A stretch of DNA of 64,000 nt from Astropecten irregularis. Lineage: Eukaryota > Echinodermata > Asteroidea > Paxillosida > Astropectinidae. The stretch is taken from the NCBI GenBank assembly GCA_963971285.1, contig OZ020251.1, forward strand, positions 6,262,001 through 6,326,000, read 5' to 3'. Within the stretch, counting starts at the first letter, position 1. Each line of letters opens with the position of its first letter. The notes below the pieces were generated by a model. The model had not been told where the DNA came from. It worked only from the letters and a program-made list of their open reading frames with translations, and did no database searches. Below, piece after piece: positions 1 to 64,000 of the stretch. Made by a program: the position numbers and the translations under genes.

Positions 1-670
1 CATGTATTTTCCCAACACTCAGCGTCACCGAGATAAAACCATGAATCAAGAGAGTAAAACTAATAAAGATTCATGCTAAACAACAAAATAGCCCTCTCCG
101 ATTACGCGAGTATCGTGGACTTAGGAGCTATGTTGCAGCATTTCAACCGCGAATAATGCGCGTAGTCCAAGCAGTTACAATGTATTACAACAATGTACAA
201 TTTTTACATTACTATACTATCCAAATAGTAATGGCCGATCACGCACAGCCTACTAATCTTTGACGTGATCTTAAAAAGCATTAAAAAATTCATGCTTCTA
301 CGCAACCTGCCCTAAAACAATGTAAAATGCACTAACGTAGTCTGGGCGGTAGACTGATTAGGTATCACGAGGTGGGGGACCAATCTAACTGGGAGACACA
401 ATTATCTTTGGGCAGGGAGACAGATATACTTGGAGGGGGACAGATTCATCCATGTGAACGTGTCCCCACCCCACGGACAGCTGTATATGGCCGCAACGGC
501 GTAAATGTGTCCGCGCGGACTCGTTTTGAGGGGGGGGGGGGGACAGATATAACCTCTACACGGTCCTGAAGTCTGACAGAATTTTCCCATATCCGCCGCG
601 CGGGGCGCCCTATGGGCCGCGGGAAAGCAACAACGAAGGTCTTGAAACTATAATTTGTATTGACATTTAC
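1..670. other. Non-coding flank, G-rich in its second half
   Basis: No recognisable gene. Positions 366-560 are G-rich with a loosely recurring GGGGGACAGAT-like motif and a run of G at about 530-541. Positions 585-630 are CpG-rich and could belong to the promoter or first intron of the possible minus-strand exon next to it. Confidence 0.4.
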
Positions 671-877
671 CTTCTTTCGTTTTGGCGCCATCTCCACTAC
701 TGATAATTTATAGCCTTGGTGTCCTTGGTGGCTCGTGCAGGGTATCAAATAAATACGTTCATATCTCTTCTCATTGTCAGACCTCAAGCGAGGAGCCACG
801 AAGGGGATTGTGATCTTCATTTTTGCACGTTTTATTGATTGACCTTCAGTAGTGGCGTCGTCTTTGTTGCAGTCCAT
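671..877 (-). CDS. Possible first coding exon of an unidentified minus-strand gene
   Basis: Read on the minus strand from 877, an open frame of 69 codons ends at a good-looking donor (AAG then GTAAAT, with the GT at 670-669) in phase 0. The peptide is basic and ends in MAPKRKK, so a shorter start at the internal ATG is also possible. The frame stays open past the donor to about 446. CpG-rich DNA lies just downstream. I do not recognise the protein, and the remaining exons would lie beyond the left edge of the window. It is the only coding candidate in the window that is neither part of the lectin-like cluster nor obviously a repeat. It may still be chance. Confidence 0.25.
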
Positions 878-2016
878 TATCTTTCCTGTAGGGCTGCCCG
901 GTATTGTCTTCTTCTGTTTTAGTTTCGTATTTCCCAGTACACATATCTAATTTGTTATGCCTTGTGTTAGCGCCAGTCGAGGACATATTCAGTCTTATAT
1001 TAATTTGTTCCCCCTTGTTTGTCCCACGTTTTGTAATTATTACAATTATTACAATGGCTACTTATAATTTTCCTTTAGGTTGCCTTCAAATGAAGTATTC
1101 AATAAAGACAAAAAATAACAACAAGTTCAGTGCAGCATTGCGAAATTCATCAACATCGTTTCTGACTCCACCTTCAGTCTTAAATTATTATCTAGCTTTT
1201 AATTGTGGAAAAAAAATATGCCTCATCAACGTAATGAGCTGAAATTCAGTACACGTTGAAGATAAAAGGCAATCGAGTTTCACAGTTCCCTGTTTGCAAA
1301 CATTTTGGTAAACCAGGCTATGGGTTGACTAAGTAAATGCCATTTAAACTTTGAATAAGACAGTGAAACCAATTCAAACCATGCGCCTTTCTAACAGTAA
1401 AAACGGTTGGAATAGTTCTTTTTGTATCCTTTTATACAGTAATTTTGTGTTTGTCAGAAACAAGAATTTTTAGAAGCCTGGAATGACAGACACAATATCT
1501 GTCATACGTGCCTTCTTCAAAAAAAAAAATATTGGTAGGGATCTTTTTTAACTTCAATTTTAATTCTCCTATTCACGTTTGCATAGTGCATATTCAGTAA
1601 TGGGGATAAGAATATTCATTCTTATGGTTGAGTTTCTGCTCACAAAGCGTCTCCAAATAAGCATATATGGAAATATACCCCCATCTCGTTAGACAATGTA
1701 TCTAAATGAATATGACCGCGGTCCCATTCTCCGAAGAAGACGTCACCGGGTAAAAAGAGGTTTCTCGCCAATCTTACGAAGGGTTGGGTTAGGTCTCTGA
1801 ATATGCTTATAGAGAAATCGCCTGAAAAACATGACGCTGCTGGATGGAGTGGAGGACAAACCTGAAACGAATTTATAAATTTATAGCTGCCTCCAACTGG
1901 GCTACGTGTTCAGTTAAAATTGAATCCCGTTTATTCCAATTAACTTAATAGATCGAGTGCACAATATTGTTAAATGGAAATGCCTGGCTCCCTCTTTAAT
2001 CTGTAATGTAGGTTAA
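878..2016. other. Non-coding, AT-rich, no gene seen
   Basis: Short open frames only, without domain content. No paired terminal repeats noticed. Confidence 0.4.
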
Positions 2017-2560
2017 TACTGCGTATATGGTGATACGGAAGGTAGGCTTTGTGTGGAATATAGGAGCTCAGGAACCGACTGGCTTCCCGTCTCTATTATG
2101 TGAAAGGAGCGCCATCTAACGCTTCCTCCTGACAATATGGCAGAAACGGAAGAAGTAATTAAATACCTTATAGACCTTTCTTTTGCAACGTCACAGCCCG
2201 AGTTCTTGCCAACCAACATGGCGGAAACTATGGCGAGCCGCCAAAGCCAGGCATAAAAAATAACCCCAATTTGAACACAATTTGTACACATCGTTTCATA
2301 AACGTTGAAAGATATTACTGAATGTAATGGAAACAACACAAGCACTGATGGTATGAAATTGTTCCGCTACGGAAAATTTGCAAATCATGTTGAATTTGGT
2401 CACGCCGTCTGTCAAAGAAGACGAAATGATTTATTTGCAACATTGGCCGCCCATGCAAATTATTGCCAACCAGCATGTCAGTGTTTTTTAACAAAAGAAA
2501 GGTCTATACCAATGGCATGAATAGACTGACCTCTAACGGCGTATTGGAATTAATTGAGCC
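2017..2560 (+). repeat. Upstream block of gene 1, homologous to blocks at 23.3-24.0 and 25.95-26.8 kb
   Basis: The block carries the landmarks GATACGGAAGG, AGGAACCGACTGGCTTCC and a C-rich stretch ending in ATCTAACGC. These recur as roughly 180 bp direct repeats at 23330-23830 and 25950-26640, and in diverged form at 35930-36050 and 37370-37450. Because it always precedes a type I first exon or its relic, I read it as a type I upstream region rather than coding DNA, although it gives open frames on both strands. Confidence 0.55.
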
Positions 2561-2589
2561 CGCCCATTTACATATTTCTAAGATTCATT

Positions 2590-2612
2590 GATTGGTTATA
2601 GCCCTGACGTCA
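2590..2612 (+). promoter_or_regulatory. Inverted CCAAT box plus CRE palindrome upstream of gene 1
   Basis: GATTGG (inverted CCAAT) at 2590-2595 is followed nine bases later by the palindrome TGACGTCA at 2605-2612, about 78 bp before the gene 1 start codon. The same pair, with TGACGTAA and 7 bp spacing, is kept at 23992-24012, 26794-26814 and 28118-28138. NF-Y and CREB/ATF family factors are known to bind such sites; their use here is inferred. Gene 3 has lost a clear version. Confidence 0.5.
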
Positions 2613-2689
2613 TCAGTCAGTGTTGGCGGTGCAGGCTGGAATCACACCCGTGTAGGTGCGTGCGATTTATCCCCATTCTAACAAGAGGA

Positions 2690-2735
2690 ATGGAGGGAGC
2701 GGTAGCCTACGCTGTGCTGCTATCAACACTTACAG
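2690..2735 (+). CDS. Gene 1 exon 1: signal-peptide exon
   Basis: Fifteen codons plus one base (phase 1) before donor GTAAGC. The peptide MEGAVAYAVLLSTLT is a hydrophobic leader completed by VLAS from exon 2. The matching exon of gene 3 at 37662-37707 differs by one residue (L to V), and a dead copy lies at 28207-28252. Confidence 0.7.
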
Positions 2736-5700
2736 GTAAGCGTAAGGACTTTATTTATCGATGCATTATGCACGTAGGGCGGTACAAGTACCAATTAGCC
2801 AAGTTTTTTGAGTTGTTTGAAACTGCACTGTGCAAATCCCTTTGCTCAACACATGGTCAGTGGATGTAGGGCATAACAATGACTTCTTAGCACTGTGATC
2901 GAACGAAAACTTAATTGAACATCAGTCTGTGCTCAACTGTTCTAATGTTATTTGTCTGAAACTATACTGAGGAGAGCCAAATAATGTGAAAAACTAAATA
3001 CGGAATACGAAATTAATCTGAAGTCTCTAAATGTCATGTTATTCTGCATGGATAACAACAAGCTCAGTAATAGTTATTTCATTGATAGTTCAGGTCCATG
3101 TTAGCATATCGCTCAACTACAAGAATCATAACTACAACGCAATGTCTACTTGGCTAAGTTGTATGGATTGTTTTAATTAAGCATACAGTCTACCTTCCAC
3201 AAATGATTTAGCTTCAAATTGCTTATCGGCAAGAAGTTATCAGTGAAATTGAATCTCGAAAGAGATTTTTCTGACGGCCGTTTGCTATTCTAGATTTAGA
3301 ACGCGTTATTGGTGTTCTCGTTTTTATTCGTGTTTCGTTCGAGAATTTGTCGTAAGTGTTATTTCACTGTGCGGTTTTGATGAAGAACGAGTTAAGTGTT
3401 CAAATGGTACCAAACGTGTCGGTTTTAATGCATTTATGGGTGCAAAAAAGGTACTTTTAAAGTTGGTGCGGAAAAAGCAACTTCTTTGTTTAAAACTTAA
3501 CCTTTTCTTGGTGAAAATCTGGTGAAAATGTGCTTGAGAAACCTTGTAAGATTGATTATAGGGTCATTCCGTTTCAATTCAACGCGCTTTGGAACCTGAC
3601 CGACTCGGATTTCAATGAAATTTGGTATGCTTATTGGCCTCCATGAGAAACCCCCAGAACCAAAATTGTATGTAATTTGGTTAATTACTTTTTGAGATAC
3701 GGGTTAACGAACTTTTGACTAATAAGCACAATCTGTCGCATTTAAACAGCCATATCTCCAGAAGTAGAACCTACAGAAATAAATTTTACATCCTTCTAAA
3801 GCTCTGATAATGGCCTTCATTTTGTAAAATAAAACCAAATGTTTTTCATGTAAGACAAAAAAAATACGTTAAAATTTGACCTTTGACCTGGATTTTAAAA
3901 AATGCGTATTTTTCAAAATGCGTAATTGTTTTTTTTATTTTAGCTTGACATGTAAGTAACATCTCCAGAAAAATTTGGAGTGGGCACTCATATACTTTTG
4001 GAGTTATGATAATTTAAATTTCGGATTTCGAGGATAAAACCTGTAAATATGCATTAACATGTGCATTGTACATATACTTATGTGCATGTAATCCATTTAT
4101 AGTAATGCATATGTGCACAAATATGAGGTGTTTTGGCCTATGTAGCCCTTTTCAAGTAAGCATAACTACAAAACTGTACAAAAGACCATCCTTAATCTTT
4201 TAGATGTTGCTCTGGGCCTATATATTCGGGGGGGGGGGGGGGGGGGTACTTGAACTGTCAGCCAGGCATGTTAACTAACCTAGTCATCTCCATTCCATCA
4301 GAATTTGTTTTGTTGCAGATTTCATTTCTTTTGCAGACATCAAGTAAACATATCTGGTTTCTGTAACAGTTTCCACAATCATTACTATATCCTGAGAGTA
4401 TCTGTGTAACCTGAAGGAATTCACACTGAGCTTACAGTTTACCATTGTTAGCTGGAAGGAACAATCACTAGTTTGCTTAAATACACGATTACACATTACG
4501 TGATGCACTCTCAGAATAGTAACAATTGTGGAAACTTTAGTATTACAGAGACTAAACACATAAAAGATGCCTGCAAAGGAAATACAATTTGCAACAAAAA
4601 CTCTGATTGAATGGAGATGACTAGGTTAGGCCCTGTTTGTTTAATGCACAAGATCACGAATCCTGCGGATCCGGATCCGGATCCCATTTTAGCGTACCCT
4701 TTATAGGACCTTGATCCCCAAATCTGGGATCCTGTGCGTTAAACGAACAGGCCCTTAGTTAACATGCTTTGCTGACAGGTACACTAGCCCCCCCTCTTCC
4801 CGGAAGATATAGGGCCAAGTGTTTAGAATGCAGCAACATGTAAAAGATTTAGGATGGGCTTTTGTACAGTTTTGTAGTTATGCTTACTTGAAAATGGCTA
4901 GAAAGGCGAAAATACTTCATATTTTTGCACATGCATTACTATACATGGATTACCTGTACATAAGTATATGTACAGTGCATATGTAAATGCATATTTTCAG
5001 CTTTTATCCTTGAAATCCGATGTTTGAATTATCATAACTCCAAAAGTATATGAGCGCCCACTCCAAATTTTTCTGGAGATGTTACTTACATTTTAAGATA
5101 AAAAAAAAAAATTACGCATTTTGAAAAATACGCATTTTTTAAAATCGAGGTCAAAGGTCAAATTTTAACGTAATTTTTTTGTCGTACATGAACAAATTTT
5201 GGTTTTATTTTATAAAATAAAGGCCATTATAAGAGCTTTAGAATGATGTAAAATTTATTTCTGTAGGTTCTTTACTTCTGGAGATATAACTGTTTGAATG
5301 CGACAGATTGTGCTAATTAGTCAAAAGTTCGTTAAACTGAAGTAAAACAATTTAATGATATTTTTCAATTGCATGTTGTTGTATGATACTGTATGTATGA
5401 TCAGTGGGAAGGCCAACTCATACATGTCATAATGTTTGCCAAGTCGTACATGAATTGATCAACTTGTACGCAGGTCATACCATACATCATCAACCAAGTT
5501 GTACTTTTTTGTCTTTTATTTGTCAGTAAATTTTTTTATTTTTTTTATTTAAGAACATTTTAAAAAGAATCTACTGCCATCTCTGATGCAAGAACTTGAA
5601 ATCAGGACAAAAAGGCCAGCACTTGGCCATTACACGAATAATAAACCAGACAAAAACCTTCACGAAAGAAAAGAACGAAACAAACACCAAACAGCCAGGG

Positions 5701-8700
5701 TATTTTTTGTACAAGAAATGATGCCATAAAACAAACGTAAAAAAATTAAATTTAGAACAGAGCCGCAAGATCTGGGGCTTATTTCATAAAACTGTTAAGC
5801 ACAAAAATTTGCTTAGCACAAAAATGTCTCGCCCAATAAAACAAATAACCATTGAAAATTCCATTTGATATTCATTCTCAGCGAACACCAGCCAAAGAAC
5901 AATCACAAGTGATACACAACACGTGGAAATTTGGTTGTTAACCCTGTTTTTATTAAGACAGAAATGTCATGCTTTGCAAATGTTTGTGCTAAGCAGCTCT
6001 ATGAAATTGGCCCCTGCTGAGAATGTCTATGCGTACAATTCTTCATGTACTGTACATTGTATACGAGTTGACCAGCAAACATTTCAGTCCGTACATAAGC
6101 AGTGTCTAATCTGTTTGAAGTAAACGTCTACCCAAGAGTCTCCGCCCTTAAGATGTTGTAGTTTCGTTTTGTCCTAATTAACTTGAGACTTCCATATAGA
6201 GTAACTTCCTCTTCTCCGTGCTGGACCTGAGATAGGATGGCACCGATACCATCGCCACTAGAGTATTTAATCATTGCTTTACTTCGCGAACGAAGAACTA
6301 TGAAGGTTATCCACGTCTCTGGCCCCCACATGCCCTCTCATGGCTCACGAGACCAATACGGGCACGGCAGATCCGGCTGCAGTGACGACAAATGAATGCC
6401 TGGCTTGGCCGAGCTGTCTTTCTACCTTTCCAACTAATTTAGTTTGGCGGGTGAATTTAAACGATGAGACTTCTGCTGACAGTGTGAACCCACTGGATCA
6501 TCTCCTGCAGATGTCCTCTCATTTGGGTCCGTTTTGCCGCAGGTTTTGAGGGACTTCCCTGAGGCAGTCTTTGCAACGCTACTTTGGGGAACCCCTGTTT
6601 CGGTGACCGCAGAGAAGTTAGCCAAACACGGGTGATTTTTGGTAGCCGATTGTCTTCCATCCTGGCGAGGCTTGTCTGGCCCAGCGCAGCTGACTCTTCA
6701 GTTGTGTGTCTGAAAAGCTGGTGGCGCCCCTGCCTGCTCTATAGATCCAGGACCTCGGTGTTCGTGGCGTAGTCTGTCTAGTGGATCTTGGGGATGGTAC
6801 GTAGGCGCCGCTGTTGGATACGCTGCAAGGGTTGGATGTAGCTGCGGTATGGGACCCAGGCTTCTGAGCCATACAAGAGGGTGGATAAGTACAACTGCTT
6901 TGTAGACACGCATCTTGGTGTTGGTCTTGAGGCGCTGTATGCTTTTGCCAGCCTGTTATCGACCTCATTGTTTATGCGAGTGTAAGGACGGGGCCGGGTG
7001 GGGCGTGGCACAACAAAGTAACCCACACGGCACACCAGAGGATTCTCTCCACCAAATTGGTTTTTAATTCTGATATCAGCGAGCGGTGCACAGGCAAGCG
7101 GCATGGGAGCGAGCACATTCGGGGAAACCACAATTAACAAAGACAAAAGAAGAAAATAAAGAAATACAATTAGCATAAACGAATTTACGTGTGAATGAGG
7201 CCCTATTGTTCTAATATCCCAGTCATAATTACCATAAGAAGCAGTCGAGGTTTAACAGTACAATTCCCAACTTATATTCTTAAGAATTACATTTGCTCAG
7301 AATTTCCAAACTAGCAGTGATGACAGGGACAATAAATCAATCTGTCATTATACAGCCATAAATCACACTTTACAGTAAAGATAAGAGACTGTGAATCAAT
7401 TATCCACTGTTGCAAGGGATTGCTCTCTAAACCAATAATATATTAAGAGATTAAACCCAATTCATTTGAAATTCCCACTGTCTGTTCCTATTATTCCAAT
7501 AAATCACAATCAACACTTAACATGGGCATTACTTTTACACAAAAGACCATTATTTTACCGAAAAGAGGGACTTATAAAATTGTGTTAATTCTACTACGGT
7601 GCCCAGGTCAAATTGTAATACATGTACATTCCCTTTCCAAAGTTCACCACGAGAGGGCCTCCATTATATTTTGTAACTGACAGAAAGTTGAACGAAAAAC
7701 CCATTTTATTCCCCTTAATCCCAAACCCGACTATTTCCCGATAACATCATTCAATAACAGAGGCCCCGAACTACTGAGATTATACAATTGATTAAACATA
7801 ATTCAACAACGAGGATATTTACCTGATATCAGCGAGCGGTGCACAGGCCAGCGGCATGGGAGCGAGCACATTCGGGGAATGGCAAGTCACCGCTTGAGGG
7901 CGCTGTCACGCATTTCGCCAATAATCACTTAAGTTTACCTGATCCTCACACGAGCATCAGCAGAAATTTAATGGTGCAGCCAATGTTATTGAACTGCTCC
8001 ACTGATCTCAATTCTGTGTTGCTAATGGTGATGTTGGGGGAGGGGGCGCTGTAGGCTTCTTGGGAAACAGGCTGGTGGAAAACCTCCGTCTTCTTCAGGC
8101 TCACCTCCAGCACGAAGCCAAGCGGGCGAAGCAAGACGTGGTGCACTGGAAGACTCTCCCAGATTGGGCAACAAGCGCAGCGTCGTCTGCAAACAGCAGG
8201 TCCAGGATCAGCTGTTCGAATGTCTGAGTGTGAAACTGCATACATCTGAGGCTGAATGGGTTGCCGTCCAGGCGATACCTGATGTAGAAGCTGTCCTCCA
8301 CGTCAATATCCTCAGTGGCTTGCTTGAGTATCAAGCTGTAGAAGATGCCGAAGAGGGTTTTGGCCAGGACGCAGCCCTGCTTCGCGCCATTGTTGATGGG
8401 AAAGGGTTCCGACAGGTCGCCGCTGACTCTAATCTGTCCTCGCTGATCCTCATGCAGCTGGATCACCCTGACCAGGAATTTGGGGGACATCCAAGCCGCT
8501 CCAGGATCTGTCACAAGCCTGTCTTGCTTACTGTTTCAAACACTTTGGTAAGGTCGAGGAAGGTAGCGTAACCTTGTTCTGTTCACGGCACTTTTCCTGC
8601 AGTTGCGTGAGGACAAATATCATTTCAGGTGTGCCCATGTTGTTACGAAAGCAGCACTGGCTGTCGGATAGCTGGTCTTCGGCAATTGTTGGAATGAGTA

Positions 8701-11700
8701 TGTTCATAAGGAGAAGACGCGTGAGGACCTTGTCTGCGATGGTGAGTAAGGTTATCCCCTGTAATGTGAGCAGTCGTACTTCACTCCTCTTGTTTTTGTA
8801 CAAAATGATGGTGACTGCGTCGTGGACGTCTTCATTTGCCTGGTAACTTGTCTTGCTCCCAGCAGCACCTTGGAATGCAATGTGGGCTCCGTTCTTCCAG
8901 AACTCAGGGGAATGCAGTCCAGGTTCAATGCATTTCTACTCTTCAGCTGTAGGATGACTTTGGTGGTCTCCTCGAGGGTGGGGGCTCTTCCAGCTCCTCT
9001 TTCATTGGTTCCTTGGGAATGCAGTTGATGGCGACATCCTGATCCTGGCAGTCGGCGCTGAAGAAAGTATGGAAGAACTCTGATCAGCGGTCGAAGGAAT
9101 GACCTTCGAAGTTGCGCTCGGGACTCTAAACCTGATGCCGGGCTGTTAACAACCTTGAGTCCCTGGTAGTAGTCTCTGTAGACACCAAGGTCGGCACGCA
9201 TCTTGGTAAATTTCGCTATGTAAGCAATCAGTCATTCAGAATCTCCCGGAGCTTGCACTGTGAGCTGCTACACGCGAGGCGGAATGCTGCTTGTTTTTTC
9301 TCTGGGCAGGATGGTTGAGCTAGGTGGGCTTGGTGTACAGACCGCTTCTTTGCGAGGAGGTCCTGAATGTGGACAACATTTTCGTCAAACCAGTCCTTGT
9401 TCTTCTTTTTTCTTCTCGAAACCCAGGACTTCTTCAGACGTGTGTATGATAGCAGACTTAAGTTTTTTTTTTCCAGAGAGCGACTCCGGGGAGGGGTCAG
9501 AGCTGTTGACAAGGCCGTCGAGTCGTGGTTGAAGACTGGACTAAAACCTTTCTCTCCTGACAGGGTAGGTCTGCCACCCAGTCTGGAACTTCCTCCTGCT
9601 GGGTCCACATGTACAATTTCTCCTTGCCTTTGTCTTAAAGCGTAGCTGGAGTGAGCAGCGGACAGATGGTGGTCTGTGTGTCACTCGGCTCTATTCTAGG
9701 TGTAAAGGACGTCGGCCCGGTCGCTCTGGCGCAAAATCACACACCCATGGAGGTGCCAGTTTTTTGACCGTGAGTACATGCAAGTGTCTTGTTGCTGGAA
9801 GATTTTTTTTCGGGGAAAAAGTCGTTTTAATGGTTGGGTGTGAAGTAAGGTATTAGTTTGTAACGTGCAAACAATAAAATAATGACTTAATGGCACTTGT
9901 CGGTAACACAAGCGGTTGAAGCTTGAGCTACAGAACCTTTAAAATGTAAAATAGATAAAGAAATATTTATCGCGATGTCAGATTGCTGGTGGAGACATTC
10001 GGTGTGACCGGCCTGTGTCCTTGCTCTGTGACCGAGGGCAGTTTGGTTGGGCAGTTCGGCCCATCCAGTGCAAATTCACAAACAGTGAGAGTGGAGTTGT
10101 GCAGCCTACCGTCAAAGAGACAACCAAAGTCACGAAGCAGGGGTGATTGGTATCCTGTCAGATTTGGAAGCACGGGGAACCTATTCTACAAGGTTAACTC
10201 AAAAAGCTTTGTTGCCGAGAGCGCAGTGAAAGCGCCTACAAGTGGCACGCGACTCATTTGTCATAATACTGTATAAAACAATGGGAAAAATCAGCCTCCC
10301 CAACAACCGGGGACCACCCTGCCTAAAACGAGGTGGATAATGGAGAAACTCAGTTGTTCCCGCTAGTTCCACATTAAAAAGTATTGGCGTGGTCAAGTTT
10401 ACTAAACGGAACCAGTTCGCATCACAAAGAATTCGGTATGCTGCGTGTCCTAGCAGGGACTCTTTTCAACATCTTGATACTCAATCGGACCAAAAAAGAC
10501 CTTGATGATTAAGACGATGTCTACATTTGATACCTTCTTGATGGCAGCCTGTTTACTACTCCAACTCATACAGGTGCTCACGGGAACCCACTCACAACTT
10601 ATTCAGCACCTCATCTTTACAGATGCTGCTGATCTACAATGACTGACTGAAGAATGCCCTCGGTGACTGCCACATCATCCACTGTATGTTGTTATAACTG
10701 CTTCACACGAGCGGCGTCACACATTCGATTCATCCGATCTTTTCTTGTGTTATACATTACGTTCCGTGCATCTAGACCTCGATCCTAATTGATTAAACAT
10801 TCATTTTCTGCAGTGTTTTAACAAAATCTTTCACCGAACGCTGGTATACGGTGCTCCGAAGGTAAAATGTTTGAATCCCGCTCCAGTAATTGTTTTCTTC
10901 GTTCACGTTCTAATACTTAAAATCAACCAGTCAGTTTCTGTTGTTAGTAACCCTATATTAGGGTTCATCTGTGAAAACATTTTATGAAAAGGTTTTTCAA
11001 CTGATTTGAGTAAGTATGGGTGTCAACATTTACCATAAAAAAAGTTAGGTGGGGTAGGGGGTGGGGAAAGTACTTGTTCTCGGGGTCAAAGGTCATTGAC
11101 CTTTTCTAATAGCACTAACACCTGTAACTAGGCAATAAAATATAGTTAAAGGGTGATATTGGTGTCAAAATGCAGAGAATCACACCGGAAGGAGACCCAA
11201 AATAAAATTTGAACTCTACGATGAAACCCTGACCTTCCATTTTTAGGTCAAAGGTCATTGACCTCTTGTAATAGCACCGAAAACATGTAATTATGCAATG
11301 ACACATAGTACATGAATGAGATTTGTGCCAAAAAACAGGGAATCCTAAACAATCTATCATATTTTGAACTTGCTTCTTAGGTGTATGCCTTACATAATGC
11401 CAATACTTAGGCATAAGTGATGGATAATAACTACTACGCATCAGCTGGTGTCAAAGTCATTCACTAGAAACTATCTGAACAGCAATATACATGTAAACAA
11501 ACCTCAAAATACACACATGTCATTTGTCATAATGTTCTTAAGTGCACCGCATTGTACCGCAAGATGATAAATGTCCACTTTGACTATGAACTTATAACAT
11601 TGACCCTCAATGAAGAGGTCAAAGGTTAAATAATATAAGAGGTGTATTACCAGACTAAACTATGTGCAGCTGATGTGAGTTTAAAAGACATTTATCTCTG

Positions 11701-14700
11701 CTCGCGAAGATGAAATACATAAATTTAGATTATTAATGCCATATGCATTACATTGGACTGCAAGAATACAAACATACAAGATTGTAATTGTCCCTGGAGA
11801 ATCGTTTGATCTTCTCTATAGGTAAAATGGAAACAAACGTTCTTTTTGCTTAGGAGGGCCTGAAGCATTTAGATCCTAATAAATCTTTATCGAAGGCTAA
11901 ATGACAAGAGGACAAGAAGAAATGGGGCTGGGAAACTGGGATTAACAAGGTAACTATATGAGTATCAGAAAGAGGACTAGAGAAGATTGAGAATGAGGTG
12001 CCGCCCAACAAGTTCGCTTGGGGGGTGTGAATTCCTGTACGTAAATGAAAAGGAGACAACAAATCAATAATGTAATAATAATAATAATTTGGGAGGCTAA
12101 TCATCTTTACTCGCAGTCATGCATGGGGTGCTGAATTGCCAAGGATGCGACAAAAACGTGATCGAGTAGCAGGCTTTCATGGGCGCCCTTGGCTGCCAGC
12201 CACATCAACCCATATATGATCACGGAGCACAGCCTGAGATCGAAAGGGTTTGATTTTTTTGAAGGGAGGAAAACCGAAAACCCCGGAGAAAAACCCTTAT
12301 AGCACAGGAGAGAACCAACGCACAACTCTACTTTCATATGACCCAAGCCGGGATCGAACCCGGGCCGGGCCACGTTGGTGAGAGGCGAGTGCTCCCTATG
12401 TTACTCAAATTTCCTTCCTGGATGTTTAGGCCATTGGGTTGAATGTCCGCAGAGTTTTCATCCATACTTTCTCGCTGCTGAGATGGACCAAGTCTCTGCG
12501 GTGGCCAAGTTATTTAGTGCCCTGTAAGATCATATCAGATATTATGTGGTTAGACAGATTGAAGTGGAGACCCACTGAGCTCTAGTCCACGCGGGACGTC
12601 GTGTCGGACGAGGTTCTCAATGCCACCCAGGAGCTGCCAGTGCTGGACGCCGGACCAACTGAGGAGCTGAGCAAGGCTATTGACTGTCTGTCGACCGGAC
12701 CGGCCAGGCTTCAGGAGAGGAAAGCATACCCCTTGAGGTCATCAAGAGCGGGAAGGATGCACTGCTGCAGGACCTGCATGAGCTGTTCTGCCTGTGCTGG
12801 ATGGATGAGGGCTCTGTGCCGAGGAACATGCATGACACCAGGATTGTGACTTTCAATAAACACAATTGCATCTGCAGTGGTTGTAACAGCTACAGGGGTA
12901 TCTCCATACTCAACATTATCGGCAAAGTCTTTGCAAGAGTTGTCCTGGCCTGACTGCAGGTCCCACCAGTGCGAGTCGACCCTGAGTCTGACACAGTGCG
13001 GGTTCAGGGCAGGAAAATCTACTACCCATATATTTTTCCATAAGACAACAACAGGAGAAATGTCGGGAACGGATCAAGCCTCTCCCCCTCACCTTCATCG
13101 ACCTGATTCATCGGCCTTTTACCTCGTCAGCAAAAGCAGGCTGTTTAGCATCCCGTAGAAGGTTGGCTGTCCCCGGCCCCGGAGACTGCTAACTATCGTG
13201 GAATTCTTAAAGGGCACGGTTTTCTTCAACCAAGCAGTATCTGAGCTGTTTCCCGACGATCAGCAGTAGAGTAAAGCAGGGCTGCGTGCTCACTCCGACA
13301 CTCTTCTGGATCTTCTTCTCCATGTTCCTGTCCTATGCCTTTCGAAAAAATGACAATGGTGAGTAAACCTGCACACGTCTGATGGGCGGCTCCTCAACCT
13401 CGCCAGACTCTGGGCAAAGACCAAGGTCCGAAGCGTCACCATCAGGGAGGCCATATTTGCTGATTATGCAACCCTAGCGACCCACATCGACCCAATGGAA
13501 TTTGGTCTCACCATCAATTTAGAGACAAAGGTGATGACCCAGGGCACTGACTTTGGTGACTACATCCTGAACCCAGTCAGCCAGTTACAGTACCTAGGCT
13601 CAACGATCGCATCAAACCTGTCGCTGGAGCCAGAGATCACCGCCAGTATCTCCAAGGCAGTGGGGTGATGTACGAGCTCCAAAAGAGGGTGTGGTCCAAC
13701 AACAACTTGACTGACAACACCAAGATGCAGGTTAACAGAGCATGCGTTCTCAGCACCATGCTCTACTCAAGTGAGGCTTAGACACCCTATGCAATTCAGG
13801 AGAGGATCAAGGCTCAACAGTTTTCACATTCGCTGCCTCGGGATCGGATCCCCTCCTACGAAGTGCTTGAGCATGCAGGCAGTGGTCGATTTCACAAAGA
13901 TTTACAATTAACCTTTTTATATGAGTTGTACCCGTTTCCATAGTAACTAGCATTGTGATATCGTGTTTAGCAATTAATATTGATATGCCCAGGACTGCCA
14001 TCTACCTTTGCCCTCCTGACCCAGAGCCGCTTGCCGCTTGCATCCCAAAGAATCTGCTCTACGGTGAGCTCGCGGTCTTTCCCCACCGCTTCAAAGATTC
14101 ATGCAAGCGTAACTTGAGAGGTGTGGGAATGGGAATGACTCGCTGAGGACCATGGAGCCTGGAAGTCTGCCATTCGAAGCAGGGTCAAACCATTATTACC
14201 ATCCTCCAGTAGAAGAGAGTTGACCGCAAGGCCAGTTCAATATTTCCTTGGAGCAGCCACAGCCTTCGTCTGCCCATCCTGTTACAGGGATTGTCATTCC
14301 CGCATTGGCCTGCACAGACACAGCAGGAGATGCAGCACCTAACAGTGACTCTCAAAGCGTGCATCTATTGTCTTATAAGAATATAAAGAAGCAAGGAGGC
14401 CAACGCCGACAATGACAGTTCTGTGCACTAGTACAGTACAGAGGACAAATGACATGTGTGTATTTTGAGGTTTGTACACATGGATATTGCTGTTCAGATA
14501 CAGTTTCTAGTGAATGACCTTGACACAAGCTGATGCGTAGTAGTTATTATCCATCACTTATGCCTAAGTATTGGCATTATGTAAGGCCTACACCTAAGAA
14601 ATAAGCAAGTTCAAAATATGATAGATTGTTTAGGATTCCCTGTTTTTTGGCACAAATCTCATTCATGTTCTATGTTTCATTGCATAATTACAGTTTTCGG

Positions 14701-17700
14701 TGCTATTACAAGAGGTCAATGACCTTTGACCTCAAATTGGAAGGTCAGGGTTTCATTGTAGAGTTCAAATTTTATTTTGGGTCTCCTTCCGGTGTGATTC
14801 TCTCCATTTTGACAACAATATCACCCTTTTACTATATTTTATTGCCTAGTTACAGGTGTTAGTGCTATTAGAAAAGGTCAATGACCTTTGACCCCTAGAA
14901 AAAGTACTTTCCCCACCCCCTACCCCACCTAACCTTTTTTTGGGGTAAATTTTGACACCCATACCTACTCAAATCAGTTGAAAAACCTTTTCATAATTTT
15001 TTTTCACAGATTGGCTATAAAAGTGGCTTATTTCGGGTTACTATGTGGTTATTATTTTGAAGAATGGATTTCATTTTTTACATTCGTGATGTACAAAGAA
15101 ATATAATTGCCATTGAAAAACTAAAATTAAAATAGCCACCATCGGAACTTGATCCATTAACTTAAGCAACATTTTATATTTTTATCTATCAGTGTTGGCA
15201 TCCTGTCATCAAGTCTGCTTCATCGGATCTGAGTACGACCCACGATCTGGTAGACCACCACGTTGGTTCTTACCGTACAAAGATCCCTGCGAATGTACTG
15301 CCATACGTCTTGGTGGGATGAACATCCCTGCGCCTGCGTACCTCAAGGGGGCGCCCTACTACCTGGACGGGCTGTTCATAAGTGAGGATGCAGAAGAAAT
15401 ACAATCAACCTTCGATTGCCAAACTGTGCAATCCGCAGGTAGTATTTTGTTTCCATGTTGGATTTTATGAAAAGTTAACTAAGACGTTTGATAGGATGTT
15501 ACTTTGACATAAATATATTATATTCCAGTGCGATTGAGGCATTAAAGGTAATATCATACTTTGGTTTTTATCAAAGAAATACAAATTCATGGGCAAAATA
15601 ATCAAAACAGATACAATAACAGTCAGCTGTGAAAATTTCAGTCCCACACGGTGTCCACTTTTTGAGAAAACAGTGAAAAATTACATTTTATTACTTCTTA
15701 AGGCTTTTATTTTTGATCTTTTAAAAGATCAAAAAAAAAGATTTTCGGTCGTTGTTTTACTTATTTCTGGATAAAAACACCGGAAACATGTTAACGGTAT
15801 GTTTCTACCTTCACCATCTTCATACCCTGTAAGTTATATGTAAATATGTGAACATTTCTGTTTTGGTATCTTAATAAAGTATGGTACTACCTTTAACCCG
15901 TAAGTATACTTCTGACTACGGATTTTATTTCAATGTTGAGTTCACTTATTTGAACTAAGTGCACACGGTGATTGAAGCTTTGTTACTCCAACCAAAATGG
16001 AAGTTGTCACTAAACCACATTTTAGACGGATATCAATTTAATCGAAAAATGTACCTTTGACGTAAGGGTAAGTTGCCTTTTGGGGAAAATCTTAACCATT
16101 CAAAGTTAGGTTTCTGTGATGTGAAAGGGATTGGAATTGATCAGGCTGATCATTGGCTTTTGAAGTTTGATGAGTACTTATTAATAGGCCTATTCAACAA
16201 AATGCATGAAAACACATCTTTGGCATAATATGTGTCCAGTGGTGCATTGGCGCTAAATTGCATCACATTTCCATGTCTTACTTGGTTGCGCTTTTTAAAA
16301 ATTGGCCAAGGCTAGGATGGATTTTGATTACTTGGAAAATACAATCTTAACCAATCAATTACCCTGGGTATTGTACTCCGAAATTAGACACTTAAGTCTT
16401 AAAGTCTTAAATCTACGAAATGGCTGTAGGATAAGTTGGTGGCTAAGTTAAGGAGGCCAAACCCTTTTTGAAAGGTAGTATCATACTTTGGTAAAAAAAA
16501 AAAAAAAAAAATGTTCACAGATTTAAGTATAACTTACAGGATATAAAGATTGTGGTGGTATAAACATACCATTACATATGTTCCTGCCCACTATCTGAAA
16601 AAGGGACTTAAACCAGAGCCTCCATTTTTTTTTGATACAGCTTTTCGTTTAACATCTTACCCACAAAAAAAGTCCGAAAACCGAATAATGGACCTTCAAA
16701 CACGCCCAACCCAAACCTAAATTCTGCCATTAATCTTTATTATTTTATTTACAATTTTTTTTTTTTGGGGTGGGGTTGGGGCATATTTGGTGCAAGTCTT
16801 TAAACAAATTATCACAATCAACGTGTTATTATGAGATTGAACAATACACCTAATGAAAATGAATGAATGTTTGCTTTTATTTTGGTTCTATTTTGTCTCA
16901 AATGCGAAGGTTTGCTGTATAGGCTTTCAGACAGTAATTCGGTTCTGTAATACATGTATATAAAACAAGAATGTTATTTTGGTTGCAAATTCTAGTTATC
17001 AAACTGCTCTGCACTGAATGAATTTAACAACGAATCTTAATTGTACCTTTATTTGGGATGTAATTCTTGTCTAGTTGAGTGCTCGGATCCAGAGCCTTTG
17101 GGCCTTGAAGACCGCACCATCCCTGATGAGCGTATGACTGCATCAAGTGGTTGGAGTGACAGGTTGGGAACCTTTCCTGCAAAAGGTGGTCGTCTGAACA
17201 ACCTGAACAGCTACTGGACGCCATGGCCGTATGTACCGAATAAAACATAATAAAGAATAGTACAGTCGATGACCAGCCAAGGATTACCATATAAGTATTC
17301 CATCGGTTGACCCAATTCACAAAGTATTGTATCATAGCAACCTTTTGATCTTTGTCCCTACAGGTACAGTGGTTCCTGGATCCAGGTGGAACTTGGTGAA
17401 CCTACATTGGTGTCAGGTGTTATCACACAAGGGGCTTCTGATGGGTATGATTGGCGCGTATTGAAGTACAAGGTGACATTCAAAAGGGATCACTCCTTCA
17501 CCCTTGAACACGTGATCGATGCCAATGGTGCCATTCAGGTATACACTCTTATCCGTTCTGTATTTTCATTTCATAAATGGAAAACAGAATGAGGAGGACC
17601 CGTAGACAGTTAATATCTAACGCTAAACGATTATTAGTGATGTGTCACCACGCAGGTATTCAACGATTAAGACATATTTAACAAAGCGATCGCTGTCGCA

Positions 17701-17946
17701 TTGGTTTTGACACGTGAATGTTACACGTATTACTTTACGGGGTGAAGGTATCTTTATAATATTTTGTGATCGTTGCTTTATCTTCAGGTGTTTGATGGCA
17801 ACGTAGATGATGCTACCACACCTGTCACCAATATGTTTGATCAGAGCATCAAAGCGGTTGTTGTGCGTGTCGAGCCGGTTGCGTGGAATAAAGGAGTTGC
17901 CATGCGACTGGAGCTACTTGGATGTTACATCACGCGCATGGAATAA
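2690..17946 (+). CDS. Gene 1 (type I): secreted protein with Cys-rich domain and F5/8 type C domain
   Basis: Proposed join of 2690-2735, 15193-15438, 17075-17228, 17364-17538 and 17788-17946, giving 780 bp and 259 residues. Order: signal peptide (about 1-19), an unrecognised 82-codon domain with Cys at about 20, 24, 48, 50 and 91, then one F5/8 type C domain from Cys100 to the Cys in the closing LELLGC motif, and a short tail ending RME. F5/8 domains are jelly-roll folds that bind carbohydrate or phospholipid, and a secreted lectin-like role is inferred. Every exon has GT/AG ends, consistent phase and an open frame, so the gene looks intact. Its 12.5 kb first intron is swollen by repeats. Gene 3 is the closest relative in the window. 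Main uncertainty: whether the distant exon 1 really joins exon 2; gene 3 supports it. Confidence 0.75.
2736..3703. other. Start of gene 1 intron 1, no feature until a repeat at about 3557
   Basis: No domain-bearing frame. From about 3557 (GGGTCATTCCGTTTCAATTC) the sequence looks like the outer end of the palindromic element that follows, but this outer part has no partner on the right side. Confidence 0.4.
3704..5335. repeat. Palindromic (foldback) element of about 1.6 kb
   Basis: Left arm starting TTAACGAACTTTTGACTAAT at 3704 is matched in reverse complement by the right arm ending at 5335. Matching continues inward with scattered changes to a centre near 4440, so nearly the whole stretch is one imperfect palindrome. 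The right arm is interrupted by a 126 bp miniature element at 4629-4754. A G run at about 4230-4247 in the left arm is reduced to a C run at about 4787-4795 in the right arm. No transposase frame is present. Confidence 0.85.
4629..4754. mobile_element. PIF/Harbinger-type miniature element with TTA target duplication
   Basis: Terminal inverted repeats start GGCCCTGTTTGTTTAA on the left and GGGCCTGTTCGTTTAA read inward from the right. It is flanked by TTA at 4626-4628 and 4755-4757. The opposite arm of the palindrome (about 4270-4283) gives the empty site, CTAGGTTAGTTAAC in reverse complement, confirming one TTA before insertion. TTA target duplications and GG-starting ends are the known pattern of PIF/Harbinger. 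A relative is at 39267-39385. Confidence 0.8.
5336..5773. other. Intronic, no feature recognised
   Basis: AT-rich. Several TCGTACATG/CATACATGT-like words recur at 5400-5500, possibly an old repeat. No coding signal. Confidence 0.35.
5774..6014. mobile_element. Miniature inverted-repeat element, 241 bp
   Basis: Ends GGGGCTTATTTCATAAAAC on the left and GGGGCCAATTTCATAGAGC read inward from the right, with inner TTAAGCACAAAAATTTGC-like and TTTGTGCTAAGCAGC words. No open frame and no clear target duplication. Elements of this look are, from memory, frequent in echinoderm DNA. Confidence 0.6.
6128..6331 (-). pseudogene. Ty3/Gypsy LTR-retrotransposon fragment (RT to RNase H region)
   Basis: The minus-strand frame contains SSGDGIGAILSQVQHGEEEV followed by a YGSxKLxRTxRNYxxxRxE pattern. 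This is the hallmark of the Ty3/Gypsy RNase H start, where D-S/G-x-GIGAVLSQ and GSRxLxxxERNY are typical. Only about 65 codons are left and no LTR was found, so it is a dead fragment lying in gene 1 intron 1, antisense to the gene. Confidence 0.65.
6430..9640 (-). pseudogene. Degenerate LINE (endonuclease-reverse transcriptase type), antisense
   Basis: Minus-strand frames, in order from 9608 down, show DWFDENVVHIQDLLAKKR; an RT start with LLTIADKVLTRLLLMNILIP, then QLSDSQCCFRNNMGT; VIQLHEDQRGQIRVSGDLSE, NNGAKQGCVLAKTLFGIFYS and the catalytic motif LLFADDAALVAQ; VSLKKTEVFHQP; NEVDNRLAKA, LLYGSEAWVPYR and LRTIPKIH; and a C-terminal LPKI/RSPKQG region near 6460-6660. Frames change several times and there are stops, so it is dead. 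About 1 kb of foreign sequence separates the block near 7965 from that near 6985. It belongs to the widespread non-LTR family with RTxLYGSESW-type C-termini; I do not assign a clade. Confidence 0.85.
6985..7960. other. Foreign insertion inside the LINE, with an internal direct repeat
   Basis: Conserved LINE protein blocks that should be adjacent (NNIGCTI and NEVDNRLAK) lie about 1 kb apart. Inside, a stretch of about 53 bp (GATATCAGCGAGCGGTGCAC onward to CATTCGGGGA) occurs at 7069-7122 and again at 7826-7879 in the same direction, bracketing about 700 bp of AT-rich sequence without coding content. Confidence 0.5.
9641..10504. other. Intronic, no feature recognised
   Basis: A 97-codon plus-strand open frame (9983-10276) and its antisense partner have no recognisable domain, and I treat them as chance or old repeat. 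Confidence 0.35.
10505..10680 (+). pseudogene. Small LINE reverse-transcriptase scrap
   Basis: Reading two frames gives YLLDGSLF, then HSQLIQHLIFTDAADLQ. This matches the spacing of the RT core (DGxLFN... followed by xLxFADDAAL) in the same family as the larger LINE copies nearby. Short and frameshifted. Confidence 0.4.
10840..10925 (+). repeat. tRNA-derived SINE fragment (B-box part)
   Basis: GTTTGAATCCCGCTCCAGT resembles a Pol III B box and is followed by TTCTTCGTTCAC, as in the fuller copy at 22603-22700. Confidence 0.4.
11532..12104. other. Left inner spacer of the 4 kb foldback element
   Basis: AT-rich, no gene, short AAT repeat at about 12070-12090. Confidence 0.4.
12105..12400 (-). 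repeat. tRNA-derived SINE, minus strand
   Basis: On the minus strand it begins near 12400 with a region of tRNA character including CGGGTTCGATCCCGGCTTGG (a good B box), then a body with TTTTCTCCGGGGTTTTCGGT and TTTTCCTCCCTTC. This body is typical of a widespread invertebrate SINE group. It sits just inside the foldback spacer. Confidence 0.7.
12595..14345 (+). pseudogene. Degenerate LINE (endonuclease-reverse transcriptase), plus strand
   Basis: Shifting frames give LDAGPTEELSKAIDCLSTG followed by IPLEVIKSGKDALLQDLHEL; SYRGISILNIIGKVFARVVL; SRVKQGCVLTPTLFWIFFSM; LQYLGSTIASNLSLEPEITA; a VWSNNNLTDNTKMQVNRACV-like block; and a C-terminal IPKNLLYGELA with DSCKRNLRG. These are reverse transcriptase and C-terminal blocks of a non-LTR element distinct from the antisense copy at 6.4-9.6 kb. 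Many stops and shifts; the usual FADDAAL motif is altered (IFADYATLAT-like). Sense to gene 1. Confidence 0.8.
15193..15438 (+). CDS. Gene 1 exon 2: Cys-rich domain of unknown family
   Basis: 246 bp, phase 1 at both ends (acceptor CTATCAG, donor GTAGTA). Encodes VLASCHQVCFIGSEYDPRSG, then a WFLPYKDPCEC core and IRLGGMNIPAPAYLKGAPYY, ending with FDC. The paralogue in gene 3 (39442-39687) has the same length with few changes, so it is under constraint. I do not recognise the domain family. Confidence 0.75.
15546..15892. mobile_element. TTAA miniature element, full length (347 bp), gene 1 intron 2
   Basis: TTAA at 15542-15545 and 15893-15896 flanks the inverted ends AGGTAATATCATACTTTGGT and AGGTAGTACCATACTTTATT (the latter read inward). 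It belongs to the family also at 19871, 20800, 22741 and 60003. TTAA target duplications are known for piggyBac and Kolobok groups; no transposase is present. Confidence 0.8.
16470..16620. mobile_element. TTAA-family miniature element, truncated
   Basis: Starts with AAAGGTAGTATCATACTTTG and keeps the inner words TGTTCACAGATTTA and ACTTACAGGATATAAAGAT. Its other end is missing. Confidence 0.65.
17075..17228 (+). CDS. Gene 1 exon 3: start of F5/8 type C domain
   Basis: Begins with the domain's first Cys: CSDPEPLGLEDRTIPDERMT then ASS, the classic CxxPLGxEDxxIPDxxxTASS opening. Acceptor TTGTCTAG, donor GTATGT, phase 1 in and phase 2 out. The loop after TASS (GWSDRLGTFPAKGG) differs completely from genes 3 and 4. 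Confidence 0.85.
17364..17538 (+). CDS. Gene 1 exon 4: middle of F5/8 type C domain
   Basis: SWIQVELGEPTLVSGVITQG followed by a LKYKVTFKRD strand, the standard WIQVDLGxxxxVxGVxTQG core. Acceptor CCCTACAG, donor GTATAC, exits in phase 0. Confidence 0.85.
17788..17946 (+). CDS. Gene 1 exon 5: end of F5/8 type C domain and stop
   Basis: VFDGNVDDATTPVTNMFDQS then VRVEPVAWNKGVAMRLELLG, closing Cys, and YITRME before TAA at 17944-17946. The FxGNxDxxTPVxNxF and LRxELLGC elements are hallmark. Acceptor TATCTTCAG is shared by all four paralogues. Confidence 0.85.
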   Translation: MFDGNVDDATTPVTNMFDQSIKAVVVRVEPVAWNKGVAMRLELLGCYITRME

Positions 17947-19866
17947 ATCTCGAGAGTCATCAAGGAACAACTAATCGCGAAATATATGTTATACACGAGT
18001 AAGTGCTGAAACATTAACTACGTTATAATAAAATAGTAATTATAAATACTTAAAAAAAGCTTTCCATGTCACAGACATCAAAAAGCGCTGTACATTTAAA
18101 CATACAAATGATGAACAACTATTGAGAGGTATTAAAAAATCATTAACAACAATTAAGCACACACTTATAAAGAATAACAATTTTAAGTGATTCTTAAAAA
18201 GATGAGTTTTAAGTTAGTTTTAAAAGAAGCAAAAGTGTAAGCAAATTTAATTGCTGTTGGATGAAATTATTATGTATTTGGCATAAGACTGATTTTTCTC
18301 TCTGTCCATTTACTTAAGTTATTTTACTTGTTATTGTACGCTTTTTTAGCTAAAGTTAAAAATTAGTCTTATTAGTCAGCGTCTATTATAAACTGTATGA
18401 GAGGACCGCGCTTTCATTTCTTGTTAATCTCATTGATATCCATGAAAGTGACTAATCCGGTCATATAAATGACATCAATAGCTAAGATGATCACTGAGAG
18501 ACCGAATATAAACACAAAGCTTTAACATTATGTAATTAACCGGGAACGTAAATTTATATGCACTAAAAATAACTAAACCTATAACCTGAAGTTAGATTCT
18601 AGCAACTAAAGACGAAGTTGATAAAATGTTTCTTTTATTCTTTCATTTCAATATTCGGTATGTTTGATATGTATTGCATAAAACTGTACTTAAATTTGTA
18701 AATGTGTTCATTATAAGATGCGATTTTCATTAAGAGTGAAAAAATACAAGGGTTTGGTTGAAAACGATATTTTGGAGTGAAGCGAATTTAGAATTGTAAA
18801 TCCTTTAAAAATCTGAATTTTACATAATTTGCAAAAGCTTTTGTCGGGTAAAAAAGAACGAGGTTTATATTCTACGATAACATTTTTAAATTGATGCTTT
18901 GCACAGATGAATATTTCAAAAGCAGCCACGATGCATACATTTTAAGGATTTTCCCTTTCTCTTTAAATTTGACATTCTTAATACTTAATAATTGTATGAA
19001 TTGTATGAACATTGTATGGAGGGGCTTACATCGTCAAACTGCCATACGTACAAAATAAGAAATCAAAATAATCAAAATCTAATTCGCACATCATTCAGAA
19101 AAGGGTAATTTTTACTATGCCTTTTTAAGGGTCCATATATTCGTTTAATTTCATTACTACTTTTAATTTAACGAAAATTTGTCAGGCCTTTTTGAATCAA
19201 AATGATAATTTAAACTAATTAGTCTTTTTTTTAACTTGACCAAGATTTACTTTTTATTTTTTGGTGTTTGATGAATGGTGTAGTTTGACTACAGTGTGTC
19301 TGCCACATCTCCAGAATTATGATAATTAAAACATACTTAATTGTTTACCTTTTCGAGCAAAAATGCTTTGTGGTGACGTAGCCAGTTAAAAGGCGACGCA
19401 ATCCTGAATATCAAATGTCAAATGTCATAAGGGATTTCTGTTTTAAGTTCAGGCTTTTGTTTGGGCCTCATTTGAAATTAGCATAATATCAATATAATTT
19501 AAAGGCTTTTGGCTCCGAAACACTTGTCATCTGCGGTTTGAGCACATTTGGAGAGTTATAGGTGGCCCACTTGTCTGCCACTTTTCAGACCAGCAACTTT
19601 ATTTATGAGTCAAGACTCGGGTTGATTATTCGAGACACACTACTTCTCTTTCTTGTGAATGAACCACATACACTTTAAATGGACAGAGGTTTTAAGAACC
19701 AAATGTATTTATTGATAATTTTGCGGCTGCCGTATTAGATAGAGAATACACATTCTTGTGATCACTTAATTATGAGTATTTATTTTGTTAATGTGTCTTT
19801 AACCGCTTACAGATATTTGGTGAATGATTTGTCATAGTAATAGCAAATTGATGGATATACTTGTTA
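17947..19866. other. Intergenic downstream of gene 1, no gene seen
   Basis: AT-rich with short frames only. A word like AAAAAGCGCTGTACATTTAA at about 18090-18110 may be an old repeat end. No exon of the cluster type found. Confidence 0.4.
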
Positions 19867-19870
19867 TTAA

Positions 19871-20238
19871 AGGTACTATCATACTTTGGTATCATACTTT
19901 GGTATCATACCGAAACTGACATTTTCACAGATTTACCTAGAACTTACAGGGTATGAAGATGGTGATGGTAGAAACATACCGTTGAAATCTGTCTGCCTGA
20001 AATGCTGTTTTTAACCAGAAAAGAGTAAAACCAATGGCAATTTTTTAAAGATCTTTTAAAGATAAAAAGTAACGGTGAAATAACTTAAGAACACTGAGGT
20101 CGTTTTCACTGTTTTCCAAAAAAGTGTGCACCGCATGGGCCTTAACATTTTACAGATGACTGTTACTGTAACTTTCTTGATATTTTTGCTCAATAGAGTC
20201 TGCATATTTTTGACTAAAACCGAAGTATGATATAACCT
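19871..20238. mobile_element. TTAA miniature element, full length (368 bp)
   Basis: TTAA at 19867-19870 and 20239-20242. The left end AGGTACTATCATACTTTGGT is followed by a duplicated ATCATACTTTGGT word. The right end, read inward, is AGGTTATATCATACTTCGGT. Same family as 15546-15892. Confidence 0.75.
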
Positions 20239-20242
20239 TTAA

Positions 20243-20795
20243 AAGTGGTATGTGCCCAATAAATTGTGTTTTTGTTCAATGTGATTGTAAATTGAAATTG
20301 TATACAGCACGGTACATGTTCTTGTATTACATTGGCAACTTTGAGTCGTGGTAAAATAAAACAGTTTCAAGTTCACGAATGTTTATTTTATTAATCAAGA
20401 AACTTCATTTCATGAGGTCTTTATCTCTGTTAATTGTTTGTATTTGTCTCCAAACCTGACTGCCGTCTATCACTCCGTCTTTGGGCTGCCTGTTTGTCTG
20501 TCGGGCTATCTGGCAGGCTGTCTGTTATTATTTTCTGTTGTGTATATATCTAAAACTAAAATGATTTATATGAAATCCATCGCCGCATTTAGAACAGCTT
20601 CTCCTTCAGAGTATGTGTGCACAATGCACAGTGCAAATCGCTGCCATTTACCTTTTTTGATAAGCCAAACAATTGTGTTGCAACTGGGTCAAAGGTCTTT
20701 CATGAATATTGAAATTTAATTAACTTTTCTTGTCCTAAGTGGAGTTAAAGAATAAGATGATTCTTGAGATAAGAAGAATTGATGAGGAATTTAAC
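20243..20795. other. Intergenic, no gene seen
   Basis: A 93-codon open frame at 20438-20719 lacks recognisable features and has no paralogue in the window. Confidence 0.35.
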
Positions 20796-20799
20796 TTAA

Positions 20800-21153
20800 A
20801 GGTAGTACCATACTTTGGTAAGAAACCAAAACAGAAATGTTCACAGATTTACGTATAACTTATGGGGTATGAAGATGGTGGTGGTAGAAACATACGGTAA
20901 CAATTAGTGTTCCGCCCGAAATTGTGTAATAATTTTATCTAGAAATTAGTAAAACAACGATATTTTAAAAGATCAACAATTATAAAAGAAAAAAGACTTA
21001 AGAATGTTTTTGCTGTTTTTCACTGCTTTCTCAAAAAGTTGGCCCCGTATGGACTGGAGTTTTCACATATGACTGTAATTTTATGTATCTGTCTTGATAT
21101 TTTTACCCATGAATCTGTATTTCTTTGATAAAAACCAAAGTATGATCGTACCT
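20800..21153. mobile_element. TTAA miniature element, full length (354 bp)
   Basis: TTAA at 20796-20799 and 21154-21157; left end AGGTAGTACCATACTTTGGT; right end read inward AGGTACGATCATACTTTGGT. Confidence 0.8.
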
Positions 21154-21370
21154 TTAAGTAGAGCACTTAAAATGCAACTTCAGTAATCTTTATGCAACGA
21201 TGCCCTGAGAAAATAACGTCCATGAGAAAACTGAGACAAAAAGTAGCGTCGAGCTACAAAATAATGGCGGTCGAGAAATAATAACTATTGACCAAGGGAT
21301 GAATGACGACCGCCGAGAGAAATATGGTCTAGAAGGGAAAGTAAGTATACAGTTGCGGACAATAAAGAAT

Positions 21371-21510
21371 AAGGCTGTGTCCCAAATCTCTGATGGCTGC
21401 GGCTGCAAATTACGCATGGACCTATGGCAGCCACTAGTCAGTGACTGCAGCCATTTCCATGGACTTATGGGTTATTTGCGCTCGCAGCCAGAGTATTGGG
21501 ACACGGCCTT
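21371..21510. mobile_element. Miniature inverted-repeat element, 140 bp
   Basis: Ends AAGGCTGTGTCCCAAATCTC and, read inward from the right, AAGGCCGTGTCCCAATACTC. Inside, TGCGGCTGCAAATTACGC pairs imperfectly with TTGCGCTCGCAGCC, so the whole folds back. No coding content. Confidence 0.75.
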
Positions 21511-22602
21511 ATAGTGAATAAAACAAAATGAAGTGACTTTTTTAGTAATAGTACAAAGTGATGTCGAGACATTAGTGTCATTTGTAAATCTCCGATCGCC
21601 AGATAATCAGTGGCCGCTGACACAAAATCCTGGTCCTATCCGCACCGTTGATTTATGCTGGCCTTTTAAAACTTGAGCAAGGTGATTCAACATTGGTTCC
21701 CATGTTTCAATTGGCCGTTTTGACTCCTTAAATATAGTATATGATGATGAGGAAATTTTAGTTGGTATGATTATATACGACCAGAAGCCATCCGTACTGC
21801 CAGTGTGTTGACATTTAACATTCGATCAACAGTATTAATGGCACCTCTAGACCTGCGCGCTGTTAAAAGGGACAATTACTGGTTTCTTAATCATTCATCG
21901 TTTCCAGTCGCTTCATGTGGACGTAATTAGGTACAGCCATTATCCCCAAAGTGCAAGCAATTTTACTGCAGGAATATGCATTAGGCCAAACAAAAATAGC
22001 TTTGTTTCCGATTGGATTGGAAAAACATAGGTTGGGGATTGGCAATGTTTTGTTTTGCTAGTAAATGAATTGCCCCCGAAAATAGGGTGGAAAGGTGGTT
22101 TGTATTGATGCTGACACACAATTTTTATTGAAACCATATTTTTCCTTGATATCATAACATGGCTTCCCTGTTTCTATTGAAACAAGTGAACACAACAATC
22201 GCGCAGACACTTGAATATTGTTGTTTGGATAGGAGGGATGTATTTTTGACAGAATTGACAAACGTACATTGTTCGGAAATGATAAGAAATGGTTAGTTTT
22301 TCACTTTTAAAATGATACGGAGTGACAAATAATAATAATAATAATAAATGTACCCATAATGATTAGAAACTGAGCAAATGATTTTTGTTGGTGATCACAT
22401 TAAATTGCAAATGTCAACCATAGATTCTTTTAAAATTCAAAGATCTATAACATGTGACACATTATAACATGTTTCAAGGTTTTAGCATTGCTGCGAGTAT
22501 CGATAACATGATCCCTGGGATGTAGCAGTATGTGCGTGGTTTCATGGCTTCTGACTGCCAAACGAACAAAGATAATAAACTTCTAGAGACACAACCTACG
22601 TA
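21511..22602. other. Intergenic, no gene seen
   Basis: AT-rich with a short AAT microsatellite near 22330-22345. Confidence 0.4.
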
Positions 22603-22700
22603 GGGCTGGAGCAACTGAGCAGTTGGTAGAGCACAGGTACGGTATTCAGGAGGTCGTGGGATCGAATCCAGCTCCAGTCAAGTTTTCTTTGTTCACCTTT
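22603..22700 (+). repeat. tRNA-derived SINE
   Basis: TGAGCAGTTGGTAGAGCAC (A-box-like) and GTCGTGGGATCGAATCCAGC (B-box-like) lie about 40 bp apart, then a TTCTTTGTTCACC tail. The cloverleaf is not intact enough to call a tRNA gene. Confidence 0.6.
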
Positions 22701-22740
22701 CAATGTTTCAATTGATTAAACTGGAAGTAATGCTTATTAA

Positions 22741-22975
22741 AGGTTGTATCATAATTTTGTAAGAGACCAAAACAGAAATGTTGACAGATTTACGTATTAC
22801 TTACAGGGTAAGAAGATGGTGCTGGTAGAAACATACTGTTAAAATTGTTCCGCCTGAAATGGTGTATTTATCCAGAAATTAGTAAAAAAACGACCGAAAA
22901 TCTTTTTGAGCTTTTAAAAAATTAAAAATAAAAGAGAAAACACTTAAGAAATACTGTGGCCGTTTTTCGCTGTTT
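22741..22975. mobile_element. TTAA-family miniature element cut by the tandem-duplication junction
   Basis: Left TTAA at 22737-22740 and left end AGGTTGTATCATAATTTTGT. The usual right end is replaced where the 2.45 kb duplicated block starts. Confidence 0.65.
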
Positions 22976-23329
22976 TCTGTATAAAAAACAAATGTCTGAG
23001 TGGGTTCGGGTCTGGATTTGACCTTGATTGTAACGTAAATATGTAATAATTCTTTAAAAGTGTTCGTTTTGTAATGTTTGCACATACAATATAATGGTCC
23101 ATGAAGGTGTTTCATTTATGGTGTTCAGCAGGCATTCAATATTGTGCAGATTTTGTTTTGAAGTATCATCAAAGTCAAGAAGATTCACAAATTTTAAGGA
23201 AAGAATTATGAATAATGATTAATTCCATGACTGTGCACTGCTCGGAGCTGGCACTATTCTTGATGATTCTCCGATGCCAATGCCATACTGTATATTCGCA
23301 ATTATAATAAAGCTTGAAGAGTAATTGCC

Positions 23330-23830
23330 TGGAATCCTGAACGCTGTTGTGCAACGGAAGGCCAGGCTTTTGTGTAACGGTGTATCAGCAACCGACCGAC
23401 TGGCTTCCTGTCTCCATGAACCAACACAGTTCGGCATATCTAACACACTCTGTATTGAGCACGGCAAAATCGAATATTGCATTGTAGTATTCGCTCCCTC
23501 GTTAGTCGGCAAGGCAGGTTTGAATACAGCGGATAAGGGGATACGGAAGGCCATGCTTTGTGTGTAATAGTATATCAGGAACCGACTGGCTCCATGTCTT
23601 CATGACAGTACGGCACATCTAACGATGTCTGTATGGAGCACGGCAATATCGAATAAGTAATTAATTGCATTGTAGTACTCGCTCCCTCGTTAGTCGGCAA
23701 AGCAGGTTACTGGGAATAAAGAGGCACAGAAGGCCATGCTTTGTGTGCAATCGGAGCTCAGGAAGCCACTCGCTTCCGGTCTATATGAAGCAAAATAGAA
23801 CCCAATCTCATGCTGCCCCTTAAAGCGCGG
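23330..23830 (+). repeat. About 180 bp direct repeats in type I upstream DNA
   Basis: Three diverged copies, each with a GGAAGGCCA-G/T-GCTTTGTGT start, CCGACTGGCTTCC-like middle, ATCTAAC, a GAGCACGGCAA block and CTCGTTAGTCGGCAA end. Unit 2 holds an expanded version at 25950-26640 with about four copies. Confidence 0.65.
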
Positions 23831-23991
23831 CAAACCGGAAGAAGTAATTTATTGAATTAAATTGGTCGTATGGATGGATTAATGACGACCTTCTCCTCCG
23901 CCATATTGCGGTTAATAGACTCCGCCCATTTACAACTTTCAAGCCAATCAGAAAAGTTTCATGATCGGGTGAGGACTTAGGAATTTTCCCC

Positions 23992-24012
23992 GATTGGCTA
24001 GCAATGACGTAA
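23992..24012 (+). promoter_or_regulatory. CCAAT-CRE pair in duplicated upstream block (unit 1)
   Basis: GATTGG at 23992-23997 and TGACGTAA at 24005-24012. No exon 1 follows, so it is probably orphaned. Confidence 0.4.
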
Positions 24013-24598
24013 TTAGGCCGTGTGGGTGATGCAGGCTGTCGCCAAAGCTTGTTTATTATTAAAGTTTTTTGTGAAAAGAGAAAACATTTTGGTCAGGTAA
24101 ACACGTCACTTGGAGTGAATTACATTGATAATATTTCACTTCTTAAAAATGTCGGTTTCAAAGGATTTAAAAAGCATCAAAGAAAACGTGTATAATTATA
24201 ATGTAATCATTAAAATTTTATAATTCACATTGATGGTTTCTTTTACAAGCTCATGATGAAACAATTTTTAAGGCGATCTAAAATTTGTTCCCTTCTCTTA
24301 CATTTAATATTGATTGTGTATTGTATTGTAGTATGTAGTTTCTGTGGGCACAGACCCTTTCGAAAATAGCCGGCCTATGGGATTTCGTGTACAAAATTGC
24401 TGGTTTATTAAAAAACTGGTTTATTTGTATGCACAAGTCTATGGGACTGTCATCGTCTTGTGGAATCCTAAGGAATAATTATTATCATGATCTTATTTAA
24501 TCATAACGTTGATGTCAAACGTGTCTATACTGTACACTTAGGAAATTATTCTTACGCATCAGATAATCATAAAACCTTCATCCCCTTAGTTCCTATGT

Positions 24599-24672
24599 GC
24601 TTAAGCAATACAGAATTTACTTTGGGTGGTTAATCACCCATACACCCAAAGTAAATTCTGTATTGCTTAAGC
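24599..24672. repeat. Perfect 30 bp stem hairpin, 14 b loop
   Basis: Left arm GCTTAAGCAATACAGAATTT plus ACTTTGGGTG pairs perfectly with the right arm ending TTGCTTAAGC. Copies lie at 27244-27317 and 45019-45092. Confidence 0.8.
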
Positions 24673-26793
24673 CTTTCGGATTTATGTGTTGGTTGGTCGG
24701 TGAGTTGGACATTCGGTCGGTTTGGCATTATCTCGCTGGGTCAATCTGTCAGTCGGTCGGTTGGTCGGTTTGTCTCTTTTTAGATGGATTATTTTGGTTG
24801 GTCGTATGGTCCGTTGGTTGCTTGGTTGAATGATTTGTTAAATTTGTAAATACTGAAAGTGATGCTGTAGTGGCTTCTGGCAGTTCAAGCAGTTTAATTC
24901 TAAGCCAGTCATTAATATAAATGCACAGTCATTTTGTCTCTATTTCACTGCCACTGCTTGAACAATGATGCGATATTAATGAAACCAAAGTCTTCTCAAA
25001 ATTTCAGATTAAGAATTTTGAGGAAATAAATAATACACCCAATGATATAAAACAATTGTATATAACGCGTTGAAATAATCATCTATGAATACTATAGTTA
25101 TATATTTTAATAAATACAAATCAAAATAAGTAACAAATTAATATACAAAATGCAGAGGCAACACTGCTCGTGGTACGGCCGCTCTCATTTGGATTTTGGT
25201 AAATACAATTATGATCGAGGTGATTATTACATGGATAATCACGATATGATTAGGATTAAGTGTTGATATCATTGGTCTGTATGATGCAAGCGATGATTCG
25301 GAATGATTTAAGGTAGAACCAGCTGCTTTGTCTGATGTCTGACTCCGATGTCACTCTTTATTTCTCAGGTTATGTATGTCTTCAGCGTTATCATCATTTA
25401 AAAGTCGTTTTACGCAGTTTTCTGTATCAAACAAATATCTGACTGGGTTCGGATCTGGATTTGACCTTGATTGTAACGTGAATATGTAATAATTCTTTAA
25501 AAATGCTCGTTTTTTAATGTTTGCACATACACTATAATGGTCCATGAAGGTGTTTCATTTATGGTGTTTAGCAGGCATTCAATATTGTGCAGTATTTGTT
25601 TTGAAGTATCATCAAAGTGTTGAAAACCCAAAGAAGATTCACTCATTTTAAGGAAAGAATTATGAATAATGATTAATTCCATGATTGTGCGCTGCTCGGA
25701 GCTGGCACTAACTTGATGATTCTCCGATGCCAATGCCATACTGTATATCGCCCTAATAATAAAGCTTGAAGAGTAATTGCCTGGAATCCTGAACGCTGCT
25801 GTGCAATGAAGGACAAACCTCTAACAAAATTCTGCTTGATATGAGATGCAATACAATTGCAATTAGAGCTAATTGATTGAGATTGATTTCGATATTAATA
25901 TCGCGTGCAATTGGCCTATTGTTAAAAGGAAATGCAGATCCTCTTTCTTATTCAGCGAGGCTAGGTATTGTGTATGAGTGGTGCCAGGCATAGTGTGGAG
26001 GTAGGAGCTCAGGAACCGACTGGCTTCCTGTCTCCATGAAGCAAGAGGCACATCTAATGCAGTATGTATTGAGCACGGCAAAATAGAATACTAATTGCAT
26101 TGTAGTACTCGCTTCCTCGTTAGTCGGCAAAGCAGGTTACTGCGTATAAGGGGATACAGAAGGCCAGGCTTTTGTGTAACGGTGTATCAGCAACCGACCG
26201 ACTAGCTTCCTGTCTCCATGAAGCAACACAGTTCGACACATCTAACACACTCTGTATGGAGCACGGCAAAATCGAAGATTGCATTGTAGAATTCGCTCCC
26301 TCGTTAGTCGGCAAGGCAGGTTTGAATACAACGGATAAGGGGATACGGAAGGCCATGCTTTGTGTGTAATAGTATATCAGGAACCGACTGGCTCCATGTC
26401 TTCATGACAGTACGGCACATCTAACGCTGTCTGTATGGAGCACGGCAATATCGAATAAGTAATTAATTGCATTGTAGTACTCGCTCCCCCGTAAGTCGGC
26501 AAAGCAGGTTACTGGGAATAAAGAGGCACAGAAGGCCATGCTTTGTGTGTAATCGGAGCTCAGGAAGCCACTCGCTTCCGGTCTATATGAAGCAAAATAT
26601 AACCCAATCTCATGCTGCCCCTTAAAGCGCGGCAAACCGGAAGAAGTAATTTATTGAATTAAATTGGTCGTATGGATGGATTAATGATGACCTTCTCCTC
26701 CGCCAGATTGCGGTTAATAGACTCCGCCCATTTACAACTTTCAAGCCAATCAGAAAAGTTTCATGATCGGGTGAGGACTTAGTAATTTTCTCT

Positions 26794-26814
26794 GATTGGC
26801 TAGCCATGACGTAA
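26794..26814 (+). promoter_or_regulatory. CCAAT-CRE pair in unit 2
   Basis: GATTGG at 26794-26799, TGACGTAA at 26807-26814; no exon 1 follows. Confidence 0.4.
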
Positions 26815-27243
26815 TTAGGCCGTGTGGGTGATGCAGGCTGTCACCAAAGCTTGTTTACTATTAAAGTTTTTTGTGAAAAGAGAAAACATTTTGGTCAGGT
26901 AAACACGTCACTTGGAGTGAATTACATTGATAATTTCACTTCGCACATTTAATATTGATTGTGTATTGTATTGTAGTATGTAGTTTCTGTGGGCACAGAC
27001 CCTTTCGAAAATAGCCGGCCTATGGGATTTCGTGTACAAAATTGCTGGTTTATTAAAAAACTGGTTTATTTGTATGCACAAGTCTATGGGACTGTCATCG
27101 TCTTGTCGAATCCTAAGGAATAATTATTATCATGATCTTATTTACTCATAACGTTGATGTCAAACGTGTCTATACTGTACACTTAGGAAATTATTCTTAC
27201 GCATCAGATAATTATAAAACCTTCATCCCCTTAGTTCCTATGT

Positions 27244-27317
27244 GCTTTAGCAATACAGAATTTACTTTGGGTGGTTAATCACCCATACACCCAAAGTAAA
27301 TTGTGTATTGCTAAAGC
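27244..27317. repeat. Hairpin, second copy
   Basis: Same as 24599-24672, but the stem base is CTTTAG/CTAAAG instead of CTTAAG/CTTAAG, so pairing is kept although both sides changed. One mismatch within the stem. Confidence 0.75.
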
Positions 27318-28117
27318 CTTTCGGATTTATGTGTTGGTTGGTCGGTGAGTCGGTCGGTTGGTCGGTTTGTCTCTTTTTAGATGTATTATTTTGGTTGGTC
27401 GTATGGTCCGTTGGTTGCTTGGTTGAATGATTTGTTAAATTTGTAAATACTGAAAGTGATGCTGTAATGGCTTCTGGCATTCTGGCAGTTCAAGCAGTTT
27501 AATTCTAAGCCAGTCATTAATATAAATGCACAGTCATTTTGTCTCTATATCACTGCCACTGCTGGAACAATGATGCGATATTAATGAAACCAAAGTCTTT
27601 TCAACATTTTTTAGATTAAGAATTTTGAGGAAATAAATAATACACCCAATGATATAAAACAATTGTATATAACGCCTTGAAATAATCATCTATGAAAACT
27701 ATGGTTATATATTTTAATAAATACAAAACAAAATAAGTAACAAATTAATATACAAAATGCAGAGGCAACGCTGCTCGTGGTGAGGCCGCTCTCATTTGGA
27801 TTTTGGTAAATACAATTATGATCGAGGTGATTTTTACATGGATAATCACGATATGATTAGGAGTAAATGTTGACATAATTGGTCTGTATGATGCAAGCGA
27901 TGATTCGGAATGATTAAAGGTAGAACCAGCTGCTCAGTCTGATGTCTGACTCCGATGTCACTCTTTATGAGAACTTGATGATTCTCCGATGCAAATGCCA
28001 TATTGTATATTCGCCCTAATAATTGCCTGAAATCCTGAACGCTGCTGTGCAATGAAGGACAGACCTCTAACAAAATTCTGCAGAAATGTTTCATGATCGG
28101 GTGAGGAGTTTTTCTCT

Positions 28118-28138
28118 GATTGGCAAGCCATGACGTAA
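28118..28138 (+). promoter_or_regulatory. CCAAT-CRE pair upstream of the dead type I exon 1
   Basis: GATTGG at 28118-28123 and TGACGTAA at 28131-28138, about 70 bp before the relic exon. Confidence 0.4.
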
Positions 28139-28206
28139 TCAGTCAGTGTGGGTGATGCAGACTGTCATCAAACCAGCAGGTACGTGCGATTTCTGCTCAT
28201 TCTGCC

Positions 28207-28252
28207 AGGAAGAACTGAGTGAGCGGTAGCCTACGCTGTGTTGGTATCAACA
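28207..28252 (+). pseudogene. Relic of a type I signal-peptide exon
   Basis: GAGCGGTAGCCTACGCTGTG then TTGGTATCAACA matches exon 1 of genes 1 and 3. The ATG has become an ACTG-type sequence and the donor CAGGTAAGC is replaced by CAGGGTTGG. Start and donor are both lost, so this copy is dead. It lies 1.8 kb before the type II gene 2. Confidence 0.75.
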
Positions 28253-29319
28253 GGGTTGGTTTTCTTTTCTTAGTTCAGTTAGGAGGTTGTCTGCCTTTTT
28301 CTATTTGCCTTTATTTTGTTATATAAAAACCTATGTTTTTGTTCAGGTTTTCTGGTTTGGACTGTTGTCGTCAAGGCCCATGGACTTAGTTCACTTGTTT
28401 TTCGCTGGCATCAACTTTGGTCACTTTTACATAGTCGATTTTAATCTGACTTTTGTGTTTTCTAAATGATTTCCTATTCTCAAAATAATTTCATAATTTG
28501 AATCATTTTGTGTCCGCTTAAGTATTCCGTGTCCTCCAATGTCATCGTTTGTCACATGAATGCTTTCAAGGGGTCCAATAAGTGTAGTAACCCTGCAACC
28601 GAATAGGATACAGCTAGTTTAACCAATCAAGAAATGGTTACTTTTAAACCATAAGAACCTCACCAAACAAATAAAGTGGAATGTATTAAGGTGTGACGTG
28701 TTGACATTCTGAAAAGACAAATGCTTTGCTACCAATCAGATATAGATCTAAATAATTCTTCTTCTTCTTCTTAGAAAGAAAACTTTCATTGCCTTACCGT
28801 CTGCACCGAATTTAGTTGACATGAAAGCCTGTTATTGCCGGGCAGAGTATGTCCATATATCGCCTGTGTTGATTTAACCCAAATATTGTAGACTTTTCTT
28901 TTCACTTACAATTCATAATTATTTAATAATATGAAATTGCACAATTTCGGTATATTTTATGTACACATACACTTTCGTCAATAGCCAGCCTATGGGCTTG
29001 TTTGCAAGTTGCATGATCATGTTTCACGTGTGTTTAGTGCACACGTGGCTTACTAATTCGCAAACGGGTTTAATGTAATTTGTTTAAGTAATTAATCTGT
29101 GTAATATTATTACTGTAACCATATTATGTCATGACACAAGGCTTTAATACACTGTCATGTACTAGTATTAGTACACATGGAGGTTTTGTTACTTTGTGAA
29201 ACATTAGCAAGACGAATGTACAGTTTCTGTTAATTACCAAAACGTTTTATTTAAAATTAGAGAAGATGAAAAGAAATTATACTTTCATCACTGACACAAT
29301 ATGAAATAACGTGTAAAGT
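28253..29319. other. Intergenic, no gene seen
   Basis: AT-rich; a short CTT run at about 28757-28772. A 60-codon frame at 28287-28469 has no support. Confidence 0.4.
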
Positions 29320-30055
29320 GATTCTCACTCACGTTTTCAGGTGTAGAGCTTCTGCTCGGATATTGCTATGGCGGTAATTTTCAATTTCCATCGGGCTTCA
29401 TAGAGAAGGAATTGAATGTAATTGAAGTCTGCTTGACAGCTACTCTTTTCTTTGAGTGATCTGTTTCCTCTTGGTCATCCAGTATTTCGTTACACTGGTG
29501 GACACACCAAAACATGGTTTAAAACTACACTACCCTGTAACCACCCGTGACATTAGTATATGCATCAACCTACACGTGGACCTACAACGTCAAGACGACA
29601 TGCGAGGCATGATTGGCCAACCTCTTTCGTATCACAGTAGACATAATAAAGTTGATCCTTGCGCAATGAAACAGCCAAGAATACAAATCAACTTGTCTAG
29701 AGGCAGGTCTATGTATTTATCAATTGCAAATGCACTGCAAACCACGCTGGCAATCGACGTACGTCTCCATATCTTTAGAGTCCGTCTTGTACACAGCATC
29801 ATTGCTGATGCGTATACAGCTGCATTGATCTACGTAGGCCTACCTTCATTGGCCAAATACCAGTATAACGTACCGTACGGTGCGACTCATTTTAGTTACG
29901 ACGGTATTCGAAATACACCCGCAATAATCGGACGAGTGGCTAAATCAGTTATCCATGATAACCGTTTACAGCAAAATTGTAAACTAAAACAAATTAGAAT
30001 GATACCAGTTGAATTGTTTTTCATCTATCACAATCCTTAGCAGATTATCTAAACA
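29320..30055 (+). promoter_or_regulatory. Conserved 5' region of type II gene 2
   Basis: About 730 bp that recurs upstream of gene 4 (47675-47941 plus 51491-51943) and gene 5 (61637-62364). Shared blocks include CATCGGGCTTCATAGAG, TTTCGTTACACTGGTGGAC, GCGAGGCATGATTGGCCAAC (inverted CCAAT at 29611-29616) and AGGCAGGTCTATGTATT. It therefore likely contains promoter and 5' UTR. The 194-codon open frame here is broken in the paralogues and is not counted as a gene. Confidence 0.55.
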
Positions 30056-30416
30056 ATGGATATCGTCAAATTTACCACAGCCCTTTTAAAGTTTATAGTC
30101 TCGGTAACTGCTGTCGAATTAGACAATTCACGTCAATCTCAATCTGGATCAAGAGAAGAGCAAATCGTTTTTTACCGTGGCCCAAAGCCAGATCATGCCT
30201 TTCGTGGGACTGGAAGTGGTTATCGAAACTAAACCAAACACTCCTACCTGACGTGTGCCGCGACGTGCCTACGGGATGATGCCTGCAAATCCTTCAACTT
30301 CTGCAAAAAAGACGAGCGATGTGAGCTTAACCCCTCGGTCTTCTCCAAGAACATGAGTGATATGCTGTTCGCTGAAGGCTGCCTTTACTTCGTCGAAGGG
30401 TATCGCCAGCCCCAAG
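30056..30416 (+). pseudogene. Gene 2 PAN/apple exon with internal stop
   Basis: Signal peptide MDIVKFTTALLKFIVSVTAV, then a PAN pattern with Cys spacing as in gene 4, ending at donor GTAAGA in phase 1. In-frame TAA at 30230-30232, upstream of all six PAN cysteines. Confidence 0.85.
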
Positions 30417-31109
30417 GTAAGAATTGACTCCTAAGGGTCAGCAATAACAAAAATCATACGAATACATAAATAGCATAGATTAAATATCCCACGATCCAAA
30501 CTTTTTTTGTGTCTATGTCCCAAAAGGGGACCTCTATAAAAGAAAACAAACGATGCTTTAAAAGGAAAGTAACAATAAACTCTCCTAAGTCCAATTTCCC
30601 TAGTCCAATTTTACGGCCCTGCTTCGCACAAACATTGGCGAACCAAACTTCTGTCTTAATAAAAACAGATTCAAAACACGTCAGGCACGTCGGGAACCGA
30701 GACTACTCTTTAAAAACAAATTTGCAGTGTTCCAGAAAAAGTGGTCAAAACACACATAATGTGCATTGAAAAAAAGATGAAAATCAGGTCTTGAGGTTGT
30801 TCTTAGTTTTTACCTCAAATTCAGTCCAATTTTGCTCAAATGTTACATGGTTATAGCCAAGACATGGCTGTATCACATATCAGAATCTTGAAGTTTTCAT
30901 TATGTTCATATACACATGTAGTTGTTCTCAGCAAAAAGTGTTGCATTACTTTTGGGGACACTCTGTATACATAATCAGACATGAAAACCATTTTGATTTT
31001 GAAAATGATTAACTCTGCAAAATACGAAATCCATTTTGCGGTGTATGGTATGAATTAAGCACGTGTTTCTCGTTTGTCATGTTTGTTTCACTTTGTTTTT
31101 GCAACACAG

Positions 31110-31396
31110 ACCCAACTACCGAGGAACCAATAACCAAGGAACCAACTACCGAAAAAACAACTACCGAGGAACCAACAACCGAGAAAACAACTACCATGGA
31201 AACAGCTACCAAGGAACCAATAACCGAGGAACCAACTACCGAGAAAACAACTACCGAGGAACCAACAACCGAGAAAACAACTACCAAGGAAACAACTACC
31301 ATGGAAACAACTACCATGGAAACAGCTACCAAGGAAACAGCTACCGAGGAACCAATAACCATGGAACCAATTAAGATTTTACTTGTGACACAATGA
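31110..31396 (+). pseudogene. Gene 2 Thr/Glu/Pro repeat exon, expanded, no donor
   Basis: Acceptor GCAACACAG, then about 18 tandem 15 bp units encoding TTEEP, TTEKT and TTMET-like pentapeptides. It runs into intron sequence and stops at TGA (31394-31396). Gene 4 has only about 5 units here. In secreted proteins such stretches are usually O-glycosylated stalks. Confidence 0.75.
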
Positions 31397-31935
31397 CAAG
31401 CGTCGTTTGAGTGAAAGTCTGAATTTATGGTGAAAGTGAATTTCTGTTTGTTGATGTGCTTTTTATGTTGTTAGCAAAACTAACTACCCTCGTCCAAATC
31501 ATCAGCAGCAACATCTGTATACTTGTATCTCATTTTGTCAATAATTAGGACTCAAAAGACGTACTCACATTAATACCTTCGGAAATTTTAACTACACGCC
31601 TGTTCAGATATAAATGTGACACTTTATTACTATCAATATTGCAGGAGTTAAATCAAATAGATGTCAAATAGCAAATTTTTATTATGTTAAAAACGCCATC
31701 ACGGTACTGCCCTCTCAAACGTGTTTCATATTTTGAAGAGCATTCCGTTCTTTATTACTTATATCCTGATTTTTCTAATCTTACATTTTGAGAACTCGTC
31801 ATATAAAAACTGAAACGAATAAAATAAGCACGTGAAAATGTTCCCCTTTGTTTTCCGAATATAAGTTGTTTCGAAATCAAGATATGAAATGTTTTATATT
31901 TATTTTTTTCTGTAAAAAGACTAAATCGACTTTAA
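31397..31935. other. Gene 2 intron sequence
   Basis: Homologous at its start (31370-31490) to gene 4 intron 53760-53890. No other feature. Confidence 0.45.
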
Positions 31936-32311
31936 AGGCATTGCATACGTTTGGTAATGACTCTGAAAATTGATGGCAATAAAAACTTACATGGTGAGAA
32001 GTACAGCTGCTTTGGATAGTATAATGCATATTGAGAAACGTTCAATTTGAAGTACCGCGGTTATGGAAAAATATGTCACTTTTTATCTCCTAAAATTATG
32101 AATCTGAGAAGCGTTATGGCCGTAACGCTTCTCAGCTATTGACTAACTGTTATCTGGCGTGAAATAACCGCTCTAGTTTGTCGCCAAAATCTCACAAACG
32201 CTACCACCTTTTGAATTGAAACTTTCACAGGTTAGTTTTATGGTATATATATATAATTATATTGGTTTGAAACAAACAATAGGCTCAAATTACCAAACGT
32301 ATGCAATCCCT
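31936..32311. mobile_element. TTAA miniature element of a second family (376 bp)
   Basis: TTAA at 31932-31935 and 32312-32315. Ends AGGCATTGCATACGTTTGGT and, read inward, AGGGATTGCATACGTTTGGT. A strong inner hairpin GAGAAGCGTTATGGCC... GTAACGCTTCTC is at 32107-32138. The AAGGCA start and layout resemble, from memory, an element family common in sea stars. Confidence 0.8.
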
Positions 32312-32702
32312 TTAAGTCCATGTGTGCCTAAATCTAATTAAAATTGTGCAGTGAAATTTGAAAGTTAATGAAATCGGGAATTCATTATTTAAGTTTCTCT
32401 TAAATGAAAAATTGTGGGAAAAGGGTAATTATCAATACATTGATAAAATTATGTCATAGCAGTGCATATTCCGAACTTGCGCCCAAATTTGATGTTAATT
32501 GTATTGCTATTTTTTTTGCGATATACTATGTTGGATACAAACGAACCACGCACAGGGGTGTAATGGTTATTTCAACGTTTTGGTTCGAATAAAAAATGTT
32601 GTATAAAATAACGAAATTTCGTACATGGGTTTATAGAACTTGTCTGATTCTGTGTTTGCTGCATGACACTCGTATTGAATCTTCTCATCTTTGTTCCTAC
32701 AG

Positions 32703-32877
32703 CTCTGAGATTCGACCCTGGATTGAGGTGGACCTGGGTGAACCTTCATCGGTGTCTGGTGTAACCACACAAGGTGGTCAGAATAGAGGTTCCTATGTAA
32801 CGAAGTACAAGGTATCAATTAAGAAGGATCACAGCTCACACTTTGAATACGTGGCCGATGTCAACGGTAACGACAAG
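32703..32877 (+). pseudogene. Gene 2 F5/8 middle exon
   Basis: PWIEVDLGEPSSVSGVTTQG then YVTKYKVSIKKDHSSHFEYV; acceptor TTCCTACAG, donor GTATAG, same length (175 bp) as gene 1 exon 4. Intact in itself but belongs to a gene lacking the first F5/8 exon. Confidence 0.8.
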
Positions 32878-33259
32878 GTATAGACTCAAATGTAAAAACA
32901 AATTAACTATTCTAGCAATTAAACCTAGTGTTATTTTCACAATTGGAATAAACCTGCATTTATTTTATTGCAAACATGTTCTCCGTTTATTTTGATATGT
33001 CGTTGTTGTCATGATGTCTCTGGGTATTTAGAATAAATCCCAAGAGTGTGTCTTAAAAGTAACTTTTGGGGTAAGGTTTTCCTCAGCACCCCATACATTA
33101 ATTGATTGGGAAATTAGCTTACAATAGTCTAGTCTTGACGTCTACGCGGGCTCGTTTCATGAATTGAAACAAATAAAACGGGGCTTGTAACCAGTCAATT
33201 CCTAACGTTGAATGGTAGTTGAGCTTTGTGTCTGCCACACAGTCTGCCAATGAATTTGT

Positions 33260-33297
33260 ATTTCTTACACAAAAACCAAAGTATGGTATTACCTTTA
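33260..33297. mobile_element. Right-end scrap of the TTAA miniature family
   Basis: ACCAAAGTATGGTATTACCT matches the right end of the family at 20800-21153. Confidence 0.5.
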
Positions 33298-33409
33298 CTC
33301 ATTACACGCTGTACTTACAAACTTACAAACTACTTAATGGAGATAATTTATCTCCATTTTGCCTTTCAATTGCATAATCGATTTTTTGGTATCATAACTT
33401 TATCTTCAG

Positions 33410-33568
33410 GTGTTTGATGGCAACGTCGATAATGGTATTACCCCTATCACAAACATGTTTCATCAGAGCATCATTTTTGTTGTTGTGCGTTTAGAGCCAG
33501 TTGAGTGGGTGAAATATGCTGCCATGCGACTGGAGCTGCTTGGGTGTTCCATCACTAACATGGAATAA
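33410..33568 (+). pseudogene. Gene 2 F5/8 last exon
   Basis: VFDGNVDNGITPITNMFHQS, then VRLEPVEWVKYAAMRLELLG, closing Cys and SITNME before TAA. Same 159 bp as genes 1 and 4. Confidence 0.8.
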
Positions 33569-34059
33569 ATTGCCAGAGACGTCAAGAAACAAATAATTGC
33601 AAAATTTGTCTACCAGACGCGAATTAAGGCTTGGAAAAATATTCTTAACATTCTTTACTGAAATATTAAATACAGTCAATTAATTGTTGTATCAGTGCAT
33701 TCACTTTAATTCGAACGCGTTATTATTTTAACGTTTGGTCAACATATTAGATGGTGATATAATTATATTCTGTCTCGTGGTCTTTTTAATAGGAGAGGCG
33801 CACAAATGCGCGACGTACTATCCAAATAGCTACCAGTGTCCAGATCCCATATCAACCAATGAACTATAAAGAAACTATAACTAAACTATAATACTTTTAA
33901 TGTACCACGTCGAGCCACGGAAGTCATATTAAAAAAGAATATTGACTCCCAATACTTCCCATAAACCAACATTGTCACTGAAACCACAGGTATCTATCTT
34001 GGAGGGCCAAAAACAAAGGTAACACAAAAACACGCTCACCATTGTTAGTTAAATCCGTC
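33569..34059. other. Intergenic downstream of gene 2
   Basis: No gene or clear repeat. Confidence 0.4.
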
Positions 34060-36050
34060 TGGAAACAATAGTTACTGCATTGTATCTGGCACGGTAAAAT
34101 GGCCGCTGGTGGCTTTAGCTGATACAAAAGCGTTGCAGGTCAAGACTTTTCCATATGACGTCCGTGCGTGCAACACATTGAACCAAAGCATTATTTTGTG
34201 CATCTGTATAAAGATTCTGCAAGGATTATAAGAAATGTAAATAATTATAAGGTAATCTACATTGATTTTTCGCACTTTTGAACCAAAATTAAAAACAAGC
34301 TCCTTTACATTTAATGTACTTATTGTGAATTGTATAAAATGTAAATTGTAAACAATTGTTTGAGTTGTAGCTCCTTTGGGCACATACCCTCTCGCTAATA
34401 TCAGAACTGTATGACATTGTGTACACAATTGCCAAGAAATAGGTGCATAGGTCTATGGGGTTGTCGTCGTTTTGTAGTATCCAATGGAATAAATATTGAT
34501 ATGGTCATTATAACGCTTAATGTCAAAAGTGTCTATACTGTTCATTTGGGTAATTATTATTCTCACACCAGAGCCTATTACCATTATTCTTTAACGCAAT
34601 ACATATAATACCTTTGGTGGGCGGGCGATTGTGCTTTTGGTTTGATGTGTAGGTTGAATGGTGAGTCAGTCATTTGGTCTGTCAGTCGGTGGTTGGGTCT
34701 GTCTGTTTGTGGATGGATCCTTTCTGTTGGTCGGTCTCTCTGTTGGATTGTTGGTTGTTTGCTTGATTGAAATATTTGATAAATTTATAAATACTTGATG
34801 TGGTGGTCGCTTTTTGAAGTTCATGCAGTTTAACTCTATTATATCTTATATAAGTGCATAATCAGTTTGCCTTTGCTGTTGCTTCACTATATAATTGTAT
34901 GATAGAGATAATTATATTCAGACTATGGGTGTTGGAGTCAGCGTTGCCACTGCTGGAAAAACAGCGATATTACTTAAACTCAAGTCACCTCAATTATAAT
35001 TTATAATCAATGAAATCAAAAACAATCAAGAGTTTACATAGAAGACTTTGGTTATTTATTTTGATAATTCCATTAAAAAATAATTAAAAAAATAATTACA
35101 TAATGCAGAGGCTACATTGTTCGCGGTAACGCCGCTTTGATCGTTTGGATTTGGGTTATGATTAATGTGATTATTACATGGATGGTTACGATATGCTTAT
35201 GAGTAATTGTTATTCACATTGATCCGAATGATTCAAGTGATGAAACGGAATGATTAAAGATACAAACCAGCTGCTCAGTCTGATGTCTGACTCCAGTGTC
35301 ACTTTTGTATTTCTCTGGTTTCGTGTGGCCTCAGCGTTTTTTCTTTGAAAGATACCTTTTCGCGGTTATCTGGCGTTATTATCAACAGGAACATAAACAA
35401 AAATTTATTTAATAGTCTTGGTTCCGATTGCTTGCACATGAAGTGTTGCATTCTTGGTGTTCAGCAAAAAAAAAAACCAGGAAATATGTATCATTTTTTA
35501 TTTCACAGAATCATCGGGAGACACCATGAACAAATTGAAAAGCCGAGGCATTCATTTTAGACGTAGTTATTGTGAATACCGATTAATGCAATAATCGTGC
35601 GCTGCACGCATCTGGCAGTTCATTGCATTCTGTGCCCGATCGGTGTCAATGTCATACTGCGTAATTCGCGCTACTCACGGAGTAATTCGGTCACTGCTAA
35701 TAATACTAATAAAGCATGAAGAAAAATCGCCTAAAAACTGCACGCTGCAATGAAGTAAAAACAAAATTCTACATATACCTGATGCAATTTCGATGAAACC
35801 CAATAGCCGCCGAACGAGCTATAGTCTTTTTAATGATTTCACGATCGCGTGAGGTAGGCCTATTGTTAAAATTCAATGCACATACTGTTTCATCAGTCGG
35901 CAAGGCAAGGTGTTGTGTATGAGCAATCAAGGCCAGGCGCCGCTGGGAGATAAGAGCTCCGGAACGGACTGGCTTCCTGTCTCCATTAAGCAATATCAGT
36001 GGAGCCCATCTAACGCGGTCTCTATGGAGCTTGGCAAATCGAGGAAGTAA
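34060..36050. repeat. Diverged fourth copy of the duplicated intergenic block
   Basis: Order of landmarks matches units 1-3: GGGCACATACCCTCTCGC (34377), GTCTATGGGGTTGTCGTCG (34452), GTGTCTATACTGTTCATTTG (34530), a short TTGGTCGG-like region (34640-34760), CAGCTGCTCAGTCTGATGTC (35268) and CCGGAACGGACTGGCTTCC (35956). The hairpin seen in units 1-3 is absent; only its left arm can be followed. Confidence 0.6.
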
Positions 36051-37661
36051 TTAATATTGCATTATATTGCCCGCATAAGCGGACTGATCATGACCTTTTC
36101 CAACGTTGCAATTATTGCGTTGAATTATAAAACCGTCTGTAAACTGGTTATTTTCTCCCTGAAAATAATAATTATACCCGATTTCAAATTAATTTTCCTT
36201 TTTATTTCAATAATTGTTTTGTTCCGATCGATTACATGATTGTTGAAACAGAAATGCGAGCTCCCTCGTGAGTCCGCAGGGTAAGTTACTGCGAAAAAGA
36301 AGATTCATAAAGTATAGTCCTCAGCAGAGTGCTGCAAACATTTGAGTAATTGCATTTTATATAATGTGTATTGTCTGTATAGAGTTCTACCGGTACAGCA
36401 CGGTCATACCACTGGCACAACACCGGCACAGATCAGGTACAGCACGGCCACGGCACAGATCGGGTATAAAACCGGCCCAAATAGGGCGGCACAGCACAGA
36501 CACAGATCTGGCACAAATAGATTGCTGTAATTTGCTCAACATTGACATTAACACATTGATTAATGGTGTGTTTATATGCAGGCCAAATGTGAATAAATCG
36601 ATTTTTTTAAGTAGTCAAAAAACGGGTGCCGCACTCCCCGATGTCAGGCCAAATAGTGTCCGCTGCCAAGTGGTGACTGACCACAGCCCCTACGTGTGCA
36701 CGTACGTAATGGTGCAATGACTTCATGCGTGCTCTAGGCCGCGTACACGTATGTCGGTATTGCACAGGTGCAAGGTATAATTTATGATTCTCCTTTCTGA
36801 TTTTGCTTTTGTTTTTCTTTCCTTGAAGTTTTGCATGGAGTTGTTATAAACAAAACGTTTTTTGCAGGATGTAATTTCTTGATCTTTAAGATGAACAGTT
36901 TTTGACGTCAGGAATGGATGAACTTAATTGGACAATAGCCTGGGAAGTTATTACCATACTTATAAACTTGTATATTTGTTCGCAAAATATCGCACACTTC
37001 GCTGGTTGCCACTCTTGACACTCGCAAAAGGAGGACGGGGACACTGCAGTAATGGCGGATGGTACGTCACGCTGATGCCATACCGTTTAATTCGTGCAGC
37101 TCAAAAAGGATGCATGTTGCAGCTAATAATAAATATAAGCTATAAGAATAATTGCCTGAACAAACTGATAGCTGCTGGTTTCAAGGAAAAACCTAGAAAA
37201 AAAAAATTATTTTAGGTGTTTTATTCCGATAGAAACCCTAGCAGCCTCCCTCTTTCTCCGTAAAAATTTTCAATTTACCCCCCTGCTTGCGTCATTTATT
37301 AGAAGCAACACAAAGCTCTTTAATACACCGGTACAGAGGGTCATTGTGTGTGTGTAGGTACAATAGACCAGGCACAGTACGAAGGTGGGAGCTGTGGAGC
37401 CAACTCGCTTCCTGTCTCCGTGAAGCAAGGAGCTTCATCTAATCTCGTTTAATTAAAACGCAGCAAAACAGGAAGGCCAATTATTACTCGCATGAGTGGA
37501 CCATTCCTGACCTCTTCCAGCGCCGTATATAGAATAAATGACTCCGCCCATAAATTATTTTTCAACTAATCAGGAGAGTTGCCAGATCAGTCAGTGTAGG
37601 TGATGAGAGCTGTCATCAGACCTTCAGGTGCGTGCGATTTCTGCTCACTCTGCGAGGAGTA
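36051..37661. other. Upstream region of gene 3
   Basis: No gene seen. 36400-36520 has an imperfect recurring GGCACAGATC-type word. 37370-37450 carries one diverged 180 bp upstream subrepeat (GCTTCCTGTCTCCGTGAAGC). Clear CCAAT-CRE pairing as in gene 1 is not kept. Confidence 0.4.
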
Positions 37662-37707
37662 ATGGAGGGAGCGGTAGCCTACGCTGTGCTGGTATCAACA
37701 CTTACAG
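37662..37707 (+). CDS. Gene 3 exon 1: signal-peptide exon
   Basis: MEGAVAYAVLVSTLT plus one base, donor GTAAGC, identical in length and phase to gene 1 exon 1. Confidence 0.75.
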
Positions 37708-40700
37708 GTAAGCGTACGGACATTTTTGCCTGATGTATCACACACGTACAATGACTAACTGGTCAACTTTTCCTACATAATGTAGATACATATATATTAT
37801 ATTTAAGAAGATCTGCGTTTTCATGCAGTTGATGAAGTAATTCACCTCCTTTGGAAACCTGATTAACCAACGAAATACTCAAGCGAAATAATTCAATCGA
37901 TTATAAGGTCGAAAAGTCATGTTATGTTATGTGGAATGCGGATTTAAAATATACGTCGTAGGTAGCGTACGTATCTATGCATTTGAAATCCAGTGATCGA
38001 TTATCATGGAAACATGGCTTTCTGTGTGAATATACGGCCAACGTATCAACAGGCAGAATTCACCTTTATTGTATCGTTGATGGACATGTAGATCAACAGG
38101 AATGTGACGTGCATTTTATGACCCACAGCCATTATGGGTCTGAATTTTATGTAGCCGAAATGCGAGATAAGTCAACACAGAGTGCACTGTTTTCAATATT
38201 ATTCCCTATTTAATTCCGTCTTTGAAATGTTAATCCCGATATCGTACTTCATGTAAATTTAAAATAGGGTCGAATTTGATGTTATAACTTTGCAACTAAT
38301 ATCCGGTTGTGATGTAAGTTCCGCTTCCCACGAAACATCATAATGAAAGGGGAGCTAAGATTGTAGTATCATTCAGTAAAAGTTCCGCGACGTCCAACTA
38401 TGCTTCAAAAGATATTAGTCGTTAAACGTAATGTTTAGGGAAAGTTCTTCCATGAATTGTTGTGCTTTTAATGATTGATGATTGGATCCTGTTTCCGACA
38501 AATTTTTGCAGTTTGCTGTTGTTCTAAGACGGTTTCCAATGTTTCCGATTCAATATTTTCTGGTACGGAGCCCCTAAGGGGAAGGGCCAAAAAATTTGAA
38601 ATATCTCGAAATAATAATTTCGTTTTCACAAAAAAACTATTTCTTTCCCTCGAAATACTAATTAATTCTCTCGAAACAATTTCGTTCCTTCAAAGTATTA
38701 TTCAATTCCCTCGAAACCATTTCGTTCCCTTGAAATATCAATTCGAAGGAAACAAAATAAACACTACTTGGTTCCCTCTAAATTAGTTCGTTTCCTCGAA
38801 ATTCTATTTCATTACCTAGAAATGAAACGGAATAAATCATTTCGAGGTAACGGAATCATTTTCATTTTGTTACCTCGAAATGATATTTCGTTCCCCTGAA
38901 TTGGATTTGCTTGTATGGAGCTTTTAGGAATCGATTGTCTTTTTTGATATGACATCTTTGGAAATTGTGGCAATACCGAGCGCATTTCGAGGGACAGATG
39001 ACAAAAATCTGGAAATAAGGGTTATATTATTAAAACTTTCGTATCATTTTTAATAGCCTCAATTTCGTATTTTATGTTCACTCTCGTTGATTATGTTCGC
39101 CATATTTGCCTGTCTTACAGGCCATCGCCAGATGATTATACATTCAAGACAGAAATAACTTAGAAGGGGGTTTATATCATGTCCCTCTTTATGCCCTGGT
39201 ATTACGGGGTAAATCTGTGAATACTACTCTTTAGCGATCCTGTACCGTGTTTTTAACTAACACATTGGGTCTGTTTGTTTAACGCAAGGGATCCAACATC
39301 TGCGTATCCACGTATATGCAGGGTACGTTCAAATGGGATGCCGACCAGCAGGATTCGTGATCTTGTGTGTTAAAAAAACAGGCCCTTTGTCGTTTGCACC
39401 ATCAACTAAACCAGGTATTTATTTCCATTTTTATCTGCCAGTGTTGGCATCCTGTCATCAAGTCTGTTTCATCGGATCGGAGTACGACCAACGATCTGGT
39501 GAACCACCACGTTGGTTCCTACCGTACAAAGATCCCTGCAAATGCACTGCCATACGTCTCGGTGGGATGAACATCCCTGCGCCTGCGTACCTCAAGGGGG
39601 CACCCTACTACCTGGATGGGCTTTTCCTAAGTGAGGATTCAAAGGAAATACAAGCAACCTTCGATTGCCCTACTGTTCCACCTGCAGGTATCATTGGTTT
39701 CCATGTCGGATTTCATGAAAGGTTGAATGAGACGTTTGAGAGTTTAAATTTAAAAACAATCAATTTCCCCCTGCTCTTCAATTATTGCATTGGTTACGTT
39801 TGGAATGACCAATTTAGTTTAAGATTATATGGCTCACATTTAAATGGCTCCATGGCACTTCCCCTGAATAGCAATATACCCAATATACCCCTATAAGGTA
39901 TTTACGTTAAGGCTAACCTGACTCCATTTCATATGTTGCACTAAACGTTAAAACCAAATGGGGGATCGGTCATTCGTTCATGCAGGTCCATTATTTTGGA
40001 ATAAAGTGCCATTAGACTTTCGGGAAACTCATAGTAAAGTAAAGAGTCATCGCTTGATTTTTTTCGTACAAGTAGTATGTTCTGCTGTTTACATGTATAG
40101 TTCGACAAGCACTGTTCCTTTCCACTTTTCAAGCACTTTCAACATGTTTGTGGATATTGCACAATCCAGGAAAAATGAAATTTAGATTTATCGATGGATA
40201 AATTTAACAATATATGACACTCATTTGAAAAGCCTAGTTCCTCAAAGCAAAGCAAAGCAAAGTTATCAAAAAGTCGTTTGCACAATGATAGTTGAGTTTC
40301 AAAGAAAGAATAACATTAATCAAAGTATATTCCTGTCCTTTCAATTATAGTGATGCCTCAGTCAGGAAAATTGAGTAAGGGGTAACTGAGAAATCCTGCC
40401 TTGGAAGATGGATTAAACTTCCATGCGTTTGTTAAAGAAACGTACAACTTTCATTTAAATCGTTCAGCATTGACGATCAGACATACATAAATTAACTGTC
40501 CCCACATGCTTTAAGAATATTTCATGAATACCAGTGCTCGCCGCCGCCTTCTCACTTTTCAGACTGTTCACCGCAGCCCTAGTTTCCAGGAACGTAGGTG
40601 GATCACAGCCGATCGGTGGGTCAGCATCCAATGGTGAATCCGAGATATTCAGAAGCACATTTTACCAGAATGATGAATGTTTTTATCTTTAAAGAAAATC

Positions 40701-43571
40701 TGATCCACTTCATTCGAAGGGAAGTTAAACCCAAACAGGGGCCGTGCAGTTAACAATCATGTTATTTTGACAGTTTATAACAGCAAAGGAGCTAAGTGCG
40801 TCACCTTAATGGTACAATTGGTACATTTTGGCACTAAAGTTGGTCCTATTTGGCCTTGGAAGCGGTTATCTAGATATGCTTCATTAACAAAATAAAATGA
40901 CGGTTTAAATACGTCGAGCATGGCATCCCAAAACCGTGCCAACGACTTGAAATGAGACAATATCATATTTCAAGCCAGACACCCCTTTTTTACAGCGGAG
41001 CAGCCATTTCGATACATTTTACTACCGACATACTAAGAGGAGTCAAATCTATTATTCAGAGCCAGTATTTTGTGGCAATGCCCTCAAGAACATGCAACCA
41101 AGCAGATTGTCACTGGTGGATTCTTATTCTTATTATTATGCATCTTTTAAAGGGTAATCACACAATGTGGGGCCCGTAAAATGACATACCACATCCCATG
41201 CTATTTAAGATTCTTTGGCTTTAAATTTGCCATTGTTTCGTTTTAGAAGCCGAGGGATGTTTAAGGGAAAGGTGGTCAGTTTTGTACATACAAAATTAAT
41301 ATTAATGAAAAATACCGAATTATTACAATGGAAATTCTGTTTTGTATTTTTTTTGTATTATCCCAAAACATGCTTGACGTTTGATTAACAAGCTTTTTCC
41401 TTTAAGTGGTTGTACCTTTTGTTTTTTATTTAAAGTTTATTTTAAGGTCTTAGAAAATCCCTCGTCGTCAACTCATCTGCGCCGAATAAATTACAAAGCC
41501 TACATTTATTGAACGTATTTTGTGGTGATCCATCCAGAAGTTATGTGTTCAGGTCCGGTCCATTTGGGCCTTGAAGACGACACCATCCCTGATGAGCGTT
41601 TGACTGCATCAAGTAACCAGGAGGACCAACCTGCATCACACTGTCGTCTGAACCACGACAGCTGCTGGGGAACATGGAAGTGGGTACCGAATATAACCCC
41701 TCCTTTGCAGTTGATAATTATCAATGTGTTACATTGAATTGTCCATATGAAAATCGGTAGATCCAATAAAAATGTATTACTTCAATATTCAAAATTGATG
41801 CGTTATTGAAATTTTATTTGACCTGGATAAACCTAATATATTGCATAGACTTGTTCATAACAATGGTTTGAGTTCTACATGCTGTAAGTGTTCCATAATT
41901 GTCATCTGATGACGCCTCAGTGCTGTGGATAAATTCATCTGGGAATTTCTGCTGGTTTCCACAGGATAATCATTTGTGATATACTCAAGTAACACTCATG
42001 TATTATACATACATTTATAGAGATGGCGAGAAATAATTCGAGGTTCTGTCGATTGCACCATTGCCTTTATGCTTGCATGACTGTATGTTATTAACGCATA
42101 GTGTAAAATGTATCACCCAATATGTTACTATTCTCATTCATTCATTTTGAGATAACAGAGCTGGATGACCCATTACTCGCAAGTAAGGGCGTCCAATAAC
42201 TGATAAAAAACACGCGTCGGTTTCCGGTCAATTACATCCATATTGTCTCAGAAAATGCATTTCTTTCTGTAAAGGTATCGAACCCAATGACATTTTGTTT
42301 TGTTTCGTTCTTAATTTAAAATATCTTTCTCAGTAAATATGAGATAACACATTTTTGACCTAATAAATACCACAGCGAGATACTCACTAGTGTCCGCGAG
42401 GCAATAATAAACAAAAATTGGCGGAGTGCCAAGAGCCATATTGCTGGCCGCAATATTTATAATAAGAGGATTCGGAAATATCAATTATGGCATGGCATGA
42501 GATAATAGGCAATATGCGGCCATGATCAGAAGAGATGAAGGGCTTCAAGAAATAGAAAATAATTAATCATCGTGAACAAAGCAGTTATTTGGAGGCTGAA
42601 TGACTGAGTCGTATTAAACCTTTTGATCCATTTTCCTAAAGCACGGTAGACTCCTGGATCCAAGTGGACCTGAATGAACCTACATCGGTGTCTGGTGTTA
42701 TCACACAAGGTGATCCATGGTACTCTTACGTAAAGAAGTACAAGGTGGCATTCAAGAAGGATTACTTCTCCGACTTGGAACATGTGACTGATGCCAACGG
42801 TGACATAAAGGTATGCTTTCAAATCTGTTCGGTCATCAAATCAGGCTTGTTATAGTTTAGTACGTCAACATTATAATTTAATACGTCGAACCTAAGTAAA
42901 CCTAAATAAGTTCTTTTCCTAGAAAAAAATATAATTCATTGGACCCGCAGGTAAAGTGGGCGATAACGCTGCCTGTTACAACACCATGATAAATCTATTG
43001 ACACTATCGCTTACGACCCCCCCCCTCCCCGTTTGTTTTAAATACCTATGTTTGTTTTACATACATTATGTGGACTTTCCTTTGTTCTCATGTCCTGACC
43101 AAATGGACAACTTCATACCATTTTGTATTTGAACTGCACCCATTTTTCATGATGAAATATGGACCGAATATTCCTTGAATGATAAACTTCAATTTGCGAC
43201 GAGATAAAGACACATCGAAAATGTCTCCTGTTTGCATTGTAGTTGGCATCAAAACATTATGTGACGTGTGGGAGTCCACATAACGTCTTGGGGTCCTACA
43301 TTTCGTGGACGTCCTTTGTCATGAGTTCCACAATGTGTATGCTACACAGAAACACACCCAGCCCAACAGACTGCCAGACTGATAGTTAATCAATGTTGCG
43401 ATAATTGCTTACCTTCAGGTGTTTGACGGCAACGTAGAATATGACACTCCTGTCACCAATTGGTTTCCCAAGAGCGTCAGAGCGGTTGCCGTGCGTGTTG
43501 AGCCAGTTGAATGGAACGATAGGGTTGCCATGCGTCTGGAACTGCTTGGATGCAAAGGAGAAAAACGCTAA
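37662..43571 (+). CDS. Gene 3 (type I): secreted protein with Cys-rich domain and F5/8 type C domain
   Basis: Proposed join of 37662-37707, 39442-39687, 41541-41679, 42642-42810 and 43419-43571: 753 bp, 250 residues. Signal peptide (MEGAVAYAVLVSTLTVLAS), the unrecognised Cys-rich domain, then a full F5/8 type C domain from CSGPVHLGLEDD to LELLGC, with the tail KGEKR. All introns obey GT/AG with the same phases as gene 1. The exon 3 donor (GTGGGT) and exon 4 acceptor (CCTAAAG) are the weakest sites. Compared with gene 1, exons 3 and 4 are shorter by 15 and 6 bp in the surface-loop segments and there are extra cysteines (SHC and SCW), which may form a local disulphide. Appears intact. Function inferred as a secreted lectin-like protein. 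Confidence 0.75.
37708..39266. other. Gene 3 intron 1
   Basis: No exon seen. 38597-38905 is made of recurring TTTCGTTCCCTCGAAAT-like words in both orientations, preceded by GGTACGGAGCCCCTAAGG (38561) and followed by a weaker TGTATGGAGCTTTTAGG (38912), probably an old repeat element. Confidence 0.4.
39267..39385. mobile_element. PIF/Harbinger-type miniature element (119 bp), relative of 4629-4754
   Basis: Left end GGGTCTGTTTGTTTAACGC. Right end read inward GGGCCTGTTTTTTTAACACA. Flanks ATT and TTT are a decayed 3 bp duplication at best. It ends 56 bp before exon 2 of gene 3. Confidence 0.65.
39442..39687 (+). CDS. Gene 3 exon 2: Cys-rich domain of unknown family
   Basis: Same 246 bp and 1-1 phase as gene 1 exon 2. 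Starts VLASCHQVCFIGSEYDQRSG and keeps all five cysteines (CKC in place of CEC) and the IRLGGMNIPAPAYLKGAPYY core. Differences cluster near the C-terminal end (SEDSKEIQATFDCPTVPPA). Confidence 0.75.
39688..39944. other. Gene 3 intron 2, first part
   Basis: The frame of exon 2 happens to stay open to 39896, but the donor matches gene 1, so I treat this as intron. Confidence 0.5.
39945..40065 (+). pseudogene. LINE C-terminal fragment
   Basis: GDRSFVHAGPLFWNKVPLDF then RETHSKVKSHRLIFFV matches the GDRAFSxAGPxLWNxLPxxLR terminal block of CR1/Jockey-type non-LTR elements. Only about 35 codons. Confidence 0.6.
40464..40660 (-). pseudogene. LINE reverse-transcriptase N-terminal fragment, antisense
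   Basis: Minus strand reads CDPPTFLETRAAVNSLKSEK then AAASTGIHEIFLKHVGT, matching the PPTxEEVRxAVxxLKSGKAAGxDGI region just before the RT core. Short and dead. Confidence 0.6.
40661..41540. other. Gene 3 intron 2, rest
   Basis: No further feature recognised. Confidence 0.4.
41541..41679 (+). CDS. Gene 3 exon 3: start of F5/8 type C domain
   Basis: CSGPVHLGLEDDTIPDERLT, then ASSNQEDQPASHCRLNHDSC and WGTW. Acceptor CCAGAAG, donor GTGGGT. Fifteen bases shorter than gene 1 exon 3, the same length as gene 4. Confidence 0.8.
41680..42641. other. Gene 3 intron 3
   Basis: No feature recognised. Confidence 0.4.
42642..42810 (+). CDS. Gene 3 exon 4: middle of F5/8 type C domain
   Basis: SWIQVDLNEPTSVSGVITQG then YVKKYKVAFKKDYFSDLEHV; donor GTATGC, exits phase 0. 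Confidence 0.8.
42811..43418. other. Gene 3 intron 4
   Basis: C run near 43017-43029; no other feature. Confidence 0.4.
43419..43571 (+). CDS. Gene 3 exon 5: end of F5/8 type C domain and stop
   Basis: VFDGNVEYDTPVTNWFPKSV then RVEPVEWNDRVAMRLELLGC and KGEKR before TAA at 43569-43571. The tail is unlike the YITRME/SITNME/YITGMD tails of genes 1, 2 and 4. Confidence 0.8.
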   Translation: MFDGNVEYDTPVTNWFPKSVRAVAVRVEPVEWNDRVAMRLELLGCKGEKR

Positions 43572-44459
43572 CAACCTCAATAAACACATTATTGCAAAAT
43601 ATATAAGACACGAAGTTATGCAATAACATGAGGTACATATAATTTTAATAAAATATATGTATATTAATTTACAAGTCGATTAGTGTTGTTTATGTGCATT
43701 AACTTTAATTCACATTTTATCCAATTGAAGCAAAGGAATTAAATTAAGTTCGTATTTCACATAAAAGCAAAATCATCGCATTCAGGTAAATGAGCAATAT
43801 CAATGCATGGATAAAGTATAAAAGTCTGGTTGAGACGACCATCGCGCGACCGATAATAAACACACCACTAACCAGCAACATTACGTTGTTCTTCACCCAT
43901 GACTCCTGCATTCATCTGAAAACTTTGCATATAAACTTTCTGGACATACGTTAAATTGTAATTTGAAAGTAGAATTAGATTTACTGATACTTTGATTTTT
44001 AACTTCATTTTAACATCATTTTCCCTTTTCACTTAAACCCAATATATTCCATGTGTATTTTGGAGCTCCGATAGGTATGTAAATGCAAATGTGTTAATAA
44101 TCGAAAGTTATTTTTGGCGAGGAGACAACATATTTATATTGTTTAATGGAGAAAAAGATTTTGATTTTTAAAGCCGCTCCTGCCCAATTTTCTTTGTTTA
44201 ATTTTCAATGACTTTAAATTCAGTAAGCTCCCTTTGTGGTTATGCGATGATTATATTAATTAAAAAGACGTATCCTCTTTGAGTGATCCCCGTGTACCCT
44301 TCTCAGGATGCAGCATTGCTGCGTGTATGGATGAGACGATCCTTGTAAAACACACACTTGGGAGGCGCTTAAGAGCAAAACCGGAACGATCCAGTCAATA
44401 TACTCGATATGTATTGATTTCAATTGAACTTACTTAGTAGTTCCAGTTTTTGTGTTATG
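43572..44459. other. Intergenic downstream of gene 3
   Basis: No gene seen. Confidence 0.4.
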
Positions 44460-45018
44460 TATTAAAGCTTGTTTATTATTTAAGTTTTTTGTGAAAAGAG
44501 AAAACATTTTGGTCAGGTAAAGACGTCATTTGGAATGAATTACATTGATAATTTCACTTCTTAAAAATGTCGGTTTCAAATGATTTTAAAAGGATCATAG
44601 AAAACGTGTATAATTATAATGTAATCATTAAAAGTATATAATTCATATTGATGGTTTCTTTTACAAGCTCATGATGAAACCATTTTAAGGCTATCTAAAA
44701 CGTATTCCCTTCTCTTACATTTAATATATTGATTGTGTATTGTATTCAAGTATGTTTTGTAGCTTGTGTGGGCACAGACCCTTTCGCGAATAGCCGGCCT
44801 ATGGGATTTCGTGTACAAAATTGCTAAAACAAAAACTGGTTTAGCTGTACGCACAAGTCTATGGGACTGTCGTCATCTTGTGGAATCCAAAGGAATAATT
44901 ATTATCGTGATCGTATTTACTCATAACGTTGATGTGAAACGTGTCTATACTGTACACTTAGGAAATTATTCTTACGCACCAAGTAATTATAAATCCTTCA
45001 TTACCTTAGTTCCTATGT

Positions 45019-45092
45019 GCTTTAGCAATACAGAATTTACTGTGGGTGGTTGATAACCCATACACCCAAAGTAAATTCTGTATTGCTAAAGC
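45019..45092. repeat. Hairpin, third copy
   Basis: As 27244-27317, with CTTTAG/CTAAAG base and one stem mismatch (ACTGTGGG against CCCAAAGT). Confidence 0.7.
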
Positions 45093-45862
45093 CTTTCGGA
45101 TTTATGTGTTGGTTGGTCGGTGAGTTGGACATTCGGTCGGTTTGGCATTATCTCGATGGGTCAATCTGTCAGTCGGTCGGTTGGTCGGTTTGTCTCTTTT
45201 TAGATGGATATTTTGGTTGGTCGTATGGTCCGTTGGTTGCTTGGTTGAATGATTTGTTAAATTTGCAAATACTTAAAGTGATGCTGTAGTGGTTTCTGGC
45301 AGTTCAAGCAGTTTAATTCTAAGCCAGTCATTAATATAAATGCACAGTAATTTTGTCTCTATATCACTAATATATGATAGAAATAAATTATAATCAGACT
45401 ATGGGGCGTTGGAGTCAGCGTTGCCACTGCTTGAACAATGATGCGATATTAATGAAACTAAAGTCTTCTCAAAATTTCAGATTAAGAATTTTGAGGAAAT
45501 AAACAATACACGCAATGATATAAAACAATTGTATATAACGCCTTGAAATAATTATCTATTAATACTATGGTTATATATTTTTAAAATACAAAACAAAATG
45601 AGCAACAAATTAATATACAAAGTGCAGAGGCTACACTTCTCGCGGTAAGTCCGCTCTCATTTGGATTTTGGTAAATACAATTTTGATCGAGGTGATTATT
45701 ACATGGATAGTCACGATATGATTATAGAGTAATTGTTGATTTCATTGATCTGTATGATGCAAGTGATGATTCGGAATGATTAAAGGTAGAACCAGCTGCT
45801 CAGTCTGATGTCTGACTCCGATGTCACTCTTTATTGCTCAGGTTATGCATGTCTTCAGCGTC

Positions 45863-46928
45863 AGGCACCTTCTCAAAATTCCTATCGGTTGGGTGTTGGT
45901 TCAAACCATCCCATCAGCAGTTCAGAGAATGGAAATGATCCTTTATCTTTCCACACTGGTTATCGGTTGGGCTATAGGTTGAGTGCTCTGGTGGGCTGGA
46001 GTATATTGTTTATTTTGTTAACAGGATTAAACAGTTGACTGCCAATGCAGACCCATTAGATTGTAATGTGACCAGACCAGTGAATTCTGATAGCTGATGG
46101 TACTGATAAGCCAAGCCCGTTTGCAGGTTCTGTAGTTGTAACAGAGAAAGCAAATCTTGGGACGTTCAAGTACTGTGTATACATGTATAATCATATCTTT
46201 TTCTTTAGCAGAGGAAACGATACCTTGTAGAGTCGCTGAAAAATCATAATGAGTATCGTAGATAAAATGGTACCAGAGTCTATATATGGAAAAATTCCTC
46301 CTCAACCAGGGATTCATTCTTCTGGCAGAAAATAATGCTGGTCGCAGAGAAACTGGCACCTAATTATAGTCTTTGGGGAAAAATATATTCTTAGCCCTAA
46401 AATACATTCTCTTTCTATGATAAAAATAATAGGCCCATATCGACAAACCCTCAAAATTGGCCGGTCACTGGTCATTGGTCGCTCACGGAAAAGTAAAAAA
46501 AAAATGGAAAAGCTCTGTTGTTTGTAGTATAGAAATGGACGAAAACAAAGGAGAATCACATGAACAATATTATTTTGTTAACAACGAAACATCTACAGTA
46601 GCCTATTGAAGAAGGTAGTTGTTGGCCTATGCACAGAGAGCCTTTTGAGACAGGAAATGGTGTCAGACCACTCTGGCTAAGGCTCAGTGATAATCGGATT
46701 ACTGATAGCGGGGGGGGGGGGGGGGGGCGGGGGGGTTCTTACTCTACTGGTATAAAGTAAACAAACCACTGGCTGACCACAGCATGATGTCTTGGCTGAA
46801 TAGGGACATAATAGCGGATGAGAGAGAAGACTGTAGTAAACATGAACCGCAAGTTCAACCTATGGAAAAATGTTGCGGTCGGACAAAGTCTCCAACACCT
46901 AACCGACAGGAATTTTGAGAAGGTGCCT
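45863..46928. mobile_element. Non-autonomous DNA element of 1,066 bp
   Basis: Terminal inverted repeats of about 36 bp: AGGCACCTTCTCAAAATTCC then TATCGGTTGGGTGTTGG on the left; the right end read inward differs at two positions. Unit 1 (25391-25400) provides an approximate empty site. A G run lies at about 46711-46735. Two antisense frames (46027-46359, 46314-46559) have no transposase motif I recognise. No clear target duplication. Confidence 0.75.
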
Positions 46929-47055
46929 TATTATCATTTGAAAGTCGTTTTACGCAGTTTTCTGTATCAAACAAATATCTGAGTGGGTTCGGATCTGGAT
47001 TTGACCTTAATTGTTACGTGAATATGTAATAATTCTGTAAAAGTGTTCGTTTTTT

Positions 47056-47674
47056 TCCGCCTGCCAGACGGTATGTTTGTCGGTTTGTCAGTTTGTGTGT
47101 TTACTTGGGGTTTTTTCCGCTACCTTGCAATTTGCTGTCATGAGAGAACTTGCTGTCCATCGAAGTCATTTCCTAAACAAATAATGTTCCCGAGCAACAT
47201 TTAGGACAGAGTACGGCTAAGCAGTTGGACCGGCCAGCTAAATTACAATCAATTAAAGTAATGCTGAGTAAGTCCCAAATATAAAGTTGGTACCTTGTTC
47301 ATAATTGGGGAGTCATGTAGGCTATGAAGACTCAAGGACAATAGCGGGCAACTAAAGTGCGCAATAGGTGATCAGCTGCTTAAGTGAAACTAGAGTTCCA
47401 AAAAAATCTCCCGGCGACTGTTAAGCAAGGCACGGATGTGATGTCCCCTAAGAGACATTGAAGACAAGTTTCTTCAAGCAGTACCAGCGGATGCACCTGG
47501 AAATGTACAAGATGTACAAAGTTGTAATCATTTTCGGCAGACGCCCCTGGACATCCCCCATCAATACGCGATCTTCAAGTAGCAATAGGATAATGTATGT
47601 AGTGCGTTTCTTTGTTTGCCATTGTGTGAAGTACAATGTCAAATCCAAGGTCATTTTATCTCAGGTGTACACAA
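47056..47674. other. Intergenic upstream of gene 4
   Basis: No gene recognised; short overlapping frames on both strands near 47450-47680 lack support. Confidence 0.4.
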
Positions 47675-47941
47675 TGACATAGCTGATTCACACTCACGTT
47701 TCCATGTGTAGAGCTTCTGCTCGGATATAGCTATGGCGGTGATTCCCAATTTCCATCGGGCTTCATAGAGAGGGAATTGAATATAATTGTCTGCTTGACA
47801 GTTACTTTTTTCTTTGAATGATCTGTTTCCCCTTGGGCATACAGCATTTCGTTACACTGGTGGACAAACCACAACATGGTGTAAAACTACACTAGCTGTA
47901 ACGACCCGTGACATGATATGCATCAACCTACACGTGGACCT
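47675..47941 (+). promoter_or_regulatory. Distal part of the type II gene 4 5' region
   Basis: Matches 29330-29585 (gene 2) and 61637-61910 (gene 5), up to CACGTGGACCT where the foldback element enters. It resumes at 51491. Confidence 0.55.
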
Positions 47942-48998
47942 AGTGTTCCTTCGTTTTGAACGTGCGCAGTACCGTAGTACCGTAAAGACCTTGCCATTGC
48001 CCAATGAGAAGCTCTGTACAACAAGCTCCGCCCAATTCAGACGGTTGCATTCATTGAACATCATAAATATTCATGTTATACAAATAGCTCTTTATGAAAG
48101 GCAGAAAACTCCGTAATATATACCTGTGTAGTAAATACATGTATACAAAGTTTTACTCATGCGCAGAGCTGCAGCAATGTCCACCTGTAGCTGTATTACC
48201 GTATTGTAAACCTTCACTGTAGGCCAACTGTATTAAATGGTCCCCATTCGGCGCATTGCGGTACGAATAATGAAAAAAGAACTCCACTTGTGAATAGGCA
48301 TTGAGCGCGTAAAAGGATGTCATTTGAATGAGGGTTGTGTGCCGTGGCTCTGTCGCGACCCTCATTTTATATAAAAGTATTAATCATAATTATACAAAAC
48401 AGTTTGTTGCTTAATACTGTGCAAGTAATAATGTTTATTGTGCTCTACCAATGTATACTTTTTTTAGTCCAAGAAATTAGATAATGAAGTAATAAAACAG
48501 TTATTTCGGGTCGCTGTAGCTGCCTTCAAACGTCTCGTTCGACGAATACACTGAACTAAAAGCTGTTTCATCATGGAAAGCATATGCACTCACTTTCGAT
48601 ATGGCATTTATTTCTCTATCCTATTAATTTCTGATGTTGATAATTGTTCCTGAGAAATGTTTCGAATTCGAGTGCACATTTTTCAACATGTAAAAAAATT
48701 GTCCTTAATTTCGATGGATACAAACAATAATTTAATATGCGTCTTCCAATGCTATTTTCTCGACTTTTACTGTATTTTAGACTGACAATTTTTTATGCTG
48801 CGAATTCTTTCTCCAATTCGTGTTTTGTTACAACTTTGAAGACAGTCAAAACATTTTGGCCGACTTTTCTAAACCATTGTCATACCGGTACTTTCCAACA
48901 GTTTTACTATCTGTAAAGAACAACTTATTACCGTCGTGCACAAAAATCGAAATGCACTGTAGCTCACCGTAGCGTATCGCTTATGACTATGCACAGCC

Positions 48999-49450
48999 GA
49001 CTTGAATACCATTAGGACACAGTACGTTATCTCATCTGAATGTGAACAGCCTTCCTGAATAGCATCAGGCCAGTACGTTGTCTCATCTGAATGTGAACAG
49101 CCTTCCTGAATAGCATCAGGCCAGTACGTTTATCTCATCTGAATGTGAACAGCCTTCCTGAATAGCATCAGGCCAGTACGTTATCTCATCTGAATGTGAA
49201 CAGCCTTCCTGAATAGCATCAGGCCAGTACGTTGTCTCATCTGAATGTGAACAGCCTTCCTGAATAGCATCAGGCCAGTACGTTATCTCATCTGAATGTG
49301 AAGAGCAGACCTGAATAGCATTAGGACAGTACGTTGTCTCATCTGAATATGAACAGCCTTCCCGAATATCATTGGGGCAGTACGTTGTCTCATCTGAATG
49401 TGAACAGCCTTCCTGAATATCATTAGGACTGTACGTTATCTCATCTGAAT
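48999..49450 (+). repeat. 51 bp tandem repeats, left array (about 9 units)
   Basis: Unit runs CTGAATAGCATCAGGCCAGT, ACGTTGTCTCATCTGAATGT, GAACAGCCTTC. Middle units are almost identical; outer ones are more diverged. Confidence 0.85.
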
Positions 49451-49800
49451 GAACCGCCTATAGCTCAATTCAGACAGTTGCATTCATTAAACATCATACA
49501 TGCAGTTATACTATATTATTTATATTTATATTTTTGGCATACTAGCAGAAACCCAGTGCAGTTTTAATGCAAAGTATAATAGTCGACCGAAGAGCAGGAG
49601 TAAACCTTCACTGTACTGTTTGGTCCCCATCCCATTGCTCGTACATTGCAGTATACGAACAATGAAATAGGAACGCCGCTTGTGAATAGGCTTTGAGCGC
49701 GTAAAAGAATGTCATTTGAATGAGGGTTGTGGGGCGTGTATGTCGACGCGACTATTCGTGTCAGTATTTGAGAAAGGCATAGCTAGGCTACTAACAATCA

Positions 49801-50493
49801 CTGCCCTAATGCTATTCAGGAAGGCTGTTCACATTCAGATGAGATAACGTACTGCTCTTATGCTATTCAGGAAGGCTGTTCACATTCAGATGAGACAACG
49901 TACTGGCCTGATGCTATTCAGGAAGGCTGTTCACATTCAGATGAGATAACGTACTGCTCTAATGCTATTCAGGAAGGCTGTTCACATTCAGATGAGACAA
50001 CGTACTGCTCTAATGCTATTCAGGAAGGCTGTTCACATTCAGATGAGATAACGTACTGCTCTAATGCTATTCAGGAAGGCTGTTCACATTCAGATGAGAC
50101 AACGTACTGCTCTAATGCTATTCAGGAAGGCTGTTCACATTCAGATGAGATAACGTACTGCTCTAATGCTATTCAGGAAGGCTGTTCACATTCAGATGAG
50201 ACAACGTACTGGCCTGATGCTATTCAGGAAGGCTGTTCACATTCAGATGAGATAACGTACTGCTCTAATGCTATTCAGGAAGGCTGTTCACATTCAGATG
50301 AGATAACGTACTGCTCTAATGCTATTCAGGAAGGCTGTTCACATTCAGATGAGACAACGTACTGGCCTGATGCTATTCAGGAAGGCTGTTCACATTCAGA
50401 TGAGATAACGTATACTGCTCTAGTGCTATTCAGGAAGGCTGTTCACATTCAGATGAGATAACGTACTGCCCTTATGATATTCAGGTCGGCTGT
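49801..50493 (-). repeat. 51 bp tandem repeats, right array (about 13 units), opposite orientation
   Basis: Same unit read on the minus strand. Units alternate between two variants: GATAACGTACTGCTCTAATG and GACAACGTACTGGCCTGATG. The array is longer than the left one, so copy number has changed since the palindrome formed. Confidence 0.85.
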
Positions 50494-51490
50494 GACAGTC
50501 ATACGGTTCCGTCAGCTATAGTGTATTTTGATTTGTGTGCACGACGGTAATAAGTTGTTCTTTAAAGATAAGTAAAACTGTTGTACCGGTATGACAAAAG
50601 TCGGAAAGTTGAAACAAAACACGAATTGGAGAAAGAATTCGCAGCATGAAATTCTTTCAGTCTAAAATACAGTAAAAAACCAGAAAATAGCATTGGAAGA
50701 CCCAAATCAATTTAATGTTTGTATCCATCGAAATTAAGGACAATTTGTTTATAATGTTGAAAAATGTGCACGCGTATTCGAAACATGTCTCAGGAACACT
50801 TATCAACATCAGAAATTAATAGGATAGAGAAATGTAATGCCACATCGAAAGTTAGTGCATATGCTTTCCATGATCAAACAGCTTTCAGTTCAGTGTATTC
50901 ATCGAACGAGACGTTTGAAAACAGCTACAGCAAACCGAAATAACTGTTTTGTTACTTCGTTATCTAATTTCTTGGACTAAAAAAAAATATACATTGACAT
51001 AGCACACAGCATTAAGCAACAAACTGTTTTGTATATGATTAATACCTTTATATAAAATGAGGGTCGCGACAGAGCCACGGCACACAACCCTCATTCAAAT
51101 GACATTCTTTTACGCGCTCAATGCCTATTCACAAGTGGAGTTACTTTTTCATCATTCGTACCGCAATGCGCTGAAATGGGGACCATTTACATGTAATACA
51201 GTTGGCCTACAGTGAAGTTTTACAATACGGTAATACAGCTACAGGTGCACATTGCTGCAGCTCTGCGCATGAGTAAAACTTTGTATACATGTATTTACTA
51301 CACAGGTATATATTACGGGGTTTTTTGCCTTTCATAAAGAGCTATTTGTATAACATGAATATGTATGATGTTCAATGAATGCAACCGTCTGAATTGGGAG
51401 GAGCTTGTTGTACAGAGCTTCTCATTGGGCAATGGCAAAATCTTTACGGTACTACGGTACTGTGTACGTTCAAAACGAAGGAACACTCCT

Positions 51491-51943
51491 ACAACGTCAA
51501 GACGATATGCGAGGCATGATTGGCCAACCTCTCTCGTATCACCGTAGGCATAATTAAGTTGATCCTTGTGCAATGAAACAGCCAAGAATACATAACTAGT
51601 TGTCTAGAGGCAGGTCTATGTATTCACACGTTGCAAATGCACTACAAACCACGCTGGCAATCGACGTATGTCACATTATCTCTAGAGTCCGTCTCGTACA
51701 CGGCATCATTGCTGTTGCGTATAAAGCTGCATTGATCTACGTAGACCTAAATACTAGTATAACGTACGGTGCGACTCATTTCAGTTACGACGGTTTTCGA
51801 AATATACGCCAATCGTCGGGCGAGTGGCTTAATTGGTTATCCGAGATACGGTTAACAGCAACATTGTAAACGAAAAACAAATCAGAATAATACCAGTTGA
51901 ATTGTTTTTCATGTATCACAATCCTAAGAATATTATCTAAACA
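51491..51943 (+). promoter_or_regulatory. Proximal 5' region of type II gene 4
   Basis: Homologous to 29587-30055 and 61912-62364. Inverted CCAAT at 51518-51523 in GCATGATTGGCCAACCTC. Likely promoter plus 5' UTR. The gene's more distal upstream sequence now lies 3.5 kb further away because of the insertion. Confidence 0.55.
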
Positions 51944-52304
51944 ATGGATATCGTCAAATTTACCATAGCCCTTTTAAAAATTATAGTCTCGGTAACTGCT
52001 GTCGGATTAGACAATTCACGTCAACCTCAATCTGGATCAAGAGAAGAGCAAATAGTTTTTTACCGTGGCCCAAAGCCAGATCATGCCTTTCGTGGGACTG
52101 GAAGTGGTTATCGAAATGAAACCAAACGCTCCTACCTGACATGTGCCGCGATGTGCCTACGGGATGATGCCTGCAAATCCTTCAACTTCTGCAAAGAAGT
52201 CAAGCGCTGTGAGCTTAACTCCGCGGTCTACGCCAAGAACATGAGTGACCTGCTGTTCGCCGAAAGCTGTCTTTACTTCGACGAAGGGTTTCGCCAGCCC
52301 CAAG
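51944..52304 (+). CDS. Gene 4 exon 1: signal peptide and PAN/apple domain
   Basis: 120 codons plus one base. Signal MDIVKFTIALLKIIVSVTAV; PAN-like region about residues 38-113 with Cys67, 71, 77, 83, 89 and 109, in a CxxxCxxxxxCxSFNFC pattern followed by CELNS, typical of PAN/apple folds. Donor GTAAGA. Gene 5 is the nearest intact relative. Confidence 0.85.
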
Positions 52305-55300
52305 GTAAGAATTGACTCCTAAGGGTCAGCATTCAAAATATCATACAAACAGATAAATAACACATATTAAAACATTTCCCGATCAAGACTTTCCTGTGTC
52401 TATGTCCCAAAAGGGGAGCAATATACAAGAAAACAAATTATGCCTTTACAGGAAAGTTACAATAATTCTCCTAATTCACGATGCCCTAGTCCAATTTTAC
52501 GGCCCTGTTTCACAATCATTGGATAACCAAATGTCTGTCTTAATAAAAACAGCTTAAAAAACGCAACAGCATGTCGGGAACAACTATGTTAAATTTAAAC
52601 TGTTTATCACTTCAAGATTCAGATATGAGAAAACCATGTCTTGGCTATCACCATGTAGAATTCAAGCAAAATGGGTGAAAATATGACCAATTGAAAGAGT
52701 ACTCTTTCCAAACAAGTTTTGAGGCTGTGTAATTCAGTCTTAGTTTTTTCCTTCTACATGGTGATAGCCAAGACATGGTTGTATCACATAAAATTATATG
52801 AATCGTGAAGTTTAATTGTCATGTAATACAATGTGTTGCGTTATTTTGGGGACACCCTGTATACATAATCAAAAATGAAAACCACTTTGATTTTTAAAAT
52901 GATTAACTCTGCAAAATATGAATCCATTTTGCTGTGTATGGTATGAATTAAGCTCGGCCACGTGTTTCTCTTTTGACATGTTTGTTTCACTTTGTTTCTG
53001 CAAAACAGACCCAACTACCGAGGAGCCAACTACCATGGAACCAACTACCGAGGAGCCAACCACCAAGGAACCAACTACCGAGGAGCAAGGTAAGGTAGAC
53101 ATGACCATAACTTTAAAAACAAACAACTGAAACAAATGGTTTGGAAACAGGTGTTAGTTATTTTTGTTTTGGGCAAACTAAGCACTAACGAACATGGCCC
53201 TATCCTTAAAAGCCAAATTAAATAAAATATAATTTCACTGCATACCACGAAAAACATACAAACTAAAATTGGTGCTTATGTCCTTGTAAAATTTTTAAAT
53301 AGCCTGCTAAACACTCAATCGATTGAGTAGTGTTCAAATGAGGCTTGCACTTTTCCTTTCACTCGTGATCATTACACGATACTGATTTATAAAGTACTCG
53401 AGTCCTCTCACGACCTTTTTCGGTTAAAGAAAACAAAGACAAAGCTCAATCGGATCGGTTTTATGCAAGTTAGGCTTGCGGTACACGAACAAAGAAATAG
53501 CAACGGATTGATACTGGTTGAGCATAATGTGCATACTGACTCTAAAGAAAGCTACAATTAGTAACAAGAAACAGCTAAACAGTGCTGGAACGTTTCAAAA
53601 CTCCAAGTTTTCTTTTGTTTTCTTTGGGATGGGGTTCATTCCAGTTTATAAAAAATGTAGCCTTGCCAAAGTTTATTTCTTTCTGGTGGTGTGCTTTTAT
53701 TAAGAATGTTGCAGTAAAACTAACTACCATCATAATTTCAGAGAATCAAGTACTGGGGCCTGTTCAGATTTTACATGAGACACAATGACAAGCGTCGTTC
53801 GAGTGAAAGTCTGAATTTCTGGTGAAGGTGAATTTCTTCTTGCTGATGTGCTTTTTATGTTGTTAGCAAAACTAACCACCATTGCCAATTCATCAGATCT
53901 TAATGCGACCTAAATTCGTCGAGAAATATTTGTAGATATGGCTCATTATCCCAATGGTGTCATAGTGTTAGCGATTGCGTTGTCATTTATGCTAAATTGA
54001 TATTTAATTGTTTGTAGTTTTTGCCTAAAGCAGAACAATCTTTATATTCTTTTCAATTTGGCAATAAAAAGACTCAAAATAAGTATTCACAATAATAACA
54101 ATGTAACATGTATCATGTCCACACCATGTTCAGACTTACATGTGACGCACCGACAAGTGTCATTTAATTCAAAGTTGTATGAGTTGAAACAAATAAATAT
54201 GTTTAACATCAACAACTTCTATAAAATAATATCTTCATTGAGGAATATTTTCGGCCCCTACACGGAACTATAGTCACAAACTTGTTCCACATTTTGGTGC
54301 GAGAAAAGTTCTTCATTTATTAATTGCGATAAAAACGTGACCAAGTTCATTGATACCCTCAATCATATAGATGTCAGGTGAAACTTGTTCCACATCATAC
54401 AGCCTCAGCTCTGAGTTCCGAGACTCTTTTTAGGGGGTTATAACATTGAATGGAGTTTTCTGTAATACGTCTTCATTTTTACCTCACCTTTACTTCATTT
54501 CATGATTTTCCATGCAATGCAATAAAACCCAGTTCACTTTTACTTTTAGATCATCGGCTTTGTTTTCCAATTCTAAGCTGCTTCGAAACCATGGTATGAA
54601 ATATGGCTTATAGGAATATTTTTTTAAATACATGTAGCGCAAAATATTTCATGAACACAAAAGTTCATATGTGTCTAAATGTTGAACACAATGTGCAGTG
54701 CTTCATACTCCATTTAATGCAAACATTTGTGGGGGGAAAGGCAATTGTCAATACATTCATAATATAATTTCACTTTCCAGATAAGTCATTTTCACAGTAG
54801 AGCTTATTCCGGTCTTACGCTCTTCCGGTCTGAAGTTGAAGTTGATTGTAATTTTGCAATTTTTTGGGGCGATATACTTTGTAATACTTGGTTAGGACAA
54901 AAAACAAGCATGTACATTGGAGGAACGTTTGTCACCGTTTTAGCTAGAATAACACATCTGACATGTGTGTATACAAAAATACAAAATTGTATTTGTTATC
55001 AGCTATAGCAGGTATATACAATTTCAGCAATACACCAGATGCAACGCACGTTTTTAACTACTGAGGGTGTCAACAGGTTTGCAGGCAAATTGCTAATCAG
55101 TACGTAAAGAGCAAACAGATGTGTCTCGGTGCCCCGTCCCTGTGTGTTCAGTGCCCTTTGTTGTGTGTATTTCCCTCAGCGAAAAAACGACGACAAAACA
55201 AGGTTTCGTTTCGAAGTGTTTTTATTACTAAATGTTACACCCAAAGGGTACAGGTATATGCTTTACGGTTTTTGAACACAGTGAAATAAACTGTCAAGAC

Positions 55301-58300
55301 CAGTGAGGTGTATTAAGAAAGAAACATGTCAATTTAACCTGTCTTAGGAGAGATAGGCTGGAGGCTTTGGGGATGTTGGTGACTGGCAGTCACCTTCCTC
55401 CACCCATCCACCACAATAATTCAATAAGTGTGCAAAATAATTACACATAGACTGCTATAAAGTGTAAATGAGACATGGCAAATTCTAAATTGACGTTTCA
55501 TTTAGCTATGAAGACATCATGCTCCTTATATTCGGTTTCGACAGGCACTTTGCTCGTGTTAAGTTTGCCAACATTATGCCGACATAATATGAAAAAAGTT
55601 CAGACCATAAAAATCGGATTAGGGGGGTTGCGTTTTTGAGAAAATATGCAGAATGGGGATGAGGAGAACATTTCCTTGCTGGATGAAATGAAGAAGAAAT
55701 TTACTGCAGGCCAGTAGATGAATAGTATGGACATAGGAGACATGGAGAAATTTAGAGGTGACAACGTGACCCCATCATGGCCAAACTTACCCAAGACGTT
55801 ATTTTGTTTAGCAAAAAAAAAAGGAAAAAACTCTTCCCCAATCAAGCACATGGCAAGATTTTTTGTAGGTTGTATAAAATGTAAGCTTTAAATCGTTCTT
55901 AAGTTCCAGTCTTATGAAAACTTAGTTTTCAATCGTTCAGAGTTGACTTGTTATGTAAGTGTCACTGTTTCATATGTAATACATGAAAAACATGAGACCT
56001 AAATTCTTTTTGATCTTTTAAAGACACACATGTTTTTTGAAAGGCCACAAAGTAACCGCGCAATTCGAATAACAGATCTGGTGTGATCTTATTCCTGTCA
56101 GAAACAAAATACATGTACGAGACTGTATACTTTTTCATCATTTATAGGAAGTTTATGCAATATAAGCAACTGCCCCTGATGTACCGCATGCTTCAGCTGC
56201 TGAAGGTATCTACAGGTTGGTAGGCAAATTACCAAATAGAGCGTGAAGAGCAAACTCACGTGTCCCTCTGTTGTGTTTGCTGAAAAGACCGAGACGTCTT
56301 CGGTGCCTTTTGTCGTGTGTATTCGACAATTTAACGTCTACCATTGTGTGTATCCCTCTGTTTAAAATATACTGTTTTGTGTATTCCGCTGTTTAACTCT
56401 CTATGAAAACGACGAAGGAACAAGGTTGCAATTCTTTTTCATTGATATTCCGCCCAAATGGTCTATACGGTTTTTGAACACAGTAAAATAAACATAACGG
56501 CGAAGACCATTACCAATATTTGTCTACTGAGGCAGCATTAGATGAGACCCCTTCATGCTTCATGGAGACAGATGTGGAGTCGGCTCCGAAGCTCCCTCCT
56601 GCATACAACGAGGGGCCTTGACATTGCTCATTCACAATACATCGCTTGCCTAGTTTGTTCTGCGTTGCCTTCTTATAAACATTGCGCACATTCAAAATAA
56701 TGTGGCCATCCGCGTTCTTACGGTATGAAGAAAATGTATCGCAAAACCCTTCACAAAGACACAGGGATCTCTAAGTGACTGGACACTATATACAGGTGCT
56801 CGTCAGGAAGCTTACTGACATTTTGTTGATAACATGTTTATAATCATAATAATGTCCATCTCATCCAGCCCACGGCTTTTTTTGCAGCATTTAATTATTA
56901 TTTCTCCTCTGTCTTTAACTCATCGGGTCTTGTTCCAGACAACCCATCATCCTGCCCGTCACCCACCCCCGAGTTATCGAAGATTTTTCGAATGTGCAAA
57001 TAATATTTGCTCTCAAAAACCTACCCGTTGATAAACCCCCTGGCCCTGATGGTGTCATATCTCGGATTTTGAATCAGATTGCTGTGTTCATTTGTCAGCC
57101 ACTATACGTGTCTGCTGTTTAATATGTCTCTCAGCAGTGGTAAAATTCCTGATACCTGGCAATGTGCTAATATCACTCCATGTTTTCAAAAAATGAGAAA
57201 AGTCCGTCCTGGAAAATTACAGGCCGGTTGCTCTTACATCAGTCTTGTGCGAAGTACCTGAGGAAGTTGGCGCATCGGCCATAAACGATCATGCAAGTTA
57301 GTTTGGCCTAATGAACAGAAATCAACATGCCTTTACAAAACATCGTCGCTGTGTAACTAGTTAACGTTTTACACCAGTGGGCATCTCTCCTTGACCGACC
57401 GCGCCCTCTCTGTATCGATGCTGTTTTCTTGGACATGTCCAAGGCATTTGACAAGATGCCGCAAGGTGCCCTGCTTGAAAAAGTGGCTTCGTGTTTTAAC
57501 ATCCGATGTACCATTGGGTCAGATCCTTCTTAACGAACTGCAAGCAACGTGTGATATTCCAAAGTAGTGCTTTATCTTGGGGAGATGTTTCCTCTGGTGT
57601 CCCATATGGGGGTGTTTTAGGTCCAACTTTCTTCAACTTATTTGTTTATGATGTCTTCAGCAATGTTTCGTCTGTGTTAGATTTGCTCATGATGCGCAGC
57701 TGCTCTTTCTCGTGTAATAGATTCACAGATAGACTAGCATCATCTCCAGACTGATCTTAATAAGCTTTTGTATAATAGTCACTCCGTAATCACATAATTT
57801 TCAATCAGGCGCGGTTCTACTGGGGACTAGGGTTGGGGGGGTTGGGGGCTGCGGCCCCCCAAAAAAATTCTAGTGTGCCTCAAGTAGATAGCTCTGTTGG
57901 TAAGAGCGCCGATGCGGTGTTTTCGGGACTTTAAAAATAAAAGGCACACTTGTGTGTTTGTCACAAACACTTAAAGACTTCTGGATCATAATAACAAATT
58001 TTATTTGTTAATTGTGTGGATGCGATTTACAACTTCGGTTTTTTTTTAGATTTATAAATGTTTGCAAAGCTTTAGCAGAGAATGATTTACACAATTATAA
58101 TTACTTGCGTTTCTACTTTTCTATTGTTCACTCTGCGTGATTAGCTGAATGTTCGGTTCTGATACCTTTGGGCCTGGAAGACCACACAATCCCCGATGAG
58201 CGTATGACTGCATCGGTTGCTTGGGATTGCTGTCCAGCATCAAATGCTCGTCTGAACCATGACAGCTGGTGGGGAACCTTTAGGTGTGTACCGAGCATAC

Positions 58301-59753
58301 TTAAAGACGAATTACAGTTATAATGTGAAAATGAGTATTTTTTACCATCCGAAAAAACTTCGATAGACCCAATACAGGAAGTATTGTATCTTTTATAGTG
58401 GTTTCATTGTTTTTTTAAATTAGCTTTGAACATCACGACCATACATGAACGTCACAACGTGAAAAGTGTTTGGTTGTTTGGTTACTCCAAAAGAACGGTA
58501 AAAACATTGAATATATGAGAAAATGAAATGCATTTACGACATAAGTTGTAAATTAAATTACAATTTAAATCCACCGTCTACTTGGATAGGATAGCGCGTG
58601 TGGGTTAATGCAACTTGCCTATTCTGTGTTTGTTGCGTGAGACTCGTATTGAATATTGTTTATCCTTGTTCCTACAGCGCCGAGGGTTTCTTTAGGCCTT
58701 TTCACACTATCCAAAATCTCGGGGTTGGAACCGGATCGAACCCCGAGATTTTTTCAACCCTTTTCACACTTGAACATTTTCAACCCCGAGCCAACCCGGG
58801 TAGGACGGTCTAGCCGGATCGAAATCAACCCTGGTAGGGAGCAGGGTTGAAAATCTCAACCCGGTTCCAAACTGCATTTTGCGCCATGTGACGCGTGATC
58901 TGTGTTGTATGAACCGGTTCACCATAAACGTAGTGTGAACATTGCATCTCTTCAATCCAGTTCGAAAACTTGCTGGGCTGAACCGGGGTGGATCCGGGTT
59001 GGTTTCAACACGGATCGAAAAGGAGATAGTGTGAAAAGGCCTTATATCGAGGTAGACTTGGGTGAACCTACATTGGTGTATGGTATTATCACACAGGGTA
59101 AAACCGCGCATCCTCGACGCGTAACAAAGTACAAGGTAGTTTTTAGGAAGAATCACTCCTCCGAGCATGAATACGTGACTGGTGACAACGGAGACGTCAA
59201 GGTATAATAATAATACAATTACAAATCAGATTTGTTTCTGCCGAGTACTCAACTTGAATAAATTATTTCTCTGAAAATTATTTATCATAATAATGGTAAA
59301 ATTTCAATGTGTTGTGCTTGTTCTAAAAACTAAAAAAAAAATTGCACTTTAGGGGTAATACGTCTTAAACATTTCCAGAAGACTTGACCTTCAATTCTAC
59401 CTTCCTGGCAATAAGCGTTTCATTTTCTAAATAAACCTGACATTATTATTTAGTTACTTCATTAGCGAAGATCGGTTTGTGAATGGAAAGTTGTCCACGG
59501 TTTGGTAGCCTGTCTGCGCTTAGAATCAATCGATATTTCGGCATATTGCCTTATATAAAATTAATCAGTTTTGTGATCGTTCCTTTATCTTCAGGTGTTT
59601 GATGGCAACGTGGATGATGCTATCACTCCTGTAACCAATATGTTTCATCAGAGCGTCGTAGCGGTTGCTGTGCGTGTTGAACCGGTTGCTTGGTTTGATT
59701 TTCCTGTCATGCGACTGGAACTGCTTGGATGTTACATCACGGGCATGGATTAA
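51944..59753 (+). CDS. Gene 4 (type II): PAN / Thr-rich / F5/8 type C secreted protein, exon 4 interrupted
   Basis: Exons: 51944-52304 (signal peptide and PAN), 53009-53089 (Thr/Glu/Pro linker), 58145-58283, 58678-59201 and 59595-59753 (F5/8 type C). Phases agree throughout with the other genes. Exon 4 contains a 347 bp miniature element (58695-59041); read straight through, the frame meets TAG in the element at about 58811. Removing the element and one TTA leaves 174 bp rather than the 175 expected for phase, so a one-base shift is also present. The gene makes the normal protein only if splicing avoids the element, for example through a new acceptor such as AG at 59028-59029, which would restore frame. 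Otherwise it is a recent pseudogene. All other exons are intact. Domain roles as for gene 1, with PAN domains mediating protein or sugar binding. Confidence 0.65.
52305..53008. other. Gene 4 intron 1, with a 29 bp perfect inverted repeat
   Basis: 52632-52660 (AACCATGTCTTGGCTATCAC onward) is the exact reverse complement of 52752-52780. Gene 2 has only the right-arm version (near 30848-30875), so the left arm and loop appear to be an added inverted copy. Confidence 0.7.
53009..53089 (+). CDS. Gene 4 exon 2: Thr/Glu/Pro linker
   Basis: 27 codons, phase 1 both sides; five TTEEP/TTMEP/TTKEP repeats; acceptor AAAACAG, donor GTAAGG. Probable O-glycosylated stalk between the PAN and F5/8 domains. 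Confidence 0.75.
53090..55049. other. Gene 4 intron 2, first part
   Basis: 53760-53890 is homologous to gene 2 at 31370-31490, and 54720-54890 to 32400-32540. No exon seen. Confidence 0.45.
55050..56510. repeat. Direct duplication, about 1.15 kb apart, within gene 4 intron 2
   Basis: 55050-55310 and 56180-56510 share ACAGGTT-GCAGGCAAATT-like, GAGCAAAC-GTGTC, TTTGTTGTGTGTATT-like, ACGACGA-CAAGGTT and TACGGTTTTTGAACACAGT words in order. Between them, antisense frames (55600-55851 and 56510-56695) have no recognised domain. Confidence 0.5.
56840..57740 (+). pseudogene. CR1/Jockey-like LINE fragment in gene 4 intron 2
   Basis: Shifting frames give KPPGPDGVISRILNQIAVFI, LSSGKIPDTWQCANITPCF, NYRPVALTSVLCEV-like, NRNQHAFTKHRRCV, DMSKAFDKMP-like, SSGVPYGGVLGPTFFNLFVY and then a broken FADDAQLLF region. 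That is a reverse transcriptase core with several shifts and stops. Sense to gene 4. Confidence 0.8.
57741..58144. other. End of gene 4 intron 2, with a SINE-like A-box scrap
   Basis: GATAGCTCTGTTGGTAAGAG at about 57887-57906 resembles a Pol III A box, preceded by a G/C-rich GGCCCCCCAAAAAAATTC stretch. Fragment only. Confidence 0.4.
58145..58283 (+). CDS. Gene 4 exon 3: start of F5/8 type C domain
   Basis: CSVLIPLGLEDHTIPDERMT, then ASVAWDCCPASNARLNHDSW and WGTF. Acceptor GTGATTAG, donor GTGTGT. Carries an unusual CC pair in the loop. Confidence 0.8.
58678..59201 (+). CDS. Gene 4 exon 4: middle of F5/8 domain, split by a transposon
   Basis: Acceptor TTCCTACAG is intact and matches gene 2. 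After 17 bp the element intervenes; coding resumes with YIEVDLGEPTLVYGIITQGK and YKVVFRKNHSSEHEYV, donor GTATAA. The usual Trp before IEVDLG is Tyr here because of the changed junction. Confidence 0.6.
58695..59041. mobile_element. PIF/Harbinger-like miniature element (347 bp) inside a coding exon
   Basis: Ends GGCCTTTTCACACTATCC on the left and GGCCTTTTCACACTATCTCC read inward from the right, flanked by TTA at 58692-58694 and 59042-59044. Inside, TCAACCC and GGGTTGA words recur in both orientations. TTA duplication and GG start fit PIF/Harbinger. Confidence 0.8.
59595..59753 (+). CDS. Gene 4 exon 5: end of F5/8 type C domain and stop
   Basis: VFDGNVDDAITPVTNMFHQS, then VRVEPVAWFDFPVMRLELLG, closing Cys and YITGMD before TAA at 59751-59753. 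Confidence 0.85.
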   Translation: MFDGNVDDAITPVTNMFHQSVVAVAVRVEPVAWFDFPVMRLELLGCYITGMD

Positions 59754-60002
59754 ATCGGGAGAATCCTCAACGAACGGATAATAGCAAAATATATCTCAGA
59801 CAAAAATTAAGACAAGAAAACTACAACCATAAGAGTCGTGTATTAGGTAGTAGATTATTGTTGTATATTTAATGCTTAAGGTTAGGAGGGCCTGACCTTC
59901 TCAAAGTTTATTACTTGTATTGTTGTATATCTACTTAAATTCACACGCACCATTGTATTCTTAAATGTAGCATTATTATATATTCTGGAAGCAAATGTTT
60001 AA
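59754..60002. other. Intergenic downstream of gene 4
   Basis: No gene seen. Confidence 0.4.
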
Positions 60003-60270
60003 AGGTACATGTACTATCATACTTTGGTAGCATACTGAAAAAAAAAACTTCACAGATTTCCCATAACCTGCAGGGTATAAAGATGGTAATGGTAAAAACA
60101 TACCAATACAATTTTGTTTGCCTGAAATGCCGTGTTAAAAGAGAAAAGAGTAAAACCAATGACCAAAAACAATTTTGATCTTGATCAAGATAAAAATAAT
60201 GGTGAAAGTCTTAAAAAATACCGTGGAAATTTTTCACTGTTTTCACCCTGCAAGAACTGAGATATATGAC
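60003..60270. mobile_element. TTAA-family miniature element, right end missing
   Basis: Starts AGGTACATGTACTATCATAC with the inner words CAGGGTATAAAGATGG and AAACATACC shared by the family. Confidence 0.65.
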
Positions 60271-61636
60271 ATGAATACAGTGCAGGTAATAACTTTTCCA
60301 CTTGGTCCTATATGTGGAGGACTATGACTCTTGGCAGACCACCCATCTCAAACTGAACTTAAAAGAGCAACGATGGATGGGAGAAGAAACATTATTAGTT
60401 GGTTGGATCTGCAGTGTGGGAGGCTGCATGGCGAATTTTAAATGGGTTAAATTGTTAATCCAAGAAATACACTTATTAATTGATTAACGGAACAGCTCAA
60501 GTTCTTAGAACACAGTCTTACAGAAAATTCAAATTTTTCACTTAAACGATTAGAAGTTCTAGGTTCAGCATCAAATTTAGAAGTTGCATGGGGGATTGAG
60601 CTTCAACATTATACTTACAGCTACCATCTTAAGACCGAAAGAAAGCACACAACAAACAACCATTTTAAGCATTCTTAAGTTGAAATTTAAATATATATAT
60701 TCGTTCACTTAAATTCAATTAATTTAATAAGTTTGTATATTTGCACTGTATAGAGATAATAGAATATTTTTTTTTTGGGGGGGGGGTTGAGAAGAGATAA
60801 CAAAAGAATTGTTTCAGGTGAAAATGACATCCGCAGTAACTCGAAATGGAAAATTGTATTCTTTGAAAATCTCGGTTGCACAGAATGTTTTGACTAATAC
60901 TAGTTATAGGGTAAAAACAAGTTGCCATAATTAAATTTTAAAAATTACAAGAACTTGTTTTTCTTTCATGCACTAAATGTTAACGCGGCCCGTATTATGC
61001 TTCACTGCCCTCCCCCCCCCCCCCTTTCTCTCCGGAGCTGCCTGTACATCCACCTTCTTCGGGCTCGGACTTGGAACTGTTATAACCCTCGAATGCACGT
61101 GGTGGTGCAGGATCAGTTGTTTGGCAGCGTATATGGACGGATGGGCATTGAAATCTGGATCTAAGTAGACGCGGTTCAAATTCACGCCCTTTTATGCTTC
61201 ACATTTGTATGTGGACCGTACAGCAAGTTATCACATCACACACAGAAACGGGTCTTTGCATCAGGCTGTGCTGTGTCTGTAGAGGTGACAATGCACCTGC
61301 AAAGACGGGTGTTTCCTAAAATTAATAATTATTGCAAATTAGAAAAGGTAAAAAGAAATACTGTCATCACTAGCACAATGTGAATTATTGTGTCACGATT
61401 TTTTTTAGTGGCTATGAGTTGTACAACTTGTAAACTTGTATTATGTGATTGTAAGGTAAATTTGCACACAGCACTGCACATGCTGTACTGTATTGTAATG
61501 AGATATTGTTAAAACTTGTTAGAATAAAAAAAACAAGAAGCTTTGAATTTGACGATTGTTTTCTTTATCAAAATAGTACCTTAATTTCACGGGGACCCTA
61601 TTTTGTGTAAGGGCCATCCTTCCGTCTGTTTGTCAA
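60271..61636. other. Intergenic, no gene seen
   Basis: T/G and C homopolymer runs near 60768-60787 and 61009-61024. Short frames near 60955-61185 overlap on both strands and lack support. Confidence 0.4.
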
Positions 61637-62364
61637 TGACATAGCTGATTCACACTCACGTTGTCAGGTGTACCGCTTCTGCTCGGATATTGATATGGCG
61701 GTAATTCCCAATTTCCATCGGGCTTCATAGACAGGGAATTTAATATAATTGAAGTCTGCTTGGCAGTTACTCCTTTCTTTGAGTGATCTGTATCTCCTTG
61801 GACATCCAGTATTTCGTTACACTGGTGGACACACCACAACATTGTGTAAAACTAAACTAGCCTTTAACCACCCGTGACATAAGTATATGCATCAACCTAC
61901 ACGTGGACCTACAACGTCAAGACGATATGCGAGGCATGATTGGCCAACCTCTCTCGTATCACCGTAGACATAACTAAGTTGATCCTTAGGCAATGAAACA
62001 GCCAAGAATGCATAACTAGTTGTCTAGAGGCAGGTCTATGTATTCACACGTTGCAAATGCACTGCAAACCACGCTGGCAATCGACGTACGTCACCTTATC
62101 TCTAGAGTCCGTCTCGTACACATCTTTGCTGTTGCGTATACACGCATTGCTCTACGTACCTTTATTGGCCCAAATGCTGGTATAGCGCATCGGAGTTATT
62201 ATTTAGTCACGACGGTATTCGAGATAAACACGTGCAATTATCGAACGAGTGGCTAAATGTGTTATCCGAGATAACGGTTTACCGCAAAATTGTAAACGAA
62301 AACAAATTAGAATAATACCAGTTTAATTGTTTTTCATGTATTACAATCCTAAGCAGTTTTAACA
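61637..62364 (+). promoter_or_regulatory. Conserved 5' region of type II gene 5
   Basis: Uninterrupted homologue of 29320-30055 and of the two parts flanking the foldback at gene 4. Inverted CCAAT at 61938-61943. Several indels break any long frame relative to gene 2. Confidence 0.55.
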
Positions 62365-62725
62365 ATGGATATCGTCAAATTTACCATAGCCCTTTTAAAA
62401 ATTATAGTCTCGGTAACTGCTGCCGAATTAGACAATTCACGTCAACCTCAATGTGGATCAAGAGAGCAGCAAACACGTTTTTACCGCGGCCCAAAGCCAG
62501 ATCATGCTTTTCGTGGGACTGGAAGTGGTTATCGTAATGAAACCAAACTCTCCTATCTAACATGTGCCGGGATGTGTCTGCAAGATGATGCCTGCAAATC
62601 ATTCAACTACTGTAAAGAAGACGAGCGTTGTGAGCTTAACTCGGCGGTCTACGCCAAGAACATGAGGGACTTGCTGTTCGCCGAAGGCTGTCTTTACTTC
62701 GACGAAGGGTATCGCCAGTCTCAAG
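62365..62725 (+). CDS. Gene 5 (type II) exon 1: signal peptide and PAN/apple domain, gene continues past window
   Basis: 361 bp, donor GTAAGA, phase 1, like gene 4 exon 1. Signal MDIVKFTIALLKIIVSVTAA; PAN cysteines at 67, 71, 77, 83, 89 and 109, plus an extra Cys30 not present in gene 4. No stop or shift. Intron sequence at 63880-64000 matches gene 4 up to the point about 30 bp before its Thr-rich exon, so the linker and F5/8 exons are expected just beyond the window. Confidence 0.8.
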
Positions 62726-64000
62726 GTAAGAATTGACCTCCAAAGGGTCAGCAATCAAAAGATTATACAAATAGGTAAATAACAAATATTAAAACATTTC
62801 CCGATCCAAACTTTCCTGACTCAGTGTCCTAAAAGGGGGAGCTATATAAAAGAATATAATGCTGAAGACTTTCATCTTCGTTGGTTTCTTTTGATTTATT
62901 ACAATTAAAGAGCATCGACGACAAATTTACACCGTTGTCAATAACTTTAAAAGACGGTTAAATTTTAGTTGATATCCAATTGAATATTGACTTCCCTGCC
63001 TAGCGAAAAAATCGTTAATTGCAGTGTTTACTTCCATTACTAGTATACGGTTTTGGATTGCTCGCTTATTTGACTGTTTTCTTATGAATTCATACACCAC
63101 ATTTTAATTGTTCTTCCAGATCTGTGACTGTTTTTATCACCAATGAATCATTCTTAATCCTCGAAAAGCCGAATTGAACGGTTGAAAAACGCCCGGTTGA
63201 ATTTGTGTAAAGTAACTTAGCTAGATTTATTGTTTTAAGGCCGAGCATTTATGATCCTTAAGGATCATTGCGATCATAAATGATAAAATTGTGTTACTGT
63301 TCCCTCCACGGCCGGGTATAGCTCAGTGTGAACATTTCCTGTTAAAGCATAAACCAATGGACATAAAAAATACATAATATTATATTCAGTTTCTGGTCTT
63401 CTGGTATTGCAATTGAGGGTTTGTGAACATCACGGATTTCATAGTGTTTCTGAGTGATAAATCTCTTCCGTCTAATTATTTATATTCTTGGAACAAACAA
63501 TGGAAAACTTAAAAATTGATTAATGGAAAGGTGATTTTACAATTTCATAAATTAAAGTTGACACAGGTGGGCATTATTAGGGGAGTGGGTCGGAACCCGG
63601 ATCTTTGAGGGTTTACTCTTTAGACTCACTGGTATTATATTGTATTAAACATCCCTAAAACTCACATGCAAAATACCTACACGAGGTATACAAGTCATTA
63701 GACTTACCTTTCATTGTTCCGATTGATCTAAATTAATTTCAAAAATAAATAAATAAAACTAAAAGAGATACCTAAGTTAAAGTGACGAAATTCAACGCTT
63801 TTAGAAACCTATTCTAAACTGGAAAAATGGAGATGGATTTTATATTCAGAAAATATGCTTCCGTCAAAAGACTATATACTCTACATAATCAAAAAAAAGA
63901 AAACAACTTTGATTTTAGAAATGATTGACTCTGCAAAATACGCAATTTAGTTTTTAGTGTATGGTTTGAATCAAGCTCGGCCACATATATCTCTATTGAC
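62726..64000. other. Gene 5 intron 1 (partial)
   Basis: A small palindromic patch, TTTATGATCCTTAAGGATCA with a partner TGATCGCAATGATCC-type repeat, lies at 63248-63284. 63885-64000 is homologous to 52862-52980 of gene 4. No exon seen. Confidence 0.45.

Follow-up and report, generated by a model that had tools for sequence, protein, structure and literature searches.

Large clustered gene families are known among the immune genes of echinoderms, the Sp185/333 (SpTransformer) family of sea urchins being comparable to the genes described here in its size, its repeats and its mosaic histories. As far as the available descriptions of Sp185/333 go, that gene has two exons and repeat elements of its own, both domains and exon plan set it apart from the present case, and the two families do not appear to be related. 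Secreted sea star proteins with F5/8 domains and Thr-rich repeats are represented by Sfp10, Sfp11 and Sfp12 of Asterias rubens; in the accessible part of that report, however, F5/8 domains and Thr-rich stretches belong to separate proteins, and neither a family of comparable size nor head exchange was found there (PMC9382459).

At the level of single domains, factor VIII (C1/C2), neuropilin (b1) and lactadherin contain a complete F5/8 domain of the kind found in the back of gene g1 (see below). In contrast to these proteins, a single F5/8 domain here stands behind an unrelated head, and its loops vary in length and sequence among copies. Similarly, PAN/apple proteins share the PAN_1 domain with genes g4, g5 and g6, whereas here one weakly matching PAN is combined with one F5/8 domain in models that carry no protease or kringle part. 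The F5/8 and PAN domains and large clustered families are already known, but no description of a design with two exchangeable heads, or of the family on contig C15, was found in the open-access literature (PMC).

The window analysed here comprises 64,000 nucleotides of the sea star Astropecten irregularis (contig C15, OZ020251.1, 6,262,001-6,326,000, plus strand). C15 carries many such clusters, and the window covers a minor portion of the whole. We consider it rather likely that the cluster belongs to a large clustered family, probably of secreted proteins, in which two heads are carried on one F5/8 back, heads and backs are separately renewed, and the products serve in the recognition of microbes or of surface or mucus glycans. 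Few large diversified recognition families have been described outside vertebrates, and most of those belong to groups other than echinoderms. Confirmation would add a large echinoderm family of simple, testable design (slow heads, a fast binding end and an intron phase that permits exchange), which could be studied using the sea star genomes and RNA data already available.

Organization of the cluster

Exons were located by tblastn and their bounds were set from splice sites and phases (Table 1). The plus strand of the window carries five units, arranged I, II, I, II, II as in the preliminary description; two have a type I front and three a PAN exon. The F5/8 exons in the window have GT-AG sites and follow a single common phase pattern, in which exon 1 is 1-2, exon 2 is 2-0 and exon 3 starts in phase 0 and carries the stop. 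Of the exons before them, the one for the signal or PAN closes in phase 1, and the stalk and the type I front are both 1-1. The joins rest on splice sites, phases, order and homology, and the frame is open across all of them in the spliced models of g1, g3, g4, g5 and g6. The earlier proposal of two alternative front modules on one F5/8 back is supported, and fronts and backs have had different histories, as described below.

Table 1. Exons and related features of the six units, in window coordinates; the window ends at 64000.
Unit	Feature	Position	Strand	Basis
g1	Candidate first exon, signal-like MEGAVAYAVLLSTLT, phase 0-1	2690..2735	+	paralogous copy at 37662; donor and phase fit
g1	Type I front exon, Cys-rich domain, phase 1-1, no Pfam match	15193..15438	+	tblastn, splice sites, phase
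g1	F5/8 exon 1	17075..17228	+	tblastn, splice sites, phase, Pfam
g1	F5/8 exon 2	17364..17538	+	tblastn, splice sites, phase, Pfam
g1	F5/8 exon 3 with stop	17788..17946	+	tblastn, splice sites, phase, Pfam
g2	Decayed copy of type I first-exon region 5' of g2, in-frame stop	28126..28252	+	tblastn of 2.6 kb segment
g2	Copy of type II front block (upstream region, PAN, stalk)	29319..31505	+	blastn, 82-89% identity to g4/g5 blocks
g2	Signal+PAN exon with in-frame TAA	30056..30416	+	tblastn, splice sites
g2	Thr-rich stalk repeat, donor absent, reads on to a stop	31110..31393	+	repeat sequence; g4 and g5 have donor
g2	F5/8 exon 2	32703..32877	+	tblastn, splice sites, phase
g2	F5/8 exon 3	33410..33568	+	tblastn, splice sites, phase
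g3	Signal-like first exon	37662..37707	+	paralogy to g1 copy, splice site, phase
g3	Type I front exon	39442..39687	+	tblastn, splice sites, phase
g3	F5/8 exon 1	41541..41679	+	tblastn, splice sites, phase, Pfam
g3	F5/8 exon 2	42642..42810	+	tblastn, splice sites, phase, Pfam
g3	F5/8 exon 3 with stop	43419..43571	+	tblastn, splice sites, phase, Pfam
g4	Signal+PAN exon, phase 0-1	51944..52304	+	tblastn, splice sites, phase, Pfam
g4	Thr-rich stalk exon, phase 1-1	53009..53089	+	repeat sequence, splice sites, phase
g4	F5/8 exon 1	58145..58283	+	tblastn, splice sites, phase, Pfam
g4	F5/8 exon 2	59030..59201	+	tblastn, splice sites, phase, Pfam
g4	F5/8 exon 3 with stop	59595..59753	+	tblastn, splice sites, phase, Pfam
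g5	Signal+PAN exon, sole g5 exon inside window	62365..62725	+	tblastn, splice sites, phase, Pfam
g5	Stalk, beyond window edge	64049-64759	+	repeat sequence
g5	F5/8, outside window	67332-69788	+	homology, phases
g6	PAN, outside window	79401-79785	+	homology, phases
g6	F5/8, outside window	104312-106736	+	homology, phases

The type I units g1 and g3 consist of a signal-like exon (46 bases), a front exon (246 bases) and the three F5/8 exons, and have no stalk. The first exon is the weakest assignment of g1, lying 12.4 kb before the next exon as against 1.7 kb in g3. The long intron of g1 contains LINE-like reverse transcriptase fragments, and its length may be due to LINE-like insertions. The type II unit g4, which together with g1 and g3 makes up the complete models in the window, has a signal+PAN exon (361 bases), a stalk (81 bases) and the same three F5/8 exons. 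The stalk is a 5-residue Thr/Pro/Glu repeat of variable length, with 27 codons in g4 and 237 in g5. The acceptor AG that g4 uses is lost at the corresponding site of the g5 stalk, where another AG, in frame and 12 bases further on, would serve. A sixth unit of type II, g6, follows g5 outside the window, and a stalk was looked for in g6 and not found. Introns reach 25 kb (in g6), which makes some joins less sure.

A three-exon F5/8 domain had been attributed to all five units. All three exons lie inside the window in three of the five, g1, g3 and g4; only exons 2 and 3 were located for g2, and the F5/8 part of g5 is outside the window. A count of five is also too high if intact genes are meant, as g2, a type II copy, is broken: its PAN exon is interrupted by a TAA, its stalk has no donor, and neither tblastn nor blastn detected an F5/8 exon 1 in the interval 31400-32703. 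Blastn located counterparts of the g2 front block in g4 (47684-47942 and 51488-53896) and, starting at 61634, in g5. The search for more copies alongside the cluster, which had been recommended, gave g6 on the right and none within 60 kb to the left, with many further clusters elsewhere on C15.

An assembly artefact, against which the preliminary description had cautioned, is an unlikely source of these units. The front block, which extends from ~700 bases upstream to beyond the stalk and stops before the F5/8 exons (blastn), shows 82-89% identity among g2, g4 and g5, and the back exon regions of the same units are 70-76% alike (DNA); both values are far from haplotype level.

Distribution of the family in the genome

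The genome searched comprises 475.7 Mb in 168 contigs, of which C15 (21.66 Mb) makes up 4.6%. Its mitochondrial contig (16,335 bases) reads AAA as Asn and ATA as Ile, with COX1 translating to FSTNHKDIG under table 9, and has the sea star gene order, COX1-R-ND4L-COX2-K with an inverted ND1-to-P block. An amphioxus source was rejected; a search with a lancelet-derived fluorescent protein, weak evidence by itself, had also given no match. Since only the best 150 candidates were scored per search, the counts are lower bounds. At E <=3e-20 there are at least 106 PAN matches, at least 86 of them on C15, and at least 53 close type I matches, which among the matches listed fall on C15 (49) and C29 (4). 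Lower scores (E 5.6e-16 to 4.1e-8) were obtained for the remaining 97 type I matches listed, which are scattered over many contigs, and a more distant type I-like front with F5/8 is present on other contigs.

Among the matches listed on C15, 42/49 type I and 66/86 PAN fronts are followed by a back exon on their own strand at a distance of up to 10 kb, compared with 4/49 and 0/86 in the opposite-strand control; no back exon was detected in that interval for the other 7 type I and 20 PAN fronts. The C15 clusters that are larger than a few units mostly mix both heads, and some have only one. The donor after exon 2 and the acceptor before exon 3 are kept in 20 of 20 other C15 genes examined.

The long gaps from stalk or PAN to F5/8 exon 1 in g4, g5 and g6 would be expected if PAN plus stalk and F5/8 were separate neighbouring genes, duplicated together, rather than one spliced gene. 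We regard this as improbable. PAN, stalk and type I front all end in phase-1 donors, and the acceptor of F5/8 exon 1 is likewise phase 1. Moreover, the median distance from front to first detected back among the matches listed on C15 is 865 bases for type I and 3961 for PAN, and 26 of the 30 best single-frame (single-exon) F5/8 matches of the genome are preceded on their strand by a type I-like exon in the 3.3 kb of flanking sequence inspected. C15 contributes none of these 30, and in 29 of them the region that is split into exons 1 and 2 on C15 forms one frame; the intron between exons 1 and 2 therefore marks the C15 kind.

With regard to a third head type, two backs at 18.2 Mb have neither a type I nor a PAN head within ~2 kb upstream. 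Non-exon sequence is as well conserved as the rest between these two copies, at 97%, and for this reason no third-head exon is identifiable there.

Divergence of fronts and backs

The dS values of the fronts were compared with those of exons 2 and 3 of the backs, using 2000 resamples. The fronts are far less diverged than the backs in g2-g4 (0.109 vs 0.621) and g4-g5 (0.221 vs 0.708), the order being reversed in 0/2000 resamples for each pair, and g2-g5 points the same way (0.335 vs 0.580, P 0.045). The differences for g2-g6 (0.449 vs 0.466) and g4-g6 (0.345 vs 0.443) are not significant. The g5-g6 pair shows the opposite sign, with a younger back (front 0.364, back 0.183; 0.9665 and 0.948 of resamples). 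For the type I pair g1-g3, with the full F5/8 domain taken as the back, the values are 0.240 for the front and 0.559 for the back (P 0.0065). When type I genes are compared across the two back clades described below, back dS exceeds front dS in 12/12 pairs, with P<0.05 in 8/12, and the fronts have a lower dN than the backs in 21/21 type I pairs. Taken together, these values indicate that the two ends of a gene are often of unequal age.

Domains can vary in codon usage or mutation rate, and the exons are short and the intervals wide, so differences of this sort might reflect only mutation or constraint varying along the gene, with no exchange at all. This explanation appears very improbable, because the sign varies by pair (backs are older in g2-g4 and g4-g5 and younger in g5-g6), the non-coding parts of the front block track the front, and the back tree mixes head types.

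Back phylogeny and head exchange

A tree was built from 26 backs, 6 from this cluster and 20 from other C15 clusters; the latter genes were hand-picked, with matches to the front, exon 2 and exon 3 required. The backs fall into two clades (99/98 and 100/99), one with 7 type I genes and 1 of type II, the other with 14 type II genes and 4 of type I, including g1 and g3. A single clade of type I backs is rejected (AU p = 3e-5), and the PAN gene at C15 8.22 Mb nests in a supported, otherwise type I back clade. Within the present cluster, the g4 back groups with that of another C15 gene, at 8.26 Mb (100/99), the g5 back with that of g6 (91/85, below the starred level) and the g1 back, weakly, with that of a gene located at 19.08 Mb (88/77).

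Six head changes are needed on the best tree, and the starred branches force 2 (protein) or 3 (DNA). Head types are still clustered on the back tree, 26 to 28 of 500 shuffles being as low (type II rows). The type I fronts separate by back clade with weak support (75/86), so these fronts may all stem from one ancient transfer of that head followed by duplication. A further event is needed for the PAN gene at 8.22 Mb, whose back falls in the mainly type I clade. Fronts and backs thus differ in history, the outcome by which the earlier proposal of separate trees would recognize shuffling or conversion, and the fronts have been exchanged or converted in at least two head changes.

Duplication of a I-II two-gene module, followed by extra type II copies, had been suggested as the origin of the cluster. 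The fronts fit this scheme (dS 0.24 for g1-g3 and 0.11 for g2-g4), but it was rejected from the backs, which differ by 0.56-0.62 and have closer relatives elsewhere.

Domain identity

The F5/8 family (PF00754) scores above its cut-off of 28.2 bits in 5/5 spliced models (g1, g3, g4, g5 without its stalk, and g6; 51.2-73.2 bits). The spliced g1 back aligns end-to-end with solved F5/8 domains, namely those of factor VIII light chain (E 3e-31), neuropilin-2 (3.6e-29) and lactadherin (5e-25). In F5/8 domains a Cys near the start pairs with a Cys at the end as a disulphide; consistent with this, g1, g3, g4, g5 and g6 all have a Cys two codons into exon 1 and a terminal LLGC. PAN_1 (PF00024) exceeds its gathering score of 21.4 bits in all three type II models scanned (g4 22.0, g5 24.3 and g6 25.6). 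Kyte-Doolittle hydropathy of the five models peaks at the N-terminus (1.74-2.21, against a later maximum of 1.48), a pattern that would fit secreted proteins.

The type I front is an 80-residue Cys-rich domain for which the libraries searched contain no matching family. None of 18 members matched a Pfam family, and a sequence-profile search of a structure library gave a best E of 0.08, with nearly all hits to the light chain of one toxin, which was judged to be chance. An AlphaFold2 model from the 18-row alignment had a pLDDT of 60.7, too poor for fold comparison.

Possible function and variable loops

The main rival to immune recognition is an adhesive or mucus use, in which F5/8 plus an O-glycosylated stalk would act in tube-foot adhesion or in a mucus coat, and copy number would provide dose and surface variety. 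The Asterias rubens footprints include the F5/8-domain proteins Sfp10 and Sfp11 as well as Thr-rich, probably O-glycosylated Sfp12 variants (PMC9382459), and the variable Thr-rich repeat of the stalk described above would suit such a use. However, the accessible part of the same report was found to make no mention of PAN or apple domains in footprint proteins (PMC9382459), the type I genes are stalkless, and more than 100 diverse copies would seem to exceed what a structural glue needs. On balance, adhesive or mucus use is unlikely, and immune recognition seems the likeliest role.

In the proposed explanation for a recognition family, each gene would end in one three-exon F5/8 type C (discoidin-like) domain, preceded by a head that enters via a phase-1 intron and is either the type I Cys-rich domain or signal+PAN, with or without a Thr/Pro/Glu-rich stalk. 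Because phase-1 introns bound the heads and stalks and open the F5/8 domain, a head could be joined to another back with the frame kept. Duplication, unequal crossing-over or gene conversion would then renew heads and backs separately. The variable loops of the F5/8 end would bind varied sugar or lipid ligands, the more conserved head may do a common job such as assembly or effector function, and the proteins would recognize microbes or the glycans of surfaces and mucus. More tentatively, and with some doubt, the sea star may possess a repertoire of more than 100 secreted recognition proteins, encoded largely on one chromosome and made on a constant-plus-variable plan, in which two slow, interchangeable heads (type I, or PAN with its stalk of variable length) and a fast F5/8 end are re-paired across phase-1 introns through conversion and unequal exchange.

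The loop after TQG in exon 2 is the most variable part of exons 2 and 3 and changes in length, with an entropy of 2.31 bits over 8 columns compared with 0.91 over the 85 others (p 9e-5). Positive selection was not seen in this loop, the pooled dN/dS being 0.37 in the loop and 0.49 in the core. In exon 1, the five residues after TASS or its equivalent differ in each of the five models, and g1 has four extra residues. The variable stretches of exons 1 and 2 align with the loops of factor VIII C2, which bind membranes.

Stalk length and insertions in the cluster

The Thr-rich stalk repeat differs greatly in length among the type II copies, as the g4 and g5 units illustrate (see the table), and because copies vary in this way stalk length may also vary among individuals. 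The upstream region of g4 is, in addition, interrupted by a 3.5 kb insertion, at a site that is uninterrupted in both g2 and g5. The insertion carries inverted arms of ∼ 1.5 kb each that are 88% alike and are partly made of 51-base tandem units, and from these sequence features it resembles a foldback mobile element. LINE reverse transcriptase-like open pieces lie within the proposed long first intron of g1, a type I unit.

Repeats and mobile element-like features (window coordinates)
Feature	Position	Strand	Remarks
LINE reverse transcriptase-like open piece	6434-10465	-	By-eye reading
LINE reverse transcriptase-like open piece	12684-13665	+	By-eye reading
Stalk repeat, g2	31110-31393		
Insertion	47943-51487		Upstream of g4
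Stalk repeat, g4	53009-53089		27 codons
Stalk repeat, g5	64049-64759		237 codons; past window edge

Duplicated stretches were also observed. The intergenic stretch at 23354-28000 is a tandem duplication of ∼ 97% identity; part of a third copy lies near 44.7-45.9 kb. Elsewhere on the same contig (C15, 5.76-5.81 Mb), five family exons are repeated at a spacing of exactly 29,661 bases, which points to either a segmental duplication of very recent date or a redundant copy that the assembly retained.

F5/8 exons without a recognised head

Across C15 17.7-18.9 Mb, matches to F5/8 exon 1 outnumber heads (30 versus 17), an excess that may point to a further head type or to headless copies. Exon 1 is present at loci L097 and L098 (18.20 and 18.24 Mb), and neither a type I nor a PAN head was found in the ∼ 2 kb searched upstream of it.

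COX1 copies outside the mitochondrial contig

Locus L031, on the 103 kb contig C131, holds a COX1 gene devoid of TGA codons, which suggests that this is a bacterial contig within the assembly. A second COX1 stretch, at C25:9951047, contains TGA codons and has the appearance of mitochondrial DNA that was copied into the nuclear genome.
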